Of a stretch of DNA of 64,000 nt, positions 1 to 64,000 are shown piece by piece. The position numbers and the translations under genes are program-made. How positions within the stretch are numbered: the stretch's first letter is position 1; every line of letters starts with the position of its first letter. The DNA comes from Sugiyamaella lignohabitans (taxonomy: Eukaryota > Ascomycota > Dipodascomycetes > Dipodascales > Trichomonascaceae): positions 2,046,001 to 2,110,000 of the forward strand of contig NC_031671.1 in the NCBI RefSeq assembly GCF_001640025.1, read 5' to 3'. The notes beneath the pieces were generated by a model. The model ran no database searches, had not been told where the DNA came from, and saw only the letters and a program-made list of their open reading frames with translations.

Positions 1-533
1 TGAAAGCATCCAAGAACCTGCTGAGCAAAGCCGATAACTTTACGTCTGTATATCCCTTCAAACTGTCATATCTAGCGGACGACGACAATGAGCTGAAATC
101 GCACCGACTGGGACTCAACGAGGTCGTCCAGCACCATCTGTTTGTTCCCCAGCCAATTGAAGCCATTGACTTCATCCCCATCGATGCTTATCAACACGGG
201 TCTGTATCTGCCAAGAAAGCTGCCTCTAGAAGCGGACAACCAGTTGTTGTTGCCAGAGAAATGACCACTGTCGTTCTCATCCCTGCCTCGCAATCGCAGT
301 CCGGATTCGGCGAATCCATCCGACTCACCGGTGGTAACAAAGTGGCTCCTCCTTCCTGGTTACACAGTAAATACGAGGTGCACAACGACGAGGTGCTCGC
401 ACTCCTCAAAGTGCCTAAAGAGCCCAAGATCTCGACCGGCATCAGCTTCCAGGTCGTCCAGGCCTCGAAACTCACCGACGACATTCTCTCATTCGGCGAG
501 ACTGCTCCTGCTGGCGGCATGGAAATCGACTAA
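1..533 (+). CDS. 3' end of an unrecognised protein gene (5' truncated)
   Basis: The reading frame is open from base 3 to a TAA at 531-533, giving the last 176 residues of a protein whose start lies outside the window. No in-frame stop occurs before the TAA, and codon use is like the neighbouring genes. The C-terminal part has a stretch starting PPSWLHSKYEV followed by a Lys/Pro-rich segment and an acidic end (GGMEID). I do not recognise the family and see no catalytic motif, membrane segment or signal. A THE unit in sense orientation begins 27 bases after the stop, as at many genes here. The first internal ATG (261) is unlikely to be the start because the frame upstream is equally protein-like. 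Confidence 0.7.
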   Translation, partial: KASKNLLSKADNFTSVYPFKLSYLADDDNELKSHRLGLNEVVQHHLFVPQPIEAIDFIPIDAYQHGSVSAKKAASRSGQPVVVAREMTTVVLIPASQSQSGFGESIRLTGGNKVAPPSWLHSKYEVHNDEVLALLKVPKEPKISTGISFQVVQASKLTDDILSFGETAPAGGMEID

Positions 534-559
534 GCTCGTTTCTGGGGGTGCCCTCCTGT

Positions 560-620
560 GCCTCCGGCGGCTGGGGCTCCGCCCCAGACCCCGTGGCTCG
601 CTTCGCTCGGTTGCTAGGAC
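560..620 (+). repeat. THE unit, degenerate third hairpin
   Basis: Hairpins 1 and 2 are intact; the third (GCTCGC then GCTCGG) is imperfect. Sense to the gene ending at 533 and antisense to INH1. Confidence 0.9.
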
Positions 621-743
621 CGTGGCGGGCGGGCGTATTTGTATTTTTGCTATTTAATTTGATTGACTGACATTGTTGTTTTCCACAATTATTAACTAAC
701 TGACTACTGAATAGAACGCAACGAACGATAGACGACAGACCGG

Positions 744-1197
744 TTATTTATTGTTCTTGGCCTTGATGTCGGCAATCTCCTTCTCCTTAGCAGCGCTACA
801 CCGTTAGCCATTCACTCAATTGACACTCCCACGTAACTACGACACTACTTACATCTCGGCCTTCAAAGCCTTGATCTTCTCAGCTTCGTGCTGACGGACA
901 TAATAGTCCTCATTAGCCTTCTCTCTCTTCTACAACCCCCCGTTAGTACTCTCTCCAGGACCCGTCACCCCTCCTCGAGCTTCGCTCGAGGAGCAACCAG
1001 GGTCTGGGGCGGAGCCCCAGCCGCCGGAGGCACACCCCCTTCCCCAAAAAACATACATTGAAAGCATCACCGCCCTGTTCGCCACGAGGAGCTCCGGTAG
1101 CACCCTCGGTGTAGTTGCGAGCAGCGACGAAAGCAGGGCTCGACAAAGCGGATCTGGCCAGTCGGAGACCGTTGGTACGCAGGACGATAGAAGACAT
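744..1197 (-). CDS. INH1: Mitochondrial F1Fo-ATPase inhibitor (IF1 family), two introns
   Basis: Small mitochondrial protein that binds F1-ATPase at low matrix pH and blocks ATP hydrolysis. Three exons on the minus strand: 1057-1197, 853-929 and 744-795, giving 89 residues. Exon 1 holds a presequence rich in Arg, Ser and Ala, ending near the NYTEG motif common in IATP proteins, then GAPRGEQGGDAF. Exon 2 starts KREKANEDYYVRQHE, the conserved inhibitory segment; exon 3 closes a charged C-terminal helix. Intron 1 (930-1056) has donor GTATGT and branch TACTAAC, and carries a THE unit. Intron 2 (796-852) has donor GTAAGT and branch GCTAAC. Phases join in frame (AAT/AAG and AT/C). Size and motifs fit yeast Inh1/Stf1. 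Confidence 0.9.
971..1031 (-). repeat. THE unit, type G, inside INH1 intron 1
   Basis: Sense orientation relative to INH1. Third hairpin has a 10-bp stem (971-993) with a 3-nt loop. Confidence 0.93.
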
Positions 1198-2220
1198 AGT
1201 TAGACTGGTGTGTTTTTGGCGAAGTTGTAGGATCAATTGACTTTTGGTGAAGTTAGCAATCGCTCGGGTGATAATCTGATCTGACAAGATCGCTCGCTGT
1301 CTTTCTGTCTCTCCTTCTTAACCACCTACGATTGGCCCGGTGCTGTGGCGTGGGGCTGACGCCAGGGCCCGGGTTGCTTGCGTCGTTCTTTGCAGAACCC
1401 TGTCTCACCCCGGTCACCTGCCGGGGGTCTCTGCAGCAGGGACCCACTTCGCTAACTGGGGTACATCTGGTGCTGGGGGGTGGGGGTTGCGCCTCCGGCG
1501 GCTGGGGCTCCGCCCCAGACCCCGTGGCTCCTCGAGCAAAGCTCGAGGAGGGCGTGGGGGGGTATCCAGGAGCTGATGGGCTCGGAGGGGTGGGTTCAGT
1601 TGACTCGGGGAAATGGGTGTAGATAGGGTAAGGGTGGTTGGTGTGGAAACAAGGTCGCGTAATAATGGCACGGCTGTGCTTCGAGAGAGTTTGGAGAGCG
1701 AGCGAGCGAGCAAGCGGGAGAGAGTGAGTAAGTGAGAGATTAGCGATAGGTTTGAGTTGGATGTTCCGTAAGTGACACTAATAGGAGCGGACACCGAAGA
1801 CGCGTGAATCAACCACGCAACACGGATTTTGTGCACCGACCGTTTGAGTAGCACTGGAAACGAGCCTTTTTTCTGCTCCCGCTTCTGTAAACTCCTAAAA
1901 ACCGGCAGATAAAAATCGAGTTCGCGGTTGTTGGAAACTGGCTTTCTCAACATCTGGATCAATCTCTATATATCAGTCACTTCAGGCACTAAAAGTGTTA
2001 GAGCTTTTTTGCTTACAACATTTGCTTCGTGTCATTGGTGATCTTTAGTGGGCTCGTTACACTTGTTCCAGAGCCCAGACCACCATCTGCTTTTTCGCTA
2101 TTTTGAGAGTCGATGACGCATGGTATCTGCTGCTGAACTGGCATATTCTTACGAATCGGGAATTGCACTTCATCACTTTGCAATTGTAATTAACGACATT
2201 TTTGTCGTTGCGACTTTGCC
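1198..2220. other. Intergenic region between divergent INH1 and SGF73
   Basis: Shared upstream region of two divergent genes. It holds one THE unit (1491-1550) and a GAGCGAGCGAGC run near 1697. Open frames here are translations of the repeat or low-complexity sequence. I see no further gene. Confidence 0.7.
1491..1550 (+). repeat. THE unit, type G with AAA loop
   Basis: Same 10-bp third stem as the INH1 intron copy but with loop AAA in place of TTC. Lies in a G-rich flank. Confidence 0.92.
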
Positions 2221-3789
2221 ATGGCTACTCCTTCGGCTACCCCTTTAAAAGAGGGTAAAACGCCGTCAAAATATATGACCAAGAAATATGGCAAACAGGT
2301 TGCTCGTGAAAAGTTGGCGGCCGCAGCGGCTGCCGCTGCTGCCGCTGCTGCTGCTGGAAATAGCCCGAAAACCAAGAAATCGACCAAGGTCAAAATCCCA
2401 AGGATACCAAAGGATAAGAGTAAAGTAATGTCTGTATCGGCAGACGGAAATAATGCCGAAGGTTCTTCGTCAGGTCCCTTGCCAACCATCAAAATCACTA
2501 AAAAGGGTCGTCCTACTAAACGGAAACTGCAAGAAGCAGCAGAAATGAACGAGTTATCGGGTGCTTCTGGTACTAGTGCCAGTCCCAAACCGGAGAAAAT
2601 AAAACGTCCCAGGAAATTAAAGGGTAAATCTGTAGCCAAGAACCCTGATTCTGACTCGGTAGACGAGTCGAATGTCACTTCTTCTCCGGATGGTGGGAAA
2701 CGAAAAGCAAAGAAAACTCGACCTACTGCATCCAAACTGCCGAAAGAAATCAAAGTAGATGTCGAAAAACAGTGTGGAGTTCCCCTGCCAAATGGAAGTT
2801 TGTGTGCCAGATCTCTGACCTGTAAAACCCACTCTATGGGTGCTAAAAGAGCTGTTCAGGGCCGGTCCCAGCCATATGATCTATTATTAGCAGCGTATCA
2901 GAAACGAAATCAGGTCAAACTGGCGTCTTTATCTACACAACAGCAGCTCGAACTAGATAATGAGGCTCTTATGGACGACACTCCACTTAATGATGAAGAG
3001 GAGTTTGAACAGGTCATGGCGGGTGTGGTACGAGCGTATCCTGTTCCTCTGGAGAGAAAAGTCATTATGCCTACTAGACTACGATCTGGGTTTTTCAGGC
3101 TACGAGAGACTTTGATTGCATCCATCACAACTGTACCTCCACTACCCACGATACCTATTTCGTCGGCTGCTACAGCTACTGGGTCGGCTTCGGCAGCGAG
3201 TGGATCCCCAACATCCGTCTCTTCTACTAATACACCCGGTCTTGGAGACGCTCAAAGCAGCGTGACTGCTGTAATGGCATCGACAGGTGCTGTTCTTGGA
3301 CGAACCATTGTCTTTGACACCGTTTCTAAAGCACAGTATGCTAGACCTCCGCGTGTGTATATCAACCCGAATATCTATCTCGCCCAGCAACAGCAGTTGC
3401 AACAGCAGCAACAGCAGCAGCAGCAACAACAATTACAACAGCAGCAACAGGAGCAACAACAAAATCAACAAAATCAACAGCAACAGCAGCAGCAACAGCA
3501 GCAACAACAGCAACAACAGCAACAGCAGTTGCAACAAAAACAAGCCCTCTATGTTCGTCAACGCCAACTAGCTGCTCTGCAGCAGCAGCAACAAACCAAT
3601 GTCAACACTGCAAACTTAGGGTCTGGAGCACCTGCCCCCATAACAATGAAAACTCTCGCCAACAGCATCAACCAGCCAGCGGCGAATCCCAACCAATCCA
3701 CGCTCCTGATGCAACAAGCCATGCTGCGACAGCAGGCCCAAGCTCGACAACAACCCCAGCCGACCACGTCCCACGGGGGGGTCTCTTAA
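2221..3789 (+). CDS. SGF73: SAGA deubiquitinating-module subunit, Sgf73/ataxin-7 family
   Basis: Predicted to anchor the Ubp8-Sgf11-Sus1 module to SAGA in the nucleus, promoting H2B deubiquitination and mRNA export. The 522-residue protein has the SCA7 domain at about residues 176-235: a Cys/His zinc-binding core (CGVPLPNGSLCARSLTCKTH) followed by SMGAKRAVQGRSQPYD, nearly invariant in ataxin-7 proteins. The N-terminal half is lysine-rich with a run of 13 alanines near residue 40. The C-terminal part has long, interrupted glutamine tracts (codons CAA and CAG, about 3385-3540), as in human ataxin-7 though elsewhere in the chain. No intron seen. The ATG follows an in-frame upstream stop. Confidence 0.88.
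   Translation: MATPSATPLKEGKTPSKYMTKKYGKQVAREKLAAAAAAAAAAAAAGNSPKTKKSTKVKIPRIPKDKSKVMSVSADGNNAEGSSSGPLPTIKITKKGRPTKRKLQEAAEMNELSGASGTSASPKPEKIKRPRKLKGKSVAKNPDSDSVDESNVTSSPDGGKRKAKKTRPTASKLPKEIKVDVEKQCGVPLPNGSLCARSLTCKTHSMGAKRAVQGRSQPYDLLLAAYQKRNQVKLASLSTQQQLELDNEALMDDTPLNDEEEFEQVMAGVVRAYPVPLERKVIMPTRLRSGFFRLRETLIASITTVPPLPTIPISSAATATGSASAASGSPTSVSSTNTPGLGDAQSSVTAVMASTGAVLGRTIVFDTVSKAQYARPPRVYINPNIYLAQQQQLQQQQQQQQQQQLQQQQQEQQQNQQNQQQQQQQQQQQQQQQQQQLQQKQALYVRQRQLAALQQQQQTNVNTANLGSGAPAPITMKTLANSINQPAANPNQSTLLMQQAMLRQQAQARQQPQPTTSHGGVS
3385..3600 (+). repeat. CAR (polyglutamine) trinucleotide tract within SGF73
   Basis: Mixed CAA/CAG repeat encoding several Gln runs broken by Leu, Glu, Asn and Lys. 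Codon mixing would limit slippage. Confidence 0.85.
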
Positions 3790-3868
3790 GCCTAATATTT
3801 CACGACGTCATGACCGATATAATTATGTTTATTTACGGAATAGTAATGCCTCATTCTCAACCCTCTCT

Positions 3869-3943
3869 GCCTCCGGCGGCTGGGGCTGCGCCCCAGACCC
3901 CCCGGCTCCTCTCGCTTCGCTCGAGTCGTTGCGTCGACGGTCA
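3869..3943 (+). repeat. THE unit, type A
   Basis: Starts 79 bases after the SGF73 stop in sense orientation; keeps the GTCGACGGTC linker remnant of a full element. Confidence 0.92.
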
Positions 3944-3963
3944 CGGAAACTTGCTGGGGGGTC

Positions 3964-4031
3964 GGCCTCCGGCGGCTGGGGCACAGCCCCAGACCCCTCA
4001 GCTCCTCTCGCTGCACTCGAGTCGTTGCGTC
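3964..4031 (+). repeat. THE unit, type A, diverged
   Basis: Tandem direct copy of the preceding unit, with ACA replacing the loop of hairpin 2 and a substitution in the third stem. Confidence 0.88.
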
Positions 4032-4577
4032 GGGGTGTGAACAGCTGCTGTGAAATAAGAAAAAACTAGCACAAAGCCAGAAATCGACATATTTTTACCA
4101 TCATCCATATTGCGATTCTTAGCTGTCAGACTTCCCAGGGTGTATACTTTCTAAAATTCAGTCATCCTCAAACTGACCACCAGGCTGCCATCCGCTACCA
4201 ACATGGATGCTTATATTCACAAGCGCAAAATCGCTTTTCGTGGACATAGCATCGTAGGGTTCGGAACTGTATCCTCCTATGCCCCCTCAGATGACAGTTA
4301 AAGCACTCCAAGTCTTTCAATTCAGTTGTGACCTTTGGAACAACGTTCATAGCTATGTTCGTTCTTCTGGGCCCACCTTGATACCACTATTTTGTAGTTC
4401 TCAATGCAAAACCCCAACTACATCGAAGTCTGAATTACTGCTCCAGACTAAGTAAACGTCTGGTAATGATACTCTCTATCAATAAAGAGGAAGAAACTGT
4501 TCAGTGTTCAGAGATTTGTCAGATGAGTACAGAATATACAATTAGCTGAATAGCCTATACCAGTAGCAAGTTCTGGA

Positions 4578-4649
4578 GACCGTCGACATAACGACTCGAG
4601 CGAAGCGAGAGGAGCCGAGGTTTGGGGCGCAGCCCAGACGCCGGAGGCA
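4578..4649 (-). repeat. THE unit, type A, decayed hairpin 2
   Basis: Hairpins 1 and 2 have lost bases; the linker reads GACCGTCGACATAACGACTC. Direct tandem with the next unit, about 92 bases apart. Confidence 0.85.
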
Positions 4650-4668
4650 GACCCTCGGCAAGTTTCTG

Positions 4669-4743
4669 GGACCCTCGACATAACGACTCGAGCGGAGCGA
4701 GAGGAGCTGGGGGGTCTGGGCGCAGCCCCCGCCGCCGGAGGCA
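4669..4743 (-). repeat. THE unit, type A, decayed
   Basis: Sense to, and 52 bases beyond, the stop of the gene at 4796-5431. Hairpin 2 is eroded (GGGCGCAGCCCCC). Confidence 0.85.
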
Positions 4744-4795
4744 GGTAACCAAGATTACAATTTATTAAAGTAAAGCAGGAATAGAGGAAACAAGT

Positions 4796-5431
4796 CTAGA
4801 AGAAACATCTAAAGATGGAGCTGAGCCAGCCGTAGCTCATCAGGTAGTAGAAGGCACCCCCAGAACCACAGGCCAAGAATGCTCCTAGTGAATAGACTAC
4901 TGGTCTGTGGGAGGAGAGCCATGTAGCGGTGGTGGTTATGGTGCCATCGAGCGTGCCGTTAATGAAGTAGGCGGTGTTGGAGGGACTGTTGGGGAAACTA
5001 ACGTACCTGCTGGCAGGCAGGTCGTCGAAGTATGATTGGGCGTCGTTGATATCGCACGAGCATGGCGACTCGCTGATGCAGAAGCAGTCTACTATGACTC
5101 GGTCGTCGTAGAGCGATGTGGTGTAGTTGTATTGGTAGATGAGACCGGTGGTGCCCCAGTCTCCGGGGAATATGGCCTCCAAGTCAGATATGTCCCAGCT
5201 TGTGGGATACAGTCCAAGAAACGACACATCGCCGGCATTGTATGGAGCAGTTGAGCCCCCGTAGTAGTACTCTCCAGCAACAGACTTGCTGTCTGGTGTG
5301 TAGCCGCTGAAGCTAGCGGGTTCGGGGTCTGTCAGGTCATAGCTGAAGGAAGTAGAGTTCACAGGTAAAGCGGGTGCACCAAATGCCCGGGAAGAGGCGA
5401 GAGCAAGAAATACTAGGAAGTGTGAGTGCAT
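4796..5431 (-). CDS. Secreted or surface protein with CFC..CSC motif (DUF7732-like)
   Basis: A 211-residue protein starting MHSHFLVFLALASSRAFG, a clear signal peptide that decides the start over the longer upstream open frame. The ectodomain is Tyr/Ser-rich with several N-glycosylation sequons (NST, NYT, NGT) and a cysteine cluster, DCFCISESPCSCD. The C-terminus (VVYSLGAFLACGSGGAFYYLM) is hydrophobic and could be a membrane anchor. Fungal GPI- or membrane-anchored proteins assigned to DUF7732 share the C-C-x-C-D arrangement followed by an FINGTL-like segment; I assign it there from memory of the family. Function unknown, possibly cell surface. Confidence 0.6.
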   Translation of the reverse strand: MHSHFLVFLALASSRAFGAPALPVNSTSFSYDLTDPEPASFSGYTPDSKSVAGEYYYGGSTAPYNAGDVSFLGLYPTSWDISDLEAIFPGDWGTTGLIYQYNYTTSLYDDRVIVDCFCISESPCSCDINDAQSYFDDLPASRYVSFPNSPSNTAYFINGTLDGTITTTATWLSSHRPVVYSLGAFLACGSGGAFYYLMSYGWLSSIFRCFF

Positions 5432-6499
5432 TGTTCGATTGATTTGGTCCGATTGGTTTGGAATAAGGAATTGAATCAGCGGACGATTGATTGACAGATA
5501 AGGATTGAAACAGGAATCAATTGAATTAGCTGAGAAGAATTGAAGCTGTCGATTGATTATTAGCAGGTAAACAATTGATTCAGAAGATAAGTAATTCAAT
5601 AAAAGAGTAAATCCTTTGGAAGATAAATGATCAGCTCTCGATGATTTAATAAATGAAGAATTGAAATAATGAGCAGAAAGTGAGCAGTCAGATCCAGTAT
5701 TTATATTAAAATTATACGATTCGCCGTGGGCATTCTTAGCCTGGCACACAATTCGCACTCCCAGCAGCCCTTATCTCTATCACTCAGATGACTCTTGTGT
5801 CGTCATCTGGCACCGACCGAACTGCGAAATTCCAGCACGACAACGGTTATAAGCGGCATAAAAAGAAAATTAACGTGCATAAAAAGCAAATAACCGTGCT
5901 CACTGCACCAGTCATTTTGCGTGATAATGCACCCGCGAGCCTTATCGCTGAAACTCACCCTAACGGCAACCACGAGCGTGCACCACCTCCATCTACCACT
6001 GTCATATCTCACCACACACAACGAAACGAAATAAAATACGGACTGCGAAATTAACGACAAACTCTATCCCACTCTGACACACCCACTGATAGTCGCTCAC
6101 TGCTGTCATCATCACACAGCAGACACATCCACCCATCAGCCACCATCCGCTAGTCCAATCAAACTCGACCCGGCACCGTCGGTAAACATGTGTCTCGCCA
6201 GTTGACCAGCGCCAACACAGAAACGACTCGAGTCGAGTCCGATCATTCAATCCCCTCGCTCCTCGACCCATCTCATGTACCGAAATGTAACCCCCAATCC
6301 CCCTTCCCCTCCCTCCCCTTATCCCCTTCCAAACCATCTCATGACCACCCACACACCCACCCACACACTCCCACCGACGACTAAACTCCACCCACTTCCT
6401 CAACGTGCCCATCCTCTTAAACCCTGCCAACGGCATCCCGCAGGGGAGACCACCCCTAGTGCCCGCGGCCACATCCCTTATCTGTCGGGGTAGGATGCT

Positions 6500-6577
6500 G
6501 CCTCCGGCGGCTGGGGCTCTGCCCCAGACCCCACTGCTCCTCTCGCTTCGCTCGAGTCGGTTCTGTCGACGGTACCA
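6500..6577 (+). repeat. THE unit, type A with linker
   Basis: Followed by TCTGTCGACGGTACCAG, a diverged copy of the full-element linker. Confidence 0.92.
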
Positions 6578-6597
6578 GAAACCAGGGGACGGGGGCA

Positions 6598-6657
6598 GCC
6601 TCCGGCGGCTGGGGCGTTGCCCCAGACCCCACTGCTCCTCTCGCTCCGCTCGAGTCG
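6598..6657 (+). repeat. THE unit, type A, loop TCC
   Basis: Direct copy 98 bases after the previous unit. Hairpin 2 loop GTT, third hairpin loop TCC. Confidence 0.92.
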
Positions 6658-6687
6658 GTTTCCGTGACAGCTTCCTCGAAGAATTCC

Positions 6688-6759
6688 TCGACGGTCCCAG
6701 CCAACTCCTGCGAAGCAGGAGCCACGGGGTCTGGGGCAGCGCCCCAGCCGCCGGAGGCA
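6688..6759 (-). repeat. THE unit, type B with linker
   Basis: Faces the unit at 6598; GACGGTCCCAGCCAA linker intact. The two may be a full element with an expanded centre. Confidence 0.92.
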
Positions 6760-7022
6760 CACCCCTCCCCCTGAATCCGGCTGCAATGCACCCCGTGACA
6801 CCAGTGACGTCGAATAGCGCTGATTAGGTCTGGTGCGGTGTGTCTGCACCACGCCCGTTTGATCTTCGGTCAATACTGCCTCGATCTCACTAACCAGCAG
6901 CGCTAGCCTCTGCCACGACGGCCACAGACCCGTCTTTTCGGCCATTTGCAGCTGCACGTTTCCTCCCCCTCACCCAGGCCTATTGGCCCGCTAGAGGCTG
7001 CCGTTAGGGGGGGTGTCAGACT

Positions 7023-7159
7023 GCCTCCGGCGGCTGGGGCTCTGCCCCAGACCCCGTGGCTCCTGCTTCGCAGAGTTGGCCGGGACCGTCGACGCAACCG
7101 ACTCGAGCGCAGCGAGAGGAGCAGCGGGGTCTGGGGCGGAGCCCCAGCCGCCGGAGGCA
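7023..7159. repeat. Full-length THE (B left, A right), 137 bp
   Basis: Head-to-head units joined by the linker GGGACCGTCGACGCAACC. The left third hairpin has one arm shortened (GCAGAG). Confidence 0.95.
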
Positions 7160-7704
7160 CGCTCCCTCCCCCCCCCTGGAAAATTAGAGTTGACAGGTTT
7201 GGTGCTGATCGGTGCATGTTTGGCAGGAGGTGGTAGGGGGACCGTTGATTAGCAGGGGGTTTAACTCCCGAATCTAGTGGTTTGTTAGGGTTCGTTGCCA
7301 TGATATTGGGCCAGGTACAGTGGAGAGGAAGTGGAGAGGAGAGTGGAGTTTTTGGTGGGGAGAGGCGGTTTCTGGCGGGTGGGTAGCGGAATTAGGGGGT
7401 AGCGGAGCGGGCCGAGTGAAAAGCCGATACACCCGCGATGGGAGGTTGCTCCATGACATCACCGACAGGCAGGCTTGTCCGATCGCATCACATCACGATC
7501 TGGTCGGTTGCGGTTGTGGTGGCGATCGCGGCGGCATGCGACCGCGCCAATGCCGGCGATCAGGGGATCTCGTCCCGGACCTAAGTCCGCTATACCCGTC
7601 CGGCACGCCGCATGTCCAGTCCGTAACCCTTATTTATAACCCAATTTCCACCATTTTTTTTCTTCTCTTTATTCATTTACAGATCACACCTCACCCTTCA
7701 TGAA

Positions 7705-7757
7705 ACTTCGCTCGAGGAGCCACGGGGTCTGGGGTAGCGTCCCAGAGCCCCGGAGAC
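7705..7757 (-). repeat. Decayed THE unit
   Basis: Hairpin 2 (GGGGTAGCGTCCC) and hairpin 1 (CCCCGGAGACA) have point changes; only half the third stem remains. Confidence 0.75.
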
Positions 7758-7817
7758 AGACTCTCCCCAGAGCGGCAATGGTCGCGAGAGCTACCCGGCC
7801 TGAAAGTTACCCGGGTG

Positions 7818-7832
7818 TAGGGTTAGGACCGT
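7818..7832 (+). promoter_or_regulatory. TTAGGG-containing motif shared with the OLE1 upstream region
   Basis: The 15-mer TAGGGTTAGGACCGT recurs exactly at 18222-18236. TTAGGG is the core bound by Tbf1-type factors in yeasts. It lies about 500 bases upstream of the 14-3-3 start. Confidence 0.35.
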
Positions 7833-8067
7833 CATTTAAAACCACCCAGCCCAGTCTTTTACAACAAAACAAAACAAAAAAGCCAACTGCAACCGCAAAC
7901 TAAAAGTGCCTGCTTGCTTAATCCACCCACCATCACCAATTCTGACTCTTATCTACCAGCTAACGCGATAACCGACCCATCGTCAGAAACTCGCACTCAC
8001 CACGCAAACGAACCCACGCTACTGCCACTGCCTGATAACATCCAATTGAGCGCGTAATCCAGCAAAA

Positions 8068-8331
8068 GTGAGTATCCACGCGCTTCTGGGGGGCCGGGGG
8101 TGTGCCTCCGGCGGCTGGGGCTCTGCCCCAGACCCCGTGGCTCCTCTCGCTTCGCTCGAGTCGTTTTTCGTGAGGGATCCCTGTTTTTTCTACACGATCC
8201 CAATCATCTCCTGCGAAAGCAGGAGCCACGGGGTCTGGGGCAGAGCCCCAGCCGCCGGAGGCAGCAACCCCCTCCCCCCCTCCCCCCCCGATCGAGGGTA
8301 GGTCAATTGAGGAGATTTCTAACAGTTGTAG
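8068..8331 (+). other. Putative 5'UTR intron of the 14-3-3 gene
   Basis: Donor GTGAGT at 8068, branch TTCTAAC at 8317-8323 and acceptor TAG at 8329-8331, one base before the ATG. The spacing matches the confirmed coding introns here. It contains an inverted pair of THE units. Confidence 0.6.
8104..8262. repeat. Long THE pair (A left, B right), 159 bp, in 5'UTR intron
   Basis: Inverted pair with a longer, unrelated centre than the usual linker; flanked on the right by long C runs. Confidence 0.93.
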
Positions 8332-8332
8332 A

Positions 8333-9151
8333 ATGTCAAGCACTACCCGTGAAGATTCTGTCTACCTCGCCAAGCTCGCAGAGCAGGCTGAGCGTTATGA
8401 AGAGATGGTCGAGAATATGAAAGCTGTCACATCACTTGGCGAGGAGTTGAGTGTTGAAGAGAGAAACCTTTTATCGGTGGCTTATAAGAATGTGATTGGA
8501 GCCCGTCGTGCTTCGTGGAGAATCGTGTCGTCCATTGAACAGAAGGAGGAGAGTAAGGGTAACGAGGTACAAGTGGCTCTTATTAAGGAATACAGACAAA
8601 AGGTTGAGGCCGAGCTTGCCAAGATCTGTGAAGATATCCTCGAGGTTCTTTCGAAATACTTGATTCCATCTGCTCAAACTGGTGAGTCCAAGGTGTTTTA
8701 CTACAAAATGCAGGGCGATTATCACCGTTATTTGGCCGAGTTTGCTGTTGGTGATAAGCGTAAAGAAGCTGCTGATAAGTCGCTCGAGTCGTATCAATCC
8801 GCTTCGGAAATCGCCGGTGTCGAGTTACCTCCTACTCATCCTATTCGTCTTGGTTTGGCTCTTAATTTCTCGGTGTTCTACTATGAAATCCTTAACTCGC
8901 CCGATCGTGCTTGTCATTTGGCCAAATTGGCTTTTGACGACGCCATTGCCGAGCTCGACACTTTGTCCGAGGAGAGTTACAAGGACTCCACTTTGATCAT
9001 GCAATTGCTCAAAGATAACCTTACTTTATGGACCGGTGATATGTCTGAAGTTGCTCCTGAGGCCCCTGAAGAGCCTGTTGCTCCTGCTGCTGCTGCTGCT
9101 TCTGGTGTTAAGGACGAGTCCGAGCCTAAAGATGCTGCTGTTGCCGAATAG
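8333..9151 (+). CDS. BMH1: 14-3-3 protein (Bmh1/Bmh2 family)
   Basis: Dimeric phosphoserine/phosphothreonine-binding adaptor acting in cytosol and nucleus on many signalling, metabolic and trafficking clients. The 272-residue protein has the family start [17 protein letters not shown], the segment [20 protein letters not shown], the groove residues in [17 protein letters not shown] (here [12 protein letters not shown]), and the near-universal ends [10 protein letters not shown] and [19 protein letters not shown] (here LLKDNLTLW). The last 30 residues are the usual variable tail, here Ala/Pro/Glu-rich. Only one copy is seen in this window. A putative 5'UTR intron ends one base before the ATG. 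A sense THE unit lies 271 bases after the stop. Confidence 0.95.
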
Positions 9152-9422
9152 ATTGACTAATTGAAGACCGCACCGGGGCACTTCTGTTGTGCTTAACAGG
9201 CAGGAATATGATCGAGCCGCCGCCCGTCGAGTTCGGAATACACACAAAAAAATCGTCTACCCTACAATCACAACCACTAAAATAATCAAAATAATGTATG
9301 CTCGCGGCCCGGCTCTTTTGCTTTCTTTGTCGTGTCTTTTTTTAAATTATTAGTGCTATTATTATCTATGGCAATATGTTATTTTTCTCTGCGGGTCTTC
9401 CTGGGGTCTTCCTCGAGGGTCT

Positions 9423-9479
9423 GCCTCCGGCGGCTGGGGCGCTGCCCCAGACCCCGTGGCCCTCTGCTTCGCAGAGGGA
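9423..9479 (+). repeat. THE unit, type E
   Basis: Only copy seen with stem CCTCTGC/GCAGAGG, showing paired change on both arms relative to type B. Confidence 0.93.
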
Positions 9480-10059
9480 GGCATACACGGACCCGATATG
9501 GGGTGAATGGGGTACGGTTGATGGAGTTGGGACGAGATGGGGTGTTAACTTAGAATCACTGGATAGAATTGTACTGACCAGATCATTGGATGAGCGTCCG
9601 GGAGATGCGTGTTTGCCAGCAGACCACTGCACCAGCAGTATCGGTTAGGTGTCCATTCCGCAATGGCGCTGATGTCTCAGACAGGAGGGACGCGCTGCTG
9701 CTCCTGCTGCTGCTGCTGCTGACGATGATGTCTCTCCTGCTTCTCCCGCTGCTCCTGCATTCTGATATACAATTCTAAAGGGATTTATTTTGCCGTATTC
9801 TTCGCAATTTATATTCCAGAGAACCTGTCAGAAACACCAACTGACACTCGAACTCATAGACTCACCGCGCTGACGGAGCCCGATATCGCACTCCTCTCGG
9901 CCAGGGGGTGGAAAATTCCATCTGCAGCTACCCCTGAAATACACACATTGAATATCGTGCATAAGTACTCCACCGACCTCCACCCAACACCCCCCCTCTC
10001 ACCCTCCTCCAACCACCTCAAATTTCCACCCACCGCAACTAACCCGTCTCCCCACGCCC

Positions 10060-10119
10060 GACTCGAGCGTAGCGAGAGGAGCCGGGGGGTCTGGGGCGCA
10101 GCCCCAGCCGCCGGAGGCA
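10060..10119 (-). repeat. THE unit, type A, loop TAC
   Basis: Single unit upstream of TVP15, antisense to it. Confidence 0.92.
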
Positions 10120-10386
10120 GTGCCCCCCTTCAAGCATCGCCGCTCCCGCTAGAACACTAGTCCCGCCACCAGGGCTAGGGCCGGAAATGAGCTGGCGGGT
10201 TATCAGGGTGCAGCAGCAGGAGCATGTGAGAGGCAGTGAACCAGGGTCAAGAGTCTGATTGCGAGTCTTGATTTTTTTTGATTTGTTCTCATCGAAACCG
10301 CTTTTTTCAGTGATATCCGACCGCAATTAAGCCATTGCCGGTCCTACTACCCCGATACCGCCGTTTTCACCTCCGCAAACCGCAAA

Positions 10387-11211
10387 ATGAGTCTTGTGTC
10401 GTCCGACCTCACCAACGTCTTCCGCATCGCCAACCTCGCCGTGGGCGCTCTGGCGGTCCTAGGAGGCGTCTCGCAATTCTTCCCCGTGTCTTTGTAAGTT
10501 CTTCGGGGTGACGGACTGCCTCCGGCGGCTGGGGCTTCGCCCCAGACCCCGTGGCTCCTGCTTCGCAGGAGTTTCGTGGGAGTTCCGCTCGATGGGGGGT
10601 CAGAACCAGTCTCCACGGTCCTAGCAATCTCCTGCGAAGCAGGAGCCACGGGGTCTGGGGCGAAGCCCCAGCCGCCGGAGGCATTGACCCCGTTACCTAG
10701 AAAGTGAACCAGGAACTAACAGCTGCCAGCCAATCCGTACGTCGACCGGCCACTGCCAATGAACCGAGTGGTTACTAACGAGTTTGCAGTCGATTATTGC
10801 GATTTACGTGATTCTATTTGGTCTGGGACTCGGGTTTTTGGGTACGTAACTAGAGGATTACCTCCGGCGGCTGGGGCTCTGCCCCAGACCCCGTGGCTCC
10901 TGCTTCGCAGGAGATGGCTGGGATCGTGGAGTGATGCTAACAGGGATGTAGAGTTCCAGGTGCCGCCAAAGACGAGTCGATACGCCTCGTTTTTGTTCTC
11001 GTTTGTCGGACGAGGGGTGCTGTATGTGTTCATAGGCACCATTTTGCTGCACGACCACGTTCTCCGTATCATTGCCGGGTCCATTATCGCTCTTGTGGGC
11101 GTCATTTACATCGTTCTCGAGTTCATTCCATCCATTGAACCCCCCGAGAACATGCGAATCAGCGACCTCAGCCTGTCTGGCGACTACGAAAACGCCTCGG
11201 ACACTCTATAA
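10387..11211 (+). CDS. TVP15: Golgi membrane protein Tvp15 (COPI-associated family), four exons with a 7-nt micro-exon
   Basis: Integral membrane protein of late Golgi/Tvp complexes with four predicted membrane segments. Exons 10387-10493, 10730-10736, 10790-10841 and 10952-11211 give 141 residues. The product reads through FFPVSFQ, IIAIYVILFGLGLGFLEFQVPP, SRYASFLFSFVGRGVLYVF and LHDHVLRIIAGS to LEFIPSIEPPENMR, all matching Tvp15 in order. The reading frame is restored only by a 7-base exon (CCAATCC) preceded by branch GAACTAAC and a CAG acceptor and followed by GTACGT. Intron 1 (236 bp) holds a THE pair, intron 3 (110 bp) a single unit, and intron 2 is 53 bp. The micro-exon should be confirmed by cDNA; the rest is firm. 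Confidence 0.88.
10518..10682. repeat. THE pair (B/B), 165 bp, in TVP15 intron 1
   Basis: The only inverted pair here with two B units; its centre is longer than the usual linker. Confidence 0.93.
10861..10929 (+). repeat. THE unit, type B with linker, in TVP15 intron 3
   Basis: Sense orientation; followed by ATGGCTGGGATCGT, the left part of the full-element linker. Confidence 0.93.
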
Positions 11212-11250
11212 ACTTCCCTCTAATAAAATATCTCCTGTCACACCCCCACG

Positions 11251-11303
11251 CCTCGAGCGAAGCGAGCTACGGGGTCTGGGGCAGCGCCCCAGCCGCCGGA
11301 GGC
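11251..11303 (-). repeat. THE unit, A-like, diverged
   Basis: Antisense, 40 bases after the TVP15 stop; an exception to the sense rule. Confidence 0.9.
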
Positions 11304-11326
11304 ACACCCCGACTCCGAGAGATACC

Positions 11327-11383
11327 GCCTCCGGCGGCTGGGGCTCCGCCCCAGACCCCGTGGTGCTCCGCTTCGCGGAGCTG
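11327..11383 (+). repeat. THE unit, type D
   Basis: Stem GCTCCGC/GCGGAGC. Lies 78 bases upstream of the U5-40K start codon, so possibly in its 5'UTR or promoter. Confidence 0.93.
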
Positions 11384-11460
11384 CACAGCCTTGCATGGTG
11401 CAAAATAAGTCGCATGTCGTGAACCTGCGGAGTTCAGGCTGGAGAGTGAGGGAGTGAAAA

Positions 11461-12477
11461 ATGTCGGTTGTTAAAAGACCGAGGGTTGAAAGTGCTGGAT
11501 CTGGTTCCTTGATAGCGGGGGGAGGAGTGGATGGTAGAACGGAGCAGATAACGAGTTCGTTGAGCTCGCCAAATGTGCAATTGTCGGGGCACGAGGCAGA
11601 GGTGCTAGCGGTGCAGTTCGATGCGACGGGGTCGTTTATTGCGTCGGGTTCGGCAGATAAATCGATTTTGTTGTGGAATTCGGCAGGTGAAAACGAGAAT
11701 TATGGTGTTATTAATGGCCATAAAGGAGCTGTATTGGATATTAGATGGTCTAGAGACAGTTCGCAGCTATTTTCATGCTCTACAGATCTGTCGTTAGGTG
11801 TATGGGACGTCGAGTCTGGTTCACGATTATTGAAACAAGTTGGTCACGATGATATTATTAATTCTATTGACATTATAAAACGAGGAACTGAACTGGTTAT
11901 ATCAGGAAGCGACGATGGAACAATTGGAATTTGGGATCCTAGACAGAAGGAGTCGGTCAGTTATATCCAGACCGAGTTCCCAATACTGGCAGTAGCAGCT
12001 ACTTCAGTTGGAGATCAGGTTTTTTCTGCCGGAGTTGAAGGCACTATTCACTCGTGGGATTACAGATACCCGTCGGCTCCTGTTTATACTCTTCCTGGCC
12101 ACGGAGAGACCAATATCACCGGACTGGCGGTGTCACCAGATGACCAGCAGCTGGTATCAAATGGCATGGACAACACTGTCCGAACATGGAACGTTCGTTC
12201 GTTCACTTCAGACAATCGAACACTTCAAGTGTACGACGGAGCACCTCACGGAATCGAACAGAACCTGCTCCGAGCCCGCTGGTCACCCGACGGATCCCGC
12301 ATCGCTGCCGGCTCCGCAGACCGCACCGTCGTCATCTGGGACGTCCCGTCCCGACGAATCCTCTACAAACTCCCTGGCCACATCGGCTCTGTCAACGACG
12401 TGTGCTTCTCGCCCACCGAACCGGTCATTGCATCTGCCTCGTCCGACCGGTCGGTCATTCTCGGCGAAGTCAACTGA
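11461..12477 (+). CDS. U5 snRNP 40-kDa WD40 protein (SNRNP40/Spf38/Cwf17 family)
   Basis: Predicted spliceosomal WD40 protein contacting Prp8 in the U5 snRNP. It has 338 residues and seven WD repeats forming one propeller. Family marks include VKRPR near the N-terminus, LSGHEAEVLAVQF, LLWN, KGAVLDIRW, the segment SGSDDGTIGIWDPRQK, LVSNGMDNTVRTWNVR, the insertion with IEQNLLRARWSPDGSRIAAGSADRTV, RRILYKLPGH, and SASSDRSVILGE at the end. The order and spacing match human SNRNP40. S. cerevisiae lacks a close ortholog, so its presence fits a lineage that kept many introns. No intron is needed in this model. Confidence 0.9.
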   Translation: MSVVKRPRVESAGSGSLIAGGGVDGRTEQITSSLSSPNVQLSGHEAEVLAVQFDATGSFIASGSADKSILLWNSAGENENYGVINGHKGAVLDIRWSRDSSQLFSCSTDLSLGVWDVESGSRLLKQVGHDDIINSIDIIKRGTELVISGSDDGTIGIWDPRQKESVSYIQTEFPILAVAATSVGDQVFSAGVEGTIHSWDYRYPSAPVYTLPGHGETNITGLAVSPDDQQLVSNGMDNTVRTWNVRSFTSDNRTLQVYDGAPHGIEQNLLRARWSPDGSRIAAGSADRTVVIWDVPSRRILYKLPGHIGSVNDVCFSPTEPVIASASSDRSVILGEVN

Positions 12478-12491
12478 TAAGGGGGCCTTGT

Positions 12492-12553
12492 GTGCCTCCG
12501 GCGGCTGGGGCTCTGCCCCAGACCCCGTGGCTCCTCTCGCTTCGCTCGAGTCG
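12492..12553 (+). repeat. THE unit, type A
   Basis: Sense, 14 bases after the U5-40K stop, hence almost certainly in its 3'UTR. Confidence 0.94.
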
Positions 12554-12593
12554 TGCGTGGAGTTGATCCAGTTCGCGTGACACCCCCCACGCC

Positions 12594-12653
12594 CGACTCG
12601 AGCGCAGCGAGAGGAGCCACGGGGTCTGGGGCAGAACCCCAGCCGCCGGAGGC
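12594..12653 (-). repeat. THE unit, type A
   Basis: Sense to the LAA2-like gene, 65 bases beyond its stop; faces the previous unit between two convergent genes. Confidence 0.94.
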
Positions 12654-12718
12654 ACGGTCTCCCGCCCATGAAAAATGGCTGTATATTTATATTTTCGGGC
12701 TCTGGTACCCGGTCGCGG

Positions 12719-14212
12719 TTATTTGGACCGGGTCCGTAGTCTTTGAGCATACTCTAATAAACTTTCTATGACTCCTTCGAAGGTCTCTTTGTCTTGGGAA
12801 GCTGCTTGCAGCAGTTGCTGCCATTGGGTCGACATGGCTTGTGCTTCTATTAATGCTTTTTGTAGGGTGGACACATGGGTCTGAAGCTCGGGCTCGTTCA
12901 TGCCGTCTAATGCTTCGCTCGTCACCGTGGACAGCTGGTGCCATGCGGCCAGCTTGATTTGCGTGTCTTGTCGTAGCGCCTCTTTTTCGTCGTCCGATTT
13001 CTTGTCTCGTGAACTGACGTCGTTAGATTTGCCTTCTGGAGTGGTGCTGGTGGTGGTGTTGGTAGGTCCTGGTCCAGATCCAGCTTTCGCAGGGCTCTTT
13101 TTACTGTCTGTATGGTTGCTCTTGCGGGGTGTATTTGGCAGCACCAGTCGTTTGGTGTTTTTATTAGGCAGGATCTCGTCGAGATCCAGTGGAATTCCAA
13201 GTGACACTAGCAATAGCCGGCGAATGGACGACTTTTTCCAGTCGGTAGGATGCATATGGGGTCCGTCGACTACCAGCTGCTGCCACAGCGAGGCACTTCT
13301 TTCTGAGAAGTATGACCCTGGTTCGGTTACGTGATATTGATAGCTTCGTTCCGACGACGGGGTCGGTGTTCTTTCTATAGTAATTGACCTTTGAAGATGT
13401 GAAATGGATGCGTTTGTTTGGGATTGTTCTTCGGACGACTTCCACATGGCCTTGAGTGTCGACAGCACCGACGCCTGTAATTGAGCAGAATTGGAAAAGT
13501 CTGTTTCTGACAGGCATGGGATATGATTAATAGTGCCAGCAGGTGTGGTTTCTGATGTTGAAGGTGCTGGTAATGGGGACTCAGTGGAGGCTGGTGGTGG
13601 ATCAAAGCCGTCGTCAGCCAGATCCAGTTCGTCAGATTCAGCTGGCTGTGCTTCTTCGAACTCGTCGAACTCGTCAAAATCATCGAATTCGCCAAAATCG
13701 TCATCTTCAGCGATGTTGTCATTGTCCTCTTGGGGTTCCTCTTGGGGTTCTGAATCTTCAACAGGCACGTCCAGCGTCTCTGGAATTGCCGAACTTTGGT
13801 CGTCAGCTGGATCTTCTGTAGTTTTGTGATTGTCATTTTCATCTTCTAAAGCTTCATTCTCATTCAGTTCATGTTCGTTTTCTGAATTGCTACGAAGTTC
13901 ATATTGCAATTCTTCCGTCGCCGGCGGTTGATCCAGCTTGTCATTTTCGTCGACGGTCCCAGCAAACTCCTGCGAAGCAGGAGCCACGGGGTCTGGGGCG
14001 GAGCCCCAGCCGCCGGAGGCAGTGCCCAATTGCCCCACGTCCTCGTCCAGCCCGGTTTCCAGCGACTCAAGCTGTGATTCATGCCCGTCGGGGCTGGCAG
14101 ATTCGTGAATTGATCCCGGGTCTGTGGAATCCGAGTCGTCTTGGACAGTACCCAGGTCTCCGGCGTCGTCGAAACGGTCTTTTTCAGATCCTGTTTCTGT
14201 GTCAGGAGCCAT
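12719..14212 (-). CDS. LAA2-like AP-1 accessory protein (YBL010C/LAA2 family) with an in-frame THE insertion
   Basis: Probable accessory factor of the AP-1 clathrin adaptor at the trans-Golgi/endosome. The 497-residue protein is Asp/Glu-rich and disordered in its first half, with an acidic DDDFGEFDDFDEF segment resembling the acidic-phenylalanine motifs of aftiphilin-type clathrin accessories. The conserved block is at about residues 290-350: SERSASLWQQL, then WKKSSIRRLLLVSLGIPLDLDEILP and KRLVLPN. The C-terminal 100 residues are predicted coiled coil (STQWQQLLQAASQDKETFE). A THE unit (13950-14020) is read in frame as about 24 residues near 65-88 ([16 protein letters not shown]), with no splice sites around it. 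Divergent from the J-protein gene. Confidence 0.68.
   Translation of the reverse strand: MAPDTETGSEKDRFDDAGDLGTVQDDSDSTDPGSIHESASPDGHESQLESLETGLDEDVGQLGTASGGWGSAPDPVAPASQEFAGTVDENDKLDQPPATEELQYELRSNSENEHELNENEALEDENDNHKTTEDPADDQSSAIPETLDVPVEDSEPQEEPQEDNDNIAEDDDFGEFDDFDEFDEFEEAQPAESDELDLADDGFDPPPASTESPLPAPSTSETTPAGTINHIPCLSETDFSNSAQLQASVLSTLKAMWKSSEEQSQTNASISHLQRSITIERTPTPSSERSYQYHVTEPGSYFSERSASLWQQLVVDGPHMHPTDWKKSSIRRLLLVSLGIPLDLDEILPNKNTKRLVLPNTPRKSNHTDSKKSPAKAGSGPGPTNTTTSTTPEGKSNDVSSRDKKSDDEKEALRQDTQIKLAAWHQLSTVTSEALDGMNEPELQTHVSTLQKALIEAQAMSTQWQQLLQAASQDKETFEGVIESLLEYAQRLRTRSK
13950..14020 (-). repeat. THE unit, type B, inside a coding sequence
   Basis: The only unit lying within an apparently functional ORF. 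Sense orientation; hairpins and GACGGTCCCAGC linker are intact, so the insertion looks recent. Confidence 0.94.
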
Positions 14213-14610
14213 GATTTTTTTTGCTTTCAGGGGTAATTCTGTCGAAGATGTAGGGTCTCCTGCTGCTGCTCGCTGTTCGATAGCTGGAGACCTGCTTGGG
14301 TGGTGTTATCTGCGGCTCGCGGTGACGTGCGGCGTGCAGTCGATCAGGGTCCTGCTGACAGGCGTGTTAATTTAACCTCTGATACAGCAGACGGTATCGC
14401 TATCGGCACACCTGCGGTCGTCACGAGCCAGAAACGACAGGATATTTTATTTATTACAGGATAATCAAGAGTCTGTTGGTGGGAAAGCGAAGAAGATCCA
14501 AAAAAGGAAGCGAAAAGAACGTGCGAGAGTCGAGTTAGAGAGTCGGTGGAGGTGCCACAGAATCCCTTCGTTAATAAAGTAGAGGTCAAAATTCGTCGAA
14601 ATTCGTCGCC
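14213..14610. other. Divergent promoter region, LAA2-like gene and J-protein gene
   Basis: 398 bases with no THE unit. Holds an AATTCGTCG direct repeat just before the J-protein ATG (14590-14608). Nothing else recognised. Confidence 0.6.
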
Positions 14611-15657
14611 ATGACATCGTCTAAAGGAACACTGAGCGTGATTGGATGGTTCTTCATTCCAGACGTGGTCACGTCGTTGGTGCAGAATATTTATTATAAA
14701 GTCACGGGCAAACCCGTGTTGAGGGGCCATGCCCAGTTCCAACAGCACCGCCGAGTCATCTACATCGGAGTCATCGCCATCTACCTGATATATTCGGTGG
14801 TGGATGCTTACTGGTCGGTGGTGTATGAAGGAAATGCTCTTGATGGAGCTTATAGAGGATTATACACGGTTCTGGGAGTCGACCATAGAGCCAGTTCCCA
14901 GCAGATCAAATCCGCCTATCGTCGACTCAGTGTGCGATTCCATCCTGATAAAGTGACCGCTGCTACGAGTCACGATACCTGGCTGGCTATTAAATCCAGT
15001 TACGAGGTTCTGTCTGATCCAGTTTTACGGTTCGGATATGATCGTTTGGGATATAATGTTCTAGCATGGAAACTGGCTGCGCTCAAGAACAGCCAGTCGT
15101 TTAGTTCAATCCCTCTTGACGAGGTGTTTACCATGACTGATATTGTGCGACGAGGGTTGAAAGAGTCGTTATATGGATACTATCTAGTGACTTTTGTGAG
15201 CATTCTGTTTCTGAATTTAATAGGATATGCTCGCCATGCCAGATACTGGAGATACTATATTCTATTGGCAGCATTCATGGCCGAGGTCACAATCATTACC
15301 AGGTCTACTCCTATTGATCTGTTCCCGGGCCTGGATCTCATTCCTTTCCAAGCCATTGCACTAATGAGACGACTCCTGGTGAGCGTATTCATTGGTCTCA
15401 ACCAAATCGCTCCACAACTACAACCGCCCGAACTCAACGAGACTATCGTGCACAGTCTCCTGGACCAGATCATTAATCTCAGCACCCATCTCAAACAAGA
15501 ACGTGCTAATTCCCTTGTTTTCGAATACGCTCCGTTCCCTGACGAGCGCGATGCCATCAAAAAACGGATCGTCGAACAGCTTCTCGAGCACGAACTGCGC
15601 TGTGACCCCGAGGTCGCGGATGCCATGGCCCAGGCCGCTGCTAAAGTCCGTAAATAA
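14611..15657 (+). CDS. Membrane-bound J-domain protein
   Basis: Predicted Hsp70 co-chaperone anchored in an internal membrane, probably ER. The 348-residue protein begins with a hydrophobic segment and a membrane span at about residues 45-68 (VIYIGVIAIYLIYSVVDAYW). The J domain spans about 84-150: YTVLGVDHRASSQQIKSAYRRLSVRFHPDK, with the catalytic HPD at 111-113. Three or four further hydrophobic segments follow (GYYLVTFVSILFLNLIGYA and IALMRRLLVSVFIGL among them), then a charged C-terminal tail. Filamentous fungi have membrane J-proteins of this layout; I know of no named S. cerevisiae ortholog. A sense THE unit begins 23 bases after the stop. Confidence 0.8.
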   Translation: MTSSKGTLSVIGWFFIPDVVTSLVQNIYYKVTGKPVLRGHAQFQQHRRVIYIGVIAIYLIYSVVDAYWSVVYEGNALDGAYRGLYTVLGVDHRASSQQIKSAYRRLSVRFHPDKVTAATSHDTWLAIKSSYEVLSDPVLRFGYDRLGYNVLAWKLAALKNSQSFSSIPLDEVFTMTDIVRRGLKESLYGYYLVTFVSILFLNLIGYARHARYWRYYILLAAFMAEVTIITRSTPIDLFPGLDLIPFQAIALMRRLLVSVFIGLNQIAPQLQPPELNETIVHSLLDQIINLSTHLKQERANSLVFEYAPFPDERDAIKKRIVEQLLEHELRCDPEVADAMAQAAAKVRK

Positions 15658-15680
15658 TAAATGTGTGGATGATGTGATCT

Positions 15681-15735
15681 GCCTCCGGCGGCTGGGGCGC
15701 TGCCCCAGACCCCGTTGTGCTCGCTTCGCGAGCGC
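15681..15735 (+). repeat. THE unit, type C
   Basis: Stem GCTCGC/GCGAGC with GCT loop in hairpin 2, a combination shared with 30511 and 54267 and marking a subfamily. Confidence 0.94.
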
Positions 15736-15854
15736 TCGGCAAGTGTTCCTTTTCACTCGGGTTTGGCATTTGTGCTCCGGTTGATGTCCTCCATGTACGA
15801 CATATCTCTAGATCTCTATATCTCTCCATGTATATATATTCGAGACGAGTCCAG

Positions 15855-16805
15855 CTACAGCTCGAGACGCAGAACAGCAATGTCTGGCGACTCTGGGGAA
15901 ATAAAGAAATGCCGCGATGCAAAAGGTGAAGTGTACGTCTTCAGGACGTGAACTTTGACCGAGTTAGTGGCACATTCGTCAAGAAATGCTTGGTAGGTTT
16001 CTGGTGACCGGATGGTGGCTGAAACAAGAGCATTGTCTGTACTCGGTAATGCGAGATGTTGTTTAATACACTGTACTAATGCTGGGAAGAGGTCACTGTC
16101 GTATGTGACGTCGGCTGCTATAATCGTAGCTTCTGTGTTCACAAGTGAAACAGGAGGGTCCTTATTCCACCATAGTTTCTGGCTGCAAACTTTAGATCCA
16201 ATTGTCCCACTGTTGAGTCTCATATTCTCTTCAAGATTGTCCACTACAGTTGTATCTCCATCTGTGAGTACTACTTGTTCTGTGTAAGGAAGCTGACATG
16301 CTACCAGACCAACAAGCCCTGTACCTGCACCCAACTCTACAAAAGATCGTGGGGTGGTCTGAAATGACGAAGTATCGACAAGGTAATCTGCTAAAGCCAG
16401 TGCTGCCTCCCAAGTCCGGTGTCCAGTCCCTCCTTCACGCGCTATCACGTTGGGCTCTTCATAAAGACGGACGGCAATTGCCGGCGAAATAGCGTAATTA
16501 ACAATATTTTTTCTCTCCGTCTCATCCAAAGAAGGAATCATATACGACGCATAAGCTTCAAAAACATCCTCATGAAGTTCTTTAGTGTGATCAGATTCGA
16601 TATTTCGGATAAACAGCTTCAAAACCGACTTCTGGTACTCCCTATTCTCAGTGCTCGACTCCACTGTATTCACAAACTCGGGCTGTCTTTCGTACTGGGT
16701 ATACGCTTCAAACCATGGTTTCAGATACTTCGGAAGCACCTGCTGTCCAATAACCTGTTTCAACAACAGACCACTGCTCTCCCGAGCTGTAGACCCGTCT
16801 GTCAT
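15855..16805 (-). CDS. EFM3: Protein-lysine methyltransferase, EFM3/FAM86 (eEF2-KMT) family
   Basis: Predicted S-adenosylmethionine-dependent enzyme methylating a lysine of elongation factor 2. The 316-residue product has a helical N-terminal FAM86-type region (residues 1-110), then a seven-strand methyltransferase fold: motif I VELGAGTGLVGLVA, acidic motif VVLTDGDTTVVDNLEENMRLN, post-I NTEATIIAADVTYDSDLF (the DVTYD signature of this class) and the late SATIRSPETYQAFLDE segment. The start at 16805 is chosen because sequence upstream in this frame runs into a THE unit and lacks conservation. Convergent with the J-protein gene; the only unit between them is in J-protein sense. Confidence 0.85.
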   Translation of the reverse strand: MTDGSTARESSGLLLKQVIGQQVLPKYLKPWFEAYTQYERQPEFVNTVESSTENREYQKSVLKLFIRNIESDHTKELHEDVFEAYASYMIPSLDETERKNIVNYAISPAIAVRLYEEPNVIAREGGTGHRTWEAALALADYLVDTSSFQTTPRSFVELGAGTGLVGLVACQLPYTEQVVLTDGDTTVVDNLEENMRLNSGTIGSKVCSQKLWWNKDPPVSLVNTEATIIAADVTYDSDLFPALVQCIKQHLALPSTDNALVSATIRSPETYQAFLDECATNSVKVHVLKTYTSPFASRHFFISPESPDIAVLRLEL

Positions 16806-16904
16806 TATCCTCCATGATCCCTCTGATCTGCACCTGAAATTTATCGCTCCCTCAGCCTCGCGATGCACCTGCAGGGCTCCCCTGCACCAGGGTCCATGGG
16901 GGTC

Positions 16905-16966
16905 TGCCTCCGGCGGCTGGGGCTCCGCCCCAGACCCCGGGGCTCCTCTCGCTGCGCTCGAGTCGG
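16905..16966 (+). repeat. THE unit, type A, loop TGC
   Basis: About 100 bases upstream of the EFM3 start codon, antisense to it. Confidence 0.92.
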
Positions 16967-17327
16967 GCGAGGGGGTGTGGCGCTCGCGGGGATGGGCTTT
17001 TTGGGGTTGAAGAAGAACAGGAATGAAGAAGGGGCAGTTCGGCGAGAACGGACTTTGTCTCGCTGAAAAGCGTTCAAAAGTTCCCAATTGCACGAATCTT
17101 AATCGGGACTGAAGGCAGACGACCGACAGCCGTTTTACTCGATAAATTTCCAAGCTTGGTAGCGGAAAAAGCTGGCCACTGGGAGCACATAAGACCGAAG
17201 AACAAACGCCATTCGAACCGCAATTGACCCAATATCCACGCTCTACACGCTCCCCATTCCACATCCACATTCCCTTTGAACCTAGGAGCGAAAATCCGCT
17301 AACCAAGCCCCCCTCACCCCCGTCCCC

Positions 17328-17392
17328 ACGGTCCCAGCCGCTTGCGAAGCAAGCACAACGGGGTCTGGGGCAGCGCCCCAGCCGCCGGAGGC
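17328..17392 (-). repeat. THE unit, type F with linker remnant
   Basis: Stem GCTTGC/GCAAGC, a compensated variant of type C. Preceded by CACGGTCCCAGCC. Confidence 0.93.
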
Positions 17393-18191
17393 AATCCGAC
17401 ACCACCCGTACCAAGTCAGCCCACCGTTTGGAGATTGTTGAACAGTCGTTGTAGATTGTAGCATCGACGCGAGTGTTACTGGATTTGTGTAGGTGCCTGG
17501 TAAGGTTTGATCGGCCATTGGGCCTGCAGAATGCATATGCAGTTGTGCGTTATCTGCAGCTTGACAGCAGGATCTGGTCGGATCGGCGCCACGGTAATAA
17601 AAAATTCTGTTCTCGGTTTGGGAGAGTGCCCCGATAAGCACTTGCAATCGGTTCTCTGTGAGAGGTTAGACGGTGAATGGTGGCTAGAACGAAGCTAGTG
17701 GTTGTCGTGGTGGCGATTTTCTTTGTTGCTGCCGAGGCATTAGTGGATTAATCCCTGTAGAGCTGGTTGTCTGCCATGTAAGGCCATGCGCAACCAAGAG
17801 TATCTAATCCAGTGAAGTATGTTGAACTGTTGAACTGATTTGTTTATCTATGACTATTTAACTATTGTGTAAGTGTCTAACTACTTTAACTATTGTGTAA
17901 CAAAGTGTATTGATAGAGGAGTGGTTGAGGATCGGTTGCAGCAACATGGCCTTACTGACGGAGGAAAGTGAACCTGAACCCGACACCAGAATTGTGCTGT
18001 TACCACATCATTGACTTTCAGCCGGTTCGGTCGAACATCTGATCTATTCGGTTCGACAACAACAACCACAAACCACAACAGGAGTCAGGCCTAGTCGGTA
18101 GACATCCCCCGTCGCACGGGTCCTATTATGGATGTTGATTTCACAACCTACCTCGGATGTTGGATTGCCCTAAACCCTAACCTTGGTTAAT

Positions 18192-18208
18192 GTTGGGAAA
18201 TTCCCAAC
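18192..18208. repeat. Short inverted repeat upstream of OLE1
   Basis: Arms GTTGGGA and TCCCAAC flank AAT. Possible factor-binding palindrome; function unknown. Confidence 0.5.
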
Positions 18209-18221
18209 AAACTAGTCCGCA

Positions 18222-18236
18222 TAGGGTTAGGACCGT
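18222..18236 (+). promoter_or_regulatory. TTAGGG-containing motif shared with the 14-3-3 upstream region
   Basis: Exact second copy of TAGGGTTAGGACCGT, 14 bases after the 18192 palindrome and 1.25 kb before OLE1. Confidence 0.35.
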
Positions 18237-18554
18237 TGCAAAAGGGCAACTGTCAGATTTCTTTTTCTATTGGGAATTGATTGAGATTGTGAGATGCGAT
18301 AGATAAAGTTAAAATACGTGCTAGAGGTGGTGGTGAGAGGCAATGAGTAGGAGGGATGTTGCCTCTTAACTGGTGACCAGATGCGTAATAAAACCAACCT
18401 GGGGCATTCTGAGGTACACCGGAGGATCAGTGACGTTGCGGTTCCCCAGTTTGCCCCGTCCACAGCCTTTTTTACCCTATCATCGTTGCTTGATTGCTCG
18501 GCTGCTAGCAGATCAAATTGGCCATTTCAATTAATCAAGTAATTGCTAGGACTC

Positions 18555-18624
18555 CCGACGCAAACGACTCGAGCGAAGCGAGAGGAGCCACGGGGTCTGG
18601 GGCGGAGCCCCAGCCGCCGGAGGC
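18555..18624 (-). repeat. THE unit, type A with linker remnant
   Basis: Preceded by CCCGACGCAAACG, the right part of the full linker. Nearest gene start is OLE1, 865 bases downstream. Confidence 0.93.
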
Positions 18625-19247
18625 AAAAGTGGCCCTGGCCCCTGAAGTCAGTTCCTGGATGGAGCGTTGGGGGTCAGATTAACTCGGGCGGATGGAGGGG
18701 TGTTCGGCAGCAGGCAGGCAGTGTAGGCGATGGAGCTGCAAGCTCGGGTCCGTAGTAAGGGAGATGAGCTGTTGGTGGGGCTTGTAGGGCCGGAATGGGC
18801 TGGATGGATTGGTAGTGGCCGTAAGGGCAGTTCCGGAAGGTTTCCCCTTATCAGACCCCAGCAAGCTGGTCAGTTGGTTGGCAGTTGGTTTTAGGTGGTT
18901 GGAGTTAGTTTTAGGGTCGTAAATGGCTGGCTAGGCCATTGGGTCACTGGGAGAAATGGTAGTGACCCCCACTGGGGGAAAAAGTACACGCCATTACAGA
19001 AAACAGCGGGTAAACAGTGGGAGACGAGTGAAATGAACTGGTGTATAAGCCGATAAAATCAATGCACCGTGATGAGCAGAATTGCTTTTTCCTGATAATT
19101 GAACTTTTTTATTTTTTTAATTTTTTTCGTTTGTTGATCCCACTAGTCCAGATGGTTTCTTTTTTTTATCCTATTAAAGTGCATATCATGTAACACCGGT
19201 ATATTTGCGCACCCACAGTTTTGCATCCTTTCCCTATAATTCAGGCG

Positions 19248-19256
19248 TATATATAA
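19248..19256 (+). promoter_or_regulatory. Probable TATA box of OLE1
   Basis: TATATATAA lies 233 bases before the ATG, with pyrimidine-rich sequence downstream. Confidence 0.5.
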
Positions 19257-19488
19257 CAGATAATTGCAGCATTTTCATTTGTGCTTCTTCTTTTTTTGTT
19301 TCGTCAGGACGATAAAGACGTACTCAGCTAAAGATTTTTGTTAGTGTATCAATTTGACTTGTGTCTGCTTGCTATCAAAGTTATCAGTATTTTATCTCAA
19401 TAGTACTGTAACGAAGCCACCGTCTCAACCAAACTGAACCACTCAACAAATTGACAAATCAATCAATAACATAGAAATTTTAGTCGAA

Positions 19489-20967
19489 ATGTCAGCTCTC
19501 GAGCAATTGTCGGTTGAAGAAGTCGAGGCTATTGCCACTGGTAAAGCCAGTCGTGATCAGACCAATATCAACAGAAAAAAGAATGCCTCGACTGCCAATA
19601 CTGGAGCATTTGTTTCGGCCGGCGGCGTCGAGAAGAAAAAGGTACATATTTCCGAGCAGCCATTCACCTGGTCCAATTGGTATCTTCACATCAACTGGAT
19701 TAATACTACACTGATTTTCATTTATCCTATGATTGGATTCTGTTTTGTTCCTTTTGTTCATCTTTCTCTCAAGACTTTTATCTGGTCTTTTATCTACTAT
19801 TTCATGACCGGTTTGGGTATTACCGCCGGTTACCACCGTATGTGGTCACACCGAGCCTATTCGGCCAGACTGCCTCTTCAAATCTTCCTTTTGTTGGTTG
19901 GTAGTGGAGCTGGTGAAGGTTCTGTCAAGTGGTGGTCTAACGGACACCGTACTCACCACCGATTCACTGATACCGAGAAGGATCCTTATGATGCTCGTCG
20001 TGGATTTATGTTCTCTCACATGGGTTGGATGATGTTCCACCAAAACCCCCAATTGAAGGGCCGTACCGACATTTCCGATCTCATTGCCGACCCTCTGGTC
20101 AGATTCCAACACAAACACTATCTTTACTTTTTGTTTGCCATGGCCTATGTGTTCCCTACTCTTGTAGCTGGTTTCGGATGGGGCGACTGGACTGGTGGTC
20201 TTCTTTACGCCGGTGTTTTGAGATTGTTTGTTGTGCACCAATCCACCTTCTGTGTTAACTCATTAGCCCATTGGATCGGTGAACAACCCTTTGACGACCG
20301 TCGTACTCCCCGTGACCACGCCATCACTGCTTTCGCTACTCTTGGTGAGGGTTACCACAACTTCCACCACGAGTTCCCCAGTGACTACAGAAACGCTCTT
20401 AAATGGTACCAATACGATCCTACCAAGATGTTCATCTGGACCATGAAGCAATTGGGACTCGCATACAACCTACAAAAGTTTTCACAAAATGCTATTGAGC
20501 AAGGTCTTGTGCAACAAAAGCAAAAGAAGCTTGATAAATGGAGAGCCCGTCTTAACTGGGGAGTTCCTATTGAGCAGCTTCCTGTCATTGAATTCGACGA
20601 CTTCAAGCAACAAACCAAAGAGCAAGGTAAATGTCTGGTTCTCATCTCGGGCATTGTTCACGATATCACTGACTTCATCGAGCATCACCCTGGTGGTAAG
20701 GCTCTGATCAAGTCTGCCATTGGCAAGGATGGTACTGCAGTCTTCAACGGCGGTGTATACAACCACTCCAACGCTGCCCACAACCTCTTGGCCACCATGA
20801 GAGTGGCCGTCATTAGAGGAGGTTGCGAAGTCGAGGTATGGAAAAAGGCCCAATCCGAGAAGAAGGACGTCAACATCATCCAGTCCACCTCGGGAGACAA
20901 AATCGTCCGCGCGGGCGAGCAGGCCACCCGCCTCGCCGAGACCGGCGTCAGCGGTCGCGCTGCCTAA
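19489..20967 (+). CDS. OLE1: Delta-9 acyl-CoA (stearoyl-CoA) desaturase with cytochrome b5 domain
   Basis: ER membrane enzyme inserting the delta-9 double bond into palmitoyl- and stearoyl-CoA. It has 492 residues. Two hydrophobic hairpins flank the three iron-binding histidine boxes: HRMWSH (116-121), HRTHH (153-157) and HNFHH (about 290-294). The C-terminal cytochrome b5 domain (about 365-460) carries the haem motif HHPGG near 399-403 and a second His in YNHSNAAH. Length and domain order match yeast Ole1, which donates electrons in cis through the fused b5. A full THE lies 74 bases past the stop. Codon use is strongly biased, as in highly expressed genes. Confidence 0.97.
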
Positions 20968-21269
20968 ACCCTCTCTTGAATTCTTTTAACGATCTGTAAC
21001 GCATATAAATACACTCATTCGCACTTTGAAGGGGGACATCTGCCTCCGGCGGCTGGGGCTGCGCCCCAGACCCCGTTGCTCCTGCTTCGCAGGAGATGGC
21101 TGGGACCGTAGACGGAACGACTCGAGCGGAGCGAGAGGAGCTACGGGGTCTGGGGCAGAGCCCCAGCCGCCGGAGGCCGGTGTCATCTTCGGAAGCCTCA
21201 CCTGACAATCATGTTTTTCTAGTTTTTAATTTATCGTTTATCATTTATATTTGTGACTGATAGCTAATC
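20968..21269. other. OLE1 3' region, short gap
   Basis: Contains the full THE at 21042-21177 and an AT-rich stretch just before the next ORF. No gene seen. Confidence 0.6.
21042..21177. repeat. Full-length THE (B left, A right), 136 bp
   Basis: Canonical copy: linker ATGGCTGGGACCGTAGACGG joins the two inverted units. The first unit is in OLE1 sense. Confidence 0.96.
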
Positions 21270-21758
21270 ATGTTAGTATTTAGCATTCTTTTGTTTGTCA
21301 CTCTTATTCGATCTTCCATTAGTGTTGGTTTAAACTATACGGCTATGAATAACGCTTTAGACTGCATAAGAAGAGTGGACCATCAATTCTATTATTTCAT
21401 CCCAGCAGAGTATAGTATGTTTACTATTGCCAATCTTTCTGGTTATTACTTCAATAACAGGTTGTACAGAGAGGTGCTTCCATGCTTAGTGGAATTTAGT
21501 AAATATGCGTACACTGGCATATCATTCGATGGCTATGAGATGAGAGGAGATTTGCTAATGTCTGGTGTTATTGATTACGATCTCCGTGCTGAGGATCTAG
21601 TTTCGGGCGGTCTTGATGTTAAACAGCCATCATCACCTAATAACAATATTAGTAGCACGATACAAGAAACACACTCAACTTTACCTGCTAATCCAACAGG
21701 TTATCCACCACTGAGAATGCAACTACAGTTAGCACTTGATTTAAGTAATAAACATTAA
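21270..21758 (+). CDS. Small predicted secreted protein, no recognised family
   Basis: A 162-residue ORF starting MLVFSILLFVTLIRSSISVG, a convincing signal peptide, then a 95-residue domain with three cysteines, aromatic residues and an N-glycosylation site (NYT), ending in a Ser/Asn/Pro-rich tail with further NIS and NLS sequons. I do not recognise it. Base composition is more AT-rich than flanking genes, and codons such as TTA and AGA are common, unlike OLE1. It could be a fast-evolving surface or secreted effector-like protein, a recently acquired gene, or a chance ORF. The signal peptide and absence of low complexity favour a real gene. Confidence 0.5.
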   Translation: MLVFSILLFVTLIRSSISVGLNYTAMNNALDCIRRVDHQFYYFIPAEYSMFTIANLSGYYFNNRLYREVLPCLVEFSKYAYTGISFDGYEMRGDLLMSGVIDYDLRAEDLVSGGLDVKQPSSPNNNISSTIQETHSTLPANPTGYPPLRMQLQLALDLSNKH

Positions 21759-21995
21759 CCAAAGCACGTTAGACAGTTGTGAGTTGCATCGTTATCCTGT
21801 GCGTAATTCTCATATGTTGAATCAGTTATCAACGACGACTTAACGGCTGACATGCGGAGGTAGTCGGTAGACGTCGGAGGATAACGGATAGATAAGCTAT
21901 TGGGAAGCTGGAATCGTGACAGCCGGTGGGGAGCCGCTGGTTGTGCGGCGGGTGATTAATGTTCGTGAAGCAGAGATGTGAGGGGAGATGATGGG

Positions 21996-22775
21996 ATGAG
22001 AACATTGAGAGTGGGGATGTTGTTAGTGGGCTGGAAGTTACAAAACAAGCATGTGCTGGTGATTGGCGGAGGTGAGGTCGCGAAGGGGAGGGTGGAAGCT
22101 GCGGTGAAGGCCGGTGGGTTGGTTACAGTGATTGCACCGGAGGTGGTGACGGAGATTGAGGATCTGGAGAGTACGATGCAGCTGAACAGAGTGGAGAGAC
22201 GCGATGTGGATTTGGAGACAGATTTCGTGGTGGATCCGCTGGCGGAGATTGAACAGGATTACGATATGGTGTTTTCGGCAATCGACGACAGGGAGTTGTC
22301 ACATAAGATATATCTGGAGTGCAAGAAGCGGAAGATTCCAGTGAACGTCGCAGATATCCCAGATGAATGCGATTTCTATTTCGGCTCGGTCATTGAGAAG
22401 GGACCTTTACAAGTAATGGTTTCGACAGGCGGAGCTGCCCCGAGACTGGCTAGAAAAGTGAGGGTTGGAATTGAGAACCAGCTGGACGAACTGAACATCG
22501 AAAAAGCTATTTATAACGTTGGCAAGCTGAGGAAGATGCTCAGAGAACATACTACTGGCACAGACGAAATAAGCGGCAAAGAAACCGGTTATGATAAGAA
22601 TACTATTACCACCCGTATGAAGTGGATCTCGGATATCTGTGACCGGTACAATTTCAACGAGCTTGCCGACCTAAGCGAGACAGATCTCGAGCTGATGCTG
22701 GCGAAATATCCTGCTCCAGTAAGAGAAGAGCCAGATAAAGAGACCCAATCATCAGAAAAAGAGGCCAGTTTATAA
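21996..22775 (+). CDS. MET8: Siroheme synthase: precorrin-2 dehydrogenase / sirohydrochlorin ferrochelatase
   Basis: Makes siroheme, the cofactor of sulfite reductase, by NAD-dependent oxidation of precorrin-2 and iron insertion. With the ATG at 21996 the protein has 259 residues; an ATG at 22017 is also possible. A Rossmann fold opens with LQNKHVLVIGGGEVAKGR, followed by VIAPE. The segment VNVADIPDECDFYFGSV holds the aspartate corresponding to Asp141 of yeast Met8, needed for both activities, and VMVSTGGAAPRLARKVR is the other family signature. The C-terminal helical part (KLRKMLRE) forms the dimer. The THE unit 57 bases downstream is antisense, an exception to the local rule. Confidence 0.92.
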   Translation: MRTLRVGMLLVGWKLQNKHVLVIGGGEVAKGRVEAAVKAGGLVTVIAPEVVTEIEDLESTMQLNRVERRDVDLETDFVVDPLAEIEQDYDMVFSAIDDRELSHKIYLECKKRKIPVNVADIPDECDFYFGSVIEKGPLQVMVSTGGAAPRLARKVRVGIENQLDELNIEKAIYNVGKLRKMLREHTTGTDEISGKETGYDKNTITTRMKWISDICDRYNFNELADLSETDLELMLAKYPAPVREEPDKETQSSEKEASL

Positions 22776-23108
22776 ATCCATTAAACGTACCACAGCTCAT
22801 AAATCAGCCTTGAAACACCCCCAAACTTCAGTGGGACGGCCGATGCAACGACTCGAGCGAAGCGAGAGGAGTCACGGGGTCTGGGGCAGAGCCCCAGCCG
22901 CCGGAGGCAGAATTCGTTGAGATCTCGATGTACCGAATAGGAATTAAATGCAAACCAGTCCATGTGAGATAACAACGGTGCCCATGCATTTGGACAGAAA
23001 AGGTTAAGATTCAGGAGAGTCGACAGGTCGATCTGTGAGCTTAAAAAAGCCGCACCTGTCTATAGTTTTATATAATGAGAGGCAGGTCTGGTTCGGTGTC
23101 TATCCACA
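22776..23108. other. Gap between MET8 and the coilin-like gene
   Basis: One THE unit, then AT-rich sequence with a TATATAA-like stretch near 23070. Nothing else seen. Confidence 0.55.
22832..22909 (-). repeat. THE unit, type A with linker
   Basis: Antisense to both flanking + genes. Linker reads GGGACGGCCGATGCAACG. Confidence 0.93.
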
Positions 23109-24896
23109 ATGAGGTTCAAACTCAAGGTGGGTGATAAGAACCTGATTTGGTGGCCGCTGGATAGCGAGACGCAGAATGCCACTGTGGGTGAATTTGTCGA
23201 GGCATTGACCGGAACCGACGAAAACAAGGCTTATTTAGAGGGCATTGAAATGAGTTCCAAGCATCAGATGCGACATCTGGTTCGTGACGGTGATGTTGTT
23301 GAGATTCGGATTAAAGGAACTCCTCATGAAGGCAAGCCAAGGACGAAAGCTCGGAATCTGAGACGCAAGCGTGAAAAGGCTTCGAAAGCTGGCAAGAACG
23401 ATGATTCCGAGGATGACGACGAAGATGATGAGGATGGAGATGACAGGTATGGAGGTCAGGAGCAGGATGCCGATGGAGATGATACCATGAAGTATGAAAA
23501 TGAGGTTAATGGATATAGAGGGTATGAGTCGTATCATGACTATTACTATGATAATAATAATCAGGCAAAAAATTACATGGATGGGTGGTATGATACCACT
23601 AATGGTGAAAATGGATATGGCAATGGCAATGTCAATGTTGCAGGTCAGGTTTCTGGATACTATTCTACACAGAACAAGAAGAGTTCTAATTTCAAGAACC
23701 AACGACAGCCCACTCCTTTTGTCCCTGCTGGCCAGACTCAGTACAAAAACATTCGGCGAAGTGCAATTGAATGTGAGTACCCCGACTATTACAAGGTCAC
23801 AGTTCCCTCATACCCTTTTCAGAAGATGCCCGTTGAGACCCATGGTGAGGAGAATGAGGTTGAAACGGAGATTGATAATGGTACTGCCAGTGGTACTGGA
23901 ACTGGAACAACTGCTGGCGAATACTCTACACCAGAGGTAAAGGAACCGGGTCCTGTCCAAGAGTTAAAGGAAAAGAAGAAAACGTCAGTTGATGAAGCTA
24001 GTGTAAATGCTCAGTCGAGTTCAACTCAGAGTTCAAAAGATACGACCGAATCAGGCAAATCACAGAACGAAGAGTTAGGCGAGGATCATGACAGCCCTCC
24101 TGTTGAAGAGCCGATTCTCAAAATCAGAACCGCTGAAGTGAACTCTGATCTCAGTTCTGCATCAGCAGCTGCATTTGAACTTACCACCGCTCCAACCTCG
24201 GTTTCCACGTATCCAACTCTTGACATAAGTCCCAGAAATTCTGCCAGTATCGTAGCCACCTCGCCAGAGTCATCTGATTCGGATCCCGGAGACTATGGTG
24301 CCAATCCCAGCAAAACAGCTAACCTAGCATCCAAGTCTTTAGAAACTGTGACAGCTGTCGGAAACTCGACCCAAACCCAACTAAAATCCGAGGATGAGAC
24401 TACCGAGACCCCAGTCAGACTGTCAACTCCGAACCTGTCGCACAACCCTTCGAGCAGTCGAGAACTCTTTGATGCCACTTCCGGCTACGAATTCTATTCT
24501 CTGTCTGCTCTGTGTGCACACCAGGTGTTTGTAGTCTCTGAGCTCGTGTGCGAACCACCGTCGTACCTTCCCACCCAGCGCTACCGCACCCTGAAATTCT
24601 ACGGCAAAACCGACAGCGGTGGCTACCTCGTGCAAACCGACAAACGCGACATGAAGAAACCCAAAATGAAAGGCAAATTCGAAATCGACGACGGCTGCGA
24701 CCTCGACGACACCCAACTCTCGGACGAAGAAAAACGAGTCCAACGAGTATCTAAAAAGTTTGGCTATGACATTGTCCACACCGACACCGTCGGCCAAGCC
24801 ATGCATCTGGCTGGCGAAGAAACCCCATCCAAGGGAATCAGCATCAGCATCTCTGGCATTGCATGCCCCTTCGAGTACTTTTCGTTCAAAAAGTAG
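23109..24896 (+). CDS. Possible coilin-like nuclear protein (ubiquitin-like N-terminus, Tudor-like C-terminus)
   Basis: A 595-residue protein of uncertain identity. Residues 1-72 (MRFKLKVGDKNLIWWPLDSE) look like a ubiquitin-fold domain. A basic stretch (TKARNLRRKREKASKAGK) resembling a nuclear signal, an acidic DDDEDDEDGDD run, Tyr/Asn/Gly-rich sequence and a long Ser/Thr/Glu-rich disordered middle follow. Residues 460-595 include HQVFVVSELVCEPPSYLPTQRYRTLKFYGK, which recalls the atypical Tudor domain of coilin (a start like IAFKLLEL, then a disordered loop). Coilin scaffolds Cajal bodies in plants and animals. The match is by layout and weak similarity only; it may be an unnamed fungal nuclear protein. 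Convergent with BCD1, itself a snoRNP factor. Confidence 0.4.
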   Translation: MRFKLKVGDKNLIWWPLDSETQNATVGEFVEALTGTDENKAYLEGIEMSSKHQMRHLVRDGDVVEIRIKGTPHEGKPRTKARNLRRKREKASKAGKNDDSEDDDEDDEDGDDRYGGQEQDADGDDTMKYENEVNGYRGYESYHDYYYDNNNQAKNYMDGWYDTTNGENGYGNGNVNVAGQVSGYYSTQNKKSSNFKNQRQPTPFVPAGQTQYKNIRRSAIECEYPDYYKVTVPSYPFQKMPVETHGEENEVETEIDNGTASGTGTGTTAGEYSTPEVKEPGPVQELKEKKKTSVDEASVNAQSSSTQSSKDTTESGKSQNEELGEDHDSPPVEEPILKIRTAEVNSDLSSASAAAFELTTAPTSVSTYPTLDISPRNSASIVATSPESSDSDPGDYGANPSKTANLASKSLETVTAVGNSTQTQLKSEDETTETPVRLSTPNLSHNPSSSRELFDATSGYEFYSLSALCAHQVFVVSELVCEPPSYLPTQRYRTLKFYGKTDSGGYLVQTDKRDMKKPKMKGKFEIDDGCDLDDTQLSDEEKRVQRVSKKFGYDIVHTDTVGQAMHLAGEETPSKGISISISGIACPFEYFSFKK

Positions 24897-24972
24897 CTCT
24901 GGGGGCTTCTAACGAATTATTTATATTTGCTTCACATAACGACCTGCTATTACTACTTCTTCGCACGGTGCT

Positions 24973-25108
24973 GCCTCCGGCGGCTGGGGCTGCGCCCCAG
25001 ACCCCCCGGCTCCTCTCGCTACGCTCGAGTCGTTCCGTCTACGGTCCCAGCCATCTCCTGCGAAGCAGGAGCAATGGGGTCTGGGGCGCGGCCCCAGCCG
25101 CCGGAGGC
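24973..25108. repeat. Full-length THE (A left, B right), 136 bp
   Basis: Lies between two convergent genes, 76 bases after one stop and 12 after the other, giving each a sense unit. Confidence 0.96.
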
Positions 25109-25120
25109 CTGTCCCCACCC

Positions 25121-26368
25121 CTACGGTCCTTTTGAAGACTCTTCGGCGGGTGGTGAGTCGGACTCGCTGGAGCTGGAGCTGGAATCACTGGCTGTGGTGC
25201 TAGAGTCGTCGCTGGAGTCGGTAGAGCTGTCACTGGAAGCGTCTCCTTCGTCTAATAAATATCCTGCTGGGAGGTCTGTCGGTTCGTGAGAGCCTTGTTT
25301 GCCGATTATGGCGAACAGAGTTGGGTACTCCAGCACGCACTGGCCGGCCAGTGCTTCTGCTAGCGGTTTTTCGCCGTCCAGTTTGATCAGTTGGGGTTTG
25401 TTGGCTGGACAGTCGACCTTTTTTAAGTAAACTGCTAGCTTTGAGGCAGCTGGGAGGTCCGTCCCGCCGGGGCTGAACTTGTATATCCGCCGGGCAGCTT
25501 CGTCTAAAATCTCGCTATCAGGAACTTCTTTTGTACAGGTGATCCTAGCACCGTCGCCAATGCTATTTTGTTCGATGTTGGTACTGTCAATGTCAGGATT
25601 CTTTTCTTCTGTAATTCTTTCTTTGGTGTCGTCTGCAATGCTATTTTGTTCGATGCTGGTACTGTCACTGTCAGAACTCTTTTGTTCCGTAATTCGTTCT
25701 TTGGTGTCGTCTGCAATGCTATTTTGTTCGATGCTGGTACTATCACCGTCAGGACTCTTTTGGTCTATAGGCTGTTCTTGGATATCGTCGCTGGTACCTT
25801 CTACCTCCTCTTTGGTTTCTTCCCTTTTAGTTTCTTCGTCTTTAATTTGGTTTTTACTCGTTTCACCGACTGTCTCACTACTATCACCGTTGCTGTGGAT
25901 AAAGATCCACTCCACGGTCCAGAAGTACTTCTTGCGTTTGTTGTTCCAGCCTGATTTATTGCTTATGCTTCGTTGCATGCCTTGCGGCAGTTGCTTTACT
26001 CGAATTCCGTTGACAAGTCTCTCATCAGACCGCTGACCACCCCGTCTCCTCTGCTGAATCTGCTGCTGCCGACTTCGTTTACCAGAGTTCGACGCTGTCA
26101 ATACCTCACTAACTGTGCGTTTCCCAAGTACCAGTTCACGATCCAGGGTCTGCAGAAAGCTGTAATCTCGATTAATAATAGCTGGAGATGCTGCTATGTC
26201 GTGCCGAGAAAAGTATTTAGCTGGATCCACCAGCCCAGTACATTTGGTCTGTTGCTTATGAAGTTTCGAGCATTCGAGAGAACATGTTCTTATAGCACAG
26301 GCAGGACATTTATATTTGAATTCATTTTTAAAACACTGCTCACACAAATTCGCGAGATCCGAGTCCAT
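25121..26368 (-). CDS. BCD1: Box C/D snoRNP assembly factor with HIT zinc finger (Bcd1/ZNHIT6)
   Basis: Predicted nuclear factor for box C/D snoRNA stability and snoRNP assembly with Rvb1/2. The 415-residue protein opens with a zf-HIT finger (about 8-45): CEQCFKNEFKYKCPACAIRTCSLECSKLHK. Next come the conserved FLQTLDREL segment and a basic region (NKRKKYFWTVEWIF) typical of Bcd1. The middle holds three 26-residue tandem repeats (SIEQNSIADDTKERITEQKS type), and the C-terminus is Ser/Asp-rich. The start at 26368 is the first ATG; the frame extends four codons upstream only from a GTG. Its stop is 12 bases from a sense THE unit. Confidence 0.85.
   Translation of the reverse strand: MDSDLANLCEQCFKNEFKYKCPACAIRTCSLECSKLHKQQTKCTGLVDPAKYFSRHDIAASPAIINRDYSFLQTLDRELVLGKRTVSEVLTASNSGKRSRQQQIQQRRRGGQRSDERLVNGIRVKQLPQGMQRSISNKSGWNNKRKKYFWTVEWIFIHSNGDSSETVGETSKNQIKDEETKREETKEEVEGTSDDIQEQPIDQKSPDGDSTSIEQNSIADDTKERITEQKSSDSDSTSIEQNSIADDTKERITEEKNPDIDSTNIEQNSIGDGARITCTKEVPDSEILDEAARRIYKFSPGGTDLPAASKLAVYLKKVDCPANKPQLIKLDGEKPLAEALAGQCVLEYPTLFAIIGKQGSHEPTDLPAGYLLDEGDASSDSSTDSSDDSSTTASDSSSSSSESDSPPAEESSKGP
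25556..25780 (-). repeat. 78-bp tandem repeat (three copies) within BCD1
   Basis: Copies begin at about 25556, 25634 and 25712, exactly 78 bases apart, encoding three in-frame 26-residue acidic repeats. The third copy is partial. Confidence 0.88.
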
Positions 26369-26684
26369 TGAATCCACCACCCTTAATTTCTTCTCAACTG
26401 ATTTGGATCCTGATCCTCTAAATCAACACCAGATCAACTTTGGGTGAACAAAAATAAATATTTATTTTTCAGATAAGATCGTGCATTATCCATAGATCTG
26501 CCTCCAGTCCTTATCTGCGGCGTTGCCGCTCCCGCGGCTCGGCTGGGACTTTTTGGCTGGCTGGCTGGGTTAGGCCTGCACGTTCACAATCAAGCCAAGG
26601 ACTGGTTGGTTCTCATCACTTCACATTCGTTTGTCTGATACCGAGATCTCGACATCGACACAATTCGCCCATTCCACATTCAAA
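26369..26684. other. Divergent promoter region, BCD1 and VMA10
   Basis: 316 bases with AT-rich sequence near 26450 and a GC-rich patch (GCGGCTCGGCTGGG) near 26530. No THE unit or gene. Confidence 0.55.
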
Positions 26685-27773
26685 ATGGTGAGTTTCTGTA
26701 CACTGTGTGCTGGGGGGACATGCCTCCGGCGGCTGGGCTCCGCCCAGACCTGGTTGTGCTCCGCTTCGCGGAGCGGCGTAGATCGTAGCGTTTGGCTGTC
26801 TTTTGCTGGTGGTGGATTATGAGACGAGATAGGGGTTCAAAGTTGCAATTCTGGTCTTGGAACTGCTTTTTTGGACTCTTGGCCTTTTTGAAATTGTGAT
26901 TTTGACGAAAATTACCAGGCTTTTACTAACTATAAACCCAGTCTGCCCAGAACTCGAACGGAATCCAGACCCTTTTGGAGGTACGTGCTATCCCTCAAGA
27001 TTTTTATCGGTTCTGTAGCTCAATGGACTCATTTTAGTCTTCAATTGCGACAACAGATTGAAACGTACCAGTAATTTACTTGACAGAGGTACTAACAAGT
27101 TTTCCAGGCTGAGCGCAAGGCTCACGAGATCGTCCAAAAGGCCAGAGCTTGTAAGTGAGAACTATCTTCCTGTTGGAGACCTTGGCAGCACTAAATTTTG
27201 ATTTTCTTGTAATTTTAGTGACAAGGTCTCTATACACTGAAATTAAAATCGTCGGAAAGCTCCTCGATGGTTTTACATCCCTCGTTACTCGCAGTTCACG
27301 AACTAACATGACAGTCCGCACCCAACGCCTGAAGGCCGCCAAAACTGACGCAGCCGCCGAAATCGAGGCTTACAAGAAGTCCAAGGAGGCCGAGTTTCAA
27401 CAGAAAGAGTCTCAGGTACGTTTTCTTCTACCAATAACATGCCTCCGGCGGTTGGGGCTGCGCCCCAGACCCCGTTGCTCCTGCTTCGCAGGAGATCCCC
27501 AGGCCCCTCGACTTCCGACTCGAGCGAAGCGAGAGGAGCAACAGGGTCTGGGGTGGAGCCCCAGCCTCCGAAGACACGACCCCCTCTCCCCCAAATACTA
27601 ACCCCTGCCAGCACTCGGGAACCACCTCGAAAGCCACTGAAGAGGCCGAGACCAAGATTCAGGCCGAGCTCAGCAAGATCAAGGCCGACGCCGCTGCTGC
27701 TAAGGACAAGATCATCAGCCGGATCATCGACTCTATCACCACTCCTACCCCCTCTCCTCACATCAACGCCTAA
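26685..27773 (+). CDS. VMA10: V-ATPase subunit G (peripheral stalk), five exons
   Basis: Peripheral-stalk subunit linking V1 and Vo of the vacuolar proton pump. Exons 26685-26687 (the ATG alone), 26942-26980, 27108-27150, 27315-27415 and 27612-27773 give 115 residues. The product reads SAQNSNGIQTLLEAERKAHEIVQKARA, then RTQRLKAAKTDAAAEIEAYKKSKEAEF, and ends KIISRIIDSITTPTPSPHINA, matching Vma10 throughout. All introns have GTGAGT/GTACGT/GTAAGT donors; branch TACTAAC or ACTAAC is clear in introns 1-3. Intron 4's branch is less clear (ACTAACCCCTGCCAG). Introns 1 and 4 carry THE copies. The single-codon first exon is a known habit of short yeast genes. Confidence 0.93.
26722..26774 (+). repeat. 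Short THE unit, type D, in VMA10 intron 1
   Basis: Hairpin 2 shortened on both arms (CTGGGC/GCCCAG) with linker ACCTGGTTGTG. Same short subfamily as 49850. Confidence 0.93.
27441..27574. repeat. Full-length THE (B left, A right), 134 bp, in VMA10 intron 4
   Basis: Somewhat diverged: right hairpin 1 reads CCTCCGAAG and the linker is CCCAGGCCCCTCGACTTCC. Confidence 0.94.
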
Positions 27774-27835
27774 TTTCTGATGTTTTTCCCGTAATTAAAT
27801 GCTATTTATGCTCTGCTTTTCGGGGTGGTGAGTCT

Positions 27836-27896
27836 GCCTCCGGCAGCTGGGGCTCCGCCCCAGACCCCGTGGCTCCTCTCGCTTCGCTCGAGTCGT
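27836..27896 (+). repeat. THE unit, type A
   Basis: Sense, 62 bases after the VMA10 stop; hairpin 1 carries CGGCAGC. Confidence 0.93.
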
Positions 27897-27940
27897 TTCG
27901 TCGGGGGTGCCAGTATCGTTGGACCCTGAATAGACCCTGA

Positions 27941-27957
27941 GTGAACCCTAACATCTG
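27941..27957 (+). repeat. GTGAACCCTAACATC motif, copy 1
   Basis: The reverse strand contains TTAGGGTT. Copy 2 is at 28460-28476 upstream of MSC7. Confidence 0.45.
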
Positions 27958-28340
27958 GGATTTTTGCAGCGGGTTTATTTTCGGCTTATGGGTTCATTTT
28001 TAGCCGGAAAAAGAGGTTTCTGTACTTTCAATAGTGGAGAGATTCAAACAGACCAAGAAACGTAGCCAAAATCCCACGTTTAGTCGCTTTTCGCGACGTA
28101 ATCTTGCTGAGGTAAGTGATTCGTTAAGAGAATATTTGCTGCTGAAATATTCCACTAAAGATACTGATCTTAGAGCCCCTCTTCAGTGTCTAATAATATC
28201 CCAAAAAGGACTGTTATCATTACTTAGCAGCTGAATAACGGCTCCAACCGTCGAAATCTGGTCCCCAATCAGTCCAATTGTTCTCAACCCCCACCGGAGT
28301 TCCCCCCTCCCCTCCCACTCTACCCCTCAGCCGGGGATCC

Positions 28341-28409
28341 CCACGCAACGACTCGAGCGGAGCGAGAGGAGCCACGGGGTCTGGGGCGGAGCCCCAGCCG
28401 CCGGAGGCA
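28341..28409 (-). repeat. THE unit, type A
   Basis: Upstream of MSC7 and antisense to it; immediately left of motif copy 2. Confidence 0.93.
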
Positions 28410-28719
28410 GGCCCTTCTCCCTAGAGACGCTCCGAGCGGACCCTGAAACAGGGTCCAGAGTGAACCCTAACATCCGGTGCAATGATGTACAGAGAGCAGC
28501 ATGGACTAGTAAGACAATTAAGACCGACACGTGAGGAGTGGATATTGAGGTTGAGAGGTGATTTGTGGAGAATTGCGAGAGGATTTGTCGTTGCTAGGAC
28601 TGCGGACACGGTTTATTGAGAAGTTCAGAAGAGGATTTTGGGATCACGGTTTTACGAGGTTCACGAGGTTCAGGTTAACGTTGGTTATGCTGTAGAAGAG
28701 GAACTGGTTATTTTTGAAC

Positions 28720-30501
28720 ATGAAACTGCCAGAAATATCAGCTGCGTTGCTGTTGGTGTTGATACCTACGGTGTATCTTCTTAGCCGACGGGTACTGGAT
28801 TCTAAACGCAAGGAGAAGGGAAAATCGTTTCATCTGCCCACTCCGGAGGAGGCACTTCCTCATTGGAAGGGCAAACGGATCTCGCCAGTGTCGGTGTTTG
28901 ATTCGACCGATCCCGCCAATATCCAGTGCTACTGTCCTGCTACAGGCCAGTCTTTAGGCAAATTTCCTGCTCATACTCGAGATGATATGAATGTTATCAT
29001 TGATAAAGCGCATAAAGCGCAGAAAAACTGGAAATCGTCGACTTTCAGCCAACGTCGTACCGTACTTAATACTATATCCAAGTATATCAATGACCACCAG
29101 GAACAGGTGGCTCGCATCGCTTGTCGTGATACAGGAAAAACTATGTTAGATGCCTCGTTAGGCGAAATTCTCGTCACTTTGGAAAAACTCAATTGGATAG
29201 TCGCTCATGGTGAACAGTCTTTAGCTGTATCCAAACGTCCAGGACCTACTAATATCCTCATGTCATATAAAGGGGCAGAAATCAGATATGAACCTCTTGG
29301 AGTCGTGGCAGCAATGGTGTCGTGGAACTATCCTTTGCATAATTTAATGGGTCCTATAGCAGCTGCTCTGTTTACTGGAAATGCCATTGTCGTCAAATGC
29401 TCGGAATCTGTAGTATGGTCATCGCTGCATTTTCTCGAGATTGCCAAAGAAGCGTTACGAATTAACGGATTTGATGAAGACCTTGTCCAGCTCATTGCAT
29501 GCTGGCCTCAAGACGCCGATTTTCTGACGTCGCATCCTGGACTCAATCACATTACATTCATTGGCTCGCGACCGGTGGCTCACCAGGTAGCAACAGCGGC
29601 TGCTGTGTCTTTGACACCAGTGGTGTGTGAATTGGGTGGTAAAGACCCATTAATTGTGCTGGATGATGTGACGGACCGCACTTTAGAAGGAATTGCTTCA
29701 ATTATTTTGCGAGGAACGTTCCAAAGCTCGGGTCAGAATTGTATAGGTGTGGAGAGGGTCATCGCTCTACCCAATAGTTATAACAAACTGATTCCCATTC
29801 TTGAAAAAACCATCTCGCAAATTCGACTGGGCTCGTCAATTGACCAACAAGAAGTCATTGATATGGGAGCCACCATCAACGGCACCAGATTCGATATGTT
29901 AGAATCATTAGTACAGCGAGCAGTAGCGCAAGGAGCCAAATTGGTTCATGGAGGATCCAGATACAGTCATCCAAAATACCCACAAGGACACTATTTCACG
30001 CCCACGTTTCTGATAGATGTGACTCAAGATATGGACATTGCTCAAGAAGAGGTATTTGGACCCATCCTGCTGCTATTCAAAGCCGATAATCTCGACCATG
30101 CCGTCGACCTCGCCAACTCGACTGAATACGGGCTGGGAGCGTCTGTATTTGGCTCATCCAAACAGACTCTGAGCGATATCGCCGACCGGCTCGAGTGTGG
30201 CAACGTCGCACTTAACGACTTTGCGACCTATGCTCTTTGCCAGCTGCCGTTTGGCGGAATCAAAGGCAGTGGCTACGGGAAATTCGGCGGCACCGAGGGA
30301 CTCCGAGGTCTGTGTGTGGAAAAAAGCATCTGCTACGACCGGTTCCCACTCGTCAAAACCACGATTCCACGACCTCTGGACTATCCAATTCCGGACGCGA
30401 CGAAAGCCTGGGAAATGGTCAAAGCCATCAACCAGGTCGGATATGGCCAGGGGATCTGGGGACGGTTGAGGGCGCTTCAGAGGCTGGCTCGCAGTGGGTA
30501 G
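28720..30501 (+). CDS. MSC7: Membrane-anchored aldehyde dehydrogenase-like protein (Msc7 family)
   Basis: ER-located aldehyde dehydrogenase family member; the physiological substrate in yeast is not settled. The 593-residue protein begins with one membrane span (ISAALLLVLIPTVYLLSR) followed by a basic stretch, then the full ALDH fold. Visible motifs: MVSWNYPLHN, the catalytic glutamate in ELGGKDP, the catalytic cysteine in SSGQNCIGVER, EEVFGPI, and GGIKGSGYGKFGG near the end. The ATG at 28720 is used; the frame extends only two codons upstream from a TTG. Length agrees with S. cerevisiae Msc7. A sense THE unit starts 9 bases after the stop. Confidence 0.92.
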   Translation: MKLPEISAALLLVLIPTVYLLSRRVLDSKRKEKGKSFHLPTPEEALPHWKGKRISPVSVFDSTDPANIQCYCPATGQSLGKFPAHTRDDMNVIIDKAHKAQKNWKSSTFSQRRTVLNTISKYINDHQEQVARIACRDTGKTMLDASLGEILVTLEKLNWIVAHGEQSLAVSKRPGPTNILMSYKGAEIRYEPLGVVAAMVSWNYPLHNLMGPIAAALFTGNAIVVKCSESVVWSSLHFLEIAKEALRINGFDEDLVQLIACWPQDADFLTSHPGLNHITFIGSRPVAHQVATAAAVSLTPVVCELGGKDPLIVLDDVTDRTLEGIASIILRGTFQSSGQNCIGVERVIALPNSYNKLIPILEKTISQIRLGSSIDQQEVIDMGATINGTRFDMLESLVQRAVAQGAKLVHGGSRYSHPKYPQGHYFTPTFLIDVTQDMDIAQEEVFGPILLLFKADNLDHAVDLANSTEYGLGASVFGSSKQTLSDIADRLECGNVALNDFATYALCQLPFGGIKGSGYGKFGGTEGLRGLCVEKSICYDRFPLVKTTIPRPLDYPIPDATKAWEMVKAINQVGYGQGIWGRLRALQRLARSG

Positions 30502-30510
30502 GGGGGTTGT

Positions 30511-30570
30511 GCCTCCGGCGGCTGGGGTGCTGCCCCAGATCCCGTTGTGCTCGCTTCGCGAGCGGCTGGG
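30511..30570 (+). repeat. THE unit, type C
   Basis: Nine bases past the MSC7 stop; must lie in the 3'UTR. Confidence 0.94.
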
Positions 30571-30689
30571 ATCATGGCCGGGGACGTTTTGCATGATATA
30601 TCTGTGACTTGTTCATATATTTATAGGTTCATATATACGGATCGTGTATGTATACATAGAGAGATAGAGTTACAATGACACCGCCCGAC

Positions 30690-30742
30690 GCCCTAGCGAA
30701 GCGAACCACGGGGTCTGGGGCAGAGCCCCAGCCGCCGGAGGC
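30690..30742 (-). repeat. THE unit, degenerate third hairpin
   Basis: Eight bases past the RRF1 stop, in RRF1 sense; faces the MSC7 copy across a convergent gap. Confidence 0.92.
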
Positions 30743-30750
30743 ATCCGTTT

Positions 30751-31491
30751 CTAGCGAGACGAGTTTTGAGCAGCTTTGAATGCGCTGGCCAGCTTATCGC
30801 TGTAGTCTTTGAATGCCTTTTCGACCCTCTCCGACTGTTTGCGGAAGCTGTCTTTGTCGATGTCTTTTGACTTTAGTGCCCGTTTCAGGTGTGACAGGCC
30901 GCCTGCTCGGATCTGGGACAGCGAGTGTTTGGAAGGAGAGTTGCGGAAATGGTCGTGCAATTGCTTGATTTCCTTGAGAATCTGCGACTCGTGGCTACTG
31001 TCGTCACCGCTGTCGGTGTCAGATGAAACTAACAGGGTCTGATTGTTTTTAGGATCCACCTGAGGAGTGATGTTGAGATGCGACAGAATCGACGTCGACA
31101 CGTATTTCACATGCTTGGGATCAAATACCACTATCGACAGACGGTTACCTCTCAATTGCAGTGTAGCAATCTCGTTTAAGAGATGCGATTCTCCGTGCTG
31201 TAGCGTCACTGGAATGCTGGTGAATTTAGACACATCGATTTTCGACGTGCGAATCTCTTTCAGTTTCTCATTGAACACTTGTAACGTCTTTTTGTATTTG
31301 GCATCCAAACTGTCCAGATCAAGAGGAGCAACCGACTCACCAGCAGCTTCATCCACAGGCTCAGCTGATTTATGGGCTTTTTTCTGTGCTTTCTTCAGCA
31401 CTGTCTGAGACGACGAGAATGACCGGGCCGCTGAAAATGCATTCACTGCACTGATAGCTCGTGTTTGCTGGACAACGAAGCTCCTGATCAT
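30751..31491 (-). CDS. RRF1: Mitochondrial ribosome recycling factor
   Basis: Releases mitochondrial ribosomes from mRNA after termination. The 246-residue precursor begins MIRSFVVQQTRAISAVNAFSAARSF, an Arg/Ser/Ala-rich presequence without acidic residues. The RRF fold follows: KYKKTLQVFNEKLKEIRTSKIDVSKF, the QLRGNRLSIVVFDP segment, VSTSILSHLNITPQVDPKNNQTLLV, and the C-terminal helix with HLKRALKSKDIDKDSFRKQSERVEKAFKDY. The conserved RTG.A motif of bacterial RRF is altered to RTSKIDV, as in other fungal mitochondrial proteins. Convergent with MSC7. Confidence 0.87.
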   Translation of the reverse strand: MIRSFVVQQTRAISAVNAFSAARSFSSSQTVLKKAQKKAHKSAEPVDEAAGESVAPLDLDSLDAKYKKTLQVFNEKLKEIRTSKIDVSKFTSIPVTLQHGESHLLNEIATLQLRGNRLSIVVFDPKHVKYVSTSILSHLNITPQVDPKNNQTLLVSSDTDSGDDSSHESQILKEIKQLHDHFRNSPSKHSLSQIRAGGLSHLKRALKSKDIDKDSFRKQSERVEKAFKDYSDKLASAFKAAQNSSR

Positions 31492-32086
31492 GACTGCTTC
31501 GTGGTCCTTGTCAGGGTCCAGTCTGTCTCACGATCAACATCTGCTTTAAAGAGCCGCCGATTCTCGGTCGGCGGTATTAGGGTTATCCGCAGAAGCCATT
31601 TTCCCACCCGCCCACAACTCAGTCATCCCTGAAAGTCTTCTCAACAAATACCAAACTCAGTATCCTCCGTTCCTTTCTCTTACCCCCGAGCAGCTGAAAT
31701 TACTGTATCTGGCGTGTAACCCCCCGCACCACCACTTAACCCTCACTGAGTATTCTCAGGGGTAGCTCATCGGGTTAGGGTCGATATTTCCGGCCGAGTG
31801 AAATATCACCCATACTCATCTTGAACTGCTAGTAACCGGTGAGCTTTTTCTAGTATTCCAGCCCTATCCACCCCTTGCTTCCTTGGCTCTCTCTTTGACT
31901 TCTAATCCGGCTTTTCTCACCCTTTTTCCCCGTGTTTATTTCCGCCAACGTCTCTACCTGCTGTTGCACCCTGCCCAAATCACACTTTCCCACTCCATTT
32001 ACCATCAGCAGCCGATCAATTGAGGCTTCAGGAGCTCTCACCGAGCTTTCCTTCTTGCCGCTAATCCCCGACGCAGGACCCCCCCT

Positions 32087-32222
32087 GCCTCCGGCGGCTG
32101 GGGCTGCGCCCCAGACCCCGTGGCTCCTGCTTCGCAGGAGTTGGCGAGGATCCCGACGCAGGGACTTGAGCGGAGCGAGAGGAGCAATTAGGGTCTAGGG
32201 CGGAGCCCCGACCGCCGGAGGC
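32087..32222. repeat. Full-length THE (B left, A right), 136 bp
   Basis: Right unit is aged (GTCTAGGGCGGAGCCCCGACC) while the left is intact, so the halves are not kept identical. Confidence 0.94.
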
Positions 32223-32510
32223 AGCGACTCCCACTCCTGGTCGCCCGGCAACGCGATCGGTCAGGTGCTGGTCATCGTTGCAGCGCATCGCAGCGAAAAG
32301 TATCACGTGACTGTGAGTGATGTATCTTTTACAGTCACAGTTGCCTAATGCGGTAATATTGGGTGATTTTGCTTTGAAATCAAACTTTTGAGCAGACGAA
32401 GCGGTGTAGCAGCCACACGCCAATATACCGGCTTAAGATTCTTCTTCTCTCCACTTTACGTCACTACTATACATTTTACTTCAGTTCGACAACTCGTAGA
32501 GAAAAAAAGT

Positions 32511-33038
32511 GTAAGTGAAATCGAGTTATTTGTGCACGGGAGAATGAATGGATGAATGAATGAAATTGGATTTGAAGTTTGAAATTGCGAATGGTGCTCT
32601 ATATCGGATTCTAAAGCTTGTGGAGTTTGAGCAGGTGATATTAGTTAATCACGGGTCTCAGTATCATCGGGCGGTGTATTACAAATCAGACTGGTCAAAC
32701 AACTATCGGAAAAAATCATATAAATAGGAGACAGTGTCTACAGTTCGATTAGGTCTGCTGTTTTATTTTTAATTATCGGCTACAGTTGGTTTTGTTGTTG
32801 TTCAGAGTACAGGGTACACGGTGATTAGTAATTAGTAATCTGCCGAAGTATAAAGAACTACCACATTTATAATCGGGTTTTCCTGTTGGTTTTTTCCTGG
32901 ATAGGATTCATTTGCATTTCTAATCAACTTTTTCTGTTTGCATTTCTAAACTTCACTTCGTCTCATTCACTTTTTTCATTCTACACTCTAGTGTTTATAA
33001 TACCTTTTTTCATTAAGAATCATCTAACAAAAAATCAG
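32511..33038 (+). other. Possible 5'UTR intron of RPL10
   Basis: Donor GTAAGT at 32511, branch ATCTAAC at about 33021-33026 and acceptor CAG at 33036-33038, four bases before the ATG. The TATAAATA at 32719-32726 lies inside and argues for a later transcription start, so the donor may be wrong. Confidence 0.35.
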
Positions 33039-33042
33039 AAAA

Positions 33043-33711
33043 ATGGCTCGTCGTCCCGCTAGATGTTACAGATACTGTAAGAACAAGCCCTTCCCCAAGT
33101 CCAGATACAATCGTGGTGTCCCCGATGCCAAGATTAGAATCTACGATTTGGGTCGTAAGAGAGCTAATGTCGACGACTTCCCTCTGTGTGTCCACCTTGT
33201 CTCCAACGAGCTCGAGCAACTTTCTTCCGAAGCTCTTGAGGCTGCTCGTATCTGTGCCAACAAGTACATCACCAAGATCTCTGGTCGTGAGTCTTTCCAC
33301 ATGAGAATCCGTGTCCACCCCTTCCACGTTCTCCGTATCAACAAGATGTTGTCGTGTGCCGGTGCCGATAGATTGCAACAAGGTATGAGAGGTGCCTGGG
33401 GTAAGCCTCAAGGTCTTGCTGCCCGTGTCAACATTGGTCAAATCATCATCTCTGTCCGTACCAAGGACTCCAACAAGGATGTTGTTATCGAGGCCTTGAG
33501 ACGTTCTCGTTACAAGTTCCCTGGTCAACAAAAGATCATCATCTCCAAGAAGTGGGGTTTCACCAACCTTGACCGTCCTGAGTACGTCAAGCGTCGTCAA
33601 GCTGGTGAGATCAGAGAGGACGGTGCTTACGTCAAGTTCATGACCAAGAAGGGTCCTCTTGAGCAATCTTTGATCGACTTCCCTGACTACAACCCTGAGG
33701 TCTCTGCTTAA
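33043..33711 (+). CDS. RPL10: 60S ribosomal protein L10 (uL16)
   Basis: Essential large-subunit protein at the peptidyl-transferase/P-site entrance, joined late in the cytoplasm with Sqt1 and Nmd3 release. The 222-residue sequence is typical: [21 protein letters not shown], then [39 protein letters not shown], the P-site loop [18 protein letters not shown], and [18 protein letters not shown]. Codon use is extremely biased (CGT, AAG, GTC), as expected for a ribosomal protein. A long antisense open frame is a by-product of that bias. A sense THE unit lies 67 bases past the stop. Confidence 0.98.
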
Positions 33712-33778
33712 GTTAATTTTTGATTCTGTAAAAGCACAAAATAAAACTTTTTTATTATACTTCTCCGTGTCTGGGTCT

Positions 33779-33842
33779 GCCTCCGGCGGCTGGGGTTCCA
33801 CCCCAGACCCTGGTGGCTCCTCTCGCTTCGCTCGAGTCGGGC
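33779..33842 (+). repeat. THE unit, type A
   Basis: Sense to RPL10. Hairpin 2 is GGGGTTCCACCCC with a compensated change on both arms. Confidence 0.93.
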
Positions 33843-33920
33843 GTGGGTTTCCCGGAAAAAATAATGGATTTTAACACATCTGAACCATGGACTCCCGAGG
33901 CGCCCCGACACCCGACGAAA

Positions 33921-33981
33921 CGACTCGAGCGCAGCGAGAGGAGCAACCAGGGTCTGGGGCGGAGCCCCAGCCGCCGGAGGC
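33921..33981 (-). repeat. THE unit, type A
   Basis: Ends 41 bases from the 3' end of tRNA-Pro, in its sense orientation. Confidence 0.93.
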
Positions 33982-34021
33982 AGACTGCCCGTAAAAAAGA
34001 ATCCCACAAACAAAAAAAGAC

Positions 34022-34127
34022 GGGCCCAACCGGGAATCGAACCCGGGACCACTCGCAAACGACTTAGAGTTTGTATTGTTACCAATTAACGCCCTAAGCG
34101 AGTATTATACCCCTAAACCATCGGGCC
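34022..34127 (-). tRNA. tRNA-Pro (anticodon AGG) with a 34-bp intron
   Basis: Acceptor arms GGCCCGA (34121-34127) and TTGGGCC (34023-34029) pair over 7 bp with one G-T. The discriminator is C, usual for tRNA-Pro in yeast. D-arm region GGTTTAGGGGTA; anticodon stem CTCGC/GCGAG with loop TTAGGGT; T arm GGTTCGATTCC within CCGGG/CCCGG. The intron (34058-34091) sits one base 3' of the anticodon, the standard position. Inosine at the wobble position would read CCT, CCC and perhaps CCA. Confidence 0.92.
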
Positions 34128-34709
34128 GCTTGTTGGATAATCGACGTCCAGAAGCATACGAGCCCTGATACGGACCGAAAGCCCGAGGCCCGTCGGAGCA
34201 CCAGAAAGCGATATTTCTCATCTTAAGTCAAGTTTAATGAGCCCAGACATCTCTATTAATGATCTAGCTAGCATGTTTGGGCTGAACCTCCGGTTTCTGT
34301 GATGTTCATATCACGTGACCCTGTGAATTTCTGATATAGCAGTGAAAGAAAAAGTCCTCGAAGAAGCGACTCTCCATCATACTTAGCACCGCTGTTACAC
34401 ACACCGATAGCTATATCTTGTGTTGACTCGGTTCTATTTATGTGGCATCAGGGCTAAAAACTGGCATTGCTTCTCCTCTGTGTTCAGAGGTTAGTCCAAC
34501 TTTGCCAGTGCCTGGTTCACGGGTGTCTAGACAAACCGGTCTCTGAAGACTTCCTATATTGAGTCAATGTATTGGAGGACAGATACGGATCGAACAGCTT
34601 CGACTCTAGCTAGCTACGGTATTATATCCTCGATAAACGAATACAGCTTCTCCCTGACTAACAAACTGGCACTGCTATTGGAATCAGGCCGTTCTCGGGC
34701 GGGGGCTGT

Positions 34710-34778
34710 GCCTCCGGTGGCTGGGGCTCCGCCCCAGACCGCGTGGCTCCTGCTTCCAGAAGATGGTTGGGACCGTCA
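34710..34778 (+). repeat. THE unit, decayed type B, outer left end of a composite inverted repeat
   Basis: CTCCGGTGGC and CTTCCAGAAG show decay. The linker GGTTGGGACCGTC runs straight into the AT-rich arm. Confidence 0.88.
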
Positions 34779-34783
34779 ATCAA

Positions 34784-35170
34784 ACAATAAATCTTGTTTA
34801 AAGTCCTATTCTATACATAATTAAAACAATCAAATAATTTCAAACCCCATCATTTACTCCCATTAAATATCACAATGACTTACAATATTTCTACGAGTAC
34901 ACGGGAAAACGGTTCAGCTACCAGGTTTACACCTTTAATAACGCTTACCGGGAAAACCCCAGTACTAGCCATCTCTGCCATAAGAGAAACCCGTCTAAAG
35001 TAATTGCGGAGCTTGGCCAATAAGGGCTGGGACAAATAGCCAAAGTAAACAGCCCGTAACCAGGTAAAAATGCGAGCAGTCCTTCTGGTAATGTGTAAAT
35101 GATGGGATTTGAATTATTCAAATTGTATTAAATACGTATAGTATTGGACTTTAAACAAAATTTATTATTA
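34784..35170. repeat. Imperfect AT-rich inverted repeat (arms 34784-34860 and 35088-35170)
   Basis: Left-arm segments TTGTTTAAAGTCC, CTATAC, ACAAT, CCCATCATTTAC recur in the same order in the reverse complement of the right arm. The arms enclose about 225 bases and are flanked outside by THE units in inverted orientation. Layout resembles a MITE or a full THE interrupted by an AT-rich insertion. Confidence 0.75.
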
Positions 35171-35175
35171 TAAGG

Positions 35176-35247
35176 GCTGGGACCGTCGACATAACGACTC
35201 GAGCGCAGCGAGAGGAGCAGGGGGGTCTGGGGACAGCCCCAACAACG
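35176..35247 (-). repeat. THE unit, type A, decayed, outer right end of the composite
   Basis: Linker GGGACCGTCGACATAACG intact; hairpin 1 is lost (CCCCAACAACGCC). Confidence 0.86.
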
Positions 35248-35838
35248 CCCGTTACACGTGCAAGTACCGCCCTGTAGCTGGTACAGTGTCCTCAAGGTGT
35301 GAGATCTGCTGTAGACCGTCGCTGAGGTCACTTGCGGGGCCGTTTAGGGGGGGTTTTGCGGATGGATAGTGGTGCTGGCGACGTGGTACATGAGACTGTG
35401 CGAAAGTATTTGTTCAGCTACGGCCATATCCAGAGTAAAATAAGATTTCCCGTCCGATCAATCATATTCAAGCCTCTGAGAGCCTTGATCAGTAATGCCG
35501 TGGGAGACCAGGCGTGAACAGAAGGTGCTGTAGTTTTTTGCTTTTTTTAAGGTGCATCAGAGAACTCCTTAGGTTCAGTTCATCTTTGTTACACAACCTT
35601 TTTATTTACTAAAAGGTATTCTTTTTTTCAGGTTCAGTTATTTCGAAGTTTAAATGACCGGTAGACAGAGTCGAAGATGGTTCATATTACCTTCAAAGTC
35701 TAGTACGGCGTGCATGTTTATATATATGCTCGTGCATTACTGATCGTACAGTAGACCACTGTTGTTCGCATTACTCTAGTTCATGACTAGCAGTTGAGGG
35801 TTTGTGCCGCTAATATAAGACGGTTGCCTCACAAAAGG

Positions 35839-37404
35839 ATGGCGAAAACGTATTTATTTATTCGTCAAAAGGCGACACTTCAGGGCTGGCTTTATCGCAT
35901 CTCGCTGATATGCTTTCTCAGCATATTTATAGCGTTGCTAGTGGCTACTCCTATCGATGTTGTTCACCAGTCTGGGACCTCTGGGCAGTTTTGGGACGCA
36001 ATTATTGTACTAATAGCATATGCTCTAACAGTTGTGATCGCTATTTTCTTGTATTTGGTCAGGTTGATTCAAGTTCGAACGTCACTAAGTGATATTCCAC
36101 GAAGATATGTGATGCGGAAAGATGATGTGTCTGAACGGTGTGCCAGCCGAATCCGCAGTGAACTGGCAAGATGTGCCACTATTGTCGAAGAAACACTTCC
36201 TCAATCAGAAGATATTTCACATCCAGGATTACGGAATCCAGATTTCACCGAAGGATCAATGGATATACCCTATGAGGAGATAGCAGCGGCTTGCAGCACG
36301 ATCGTGGAACTCAAGTCCAAAAGTCTCCATCCAACGTTTGTTCGTCCAAGAGGCATGCCATTACGAGAATATCTGATCCTATTAGAATCATACGATCTAC
36401 TGGATTGGTCAGAACATACCGATATGTTTCTAGATTTACATGAAAAAGCGAGGTTCTCTGCCAAACCTCTAGAAGAAGACGAGTTCAATGATTATATTGA
36501 AAGCACAATTCACCTCCTATACTCGATCAAAGTTCGCGAAGAGCTCAAATCATCAGTACCAGCTACTGGAAGTAACATTAGTGCTGGTCTTGCGAACGGT
36601 ACTGACAGTAATCTCGGTATCAACAGCTCTCCACATCAGCATCTACAGCAGCATCACCAGTACCCGACAAGTCAGAAGCAGATTCAAAACCAGAATCCAA
36701 ATGAAAACTACAATCAGAACTACAACCAGAGTTACAATCAGAGTCACAGTCAGAACCATAGTCAGAACCCGGACCAGACGCTACATCCACCCAACAGCGT
36801 CCAGTCGTTTGTCCAGCAACTCAACCAACAGCTTCTCAACGCACAAAACCAGACGCCATATCAACGAAACGGCAGTTATAGCAGCCACAATGCCAACCGC
36901 GAGTCGGTCAGCTCGAGCTCGCAAGCCCCCTACCCCTACAACGTGACATCAATCCGCCAGTCGTACCCCCATTCGCAACGATCTCAGCAAAACCAGGCTC
37001 CTCTAAGTCCGAATCTTCACAGCAGCAACCCGACCCACAGTCGAAGCCACAGTCAAGTCCAAACCACGAACTACAACCAGGGAAATCCATACTCCTCCTC
37101 AGCCACTGGCACAAGCCCGTACACCGGAAACTCGCCCGCTTTGACGCCATGGGACTTCCACAACCCCCAATACACCACCCAACCGACGTCTTGCATCCAC
37201 TCCCGCGACAACTCGTCCCTTGCAGCGAGCCCTCTCTTCACAGGCCACCCACACCCGAACCGCCACCCCACCACGGGACTCTACCCCCTCAGCAGTCTCT
37301 CCCAAACAAGCGGAGGAGTCCTTCTATCGCCGTCACGAACTCGCCAGTCACACGACTCACAAGACAGCGACGTCGGCAGCGTCATTATCCACTACTACGA
37401 CTAG
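35839..37404 (+). CDS. DLT1: Dlt1-family membrane protein (defect at low temperature)
   Basis: Fungal membrane protein of unknown molecular function, named for cold sensitivity of the yeast mutant. With the ATG at 35839 it has 521 residues; the frame extends 15 codons upstream only from a TTG. Two membrane spans (ISLICFLSIFIALLVATPIDV and AIIVLIAYALTVVIAIFLYL) are followed by the conserved SDIPRRYVMRKDDV, the HPGLRNPDF segment, RPRGMPLREYL and FLDLHEKARFSAKPL. The C-terminal half is an Asn/Gln/Ser-rich disordered region and the end, DVGSVIIHYYD, resembles the conserved SVI tail of Dlt1. A full THE starts 12 bases after the stop. Confidence 0.82.
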   Translation: MAKTYLFIRQKATLQGWLYRISLICFLSIFIALLVATPIDVVHQSGTSGQFWDAIIVLIAYALTVVIAIFLYLVRLIQVRTSLSDIPRRYVMRKDDVSERCASRIRSELARCATIVEETLPQSEDISHPGLRNPDFTEGSMDIPYEEIAAACSTIVELKSKSLHPTFVRPRGMPLREYLILLESYDLLDWSEHTDMFLDLHEKARFSAKPLEEDEFNDYIESTIHLLYSIKVREELKSSVPATGSNISAGLANGTDSNLGINSSPHQHLQQHHQYPTSQKQIQNQNPNENYNQNYNQSYNQSHSQNHSQNPDQTLHPPNSVQSFVQQLNQQLLNAQNQTPYQRNGSYSSHNANRESVSSSSQAPYPYNVTSIRQSYPHSQRSQQNQAPLSPNLHSSNPTHSRSHSQVQTTNYNQGNPYSSSATGTSPYTGNSPALTPWDFHNPQYTTQPTSCIHSRDNSSLAASPLFTGHPHPNRHPTTGLYPLSSLSQTSGGVLLSPSRTRQSHDSQDSDVGSVIIHYYD

Positions 37405-37416
37405 CGATGGGGACAT

Positions 37417-37554
37417 GCCTCCGGCGGCTGGGGCTCCGCCCCAGACCCTGGTTGCTCCTGCTTCGCAGGAGATTGTCCCGGACCGTGGGCAAAACGACTC
37501 GAGCGAAGCGAGAGGAGCCACGGGGTCTGGGGCAGAGCCCCAGCCGCCGGAGGC
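37417..37554. repeat. Full-length THE (B left, A right), 138 bp
   Basis: Between convergent DLT1 and epsin genes. Left inter-hairpin linker reads CCTGGTTG, right reads GTGG, so the halves differ. Confidence 0.96.
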
Positions 37555-37658
37555 ACATGTACCCAGCAGCCGGTTTATATATTTATTGGCGGCCATGGGC
37601 CGGTTAAGTTCTACAAAATACATATCTGCATCATCATAAGAAAGAAAGGCGGCAGTGT

Positions 37659-39212
37659 TTAGAGGTCGATGAGGTTGTTATAACCTGTTCGCTGCTGCTG
37701 TTGTTGCTGGCCGTAGCCCTGGTTGGCGTTGCCGAACCCGTAGCCTGTGAATGCCGGTTGGACGGAGTTCGTCGTCGCGATACCAGTGTACTGCTGGCTG
37801 AGGAACGGGTTGTTGCTGGTGGGTTGTTGTTGTAGACCTTGGCCGGCAGAGTTGACAAAGTTGGATTTCGTGTGTTGAGCAGGAATACGCAGATCTCCAA
37901 CATTGCCGAAGGTGTCAATACCATCGCCGTTACTGAGAAGTGTATTCAGGTCGTTCATGTGGTTCTGGTCAAAGTTATTGTTGGTTCTCTGTGGTCTGAT
38001 AGCTTGTGGTTGGGCTTGTTGAGCCTGTTGCTGTTGTTGCTGGTACTGCTGTTGTTGTTGGAATTGTTGCTGTTGTTGCAGTTGTTGAAGGTTGGGTTGA
38101 GCAGATGACGACTGGCCATTAGAATTGGCAAACAGATCGGGTTTAGCAAACGGATTGTTGGAGCCAGTTTTTAATGGCTTGAGTTTCTCGGGTTCAGCAA
38201 CTGCTTGTGGTTGTTGATATCCAGTGGCATTCTGGTACAGTTGTTGTTGAGGCTGTTGTTGCTGGGCATATTCTGTATATTGAGGAAATGCTCCGCCAGT
38301 AGTAGCATAGGCATTCTGTAGGTATCCTGTAGAAACAGGCTGTTGCTGTTGTTGGTAGATAGGATTGCCGAAAATATCAGTGGCTTGTCCATATACAGCC
38401 TGTTGTTGATATGGTTGTTGCTGTTGTTGTTGATAGTAGTACTGCTGTTGTTGTTGCATGGGTACAGGCTCACTTGTATCAATGAGATTAGGCTGGCTGT
38501 TGTTGCCAAACAAAACATTGCTCTGCTGGCTGTTACGCAATCTTTCTTCTTCCTCACTGAGCAGAATGGCTCTACGAAGATCCTCATCCGACCCAGCAAA
38601 CGCCTTACGTCTTCGCTCGTCATCTTCAGCAGTTCTACGACTCTCCTCCAGAGCACGCTGAATATCATCGCTATCCTCGACATTGGTGTTACGACGACCG
38701 CCATTTCTCGGTGGACTAGGACTATCTCGTTGTCTCGACCCGTTTCCTTGCTTCCGTCGTCTTCTAGAAGAACCTCTATTAGACCGTTCTTCTCTTAACC
38801 TATCATCGTCTTGCAACAGAGAAGTCAGTTCCTTGGCCTTGGATCGGATACTTGCTCCTTGATCTCGGCCACTTTCGTCGATATAATGGAATTCCCTCAA
38901 TGTCTTGATAATATACAGATTGTCCTTGCACCATAGAACCACATTCTCGGATCCAGTATGGATAATATAATCGAGTACAGTCAATGCTTTCATGACATGA
39001 CGCCAGTTCTTACCCTTGTCGTTTAAACGGCGGTCCAGCATATCCATGACCTCGAACAATTCATGGTTCTCGTAAGTCAATCGAGAGATTTCTTGCATAT
39101 CCGAAGTACTAGGACCCCATGCATCGTTGCTAGTAGCATTTCTGACCTTGACCTGGGCTGAGGTGTAACCATTGGTTACGTTTTTAATAGAACGAACGAT
39201 AGATTTTGACAT
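37659..39212 (-). CDS. ENT1: Epsin, clathrin-mediated endocytosis adaptor (Ent1/Ent2)
   Basis: Binds PI(4,5)P2 at the plasma membrane and links ubiquitinated cargo, clathrin and EH-domain proteins. The ATG at 39212 gives 517 residues. The ENTH domain spans 1-140: SIVRSIKNVTNGYTSAQVKVRNATSNDAWGPS, then MDMLDRRLNDKGKNWRHVMKALTVLDYIIHTGSE. Two ubiquitin-interacting motifs follow (DDIQRALEESRR and DEDLRRAILLSEEE). The rest is Gln-rich with two NPF motifs (NNPFAKP, NNPFLSQ) for EH domains, and the chain ends NNLIDL, a C-terminal clathrin box. Only one epsin of this type is seen here, so ENT1 versus ENT2 cannot be assigned. CAA/CAG runs are mixed. Confidence 0.95.
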   Translation of the reverse strand: MSKSIVRSIKNVTNGYTSAQVKVRNATSNDAWGPSTSDMQEISRLTYENHELFEVMDMLDRRLNDKGKNWRHVMKALTVLDYIIHTGSENVVLWCKDNLYIIKTLREFHYIDESGRDQGASIRSKAKELTSLLQDDDRLREERSNRGSSRRRRKQGNGSRQRDSPSPPRNGGRRNTNVEDSDDIQRALEESRRTAEDDERRRKAFAGSDEDLRRAILLSEEEERLRNSQQSNVLFGNNSQPNLIDTSEPVPMQQQQQYYYQQQQQQPYQQQAVYGQATDIFGNPIYQQQQQPVSTGYLQNAYATTGGAFPQYTEYAQQQQPQQQLYQNATGYQQPQAVAEPEKLKPLKTGSNNPFAKPDLFANSNGQSSSAQPNLQQLQQQQQFQQQQQYQQQQQQAQQAQPQAIRPQRTNNNFDQNHMNDLNTLLSNGDGIDTFGNVGDLRIPAQHTKSNFVNSAGQGLQQQPTSNNPFLSQQYTGIATTNSVQPAFTGYGFGNANQGYGQQQQQQRTGYNNLIDL

Positions 39213-40255
39213 TGTCACCTGATATCAATCGAGCGATGCGTATTTGTATCTCTTCAGTAAATGTAATTTGACAATAAGCTGACAGTAGTTTGAGTAGCTA
39301 GCAATTCAAATACGACTCTGATCAGCCATTGAACAGTAATCTAAACAGCGATTGAAAAAAGCACTTCAAAAAGTTATCAACCAGTAATTCAAGACTATTT
39401 CAAAAAGTAAATTGAACAATAGTCGATCCACTAGTTTTACTCCTGAATATACCTTGCTATCTCTATACTGTACTCCAGTAAAAAGTAGTCAGATGATCTA
39501 CTTAAACAACAAGACAACCTGTGTAGTACGATGAATACGATGTGTTTCTCAAGTACAGAAGTACACTAGAGTCACTAAACGAATGCTTCAATGCGCAATA
39601 CTCACACAATCCAGTACTGAGAACCTGGTTAATATCAACCAAATGGAAACAAAAATGTGGGTAGATGCGAGCTCAACCTGAAACCTTAAAACACTTGACT
39701 CGACACCCGGCTAATACTATCGAACAGATCTCACCTCACTACTAACCTGTTGAGATAGATGCCTAAATATACAATTACGGCTTTTAAAATACTAGCCAGA
39801 ATATGCGATGTGGAACAACTGTCGCCTCTTTTTCCCTCAACTATGTTGCCCCTTGTCGGTAGTTTCCAGCTGCTGCTTGCTCCTTGTTACTGGCGATGCT
39901 TAACACCAATGGCACTGAAACTGGACTGACTAATACAATTCAATGTCAGGGTTCAAAACTCACAAAAAGCGATTCAACCTAACACGAAATCCAAAAAAAA
40001 CAAACAAACAAACTAACAAAAACACAAATAATAGTAAACGGCGATACTGTAAAGCAGTGGTTGATGTGGAGGTGCGATACAAGTGGCTGTCTTATGGTTG
40101 TAAGCCTATGTACGCTACAGTGCAGGGTAGCTTATCATTCATTTGTTCAATGCTGGCTGGCTGTTCTCCTCCTGCCGCATGACAGATAGCGCCGCGTCCT
40201 CCCACTTCCAACCCGTTGAAGCCTCGACCCCTCTAACCAGGGTAAGGGGGGGCCT

Positions 40256-40393
40256 GCCTCCGGCGGCTGGGGCGCTGCCCCAGACCCCGTGGCTCCTCTC
40301 GCTTCGCTCGAGTCGGTTTCGTACACGGACCCAGCAGTCTCCTGCTTCGCAGGAGCAACCAGGGTCTGGGGCGGAGCCCCAGCCGCCGGAGGC
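40256..40393. repeat. Full-length THE (A left, B right), 138 bp
   Basis: Flanked by a G run on the left and C run on the right. The right third hairpin shows TTC on the + strand, i.e. its loop is inverted. Confidence 0.95.
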
Positions 40394-40731
40394 AGATCCC
40401 CCCTCCCCGGCTGTGGCCTGACGTGATACGAGATTCTCGTAGAGTCCGCTCGGGCTGGTGGTTCGCTTGGCAACTGCCACCACCAACGAGCCCGGTACCA
40501 CAGGAACCGTACACAGCCCCCCGGCCAACCGATTCAGAAAATCCGGTAACAAAAATTAGTCTGTCTCGTAAATTTTCCCACCCCCTCCATACCCACCCAC
40601 CGGGCACGCCAGGCACGGCGCAGGGCTGCAAACAGCGGCGCACCGCACACTCCAATCTTGCAGAACCCCTGTCTCTATCGCGCTTCAACGGTCTTGACCC
40701 CCCGACAGTGTACACGGGCCTCCCCACGCCA

Positions 40732-40786
40732 TCTCCTGCGAAGCAGGAGCCGCGGGGTCTGGGGCGGAGCCCCAGCTGCCGGAGGC
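40732..40786 (-). repeat. THE unit, type B
   Basis: Tail-to-tail with the next unit, 20 bases apart: the only back-to-back arrangement this close besides 11251/11327 and 49769/49850. Confidence 0.93.
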
Positions 40787-40806
40787 ACACCCTCCGATCC
40801 CCCTTT

Positions 40807-40868
40807 GCCTCCGGCGGCTGGGGCTGCGCCCCAGACCCCGCGGCTCCTCTCGCTGCGCTCGAGTCGGG
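40807..40868 (+). repeat. THE unit, type A, loop TGC
   Basis: Followed within 40 bases by decayed hairpin 2 fragments. Confidence 0.93.
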
Positions 40869-41811
40869 CGAGGGAGGGGTGGGAGGAGGTATCTCCTTGG
40901 GAGCAGGAGCCACGGGTCTGGGCGGAGCCACGGGTATGGGCGGAGCCCAGGCAACGGGGGACCGGCCGGGGGCCGGCCGGGAATACCGGGTTTAGTTTGT
41001 CGGTTTTAAGGGCCAGTGGGGGTTGGCCAGTGGGGGTCGCATCGTTGGTGAACTGCATGATAGGTGATGGAGTGATATGCGATAGATAGCGTCGCAGCAG
41101 GATGTGGTGGGCTAGCGGCGTGGGCTTATGTAAGCTGGTCACCGAGTTTGCAAGTCAAGGGAAATGAGGGTTGACCGGTAGCGGGATCGCCAGAATCAGA
41201 ACTCGAGATAAGGCCATGACAGGTGCAGTGTAAGGGCCGGCATGCAGGTGTGCCGCCTATTGCCAGTGGCCGGAGCTAGCCGGTTTGGTGGTTAGTCTGC
41301 TCCGGTATCGCTTGTACTTCGCAAAGGTTGTAAATCGGGGTGTTCGGTTTGCTGACTGATTTTTGTCGGAGATACCCAGAGTTCTCGAAACGTATTTAGG
41401 TTTGAACTGTTTAAGTCCGCTGTTGACAGCAGGGACCGCATCAATTCGGACTCAGGCGTAATTGGAGAACTTTATATTTTTATAAAAGTTCTTATTTATA
41501 GATCTTTATTAATAAATCGCCTGTACATTCTGTACATGTCCGGAAAGAGGGAGCGAGCGAGCGATGCACGGTTAAATCCGCCCGATGTAAACGTGCATAA
41601 CGTGCATACGTTCATGCGGGTCATCCTTCTAAGGCGTATGTTACAAAGTCTATGCAGCAACACCCTGCGCAATTAAGCAGCACTTCCAACTACTATATAA
41701 GAAAGCGACAATCGATCGATCGATCAAAGTCATCTTACAACAAGTCTAACATACTCAGACCGCCAAAAAACACTTTTTTCACAAATCAAATCCGCTTAAT
41801 TGACTCTCGAA

Positions 41812-42792
41812 ATGGCTTCCAATCCCCCTGCTGCTTGTTGTGCTCTCGGCTTCAGACACGGTAAGTCTTAGTGGTCCTCTGGAGACGGGATGTGCCTCCG
41901 GCGGCTGGGGCTCTGCCCCAGACCCCATGGCTCCTCTCGCTTCGCTCGAGTCGTTTCGTCGACGGTCCCAGCAAACTCCTGCGAAGCAGGAGCCACGGGG
42001 TCTGGGGCGGAGCCCCAGCCACCGGAGGTACCACAGCCCCCCACCCCAGAAGTGTAAAACTAACCGAGGCAAGAGGGTGCTACTAAGGGCACTATCACCA
42101 CTATTGACGATATTGAGGCCTACACTGTTGGTGACAGTTCCAGCAAGAAGTTGCTGATTTTGTTTGTCGATGTTTTCGGTATTAAGAGTCCTAATGCTCA
42201 ATTGCTTGCTGACCAGTATTCCGAGGCCGGTTACCACGTCGTTCTTCCTGATATGTTCAATGGTGACCCATATGACAGTGATTTGAGTATTCCCAATCCT
42301 CCTCCTGGTAAGAATTTCTTGTCTGACTGGCTTCCTCGTCACATGCCTGATACTGTTCAACCTATTGTTGACAAATTTGTTGATGCTGTTTTGAAGAAGT
42401 TCTCTCCTGAGTACGTTGCTACTATCGGATACTGTTATGGAGCCAAGTTTGCCGTTCAACAAATCGGTAATGGTAAGGCCAATGTAGCTGCTATGGCCCA
42501 TCCTTCTCTTGTCTCTATTGAGGAAATTGCTGCTATTAAGGCTCCTCTTCTTATTATTGGCGCCGAGAAAGACCACGTGTACAACGACGAGCTCAGAAAG
42601 AAGACCGAGGACAAGCTCAAGGAGATCAAGGCTACCTACTTCACCACCACTGCTTCGGGCGTCAGTCACGGGTTCGCCCTCAGAGGCGATCTCTCGTCCG
42701 AGTCCGTCAAGTTCGCCAAGGAAAAGGCTTTTACCGACTCGCTCCAATGGTTCGAGCGCTTTGCTCCTAAGACGACCGGCACCCACTTGTAA
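41812..42792 (+). CDS. Dienelactone hydrolase family protein, one intron
   Basis: Alpha/beta-hydrolase likely acting on small lactones or esters; yeast relatives (AIM2 and YDL086W type) are poorly defined. Exons 41812-41860 and 42074-42792 give 255 residues. Exon 1 is MASNPPAACCALGFRH, the usual N-terminus of fungal members (CC.GF.HEG). The catalytic Cys is in IGYCYGAKF, Asp in IIGAEKDHVY and His in SGVSHGFALRG, the full triad in the right order; also DMFNGDPYD. The intron (41861-42073) has donor GTAAGT and branch ACTAAC with an AAG acceptor, and contains a full THE. Codon bias suggests good expression. Confidence 0.9.
41894..42029. repeat. Full-length THE (A left, B right), 136 bp, in the DLH intron
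   Basis: Makes up about two thirds of the 213-bp intron. Outer right hairpin 1 has CACCGGAGG. Confidence 0.96.
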
Positions 42793-42889
42793 ATTCGTAC
42801 CCACATAGGTTTTTCTGTAATCGGCAATAAATTAACTTCCCCTGTAACAATCTTTTTGGCCGGATGAGTGTTTAGCCGAGGTGACTCGT

Positions 42890-42944
42890 GCCTCCGGCGG
42901 CTGGGGCTCCGCCCCAGACCCTGGTTGCTCCTGCTTCGCAGGAG
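42890..42944 (+). repeat. THE unit, type B
   Basis: Sense, 97 bases past the DLH stop; inter-hairpin linker CCTGGTTG. Confidence 0.94.
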
Positions 42945-43230
42945 GTTGCGGGGGTCGTGGGTGAGGGGGGTGTTTTAATATTATTTATTATTAAGATCCG
43001 GACGATCCTGAGTCAGAGCTGAGTGCAACTGGGCAACTTTTCGACGCACCTGGTGCTGGGCAATGACCTTGTCAGACAGTCTGGGGTGGGTTTTTTTCTT
43101 GGAAGCTGAAATTTCACTTGTTATTTTCCTGGATAATTCTATAATTAATTACGGCCCTCTTCAATGGTTCGTGGTTTGTTTTGGACACTGGCTGAGAAAA
43201 CAGGCTCTGGTCGGAAAATAAAATCCACAC

Positions 43231-43303
43231 CGGTCCCAGAAACGACTCGAGCGCAGCGAGAGGAGCAACCAGGGTCTGGGGCGGAGCCCCAGCTGCCGGA
43301 GGC
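43231..43303 (-). repeat. THE unit, type A
   Basis: Faces the previous unit across 286 bases; begins GGTCCCAGAAACG. Confidence 0.93.
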
Positions 43304-44076
43304 GCGTCCCCGACCCAAGAGAGTCCTTTATTGCGCTGCATGGAGGGGAGTTTAAAGTTGCATGCATGGAGATGATCGCCTGTCAGATCCAATTGTGTCT
43401 CATGCATGTTTAATCAGGGTCTCCTGTTAATGCTGGTTTTGCCGGGTAATGATGTTCCAGTCTGGCAGAAGGGAATCTATAATTTTTTTTCACGGCAGTG
43501 CTAATACATGAGACTGTGTGTGTGATAGTAGCATGACCATTTGTTGGGAAATGCCTACAGGTCTTCTAGAGGTGGATGAGGCTGACTTATATATATGAGA
43601 ATGCCCTCCACTTGAGATAACTATTGTTTCAGTAACTCTCCAGTTACACCTCAGATAATGCTTTGAGCCTATATTAAGTGGTATGTGCCACAGATTGACT
43701 CTGTTCAGGAACAGCTCCCACAGATATTATTCGTGGTGTCAGCAACAGAGAACTGAAAAAAAATAATTGTAGTAAAATACTTGTAAAGGGCCCAGAGTGG
43801 ATCCTGCCACCTGAGTACCCCCAAACGTTCTCCTGGTCGGTCGCATTTCACACTGCCCGTTATCCACCCAACGCAGATTACTCCCGACTCCAGTTCTGCA
43901 TCTCTGCATATTTCACATACCAAAAACTCTACGAGTGATTTTTTAAGTTCGAAGTCTTGGACCTTGGCAATAACCAGACCGAATTATACCCGCAGCCAGA
44001 TTCGCGCTCGACATCTGCGACGGAACCGAGTCTACAGTAAAAATTCCACCCAGCAAAAACCCGTGCTGCCGGGACT

Positions 44077-44215
44077 GCCTCCGGCGGCTGGGGCTCCGCC
44101 CCAGACCCTGGTTGCTCCTGCTTCGCAGGAGGCTGCTGGGGACCGTAGGTGAACCGACTCGAGCGCAGCGAGAGGAGCCACCAGGGTCTGGGGCGGAGCC
44201 CCAGCCGCCGGAGGC
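44077..44215. repeat. Full-length THE (B left, A right), 139 bp
   Basis: In intergenic sequence far from any gene end (about 950 bases before the next start). Confidence 0.96.
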
Positions 44216-45022
44216 AGTCCCTACCCCACTAGTTACCCGTCCAAGGGCTTCTCGTATCTCGTAGACCTGTATGATGTCATTAGCGGCTCAGCACCTGATG
44301 GAGCTGGTGTACCCCGCTTACCCTGCCGACCGAAAAACGCACCAGCCAAGACATATTTTCCAGGGGTGCATGGCGAAACGCGTGTACGATATCTGCCAGA
44401 TGAAATTCGGGCTAAGGGTGCTCTGCACTGCCCTGCTAGCGATGCACGTCTGTAGCGGTACATCGCATAACGGATCAGTTTTGTTTTGTTACTTATTGCA
44501 GGAGGTGCCTTTTGGTTAGGGCATCAATCCATTGGGGCTTGTCTGTAACCTGTACTGTAACTAGCATACATTGGATTTCCCGTTATATACGCTTGTACTA
44601 GCCCGAATATCCAGTTTGATCTCCAACTAGGATAACAGCTGTCGCAACTGCACACTATCTTTGCTGACATTCGCTCGCTCGCTCTCGCTGATATCTAATT
44701 ATAGTACCGCTGTCGTTGCTGTAAGCTTTTGGTACGCATTAAAGTCCTCGGTCGTATTACGCGACATTTGATCTTGAAATTGGGGTTTGTCAATTCTTTG
44801 TAGGCGGCTATTTTCGGTGATTTTTTGGCCAGAAAATATTTGGAGGCTTATTCCACGTTGGTTTTTTGATACAGGGAACAAACGGAACTGCCAGGTAGGA
44901 ACCTGATTTTGGTCTGACCTCGCTTATAGAGATTATATTTCTCTGATTTTTGGTTTTTGGTTTTGATCTTCGATTTTAGATTGATTCTTGGATCTTGGAT
45001 CTTGGATTTTGATTTGATTCTA

Positions 45023-45053
45023 GCTTCTGCTTCTGCTTCTGCTTCTGCTTCTT
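45023..45053 (+). repeat. GCTTCT hexanucleotide tract
   Basis: Five tandem copies, about 110 bases before the GH76 start codon. Confidence 0.85.
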
Positions 45054-45162
45054 CAGCGCTTTATTGTTCCCTCATCCTAAACAGTTAGACTGGACATAAG
45101 TTGTAACCACTACAGACACATTCATATTTATTTATTGTTTTTTCATTACTCGTTCAAAAAAA

Positions 45163-46527
45163 ATGAAGTTACCAACATCAGTGTCATTGTTCGCATTAAC
45201 ATTACTGCAATGTGTGTATAACACAGTTGCCATCACAGTCGATTTCCAGGATGATACCTCGTTAAACAACGCTCTTGCACTAGTGGCGGATGGTTTGATG
45301 GATTATTATAATGGTGACCAATATGGAGGTACTCCTGGTATGTTTGTTAACCCATACTATTGGTGGGAGGCTGGTGCTGCCTTTGGAAGTATGCTTGATT
45401 ACTGGTTTTATACTGGTAACACCACCTACAACGATGTTATAAAAGCTGGTATGTTGTACCAGACTGGCAAAAACAACGATTACATGCCATCAAACCAGAC
45501 CACCACTGAAGGTAACGATGATCAAGGATTCTGGGGTATTCTTGTAATGGACGCTGCCGAAAAGAACTTTAGCAATCCTGATCCCGACCAAGCACAATGG
45601 CTGTCTCTTGCTCAAGCTGTTTTCAATACCATGGCATCTCGTTGGGATACTGACACTTGTCATGGTGGTCTTAGATGGCAGATTTTCACTTGGAACAACG
45701 GTTATAACTATAAGAATTCGGTGGCCAATGGATGTTTCTTCCATATGGGAGCCCGACTAGCCAGATACACTGGAAACACTACTTATTCAGACTGGTCCGA
45801 GAAAGTCTGGGATTGGATGACTACAGTTGGATTCATCAATGAAACCAGCGGACAATTGATTGACGGTGCTGATATTTCGACCAACTGTACAACTCACACT
45901 CCATATGAGTGGACTTATAACTACGGTCTTTTCACAGCTGGAGCTGCTTATTTGTATGACTTCACTAACGACACTAAATGGCTGACCCGAGCACAATTGC
46001 TCATGGAACGTGGCAGCAGCATCTATTTTGACGACGGTGTCATGTTTGAAGCTGCCTGTCAGAACACTGGCAGATGTAACAACGATCAGAGATCGTTCAA
46101 GGCCATTTATTCGAGATTCCTTGGTCTCACTGCACAATTGGCTCCACCTATGGCCGACCAGATCATGAATCTTCTGTCGAGCTCGGCCGCTGCTGCCGCT
46201 ATTTCTTGTAGTGGAGGAACTGATGGCCACACTTGCGGACTGAACTGGAACGTGGGAAAATGGGACGGAGTCTGGGGACTTGGCGAGCAAATGTCGGCCC
46301 TCGAAGTCATGCAAAACACCCGTGCCTTGCAAATCGCTAAACCACTAACAGCGCATACCGGAGGTAGTTCAAAGGGAAACCCCGCCGCCGGCTCCGATTC
46401 GGGAACCTCGAACTTCCTCACGAACTCGCTCGACATCTCAAGCAAAGATCGCGCCGGTGCCGGTATCCTGACGGCCCTGCTCGCGGTCGGCATTGTGGGC
46501 ACTGGCTGGTGGATGATGAAGCAGTAG
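45163..46527 (+). CDS. DFG5: GPI-anchored GH76 family protein (Dfg5/Dcw1), copy 1
   Basis: Cell-surface enzyme thought to act on the alpha-1,6-mannan backbone and to cross-link GPI proteins to wall glucan. The 454-residue protein has a signal peptide (LPTSVSLFALTLLQCVYNTVA), the GH76 fold with YYWWEAGAAFGSMLDYW, TEGNDDQGFWG (the paired Asp catalytic motif), GGLRWQIFTWNNGYNYKNSVANGC and TCGLNW. The end is a GPI signal: a small-residue site near SSKDRAGAG followed by ILTALLAVGIVGTGWWMMKQ. Several N-glycosylation sites. It lies tail-to-tail with a close paralog at 47419-48780; DFG5 versus DCW1 cannot be assigned. Confidence 0.92.
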   Translation: MKLPTSVSLFALTLLQCVYNTVAITVDFQDDTSLNNALALVADGLMDYYNGDQYGGTPGMFVNPYYWWEAGAAFGSMLDYWFYTGNTTYNDVIKAGMLYQTGKNNDYMPSNQTTTEGNDDQGFWGILVMDAAEKNFSNPDPDQAQWLSLAQAVFNTMASRWDTDTCHGGLRWQIFTWNNGYNYKNSVANGCFFHMGARLARYTGNTTYSDWSEKVWDWMTTVGFINETSGQLIDGADISTNCTTHTPYEWTYNYGLFTAGAAYLYDFTNDTKWLTRAQLLMERGSSIYFDDGVMFEAACQNTGRCNNDQRSFKAIYSRFLGLTAQLAPPMADQIMNLLSSSAAAAAISCSGGTDGHTCGLNWNVGKWDGVWGLGEQMSALEVMQNTRALQIAKPLTAHTGGSSKGNPAAGSDSGTSNFLTNSLDISSKDRAGAGILTALLAVGIVGTGWWMMKQ

Positions 46528-46589
46528 CGCCGTTGCATTTTTTGTATTTCATATATATATCTATTCTATTTCCTCATTCGTGTCTTCGT

Positions 46590-46650
46590 GCCTCCGGCGG
46601 CTGGGGCTGCGCCCCAGACCCCCCGGCTCCTCTCGCTGCGCTCGAGTCGT
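46590..46650 (+). repeat. THE unit, type A, loop TGC
   Basis: Sense, 62 bases past the stop of GH76 copy 1. Confidence 0.94.
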
Positions 46651-47140
46651 TGGCGGGGGGTGCCCTCCTCTTGGGGGATCTCGTGCTGTGATAGGGAGTT
46701 CGACCGAAAACAAGAATCATAGTTCTTCAGAAGTTTCTTTATGACTGGAAGAACAATAAATAGCCTTGAAGGCATAAAAAGAACATTCATCAGCTCGAGA
46801 TAATAACTCTATGAATTAATAGTATTTAAACATGATTCAAATACGAGTTTTAAAGAAGTTGATTGTGTATGACAACAGAAATGTCGTCATCAAGAATCAC
46901 GGTCTTCACAATCCCTGAATTAACAGCCACTCCTGCTGATTGGCTTTGGATCCTCTCGCTGAAGTGATTGGGGTACTCTTACCTGGTTTGTGGATAAGAA
47001 TCTGTTCACAGGGAAATTGGAGCCAAATACCTAAAGTGGTCTTGAGATCACACATCCATCTACAGACACTTTCTCGCGCAGATATCGATTTGTCCCGAAA
47101 CAGCAGCGCCAAGAGACGCTGCCAAGGTTCCCGGCGCAAA

Positions 47141-47189
47141 CGACTCGAGTGTAGTGAGAGGAGCCAGGGGGCCCCAGCCGCCGGAAGCA
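47141..47189 (-). repeat. Decayed THE unit, type A
   Basis: Most of hairpin 2 deleted (GGGGGCCCCAG); third stem reads CTCGAGTGTAGTGAGAG. Confidence 0.85.
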
Positions 47190-47287
47190 GACAGGCGCAG
47201 TTGTATCACGATTAAGACCAGTAAACAAACAGGAATCAGGTCACGATAAACAGCAACGCCGAGACGAAGCCAGGATCCCCACGCAAA

Positions 47288-47347
47288 CGACTCGAGCGCA
47301 GCGAGAGGAGCCGGGGGGTCTGGGGCGCAGCCCCAGCCGCCGGAGGC
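47288..47347 (-). repeat. THE unit, type A
   Basis: Sense, 71 bases past the stop of GH76 copy 2. Confidence 0.94.
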
Positions 47348-47418
47348 AGACAGCCCAGGTAAGAATACAGACATGTATAGAATATATCACAATAAAACCG
47401 GTAAACAAAACTTGAACT

Positions 47419-48780
47419 TTAGATGAGCATCCACCAGGAGGTGGCCAGCAGGCCGATGATGACGATGGCGGTGATGACACCGGCACCGGCCTTGTCTTTG
47501 GTGCCGATGGTGAGCTCGTCGACAGTGAGGACGTTGTCGGACGAGTTGAGACCAGCGGCACCAAAACCGCCAGAGGGACCGCCGGACTTTTCGGTCAGAG
47601 GGCCAGGTCTGGTGTTAATGAGCAGGGTGTTGAAAGTGTCAAGAGCACAGATCTGCTCTCCAAGACCCCAGACACCGTCCCAGCCATTTTTAAACCAGTT
47701 GAGACCACAGGTGTGACCGTCGGTACCTCCCGAACAAGATGCAGCAGCAGCTTTGGCCGATGATTGGATAAGTGGCATGATCTCGTCTTGTAACGAGGGA
47801 ACCAACAACATGGTCAGACCAAGGAATCGAGAATAAATACCCTTGAAACAACGTTGATCGGTATTACACTGGTTAGAAGGTTGACAGGCAGCTTCATACA
47901 TGATTCCATCCTCATTGAAAAAGACCTTACCTCTGCTCCAGAGCATTTCCAAACGGTCGAGCCAGACGGTTTGGTTGGTGTAGTTGTATAAATAAGCACA
48001 GCCAGAAATAAACAGACCGTAGTTATAGGTCCATTCGAGGTTTCTGACATTGGTACAGTTGGCTTCCACATAAGCTCCGTCATATACAAAGGTTTGGTTG
48101 ACAAAGGTCTGGTTGAGAAAGTTTACACCTTCTGCCCAGTTCCAAACCCGCTCGGCCCAGTCAACATAAGAATTATTACCAGTATATCTGGCCAAACGAG
48201 CACCAATATGGAACAGACATCCATTGGCTACCGAGTTCTTGTAATCATAACCACCGTTCCAGGTGAAAATCTGCCAACGGAGACCTCCATTACAGGTCTG
48301 AGTGTCCCAACGAGACGCCATAGTGTTAAATACACCCTGAGCCAAGTACAGCCAACTTGGATTACCAGGACCAGGATCGGAAAAGTTCTTTTCAGCAGCT
48401 GCCATGACAGTAACACCCCAATAACCCTGATCATCGTTACCTTCAGTGGTGGTCTGGTTAGACGGCATATAATTCCAGTCCTTACCAGTTTGGAAGAGCA
48501 TACTGGACTTAATAATGTCGACGTAAGTGTCGTTCTGGGTGTAGTACCAGTAGTCCAACATAGTACCCCAGGCCACACCGGCTTCCCACCAATAATATGG
48601 ATTTGAGAACATACCGGGGGTCTGACCGGTCTGGTTACCGTTGTAATAATCCATCAGACCCTGGGCTACCAGTGCTTGGGCTCCATATATACTTTCAACC
48701 GAAGTCTCGTCGAGGGTTAATGAGGTAGCCTGTTGCACGAGCAGAGCAACCGATGCTGTGATGAGTGTGAGGAACTTCAT
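47419..48780 (-). CDS. DCW1: GPI-anchored GH76 family protein (Dfg5/Dcw1), copy 2
   Basis: Paralog of the gene at 45163, 453 residues, with signal peptide MKFLTLITASVALLVQQATS, MFSNPYYWWEAGVAWGTMLDYWYY, the catalytic TEGNDDQGYWG, GGLRWQIFTWNGGYDYKNSVANGC, CSGGTDGHTCGLNW, and a GPI end (TKDKAGAGVITAIVIIGLLATSWWMLI). Similar over its whole length to copy 1, with a short extra stretch near LNQTFVNQTFVYDG. The tail-to-tail arrangement implies an inverted duplication followed by divergence. In S. cerevisiae Dfg5 and Dcw1 are jointly essential; the pair here may be the equivalent. Symbol assignment is arbitrary. Confidence 0.92.
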   Translation of the reverse strand: MKFLTLITASVALLVQQATSLTLDETSVESIYGAQALVAQGLMDYYNGNQTGQTPGMFSNPYYWWEAGVAWGTMLDYWYYTQNDTYVDIIKSSMLFQTGKDWNYMPSNQTTTEGNDDQGYWGVTVMAAAEKNFSDPGPGNPSWLYLAQGVFNTMASRWDTQTCNGGLRWQIFTWNGGYDYKNSVANGCLFHIGARLARYTGNNSYVDWAERVWNWAEGVNFLNQTFVNQTFVYDGAYVEANCTNVRNLEWTYNYGLFISGCAYLYNYTNQTVWLDRLEMLWSRGKVFFNEDGIMYEAACQPSNQCNTDQRCFKGIYSRFLGLTMLLVPSLQDEIMPLIQSSAKAAAASCSGGTDGHTCGLNWFKNGWDGVWGLGEQICALDTFNTLLINTRPGPLTEKSGGPSGGFGAAGLNSSDNVLTVDELTIGTKDKAGAGVITAIVIIGLLATSWWMLI

Positions 48781-49768
48781 GATGATGATGATGAGTTGAT
48801 GGAATGAGCAAGTGAGTGCAGAGATATCAACAAGAGAGTGATATCGAGATAACTAGCAAATGACTAGAGGTGTAGATATCGAACAGATGTCGAGTAAAAA
48901 ATACAAGAAATATCAAGTAAATATACCGAATAAACCAGATACAATCAGATGTCGATACTAACAGTCGAGGACAAGCTGAAAAGTCTCTCGAATAACACAC
49001 ACAGCTGATGTGACAAATCGAGATCTTTGAGAGAATATCCGAGATTTAATATGTTCAGAAACCTGAAAACCCGAGTCGATGAGCAGCACGATTCAGTTGA
49101 AACCACAAAGAAACGGTAATAATTAGCGAACGGAACTAGTACGCGTAATAATAATAATAATATCAGCAGAAGCAGACCGGATAATGAACGACAGCCAAAA
49201 CTCTTTATAATCAATCAAGCTGACACGGTCAAGCGTGGACGTCACAGAGCACAGAGCACAGAACACTTGCGAGAAGGTCACAGTCACACCTGTGAAGAGA
49301 TTGAATACAAAAAAAAGCCTAAGCCTTAGAAATAAGATCTCACTTCCGATTCGAGCTAGGCCTGTGGTCTAAAATTTTCAGCCTCAAAGGTTGCTTGTTA
49401 ACGCTAGCAGCAGCCTGATTATATCTAAGATAAAGCACTTAGAAACCGACCCAAAAGCAGTTTTTTCCAAAACCCAAAAAAAAAAAAGGAAGTACAAAAC
49501 CGGGCAAACGAAAATAGTAATTCACACAAAACTCGATGATGCCGAGTACAAGCGAAAGCTACTGTACGTAAGTAAGTCTAAGTCTATCACCAGCCCTTCC
49601 CTCTCGCACCCTCTCCCTCCCCTCCTTCCCTTCCCAGATGTCTCTGTCTCGGTTGACCTGATAAGCCGCAGCCGTTGCTGCAGCACCTGCAGCCCACCAG
49701 CACACAACAGGCAATGGGGCCCCGTAGCTAAAATTAACCACCTCAGCCGCCCGCGCGGCCCGGTCCTC

Positions 49769-49827
49769 GACTCGAGCGAAGCGAGAGGAGCCACGGGGTC
49801 TGGGGCAGAGCCCCAGCCGCCGGAGGC
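49769..49827 (-). repeat. THE unit, type A
   Basis: Back-to-back with the next unit, 22 bases apart. Confidence 0.93.
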
Positions 49828-49849
49828 ACAGAACAGCCGGGGGGTGCAT

Positions 49850-49900
49850 GCCTCCGGCGGCTGGGCTCCGCCCAGACCTGGTTGTGCTCGCTTCGCGAGC
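49850..49900 (+). repeat. Short THE unit, type C
   Basis: Short hairpin 2 (CTGGGC/GCCCAG) and linker ACCTGGTTGTG as in the VMA10 intron 1 copy. Confidence 0.93.
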
Positions 49901-50134
49901 TTTTGGGGGGTCAGGAGGTGCTCTTTTGGGGTGAAAGTGTCGTCGAGCAGCTGGCTGTCTGTCAGGGTTCGCAGGATCTTGGGTTGGACGTGCAGCCGCC
50001 TGATACGGTTAGCGAGCTGCCTGCCGATGACGGACGTCATTGCCGCCCCGAGCGGGGCTGCTATTTATACGAGCTGCCGCTGACGGGGAATCTGCGACCT
50101 CGGCGACGCAGGGTCCAGACGAGGGGAGGGGCTC

Positions 50135-50270
50135 TGCCTCCGGCGGCTGGGGCTCCGCCCCAGACCCCGTTGCTCCTGCTTCGCAGGAGTGGCTGGGACC
50201 GTCGGCGGAACGACTCGAGCGCAGCGAGAGGAGCCGTGGGGTCTGGGGCGCAGCCCCAGCCGCCGGAGGC
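50135..50270. repeat. Full-length THE (B left, A right), 136 bp
   Basis: Canonical linker GTGGCTGGGACCGTCGGCGG. Located 136 bases before the tRNA-Thr. Confidence 0.96.
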
Positions 50271-50405
50271 ATGCCCCCGACCCCCTGAGGGGCCGTTTAG
50301 GGGAGTAGTGGGTCGTAGGGTCGGTGGAGAGGGCGGAGAGAGCGGTGTGAAGAGTTGGGGGTAGGGAGGTTCAGGAGGGACTGGGTGGTGTTTTGTTCAA
50401 TAACA

Positions 50406-50477
50406 GCCTTCGTGGCCAAGTGGTAAGGCGCCTCACTAGTAATGAGGAGATCATCAGTTCGAGTCTGGTCGAAGGCA
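50406..50477 (+). tRNA. tRNA-Thr (anticodon AGT), intronless
   Basis: Acceptor GCCTTCG pairs with CGAAGGC, discriminator A. D arm GGCCAAGTGGTAAGGC; anticodon stem CCTCA/TGAGG with loop CTAGTAA; variable AGATC; T arm with GTTCGAGTC. Very close to the yeast tRNA-Thr(AGT) pattern. A T run starting at 50497 (16 Ts) would end RNA polymerase III transcription. Confidence 0.96.
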
Positions 50478-50496
50478 TACTTTTTGGAGAGTCTTT

Positions 50497-50510
50497 TTTT
50501 TTTTTTTTAT
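50497..50510 (+). terminator. RNA polymerase III T-run terminator of tRNA-Thr
   Basis: Long uninterrupted T run about 20 bases after the tRNA; a shorter TTTTT precedes it at about 50481. Confidence 0.8.
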
Positions 50511-50671
50511 CTCAGGGAGTGAGGGTAGAAAGGGTGGAGTCTGGTAGCTGGCTGGATCCTGAGGTGAAGACGAAAGCATGAAAAAATGATATTTTTATTA
50601 TTAACGTTATAAAGTCATTAGTAGTAGTGGAAGTGAAAAGTGGATGTAAAGTGGATATGAGGTGGAGGGGC

Positions 50672-52993
50672 TTATGAGACTATCCACTGGCCCTTGCCGA
50701 TGCGTGCTCCCAGCTTGGCTTCAAAATCGTCATCGTTGTCACTGGCGTCCAGTTGGATGTTGGCTGCTACTACGATATCGTTCATGGCGTAGATGAGGTC
50801 CGACTTGGCCTCGACTTCTTTGACTGATTTGATGAGCCGGTCTGCCAGCTCTTGGCGACGTCGCTTTTCAACTGCTGGGTCCGCGTTGTCGTATTCCTGG
50901 CACACCTGGATATAGTTATTTTTCAGCGTTGTCAATTCGTCGCTCATTTTGTCTAGAATCAGTTTGACTGCCTCGTCTGCTGGCATCGATGGTCGGGCTG
51001 TGGGCTCTTCGTCCCATGCACTATCGGAATCGGATGTCTGTCGAGTGTTTGATTGATGGCGTCGACGTGTTTTGTTGCTTTTTTCAAGTGGTTCGTGGGT
51101 TTCTTCGTCTGACGAGTCTGTACACTGCATACATCGATCTATTAACCGGGTAGGAACTGGTTTGTAGGTGGCATTATTTGAAGAGGGAGCGTTAGTCGTC
51201 GCGGTTTTGGAATTATGTTTATCTTGTGGGGTATTGCTAGTGGTGAGTGGATTGAGGAGGGATGATGGTGTAGTATTGGTACCGGCATTAGCAATAACCG
51301 TTCGTGGCTGGCGAGAGCTGTTAATATCGGGAATAGCAGGCTGATCGAGCTTTTGTTCTTTCAAGACAATCAACCTATTAATCGCTTCAGCCACACGGGT
51401 GAGGATCTCCAGTTCTGTTCCCAGCGAGTCTTTTGCTTGTGAGTCTGATGTCGAAGTTTGCGAGTCTTCAGATGTGGATATTTGCTGTTCTTGACTCTGT
51501 GGCAGTTGAGTTTGCTGGATGTCTTGTGGCTTGTTCCCTTCCAAATGTAAAGTGAGGAGATTACACAGCTTATTTATTAATGTGTTGAGTTCATTGTCGG
51601 AGCTGCTGACACCGTTTGTACTTTGTTGTAGTTGTATTTGAGTAGGCAACGACTGGTCTAGTTTAACTTCTGGCTCGGCAGGAGGAGTCGGTGGTGTTAC
51701 CTTGTCTGAACCAGACGCTATAGACGAAGCCCGGAGTTGTTCCAGTTCTTTCTTTAAGCTCAAGTTTTCCATTTGTAGTCTAGAGATCTCCTGATCTCGT
51801 TGGCTCAACATTTGCAAAGCAGAATCCCGTTCAATAATAGCTTGATAAGAAGGCTGCTGTTGTTTTAGTTGTTGTCGTTCTGCTCGCTCTGTTTGCAGCT
51901 TCTCGCGAAGAGCCAGTGAGACTGCCTTAAGCTTTTTGGCTTTCAACTCGACAGATTCAGAGTGTTCATTCAGTTTAGCATACTCGTCTCGAAACTGGCT
52001 CATTTCTCGTTCCTGTGTGTTTATGATCTCTTTGAGGTTCACTTTGTCCTTTTGCAACTTGTCTATTTTGGTCTGGAAACTCGAAAACGCTGAAAACAAC
52101 GCTTTATCATCGTCATCTAATGGCACTGAAACAACTGTTTTATGACTATTATCGATCGAAGAAGATTTCTTGTTTCGTCTTGACGAAAGCTGTTCATCGG
52201 ATGAGAAAATAGACGACAGGCCTGAAATATCTGGCAGTCTTGCTGCTAATCGTTCACTACCGCTTGTCGCTGCTGACGAAGAAACTTGCCTTGTCTTTTT
52301 CGATTGTCTACGAGCAGATACAGGCGTTGCAACTGATTTGGCACTTTTCTTTCCATTAGCGAACTCGTCCAAACCGAGCTGAGCCATGAAACTGTGGTCG
52401 TCTTTATACTCGGTCGGAACAGTAAAATCTTTCATAGGACTTAATGGAACAGCACTTGGTTTCGGGTTTTTTGCGTCTAAAGGTGATTTTTTTCGATCAG
52501 TGACTTTGTCCAAGCTCTGATGAGAGCTCGACTCGTCGCCAAACCCGTCAATTCCACTATCACCACGACCAAGATTGCGATTCTGGTTCTGATTCTGGCG
52601 TCTACGACTCTGAACTGGGTCTATATCCTGACCACGATGCGACAAATTTGAAAGATTGAATTCTGGTTTGCGGCCACGACCCAGTTCAATACTGTTCATG
52701 AAATCGCTATCATCCAAGATATCAGCTTCATCCTTGTCATTGTCGATTCTATATGAGAACCCGTTGAACTGGTTGAGTTCAGCATCACCGATTCGAGGTG
52801 ATAGAAAACTGTTATTCAAGCCCGCAGCTGGTCTACTAAACCTCGTAGTCTTTGCACGGTTGCCAAACTCTCCGTCTGAAATACCGCCAACCTGGGCCCG
52901 AGCTTTTGCAATTCGCGGCGTGTGCTGCTGATCCGGGTCCATTCCCGGTCCCTGTAAAATGGAGAAATCAGTGAATTCCAGCTCCGAAGTCAT
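50672..52993 (-). CDS. Coiled-coil protein with a Cep57-type microtubule-binding domain (Ppc89-like, spindle pole body)
   Basis: Probable structural protein of the spindle pole body. The 773-residue chain has a disordered Ser/Arg-rich first third, a long coiled coil at about residues 300-440 (IDKLQKDKVNLKEIINTQEREMSQF and following heptads), a Gln/Ser/Thr-rich linker, a CMQC pair, and near the C-terminus (about 680-750) PSMPADEAVKLILDKMSDELTTLKNNYIQV, then PAVEKRRRQELADRLIKSVKEVEAKSDLIYAMNDIV. This last block matches the Cep57 centrosome microtubule-binding domain of fungal Ppc89-like proteins. S. cerevisiae has no direct Ppc89 ortholog. Unlike most genes here it has no THE unit near its 3' end. 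Confidence 0.65.
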   Translation of the reverse strand: MTSELEFTDFSILQGPGMDPDQQHTPRIAKARAQVGGISDGEFGNRAKTTRFSRPAAGLNNSFLSPRIGDAELNQFNGFSYRIDNDKDEADILDDSDFMNSIELGRGRKPEFNLSNLSHRGQDIDPVQSRRRQNQNQNRNLGRGDSGIDGFGDESSSHQSLDKVTDRKKSPLDAKNPKPSAVPLSPMKDFTVPTEYKDDHSFMAQLGLDEFANGKKSAKSVATPVSARRQSKKTRQVSSSAATSGSERLAARLPDISGLSSIFSSDEQLSSRRNKKSSSIDNSHKTVVSVPLDDDDKALFSAFSSFQTKIDKLQKDKVNLKEIINTQEREMSQFRDEYAKLNEHSESVELKAKKLKAVSLALREKLQTERAERQQLKQQQPSYQAIIERDSALQMLSQRDQEISRLQMENLSLKKELEQLRASSIASGSDKVTPPTPPAEPEVKLDQSLPTQIQLQQSTNGVSSSDNELNTLINKLCNLLTLHLEGNKPQDIQQTQLPQSQEQQISTSEDSQTSTSDSQAKDSLGTELEILTRVAEAINRLIVLKEQKLDQPAIPDINSSRQPRTVIANAGTNTTPSSLLNPLTTSNTPQDKHNSKTATTNAPSSNNATYKPVPTRLIDRCMQCTDSSDEETHEPLEKSNKTRRRHQSNTRQTSDSDSAWDEEPTARPSMPADEAVKLILDKMSDELTTLKNNYIQVCQEYDNADPAVEKRRRQELADRLIKSVKEVEAKSDLIYAMNDIVVAANIQLDASDNDDDFEAKLGARIGKGQWIVS

Positions 52994-53181
52994 TTTATCC
53001 TAACAACCAATCTACCAAAGTCCATCAACCGTGAAACAACACAAACCAAAATAAAATCCAATGCACCATCTCGCATTCAGACGCGTCACATCGGACTGCA
53101 GAATGTAAACAAACAGCCACACCCGCCGCACGCACAGCCCATCAGGGTCCTCAGGGTTCCTGGGGGTTCTGAGGGGAGTCT

Positions 53182-53241
53182 GCCTCCGGCGGCTGGGGCT
53201 CCGCCCCAGACCCCGCTGCTCCTCTCGCTTCGCTCGAGTCG
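53182..53241 (+). repeat. THE unit, type A
   Basis: Left member of an inward-facing A/A pair, about 190 bases from the Ppc89-like start. Confidence 0.93.
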
Positions 53242-53358
53242 TTTCGTGGGGTGCCCCGAGTGCGAGGTGGTCGAGGATGCGTTTGGCACTGGTCCACCAC
53301 CACCCAAAACCCCGCTACAACAAGGACTCCTCGACCTAACTGGACCCCCCACACAACC

Positions 53359-53417
53359 GACTCGAGCGAAGCGAGAGGAGCAGCGGGGTCTGGGGCGGAG
53401 CCCCAGCCGCCGGAGGC
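53359..53417 (-). repeat. THE unit, type A
   Basis: Right member of the pair, 130 bases before the URA5 start. Confidence 0.93.
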
Positions 53418-53547
53418 AGAACCCACCCCCAAGCGCGAACCCCCCCATACGCTCACGTGACCACTGCGAGGCTGAATTTTTTTCTTATCTTGATTTTTCA
53501 TGTTGCAGGATCTTGTTTTCAGGTTTTTGTCAGTTGAAACGGTTAAC

Positions 53548-54213
53548 ATGTCTTCTTCTTTCCAAAACATTCTTATTGAGAGCGCCATTGCCTCTAAGGC
53601 TTTGAAGTTTGGCGAGTTCACCTTGAAATCGGGCAGATTGTCGCCCTATTTTTTCAATAGTGGTCTTTTGTATACTGGACAGGCTCTGGCGGCTTTGGCT
53701 GGTGCCTATGCCAAGACCATTATTGAGGCTGATATCGAGTTTGATATTATTTTCGGTCCTGCTTATAAGGGAATTGCTCTGGCTGCTATTACTGCTGCAA
53801 AGTTGGCTGAGCTCAATCCTGAAAAGTATAACAAGATCGAGTATGCTTACAACAGAAAGGAGGCCAAGGATCATGGTGAGGGTGGTGTTCTTGTAGGAGC
53901 TCCATTGGCTGGCAAGAAGATTCTTATTCTTGATGATATTATCACTGCCGGCACTGCTATTCAACAGGCTTATAATATCATTTCTGATGCTAAGGGTACT
54001 GTTACTGGTATCTTCCTTTGTATGGACCGTCAAGAGAAGGGTACCGATTCTGATCTGTCGGCCGTTCAAGTGTGGTCTGAAAAGCTCAATGTCCCTATTA
54101 AGAGTATCTTCAACCTCGAGGCTCTTATCGCATACTTGGTCAAGGGCAATATTTTGTCCAACGAAGAGATTGCCAGCATGGAGGAGTACCGCAAGAAGTA
54201 CGCCATTGTCTAA
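53548..54213 (+). CDS. URA5: Orotate phosphoribosyltransferase
   Basis: Converts orotate and PRPP to orotidine monophosphate in UMP synthesis. The ATG at 53548 gives 221 residues, matching Ura5/Ura10; an in-frame ATG 48 bases upstream adds a non-conserved extension. Motifs: ALKFGEFTLKSGRLSPYFFNSGL at the start, FGPAYKGIALA, AYNRKEAKDHGEGG (the catalytic flexible loop with Lys and His) and the PRPP-binding KILILDDIITAGTA. The end EEIASMEEYRKKYAI is typical. A sense THE unit lies 53 bases after the stop. Confidence 0.97.
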   Translation: MSSSFQNILIESAIASKALKFGEFTLKSGRLSPYFFNSGLLYTGQALAALAGAYAKTIIEADIEFDIIFGPAYKGIALAAITAAKLAELNPEKYNKIEYAYNRKEAKDHGEGGVLVGAPLAGKKILILDDIITAGTAIQQAYNIISDAKGTVTGIFLCMDRQEKGTDSDLSAVQVWSEKLNVPIKSIFNLEALIAYLVKGNILSNEEIASMEEYRKKYAIV

Positions 54214-54266
54214 TTATGTTCAGCTAGTTAGCGATTTGTAATTTTATTCGCTGTTTGTGTGTGCCT

Positions 54267-54320
54267 GCCTCCGGCGGCTGGGGCGCTGCCCCAGACCCCG
54301 TTGTGCTCGCTTCGCGAGCG
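54267..54320 (+). repeat. THE unit, type C
   Basis: Sense to URA5; nearly identical to 15681 over all three hairpins. Confidence 0.95.
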
Positions 54321-55612
54321 CTTGAACCGTTGGGTGTGTACTATGGTTTTTGAAAGGGGAGAAGAGGGGGTATATGGGCGCCTTATCTGAGTTGCATGTA
54401 TGTACCTTGTGGTATATTTTGTAGATTTGGCTGTGCATGAGTGTGCTGCAGGTTAGGCATGTAAAATACACAGACTGGCAATTTACCGGTAATTCGACTT
54501 ACCCTGAAGTACGTTATTGTACTTTTTTTTATCGGTTTCTAAATTTTTAAATTAAGAGCTGAATTAGAAAGACATAATTGCAATATTTTAATTTTCAGAG
54601 AGAAAATGAAATATAAAGATATACGACAGTCCAAAGTTCAAGGACATCAAAGACTGCATGAAGCTAGCAGCGAGAGATGAGTAACCGTGCAATTTCGTAT
54701 GAACTCCACTCCATTCATTCACTGGCTTCGTTATCAATGAGCTCTCTTCTAATTCTCTCAAAAATCAATCAATTGCCACATGGCTGCGAAAATGCTAAAA
54801 TATCAAAAGTCAAGACATGATCAACTGACAGTTGCAACTGAGACATGATAGTCCACCGACGCTCGTTTGCAGCATCTGTGATCTTAGTTGGAAAGTGCAT
54901 GATCGCTGGTGGGTCGGCGCTGTGTGAAAGTGCAGAAAACTTAAAATAGATTTGCCTATGCGATCAGATGCTGATCTAAGAACCGACGCATTTCGCTACT
55001 ATTTCAAGCGTGTCCGATCAAAAATCGTGCCAGGCAGCTGCCGTCTCATTGCATCCGCGGTCGTACCTCACTTCGCGTCAATCGTGTCAATTTCGATTTT
55101 ACTTTAGACGTCAGTGGCGCAGTACGAGTAACTTTTGACAATGAAATCATTTCCCGCTCATTTCCCGCTAACTGGTCCAAGTGTCTCAAAAACGAGTCAA
55201 GCGAACTAACAGGTTTCGGCAAAGCTGCAGCAGCGGCTGATAGTCTGGCAGTCCGTTTAAGTATGTTCAGTTACCCTACTAATTCTGAATTTATTTAAAA
55301 GTGGTTTTGAAATATTTGAAGTTCAATTGAGTGAACAAGAAAGTCCGCTGGATTTCAGTTAAATCTGTTAGCCGTCTGCCAGTTTGTTAGCCAGCCAGTT
55401 AATCAGCCTGACTGTCGGTCAAAGCTGCACCGTTGAAGCGTTAACTGCATACGATCCGCGACCGTGCTTAAGGTAGCAGTCAATGCCGTGAGCATCGATC
55501 GGCTGTTTTTGCGTTCTGTGCGAGCGACTGAGCGTCATCAGTGGAGGTGGTGCATTTTATATCACGTTTTTGCATGTTCACTTAATCCATTCTTCGAAAA
55601 CAGGCTGAAGTC

Positions 55613-55640
55613 GACATTTGACATTTGACATTTGACATTT
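55613..55640. repeat. GACATTT heptamer, four tandem copies
   Basis: Perfect 7-bp units directly repeated in the long region before the GT8 gene. Confidence 0.9.
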
Positions 55641-56551
55641 ATTTTGGCAATTTGCTTTAGTTCAGGTTCGATAGGTAGAGCTTCTCAAAGTTTTAAGCTC
55701 ATAAGTTTGTCAGTGGGTCAGTTATAAGTGGGTTAGTTGGTTAACGAGCCGTGAATTAGTACGTTGTTATCTCAGCCAGTTTCGTTTGTTTTGAGGTTTA
55801 TTGGTTCATTCTTTTTTGTATATTCTGGAACTCCTGGATTTTTTTTGAATCCTGTCTTTTTTTGTATTAGCCAACTGTTTATATCAGCAGCAACTGGTCA
55901 AGTTAGTGGTTCTCGGACGAGACGGTAGTTGCCAGGTACTAGTAGTGTTGAACTATTGTATAGTATCATCTGTTAATATCGACAGTTGATATTGATTGAT
56001 AGTGGTCTTTTTGTTTTGTTTTGATATTTTTGAGGCTTGTTTGACTTACATTGACCTGAGCAATAATTGCATATTAGCAAAATAGCCCAATAGTTTCTAG
56101 TTGGATAGGTGGTCTGTTGATTCCTTCACCTCATTTCATTTCATTACCATAGGCATTTATCTTGTCACTGAAGTCGTATTTGCATTCGTAATCACATTTA
56201 TTAGCGCATCATTGCTATCTGTGAGATAAGAGAAACTTGATCCACTGGGCTTGATTCACTGCTAGATTTACTTTTTGATTCTATTGAGTCTGATAACCTA
56301 ATATCGACTTTTGTCATTACGTTACTGATTCATTTATTTCTTGCTGCGTTTTATCCATTTGTTCTTGTGAGCTATTTGAGTTATTTACCAAGTTGCGTTT
56401 TTCCAGAGCTGTCGTTCATTCTCATTCATTTATTTGATTTGTTGAATTATTGGTCATTCTTCCTAGTAACCATCTGTGCCCTCTGTCCCCTGACAGATTC
56501 TATTAGACTTTTGTCGCATCCAACAAAAAAGATCAGAAATATTTATTCAAA

Positions 56552-58201
56552 ATGCTGAAATCAAACAGTATCCGGATATTTTTGGCTAGTTGTACACTAT
56601 CACTCATTATCCTAGTAGTGTTTTACACTCAACTGGAATGGCGGCCGTTCCTAACCAACATAATGCCAGTGCATATCATAGACTCAGAATTTCATCCGAA
56701 AGCTATAGACTTCAATGGTAAAAAGTCCAAGGTTGGAATAGTGACATTCTTGTCAACTCGTCATTCTGATAATACATTTGGTGACGGCATCGACCCCGAG
56801 AAAACAGACAAACATCTTCCTATTCAAGATCATCATAATGAAAAAGATGACTTTTTTAATGCCACCCGAGTTTTAGCATACAAACTTCTTCGTGATCCCA
56901 AAACAAAGACTCAAAAAGATATTCCATTCTTGGTCATGGTCACAAAGACCGTTGATCAATGGAAGAGAGATCAGTTGATGGCAGACGGAGCGCATGTGTT
57001 TGAAGTCGATTACATTCCTGTGCTGAAATCAATGCAGCGAGGTGAAAAAAGATGGCTCGATCAGTATACAAAGCTACGACTTTTCGAGTTGACTAATTTC
57101 GATCGCATGCTGTATATGGATGCTGATATGTTGGTGACGAGAAGTCTCGACGGCATTTTTGAAGACCCGGCCTCATATCCAATAGCAGCACCTGAAAATA
57201 AAGCCGAGCATATTCCAGATGAATATCTTTTGGCAGGTGTTGACGATGTCTATGGTACGAATAACCCAATTCCACGACCTCCATCTGATTCTTTCAATGC
57301 AGGCTTTTTTGTGTTCAAGCCTTCGACGGATCTATTTACCAAGTATCATTTGATGATGTCAAATCCTGGTCTGTATAACAGTAATCAGATGGAACAAGGA
57401 CTGTTAAACTATGTTCACAGACTGAACGGAAACTTGCCTTGGCAGCGACTGACGCCTGGTAAGTGGAGTGTCACCTGGCCCAGCTATACTGATTATAAGT
57501 ATGGTGTAGCCACTTTACACGATAAGGTCTGGTTGCCAACTCGAGACAGTCGATTACGTGAACTGTGGATGAAGGACTACAAAAACATGGTAGCTGCCAA
57601 TGGTGAAGTAAGACCCATTACTGTGGACGAGGCACTTGAAGATCTCAAGCCTCAACACACAGCCACGCAAATATCAGAACCTGCTGCAAAGACTGAGGCT
57701 ACAACTGTTTCTGAATCTGTTGCACCCGATTCTGAAGGGAAGGTTGAAAATGAGGTGGTTCCCGATGCCACAGCTGTTGCAGAAGCGACTGGTACTCCAG
57801 TTTCCGACGACTCTTTGGCAGCTGCAACAAATACAGGGGCCATAGAGAGTTCTAAACCGACAGAAAATACGGAGGTTGAACCGACGAGTAAACCCAATAT
57901 CGGAACATCCTCATCAGATATTCCCAGTGACGACGTTGACGACGTTAAACCAGAGATCATCCCGGCAGCAACTCCCGTTGCAGAAGCGTTACCGTCTTCA
58001 ACTGAAGCCGAAGCTAAGACAGATGAAGTTAAGTCAGATGAATTAGCTAGCATTCAAATTGAAGACGATGTTACTGTTGGAACCGATACAACGCTAGATG
58101 ACGCTACAAACGAGACTGAGTCTGATGAGACGCCGTATGAAGCAGAATCAACCCCATCCGTTAAAGTTGCCGTAGAGGGAACTGACGGCGATATTGTCTA
58201 A
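56552..58201 (+). CDS. GT8 family glycosyltransferase, type II membrane protein
   Basis: Predicted Golgi glycosyltransferase of the glycogenin-like GT8 family. The 549-residue protein has a short N-terminal tail and a signal anchor (IFLASCTLSLIILVVFYTQL), then the catalytic domain: KVGIVTFLSTRHSDNTFGDG, VMVTKTVDQW, LRLFELTNFDRMLYMDADMLV with the metal-binding DxD, SFNAGFFVFKPS, NQMEQGLLNYVH and the late HDKVWL. The last 180 residues are a Ser/Thr/Glu/Val/Ala-rich acidic tail of loose repeats (EVVPDATAVAEATGTPVSDDS), unusual for the family and likely luminal. Donor sugar cannot be told from sequence; yeast Gnt1-type GlcNAc transfer is one option. Glycogenin itself lacks the anchor. Confidence 0.8.
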   Translation: MLKSNSIRIFLASCTLSLIILVVFYTQLEWRPFLTNIMPVHIIDSEFHPKAIDFNGKKSKVGIVTFLSTRHSDNTFGDGIDPEKTDKHLPIQDHHNEKDDFFNATRVLAYKLLRDPKTKTQKDIPFLVMVTKTVDQWKRDQLMADGAHVFEVDYIPVLKSMQRGEKRWLDQYTKLRLFELTNFDRMLYMDADMLVTRSLDGIFEDPASYPIAAPENKAEHIPDEYLLAGVDDVYGTNNPIPRPPSDSFNAGFFVFKPSTDLFTKYHLMMSNPGLYNSNQMEQGLLNYVHRLNGNLPWQRLTPGKWSVTWPSYTDYKYGVATLHDKVWLPTRDSRLRELWMKDYKNMVAANGEVRPITVDEALEDLKPQHTATQISEPAAKTEATTVSESVAPDSEGKVENEVVPDATAVAEATGTPVSDDSLAAATNTGAIESSKPTENTEVEPTSKPNIGTSSSDIPSDDVDDVKPEIIPAATPVAEALPSSTEAEAKTDEVKSDELASIQIEDDVTVGTDTTLDDATNETESDETPYEAESTPSVKVAVEGTDGDIV

Positions 58202-58318
58202 CAAATGTAAAACATGAACATAACAGATATAATAACAAAACATATACATAAATGCATGCACTACTGACAAGTCATCCAATTGTCACTATCATTAAACAGC
58301 ACAGGGCACACCACGAAA

Positions 58319-58371
58319 GCTCGCGAAGCAAGCACAACGGGGTCTGGGGCAGCGCCCCAGCCGCCGGAGGC
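58319..58371 (-). repeat. THE unit, hybrid C/F stem
   Basis: Third stem GCTTGC/GCGAGC pairs with one G-T. Sense to SEC65, 22 bases past its stop. Confidence 0.92.
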
Positions 58372-58393
58372 AGATCCTCACACCAAACACGCT

Positions 58394-59257
58394 CTATCGA
58401 GCACGAATAATCTTCTTCTTTGGAGGTTTGACATCAGGCATGTTCAGACCAGGGAACATCTGGTTCTGCATCTGAGACATCATTTCATCAGTGGCTTCGC
58501 CTCCGCTAAGAGCTCGACTGGTCAGAGGAAGGATTGTATTGATTTTCCAGCCTGTTGGGATGGCTAAAGGCTCAGACTTTTCGGGCAATTGAATACCTTG
58601 TTGTTGGGCCAAAGAAGCGTACACGGGAGATTCTAATGGAGTCTTATCGGTAGTCGGATGGCTTTTGAGGTACTGTCCGATGAGAATATATAAATGACGT
58701 TTGTTTTTGATAGGGACTCTGCTTGTACCGTCGCGAAGCTGGACTCTGATACGGCCAGGATTGGCCCAATCCTTGGGATGGACTTTAGTGATCTCGAACA
58801 CAGTTCGAACGCCAATAGTTCGAAGTGCATCCATAATAGTCTGAGCTAATGGGTTTTCTACAGCCAGGTCTTTAGAAACCCGTCGTCCCTCAGCATGAGT
58901 TTTTGAAGCATCAAAGTACACTGGGTAAATGACCTGCCAAGTTTTGAACTGATCCATGTCTTCAGTGTTATTAATGACAGGAATGCCACCAGCAGTTGGA
59001 TAATTTGCAGGACGTCGCGAAGGATCTGGACCAGATGGAGAAGCAGTTCCCGAGCCAGCAGCAGAGCCCGAAGGAGATTCTGAAGCAGGAGCTGCTACAG
59101 CAGAAGAAGCTGGCTGCGAAGGTTCACCAAATGGAGATCTGACATTGACAGGATTGCTCTTGGCAAATGGGTTTTTAGGATCGAAATCCGAAGGATCATA
59201 ATCCATGTTATCGATATCATCGATATCATCGTCACTAATTTCCTCAAGAGTAGGCAT
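58394..59257 (-). CDS. SEC65: Signal recognition particle subunit Sec65 (SRP19)
   Basis: Binds SRP RNA and allows Srp54 to join the particle that targets ribosomes to the ER. The ATG at 59257 gives 287 residues. The N-terminal 100 residues are acidic then Ser/Pro/Ala-rich. The SRP19 domain starts at about 115: FKTWQVIYPVYFDASKTHAEGRRVSKDLAVENPLAQTIMDAL, then FEITKVHPKDWANPGRIRVQLRD and KRHLYILIGQYLK. The C-terminus has MMSQMQNQMFPGL and a basic end (KPPKKKIIRAR), as in other fungal Sec65 proteins. Confidence 0.94.
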   Translation of the reverse strand: MPTLEEISDDDIDDIDNMDYDPSDFDPKNPFAKSNPVNVRSPFGEPSQPASSAVAAPASESPSGSAAGSGTASPSGPDPSRRPANYPTAGGIPVINNTEDMDQFKTWQVIYPVYFDASKTHAEGRRVSKDLAVENPLAQTIMDALRTIGVRTVFEITKVHPKDWANPGRIRVQLRDGTSRVPIKNKRHLYILIGQYLKSHPTTDKTPLESPVYASLAQQQGIQLPEKSEPLAIPTGWKINTILPLTSRALSGGEATDEMMSQMQNQMFPGLNMPDVKPPKKKIIRAR

Positions 59258-59600
59258 TATGAAACTGAAACTGGTCAAACAAAGTCACTACAGTCGAGAA
59301 CGATCTGGCTACAGAACAGCTGTACAGAGTGTTTTTCAACAGTTGGGATCAACTCCAGTTCATAAAGTGCTTGAACCATATGTTATCAGTCCAGGGAGGG
59401 TAACACAATGATACCCCATTTTTTTCAGTTTTCGACCGACCCTCCCAACCAGGTTTACCCTGCGCTCCCGATTAGGCAATGTAATTGACTTCGAGGCTCT
59501 CGAACCCATAAAACGGAACTTATAAGCGACTAAGCCATCTAATTTTCTGATCTCTGATTTAAACTCTCAGAGACTAATTCGACTATCTCACTACCGTAGA
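59258..59600. other. Divergent promoter, SEC65 and YPQ-type gene
   Basis: 343 bases without THE or other recognised feature. Confidence 0.55.
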
Positions 59601-60915
59601 ATGGTTTTGGCACCTATATCCAACATAGATCACTATGCTGTGAGCGGGATCACTGGGTGAGTCAAGAATATCGCCCGTCCCTGCGACTACCGTCCCCGGC
59701 CCGAATATCTCCACTCCAGAGCGCTCCTGGGATCGTAGACGTCCGACTCGAGCGAAGCGAGAGGAGCCACGGGGTCTGGGGCGAAGCCCCAGCCGCCGGA
59801 GGCATGGCCGGCTCCGTCAATGAAAAGCTAACCCTTTCAGATCTATCTCCATTGCCTGCTGGATTATTGTGTTCACCCCGCAACTTTATGAAAATGTGAG
59901 TTGCTTGTGAAGCTCCCTGAATCCTCTAATTCGGTTCTATTACTGCTTGAAGAAGAAGAAAAAATTGGGAATCAGGCGTGAATACAGGGTCGAGGACTGA
60001 AAGCTAACGGGGATAGTTTAAAAGACAGAGTGCCGATGGTCTGTCACTGACGTTTATCGTGCTGTGGCTAGCCGGCGATATTTTTAATGTCATTGGTGCG
60101 ATTCTACAAGGCGTTCTTCCTACAATGGTAAGTTTTGAATCCAGCGATTTGTGATGCGTTAGTCAGAAATGTTTATGCTTGGAAAATAGGATGAGTTGGA
60201 TGGCTAACTGGGACAGATCATTCTGGCTATTTACTATACACTGGCAGATATCGTGTTACTGGGCCAGTGTCTCGTTTATAACAGGAGACAAGAGGCAGTG
60301 GACCCGTCGCATTTGTCGCCAGCGACGCCACTTTTGCACAGCGGTATTGAAGATGAAGTTGACAGCGGTTACGGAACACAAACATCGGAAGTAGTGGCCG
60401 AACCAGAATTAGAAACACCTCAGCCATTTTGGAAAACCGCTCTGTATAACACCATCATTGTCCTGCTGGTGCTGTCGGCGGGAGTCGTGGGCTGGGCTCT
60501 GTCGTCGAAAAACCAGAAACCAGATGAGCCACATATCCCCGAAGACGACACTCCACTCGAGATGAACATGCTCGGTCAAGTGTTTGGATACCTGTGTGCA
60601 GTTCTGTATTTAGGTTCACGGATTCCCCAGCTTCTGCTCAATTATAGACGCAAGTCTTGCGACGGAATCAGTTTCCTGTTTTTCCTGTTTGCATGTCTTG
60701 GAAACCTGACCTATGTCATTTCCATCCTGGCCAACGACATTTCCCGAGAGTATCTTATCATCAACGCTTCGTGGCTTATTGGAAGCGTGGGAACACTGTT
60801 TTTGGATGGAATCATCTTCATTCAGTTTTGGATCTATAGTGATCTTACCGATGATTTCGACAGCGATACGTCCTCTTCTGACTCTGGCACCGATATCGAG
60901 TCCTCCAGAGTATAG
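59601..60915 (+). CDS. YPQ1: PQ-loop vacuolar basic amino acid transporter (Ypq/PQLC2 family), four exons
   Basis: Seven-span vacuolar transporter for lysine/arginine. Exons 59601-59656, 59841-59895, 60017-60127 and 60217-60915 give 306 residues. Exon 2 encodes ISIACWIIVFTPQLYEN, the first PQ motif; exon 3 encodes SADGLSLTFIVLWLAGDIFNVIGA; exon 4 opens IILAIYYTLADIVLLGQCLVY. The second PQ motif is SRIPQLLLNYRRKSCDGISFLFF, followed by two spans and an acidic Ser-rich tail. All donors are GTGAGT or GTAAGT and each intron has GCTAAC just before its acceptor, except that the last has GGCTAAC. Intron 1 (184 bp) holds an antisense THE unit. YPQ1, YPQ2 and YPQ3 cannot be told apart here. Confidence 0.88.
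59744..59803 (-). repeat. THE unit, type A, in YPQ intron 1
   Basis: The only intronic single unit in antisense orientation. Preceded by GGGATCGTAGACGTCC, a linker remnant. Confidence 0.94.
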
Positions 60916-61277
60916 AACGAGAGCTTGGACTTCTCTACAGACCAGGTTCGCTAGAAAACCGACGCTTTCTTGTCTATTGATAATTTGTCATGAACAAACT
61001 GTTAGCGTCTTCTCGTCTATTTATACCCACTTATGACAGTATATAGTGCATTGTATATTATAAAACTTGTTATCTGACATGAGGTGTTCTGGGAGGGTGC
61101 TGCCTCCGGCGGCTGGGGCTTCGCCCCAGACCCCGCTGCTCCTCTCGCTGCGCTCGAGTCGGGCTTGGGGGGTCCAGTATTTTTGGGAAGTTCCAGTTTT
61201 TGGTGGAAATGGGGGTCGAAATCCAGGGGTAATGTACGGCTAAATTTTTTATTTTCAGATAACCCGACCTGCAGAAG
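60916..61277. other. Gap between YPQ-type gene and RRN9-like gene
   Basis: One THE unit; AT-rich sequence with CTAAATTTTTTATTTTCAG at 61241, a possible 5'UTR intron acceptor for the next gene. Confidence 0.5.
61102..61163 (+). repeat. THE unit, type A, loop TGC
   Basis: Last unit in the window; sense to the YPQ-type gene, 186 bases past its stop. Confidence 0.93.
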
Positions 61278-62921
61278 ATGCTTAATCTATCTTCAACATT
61301 TATCAACTGTGGGACCAGTACAAAAATGTCGCGAAGCGAAGATGAGGACGAAGAACTGGAAAACGAGAACTCGTTTGATGCAACAGCTGCTCGTGATTAT
61401 GCATATGAGGGTAGAAGGATTCTGGAGACCCTCGATCGGGAACAGTATGAAGACCTGGCAACCCATTTATATTCGTCTCATTTGCTGAGGCGCACCAAAT
61501 TCAATGCCCAGAGGTTTCCTCAGCCATACTGGACAGAATGGCCCCAGGCTGCTGTGGAACCAAGAGATTTTGTGGATAAGAGCTACGATCAAACTGCTTT
61601 TGAACGTAGCCAAGTTCCTGTGCCGGTTATAGATAAGGTTTATACTAGTGTCGAAAATCCACAGCGATCTGTTCTTGTACAAATGCCTGGTCTAGATTCC
61701 CTTAGACCAATGGTTTATACAGACCAGAAGATGAAATATATAGGAAGAAGGTGGGATCCCTCTGCCGAACCCCGTAAAAATTCTAGGGCTTCTAAAGCTC
61801 GTGCTGGAAAGAAGAAAGTTCAAGCCACTGATGAGGAGGATAGTGTTAGTGACGACGATAATAGGAGTCGCAGTGGAAATAGCGACAGTGAAAGTGATGA
61901 GACCAACGACGGTGCAGAATACGCTGAAAATGTGAAAAAAGAGACAGATAATGATGAAAATGTTAGGGTCAACGCAGAAGAACCTGTAGAAGAGAGGGAA
62001 AAGTTGCCTGACAACGAATCTTCAAATGGTCTTGATTCAGAAGGCGAAGGCGATGAGGCAGATAAAGACAATATCAATAGAAATGATATCTATGATGACG
62101 ATGACGACGACGATGAAGATTATTTTACGGCTGATAGTGACAAAGGATCAGGTGATATGGCTGCTGGCTCCGATGGCGAACTCAGTAGTTCAGACGACAC
62201 TTCCTTTATTGACGATAGTCCCATTGAGTTTCCTCCCATGGATAACCTAGCTAAGGCCCGCAGGATGTTGCTGTTCGAGATGAATGCAGTATTTCAGAAG
62301 AGAATACAGAAGCAAATCATAGAGTCTGGTCTTCCTATCGAGCAGAATATCGATCCTGAACCAAGGCTTAACGATCAGGCATTTGCAAGTTTAATAAGCA
62401 AATTAAACAAGAAATTAGATGATCTTGCTCATGTTAGGTATGCTCGAGCGATGTATAGGTCACGAACACGTCGATTAGAATGGTCAGATGTCGTATCGGA
62501 AGATTTCCGAGCTGGGCAGACTTTTGACCGTTGTAAGAGACTGTTCATGTTACCATTGGATGGCCAGGGACAGTCAGTGCTTAATCAGGGACTACGACCA
62601 GATGCGTTAGCAAGCCATGACAAGGCAAAACTTCGGGTCATTAATAAGCAGGATCGTATTGACGAAGACCAGCTTGCCAATGAGTATGATTATCTGGATT
62701 CCATGGCTATAGACGATTATCCCATGTGGAAAGATTCGAAATATGTTGAGCTAGTAAGCCAGGAAATGAGTTCTGCGAGGTCTAAATCTTCCATCAGGAA
62801 AAAGCGCAAGCTGGACACCAGCAACCACAGCAAAATACTTGTTGATTCAGATTCTGAAGATTACCCCATCGAGTCCAATTCTAATCCTTACGATTTCGAT
62901 GATTTATTTTTTGACAAATAA
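61278..62921 (+). CDS. RRN9: RNA polymerase I upstream activation factor subunit, Rrn9-like
   Basis: Predicted member of the upstream activation factor that recruits polymerase I to rDNA. The first ATG gives 547 residues; the in-frame ATG at 61326 (MSRSEDEDEE) is equally plausible. The conserved RRN9-type region is at about residues 50-120: ILETLDREQYEDLATHLYSSHLLRR followed by PYWTEWPQ. A long acidic, Ser-rich disordered middle (residues 170-320, with a run of Asp near 275) separates it from a second helical region (AKARRMLLFEMNAVFQKRIQKQI, RRLEWSDVVSEDFRAG). The C-terminus has a basic nuclear-signal-like IRKKRKLD and an acidic end. Assignment rests on the THLY..LLRR..W..WP pattern. Confidence 0.6.
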   Translation: MLNLSSTFINCGTSTKMSRSEDEDEELENENSFDATAARDYAYEGRRILETLDREQYEDLATHLYSSHLLRRTKFNAQRFPQPYWTEWPQAAVEPRDFVDKSYDQTAFERSQVPVPVIDKVYTSVENPQRSVLVQMPGLDSLRPMVYTDQKMKYIGRRWDPSAEPRKNSRASKARAGKKKVQATDEEDSVSDDDNRSRSGNSDSESDETNDGAEYAENVKKETDNDENVRVNAEEPVEEREKLPDNESSNGLDSEGEGDEADKDNINRNDIYDDDDDDDEDYFTADSDKGSGDMAAGSDGELSSSDDTSFIDDSPIEFPPMDNLAKARRMLLFEMNAVFQKRIQKQIIESGLPIEQNIDPEPRLNDQAFASLISKLNKKLDDLAHVRYARAMYRSRTRRLEWSDVVSEDFRAGQTFDRCKRLFMLPLDGQGQSVLNQGLRPDALASHDKAKLRVINKQDRIDEDQLANEYDYLDSMAIDDYPMWKDSKYVELVSQEMSSARSKSSIRKKRKLDTSNHSKILVDSDSEDYPIESNSNPYDFDDLFFDK

Positions 62922-63153
62922 TAGTTACGACAAACAACTGGAAAGTAGCATGCAACTATTCCATCGGCATAGGTATACACCCAGAATGGGATTCTGAACA
63001 GTACAAATTTTATATTATTTATTCGCCATATTTATCCATATTTATTGTATAATGCATCATTAAGATACAACATGGTAGCTGATGAGATTCTATTAATTCT
63101 ATCAATTTTGATATCTATATATATATAGATAGATGTAGATGGTTGTGAGAACA

Positions 63154-63843
63154 CTACTGCTTAAAGTCAGCAGTGTATCCACCCTCATTATTCTGTTTGA
63201 CATTGATATTGTCAAGACTGATACCGAAATTTTTCAAAAAATCGTTACCCATAGTTTTGAACTTAGAAATTAGTTCTTCAGCCTCCTCCTTTCTCTTCTG
63301 TTCAAGTTGAGGTTTAAGTCGTTGCAGCCTGATATTAATATCTTTGCGTCCATCTTCTCCTAGACTGACTTTTTTGTCGGTAGTCTCATCGTCTTTGAGA
63401 AGCAATTCCAAATCTTCAATTGCAGACTCTAATGAAGACCATGTATTGAGTTTCTCATTTGCGCTGGCCCTTCTTAGACGTGCTTTTGTATGCCAGCGGT
63501 CAAGATCTAGAGCCTTCGTACACGCTTCAACCGCCTCTTTGTAGTCACCAAGAAAAAAGTGGCACGCCGAGATATTACCATAATAAATTGCTATCTTATC
63601 AGACAGATAATTTGGACAGTTTTTCAATGCATTATTGTATTCAGTCAGAGCTGACTTGTAATCCCTGGCTTTAAAAAACTCATTACCGATAACTTTGAAT
63701 TGGTCAGCTTCCTTGACAAGCTTCTCTTCGATTTCTGGTGATAGCTTCTCGTCACTATCGACCGAATCATGCCACACGGTTTCCGAGTCTACATCTGACT
63801 CCGAATCTGATTTTGAACTTGATTCCGACTCCGGCCTTGCCAT
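63154..63843 (-). CDS. TPR protein of the TTC1 family
   Basis: Cytosolic tetratricopeptide protein; human TTC1 is an Hsp90/Ras-associated adaptor, fungal roles are unclear. It has 229 residues. An acidic Ser-rich N-terminus (1-35) precedes three TPR units at about 45-165 (ADQFKVIGNEFFKARDYKSALTEYNNAL, IAIYYGNISACHFFLGDYKEAVEACTKAL, TKARLRRASANEKL). The C-terminus matches TTC1 well: EAEELISKFKTMGNDFLKNFGISLDNINVKQNNEGGYTADFKQ. The ATG at 63843 is the first in frame. Downstream (62922-63153) is AT-rich with a TATATA run at 63115-63127; no THE unit is near. Confidence 0.88.
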   Translation of the reverse strand: MARPESESSSKSDSESDVDSETVWHDSVDSDEKLSPEIEEKLVKEADQFKVIGNEFFKARDYKSALTEYNNALKNCPNYLSDKIAIYYGNISACHFFLGDYKEAVEACTKALDLDRWHTKARLRRASANEKLNTWSSLESAIEDLELLLKDDETTDKKVSLGEDGRKDINIRLQRLKPQLEQKRKEEAEELISKFKTMGNDFLKNFGISLDNINVKQNNEGGYTADFKQ

Positions 63844-64000
63844 ACTTGTAAAAAAGCTGAGATCTATTGAACTGAATTATAACATGAACCGCTGTCAGCA
63901 GATAGCGTTCACTTACATACGACCTAACCGCTATCTCGAGCCCGATCTAGGAAATTCCACCGAAGATCAATTTCACTTAAATCTATACTTTGAAATGTCA

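Follow-up and report, generated by a model that had tools for sequence, protein, structure and literature searches.

A family of very small, non-coding hairpin units dispersed through the nuclear genome of the yeast Sugiyamaella lignohabitans

Short hairpin units recur through a 64 kb nuclear stretch of Sugiyamaella lignohabitans (NC_031671.1, 2,046,001-2,110,000; the whole stretch analysed, here called the window), which raises the question of what they are and how they became so numerous. An earlier note on this DNA had counted about 72 of them and described a dispersed nuclear hairpin family, proposed to be mobile. The window was searched with a profile of a 62-bp unit, which returned 72 units between 560 and 61161, and with the 18-base start GCCTCCGGCGGCTGGGGC, which matched 70 times at ≤3 mismatches (0.05 expected from shuffles). 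The genome was searched with the same start at ≤1 mismatch, giving 3,248 + 3,263 = 6,511 matches in two nearly equal orientations and none for the reversed-pattern control. Sampling of 10-kb regions put the total at about 9,800 units in the 16-Mb genome; each of the four contigs had units among its sampled regions, unevenly spread (0 to 15 per 10 kb across 19 regions, three of them without any), their density rising with the GC content outside units (rho 0.83; 19 regions), and the window is a dense stretch. Both the count and the dispersed nuclear character are thus borne out, with copies spread over four contigs and not confined to one. Assembly artefact or contamination was ruled out by the thousands of genome-wide start matches, the contig itself being no contaminant. 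To our knowledge, some ten thousand units in a 16-Mb yeast would rank among the smallest and densest mobile-looking nuclear families. Our literature search, outside whose scope lay the genome paper, Repbase and Dfam, found no prior description; the accessible parts of PMC7235400 and PMC13155455 hold nothing on the family, and Sugiyamaella occurs 0 times in those of the latter.

Units were analysed in a detailed sample of 254 kb in total, window figures being given separately where stated. They are 54-62 bp long with a sharp 5' end, T|GCCTCC, the -1 base being T in 151 of the 166 units with an intact start, and the 5' flank is G-rich. The earlier note had drawn three successive hairpins (HP1, HP2, HP3) with 3-nt loops. 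The loops were recovered in part; three hairpins as the folding unit were not, since the three single units that were folded gave two hairpins, the 3-bp stem of HP1 being unused and part of its sequence lengthening HP2. A perfect stem in the HP3 region (≥4 bp, 3-nt loop) was found in 78 of 188 units and was missing in 110; B-type units (86 of the 188 by motif) have an interrupted HP3 stem, and C-type units are those with a perfect CTCCTCGAGC stem. HP2 stem changes in 178 units comprised 1 compensated pair against 32 otherwise, the pattern of copies decaying after insertion. Over the units, an Rfam scan of the window gave no family at threshold, which was reached only by two tRNAs and a 5S rRNA.

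All features of the window were located by the unit profile search. Single B units lie at 16906..16965 (on the 5' side of a Methyltransf_16 gene), 27836..27895, 46590..46649 and 61102..61161 (folded) on the plus strand, and at 10059..10118, 18565..18624, 22849..22908, 28349..28408, 43243..43303, 47288..47347 and 59744..59803 on the minus strand. Single A units are at 10861..10916 and 42890..42948 (both plus); single D units at 15681..15730, 54267..54318 and, with the HP2 stem shortened on both sides, 26722..26761 (plus), and at 17340..17392 and 58320..58371 (minus). The remaining singles are of C type (972..1031, minus, with the perfect stem; 1491..1548, plus), a short HP3 variant (560..613, plus), a unit with the HP3 stem CCCTCTGC (9423..9473, plus) and two decayed units (7700..7745 and 47141..47187, both minus). 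Tandem B units occur at 3869..4024 (plus; 3869-3928 and 3965-4024, starts 96 bp apart) and 4592..4742 (minus; 4592-4648 and 4684-4742, starts 94 bp apart), and the B unit 6500..6559 (plus) stands in tandem with an inward pair at 6598-6758. Outward pairs are formed by 11252..11303 (minus) with 11327..11369 (plus), by an A unit at 40729..40786 (minus) with a B unit at 40807..40866 (plus), and by a B unit at 49768..49827 (minus) with a unit of shortened HP2 at 49850..49899 (plus).

The inverted doublet, overlooked by the earlier note, is an asymmetric arrangement of about 135 bp consisting of an A arm, a spacer and a B arm. Doublets and wide inward pairs, given here without strand, were also obtained from a pair analysis. 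If doublets are taken as inward pairs whose outer ends are separated by 125-141 bp, the sample contains 28, ten of them in the window: 21042..21177, 27441..27575, 37417..37554, 44077..44215 and 50136..50270 (A/B), 24973..25108 and 41894..42029 (B/A), 7023..7158 (A-like arm, spacer, B arm), 32087..32222 (A arm, B-like arm) and 40256..40393 (B arm, A-like arm). Wide inward pairs lie at 6598..6758 and 8104..8262 (B, A), 10518..10682 (A, A), 12494..12653, 33779..33981 and 53182..53417 (B, B) and 30511..30742 (D, short HP3 variant). By class, the 28 doublets were 16 A+B, 5 B+unclassed, 4 A+unclassed, 2 B+D and 1 D+D, with no A+A and no B+B. Inward pairs outnumbered outward ones 46 to 10 at distances ≤300 bp (p = 1e-6) and stood at 18 to 25 at 301-1500 bp. 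We know of no inverted A/B doublet in the double-hairpin elements of Allomyces or the sponge RHE.

For the ends, a doublet (L001:1501-1635) within a query taken close to a chromosome end was compared with the genome and 40 of 2,672 candidates were scored. Among these best 40 non-self full-length matches, 31 began at query position 1500-1501 and finished at 1634-1638, and in none did the match reach further than some 20 bases into flanking sequence. These sharp ends, repeated at scattered sites, and in-frame copies in two genes argue for insertion, which lends weight to the word mobile in the earlier note, although mobility itself we infer. One in-frame copy, the A unit 13964..14020 (minus), lies upstream of the Pfam domain in a gene of the LAA2 family (12719-14212, minus). 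The LAA2 region that holds it is poorly conserved, the five best non-self homologues having 53-58% coverage where given.

Taken together, the family is best explained as very small, non-coding, non-autonomous nuclear mobile DNA. The spreading unit would most likely be the asymmetric doublet, which can fold into one long hairpin; singlets would be half-elements, produced when an arm decays or is lost, or may spread by themselves. Multiplication would pass through a hairpin of single-stranded DNA that becomes exposed at replication forks; a putative enzyme that recognises hairpins (HUH-like or other) would cut and rejoin it in trans, and insertion would take place beside G-rich tracts ending in T, without target duplication. 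As a joint account we consider it about evenly balanced between right and wrong. The doublet 50136-50270 folded strongly as DNA (z = -8.6 and -9.6 for the two strands); counting against the account, its RNA folds were equally strong (z -8.7 and -10.9) and a lone B unit folded as DNA no better than shuffles (z -1.1 and -0.9). Within doublets the two arms were uncorrelated (p = 0.69 for the junction, 0.17 for the junction class and 0.40 for the HP2 loop), so gene conversion may have reshuffled the doublets, or they may be old or built from singlets. Perfect cores were kept by 42 of 56 doublet arms, 28 of 36 in wide pairs and 65 of 97 others, compared by plain count, so that doublets are not clearly better preserved than other units.

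The loops offer a sequence test of DNA against RNA as the folded intermediate. Loop triplets were read on the complementary strand, and their counts are not independent tests because copies have common ancestry. HP1 carried GGA in 163 of 168 units with an intact stem, HP2 carried GNA in 115 of 170 whose stem was likewise intact, and HP3 carried GNA in 84 of 86 B, 42 of 44 A and 20 of 21 D units, so that on one strand the loops are mostly C-GNA-G triloops. In the HP3 of 93 B-like units, 22 of 23 positions had an entropy ≤0.24 bit, while the loop centre reached 1.65 with all four bases seen; the B-like HP3 pattern had 3,145 exact copies genome-wide (control 0), with T46 G29 C13 A12 at the loop centre of the first 100 listed. 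Against the preferred account, the non-GNA loops of HP2 include AGA (25) and AGC (23), and the A loop centre is nearly invariant (TTC in 97 of the first 100 listed). According to the part of PMC4686876 available, DNA mini-hairpins with a GNA triloop and two or more G-C pairs are extraordinarily stable; for the yeast family this suggests a single-stranded DNA stage without proving it. For mitochondrial GC clusters and hairpin elements, the literature available in part does not decide between a DNA and an RNA intermediate. Here the mechanism can be tested, the host being a yeast with a chromosome-level genome.

Target-site duplications were sought at 48 solo units, where the longest flank match was 4.73 against 4.59 (sd 0.14) when permuted, none being clear, and at 39 inward pairs, which gave no consistent excess of flank identity. 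Doublet flanks were slightly more alike at 2 bases (0.23 vs 0.18) and 11 bases (0.33 vs 0.28), with little or no excess at the other lengths from 2 to 12 bases. No empty site, that is, a duplicated flank without a unit, appeared in self-comparison of the sample and of all loci or with the chromosome-end query. Four LINE copies, each some 5 kb in length and 96-99.8% identical, contain no units (a unit in L034 falls beyond the LINE match) and therefore lend no support to recent unit activity. For enzymes, the genome was searched by family: Y1 (RAYT) transposase (PF01797; six frames, introns ignored) and MULE transposase gave no match (5 and 3 of 14 control genomes matched), Helitron Rep (PF14214) gave none but also none in the controls, DDE_1 matched at two loci and RVT_1 thirteen times. 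The Y1 and MULE results would suit a passive spread with no dedicated enzyme, in which very stable hairpins would bring replication or repair to a stall and be copied to other G-rich sites by template switching or ectopic gene conversion. The seemingly shuffled doublet arms, the dependence of density on GC and the tandem unit duplications (spacings 68, 94 and 97) point the same way; yet a single, sharply defined 5' end preceded by T at -1, and doublet ends recurring at scattered loci with unmatched flanks, were judged more than conversion usually leaves, and we regard this explanation as unlikely.

MITEs and foldback elements are, like the yeast family, non-autonomous, inverted-repeat, nuclear and present in high copy, and MITEs carry target duplications and share their ends with a coding parent; for the yeast family neither a clear duplication nor, in an incidental search, such a parent was found. 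A terminal-inverted-repeat MITE of the classical kind, mobilised by a DDE transposase and with decayed target duplications, would agree with the MITE size of the inverted-repeat doublet, the two DDE_1 loci and the slight flank excess at 2 and 11 bases, but that excess is far under duplication level though three quarters of the doublet arms keep a perfect core, singlets are abundant, and the sample comparison and insert-repeat search (incidental rather than systematic) brought to light no longer relative sharing these ends, all of which makes it improbable. The insert-repeat search concerned the split doublet 34710..35253, with an A-like arm (34710-34760) and a decayed B arm (35195-35241) separated by about 0.4 kb. 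A longer parent transposon with an extended inverted repeat had been considered there and was rejected, the genome search showing a separate repeat with several copies near RVT_1 matches. The insert lies between GGTTGGGACCGTC and GGCTGGGACCGTC, which form a near-exact 13-base flanking copy; it is probably LINE-derived and the doublet older. This insert, the RVT_1 matches and the strong RNA folds of the doublet speak for a SINE-like origin, in which a small structured RNA was copied into DNA by the LINE-type reverse transcriptases of the genome; against it, units show no target duplication and no tail was seen, and among the HP2 changes those that would preserve G-U pairing are not in excess (11 wobble-type transitions vs 13 others), so that we hold it to be quite improbable.

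Of the sample's 88 ORF-defined intergenic gaps, 56 contained units, which were densest between convergent ORFs (43 in 17.3 kb, against 37 in 37.4 kb of divergent and 46 in 36.8 kb of tandem gaps); 72 of 126 lay closer to a gene 3' end, against 39% of random intergenic points. A host element under selection (terminator, insulator or mRNA 3' signal), which this bias would favour, is very improbable given the sampled regions without units, the balanced orientations, the two in-frame units and the uncompensated decay of HP2 stems, and promoter avoidance would yield the same bias.

Under the preferred reading as mobile DNA, the nearest analogues were sought among known hairpin families. The earlier note had pointed to the double-hairpin elements of Allomyces and the GC clusters of yeast mitochondrial DNA; these are hairpin families too but fit less well than bacterial REPINs, which have the combination of singlets and inverted doublets in common with the yeast family. 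According to the part of PMC4478555 available, GC clusters are likewise short GC palindromes with merged and shuffled units and presence/absence dynamics, but are mitochondrial with a putative AG target duplication, whereas the copies studied here sit on nuclear chromosomes and show none clearly. The Allomyces elements and the sponge RHE are also mitochondrial, and flanking duplications are stated as lacking for the former (PMC2800124, in part). REPINs (Bertels and Rainey 2011, PMC3116915, in part) likewise comprise palindromic singlets, inverted doublets forming one long hairpin and some tandem clusters, in high copy number, mostly extragenic and without coding capacity. The yeast family differs in being nuclear and eukaryotic, in lacking a Y1 (RAYT) match, in its unlike arms A and B, and in singlets that seem nearly as intact as doublets, bacterial REP singlets being less alike than doublets (PMC3116915, in part); with the layout but no REP-type transposase match, it is REPIN-like and not a REPIN member.

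Relatives were sought outside the genome. The translated doublet gave 95 candidates in other organisms, none at E ≤ 0.001, and the exact core was absent from viral contigs; one 30-bp partial match in a Mycobacterium gordonae plasmid was taken as chance. Among 395 genomes sampled from the phylum of G001, one had the core at ≤1 mismatch. Four bacterial contigs (L028-L031) contained the unit core (28 fixed bases), from Solidesulfovibrio aerotolerans, a Desulfovibrionaceae MAG, a Desulfovibrio MAG and an Acetobacteraceae MAG. A tentative and doubtful extension of the preferred reading would make the family a REPIN counterpart in the eukaryotic nucleus, a single-stranded DNA hairpin replicator shaped by C-GNA-G stability and moved by a putative enzyme, its core common to rare bacterial copies through transfer or through convergence on a DNA-stability rule. 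The bacterial copies number 1 to 8 per genome at ≤2 mismatches, unlike the thousands in the yeast, and hold other sequences in the place of HP3; in the Acetobacteraceae MAG the core also occurs as an inverted pair (6766+ and 6872-).

Matches to the 18-base unit start were counted in the window (70 at up to 3 mismatches, far above the 0.05 expected), and a unit profile, for which 138 copies with an exact start in the window and sample were used, was searched against 254 kb, comprising the window and 19 regions of 10 kb with all four contigs represented. The profile returned 189 units, 72 of them in the window, in agreement with the approximate count of the earlier note; when the start was searched genome-wide, as had been proposed there, 6,511 copies were found at ≤1 mismatch, and the reversed pattern gave 0. 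Extrapolation only from the 19 regions, which contain 117 units in 190 kb, gave an estimated genome total of 9,811 (bootstrap range 6,624-13,081). The unit-bearing DNA is nuclear, as the earlier note had held, and comes from a budding yeast (Trichomonascaceae), because an open frame in one sampled region (L012) was 100% identical to Rad4p of Sugiyamaella lignohabitans, the genome measures 15.93 Mb in 4 contigs, a review (PMC5499181) puts this species at 16.0 Mb on 4 chromosomes, with its 5S genes dispersed, and one 5S gene lies in the window. Outside units, GC ranged from 0.40 to 0.49 across the 19 sampled regions (L009-L027) and was tracked by unit density (rho 0.83), a hint that the genome is divided into broad GC domains.

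The 5′ end of the unit was placed at GCCTCCGGCGG, directly after a T (151 of 166 intact starts). The start is followed by CTGGGGC-nnn-GCCCCAG-ACCCC and by a third part that comes in four types: A (CTCCTGC/GCAGGAG), B (CTCTCGCTNCGCTCGAGTCG, with an interrupted stem), C and D. The hairpin nature of the unit was borne out, but not three hairpins as the folding unit: two were predicted in each of three single units, the first drawing on bases of both HP1 and HP2. The A, C and D stems have unlike sequences and retain complementarity, as expected if source copies were constrained to a hairpin; in HP2 of 178 canonical units, 1 compensated pair was found versus 32 other changes, as expected if copies drift once inserted. 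A perfect stem of at least 4 bp was absent from the third part of 110 of 188 units.

Neighbouring pairs up to 300 bp apart faced inward in 46 cases and outward in 10, with 18 and 25, respectively, at 301-1500 bp. Outer ends lay 125 to 141 bp apart in 28 pairs (A+B class in 16), the arms of such doublets being joined by a spacer often near GGCTGGGACCGTCGACGAAACG; 18 wider pairs (154-265 bp), A/A and B/B among them, held other DNA between the arms. When one doublet was used as genome query, 40 of 2,672 candidates were scored; the 40 best matches were to doublets across the genome at 83-93% identity, and 31 of these began and ended within 1 to 3 bases of the query ends. Clusters of three to six units were also present, part of them tandem duplications. 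The doublet at 50136-50270 folded strongly as DNA (z −8.6, −9.6); a lone B unit as DNA gave no strong fold (z −1.1, −0.9).

The nearest kind is the REPIN, a bacterial inverted doublet associated with a Y1 transposase. The family resembles REPINs and is a variant of that kind rather than a plain REPIN, since Y1 had 0 matches in the S. lignohabitans genome; control genomes did match, as they did for MULE transposase, which likewise had 0 matches. Helitron Rep was matched neither here nor in the control genomes, and RVT_1 gave 13 matches and DDE_1 gave 2, these five families being the ones covered. No parent element with ends matching the unit turned up in the sample. Four copies of a LINE some 5 kb long (L032-L035), 96-99.8% identical and apparently young, contain no hairpin unit. 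Among the papers listed by literature searches, which left aside repeat databases and the 2016 genome description by Bellasio et al., none described this nuclear family.

Read on the complementary strand, the loops were mostly G-N-A closed by C-G (HP1, 163/168; HP2, 115/170; HP3, 84/86 in B, 42/44 in A and 20/21 in D). Among perfect hairpins (stem at least 6, 3-nt loop), C-GNA-G occurred in 178 of 237 inside units versus 3 of 80 outside, and in type B the loop centre was the sole free position of 23, varying genome-wide too. Because DNA hairpins with a GNA triloop on a G-C stem are reported to be extraordinarily stable (PMC4686876), this loop composition suggests that units may pass through a single-stranded DNA stage. 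That reading is weakened by the common ancestry of the loops, the nearly fixed A loop, the HP2 loops AGA and AGC, and equally strong RNA folds (doublet 50136-50270, z −8.7, −10.9). As RNA, the other-strand loops are C-UNC-G, for which no special stability is known.

No clear target-site duplication was found at 48 solos or at 39 inward pairs with intact ends; flank identity in doublets was slightly above expectation at 2 and at 11 bases. In contrast, an insert within the doublet 34710-35253 was flanked by copies agreeing at 12 of 13 bases. This insert (34775-35175, in the spacer, with an internal inverted repeat) is probably LINE-derived, since its relatives elsewhere are found near RVT_1 matches; the inverted repeat may reflect inversion during insertion. 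Of 307 G-runs of at least 5 outside units, 71 preceded a unit by no more than 15 bp on that unit's strand; the mirror position had 3, and the 30 bp downstream of units had 39. The upstream G-tract may belong to the target or to the element. Unit density was higher between convergent ORFs, and 42 of 189 units lay inside ORFs of at least 150 aa. A Pfam family was detected in 4 of 5 unit-bearing ORFs scanned; several others look spurious. Units were in frame upstream of the Pfam domain in a LAA2-family gene (13964-14020), with no Met from unit to domain, and in Rad4 (L012, unit start 8505).

The 28 fixed core bases were present in 4 stretches of a prokaryote collection of 257 billion bases (chance expectation about 0.001, by arithmetic at 65% GC), with 1 to 8 copies per genome at ≤2 mismatches; of 395 genomes sampled from one phylum, 1 had a match at ≤1 mismatch, and no exact core was found in viral contigs. 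The bacterial copies may stem from transfer or from convergence. In an Acetobacteraceae MAG (L030:6766-6872) the core stands in an inverted pair, and other GC hairpins of similar layout occur in Desulfovibrio-group DNA (L029:3276-3433, L028:2514). Further repeats in the window were a diverged inverted pair (45277-46292 and 47651-48675, 69% identical over about 1 kb) and a direct repeat at 25552-25789 (offset 78 bp, 86% identical).
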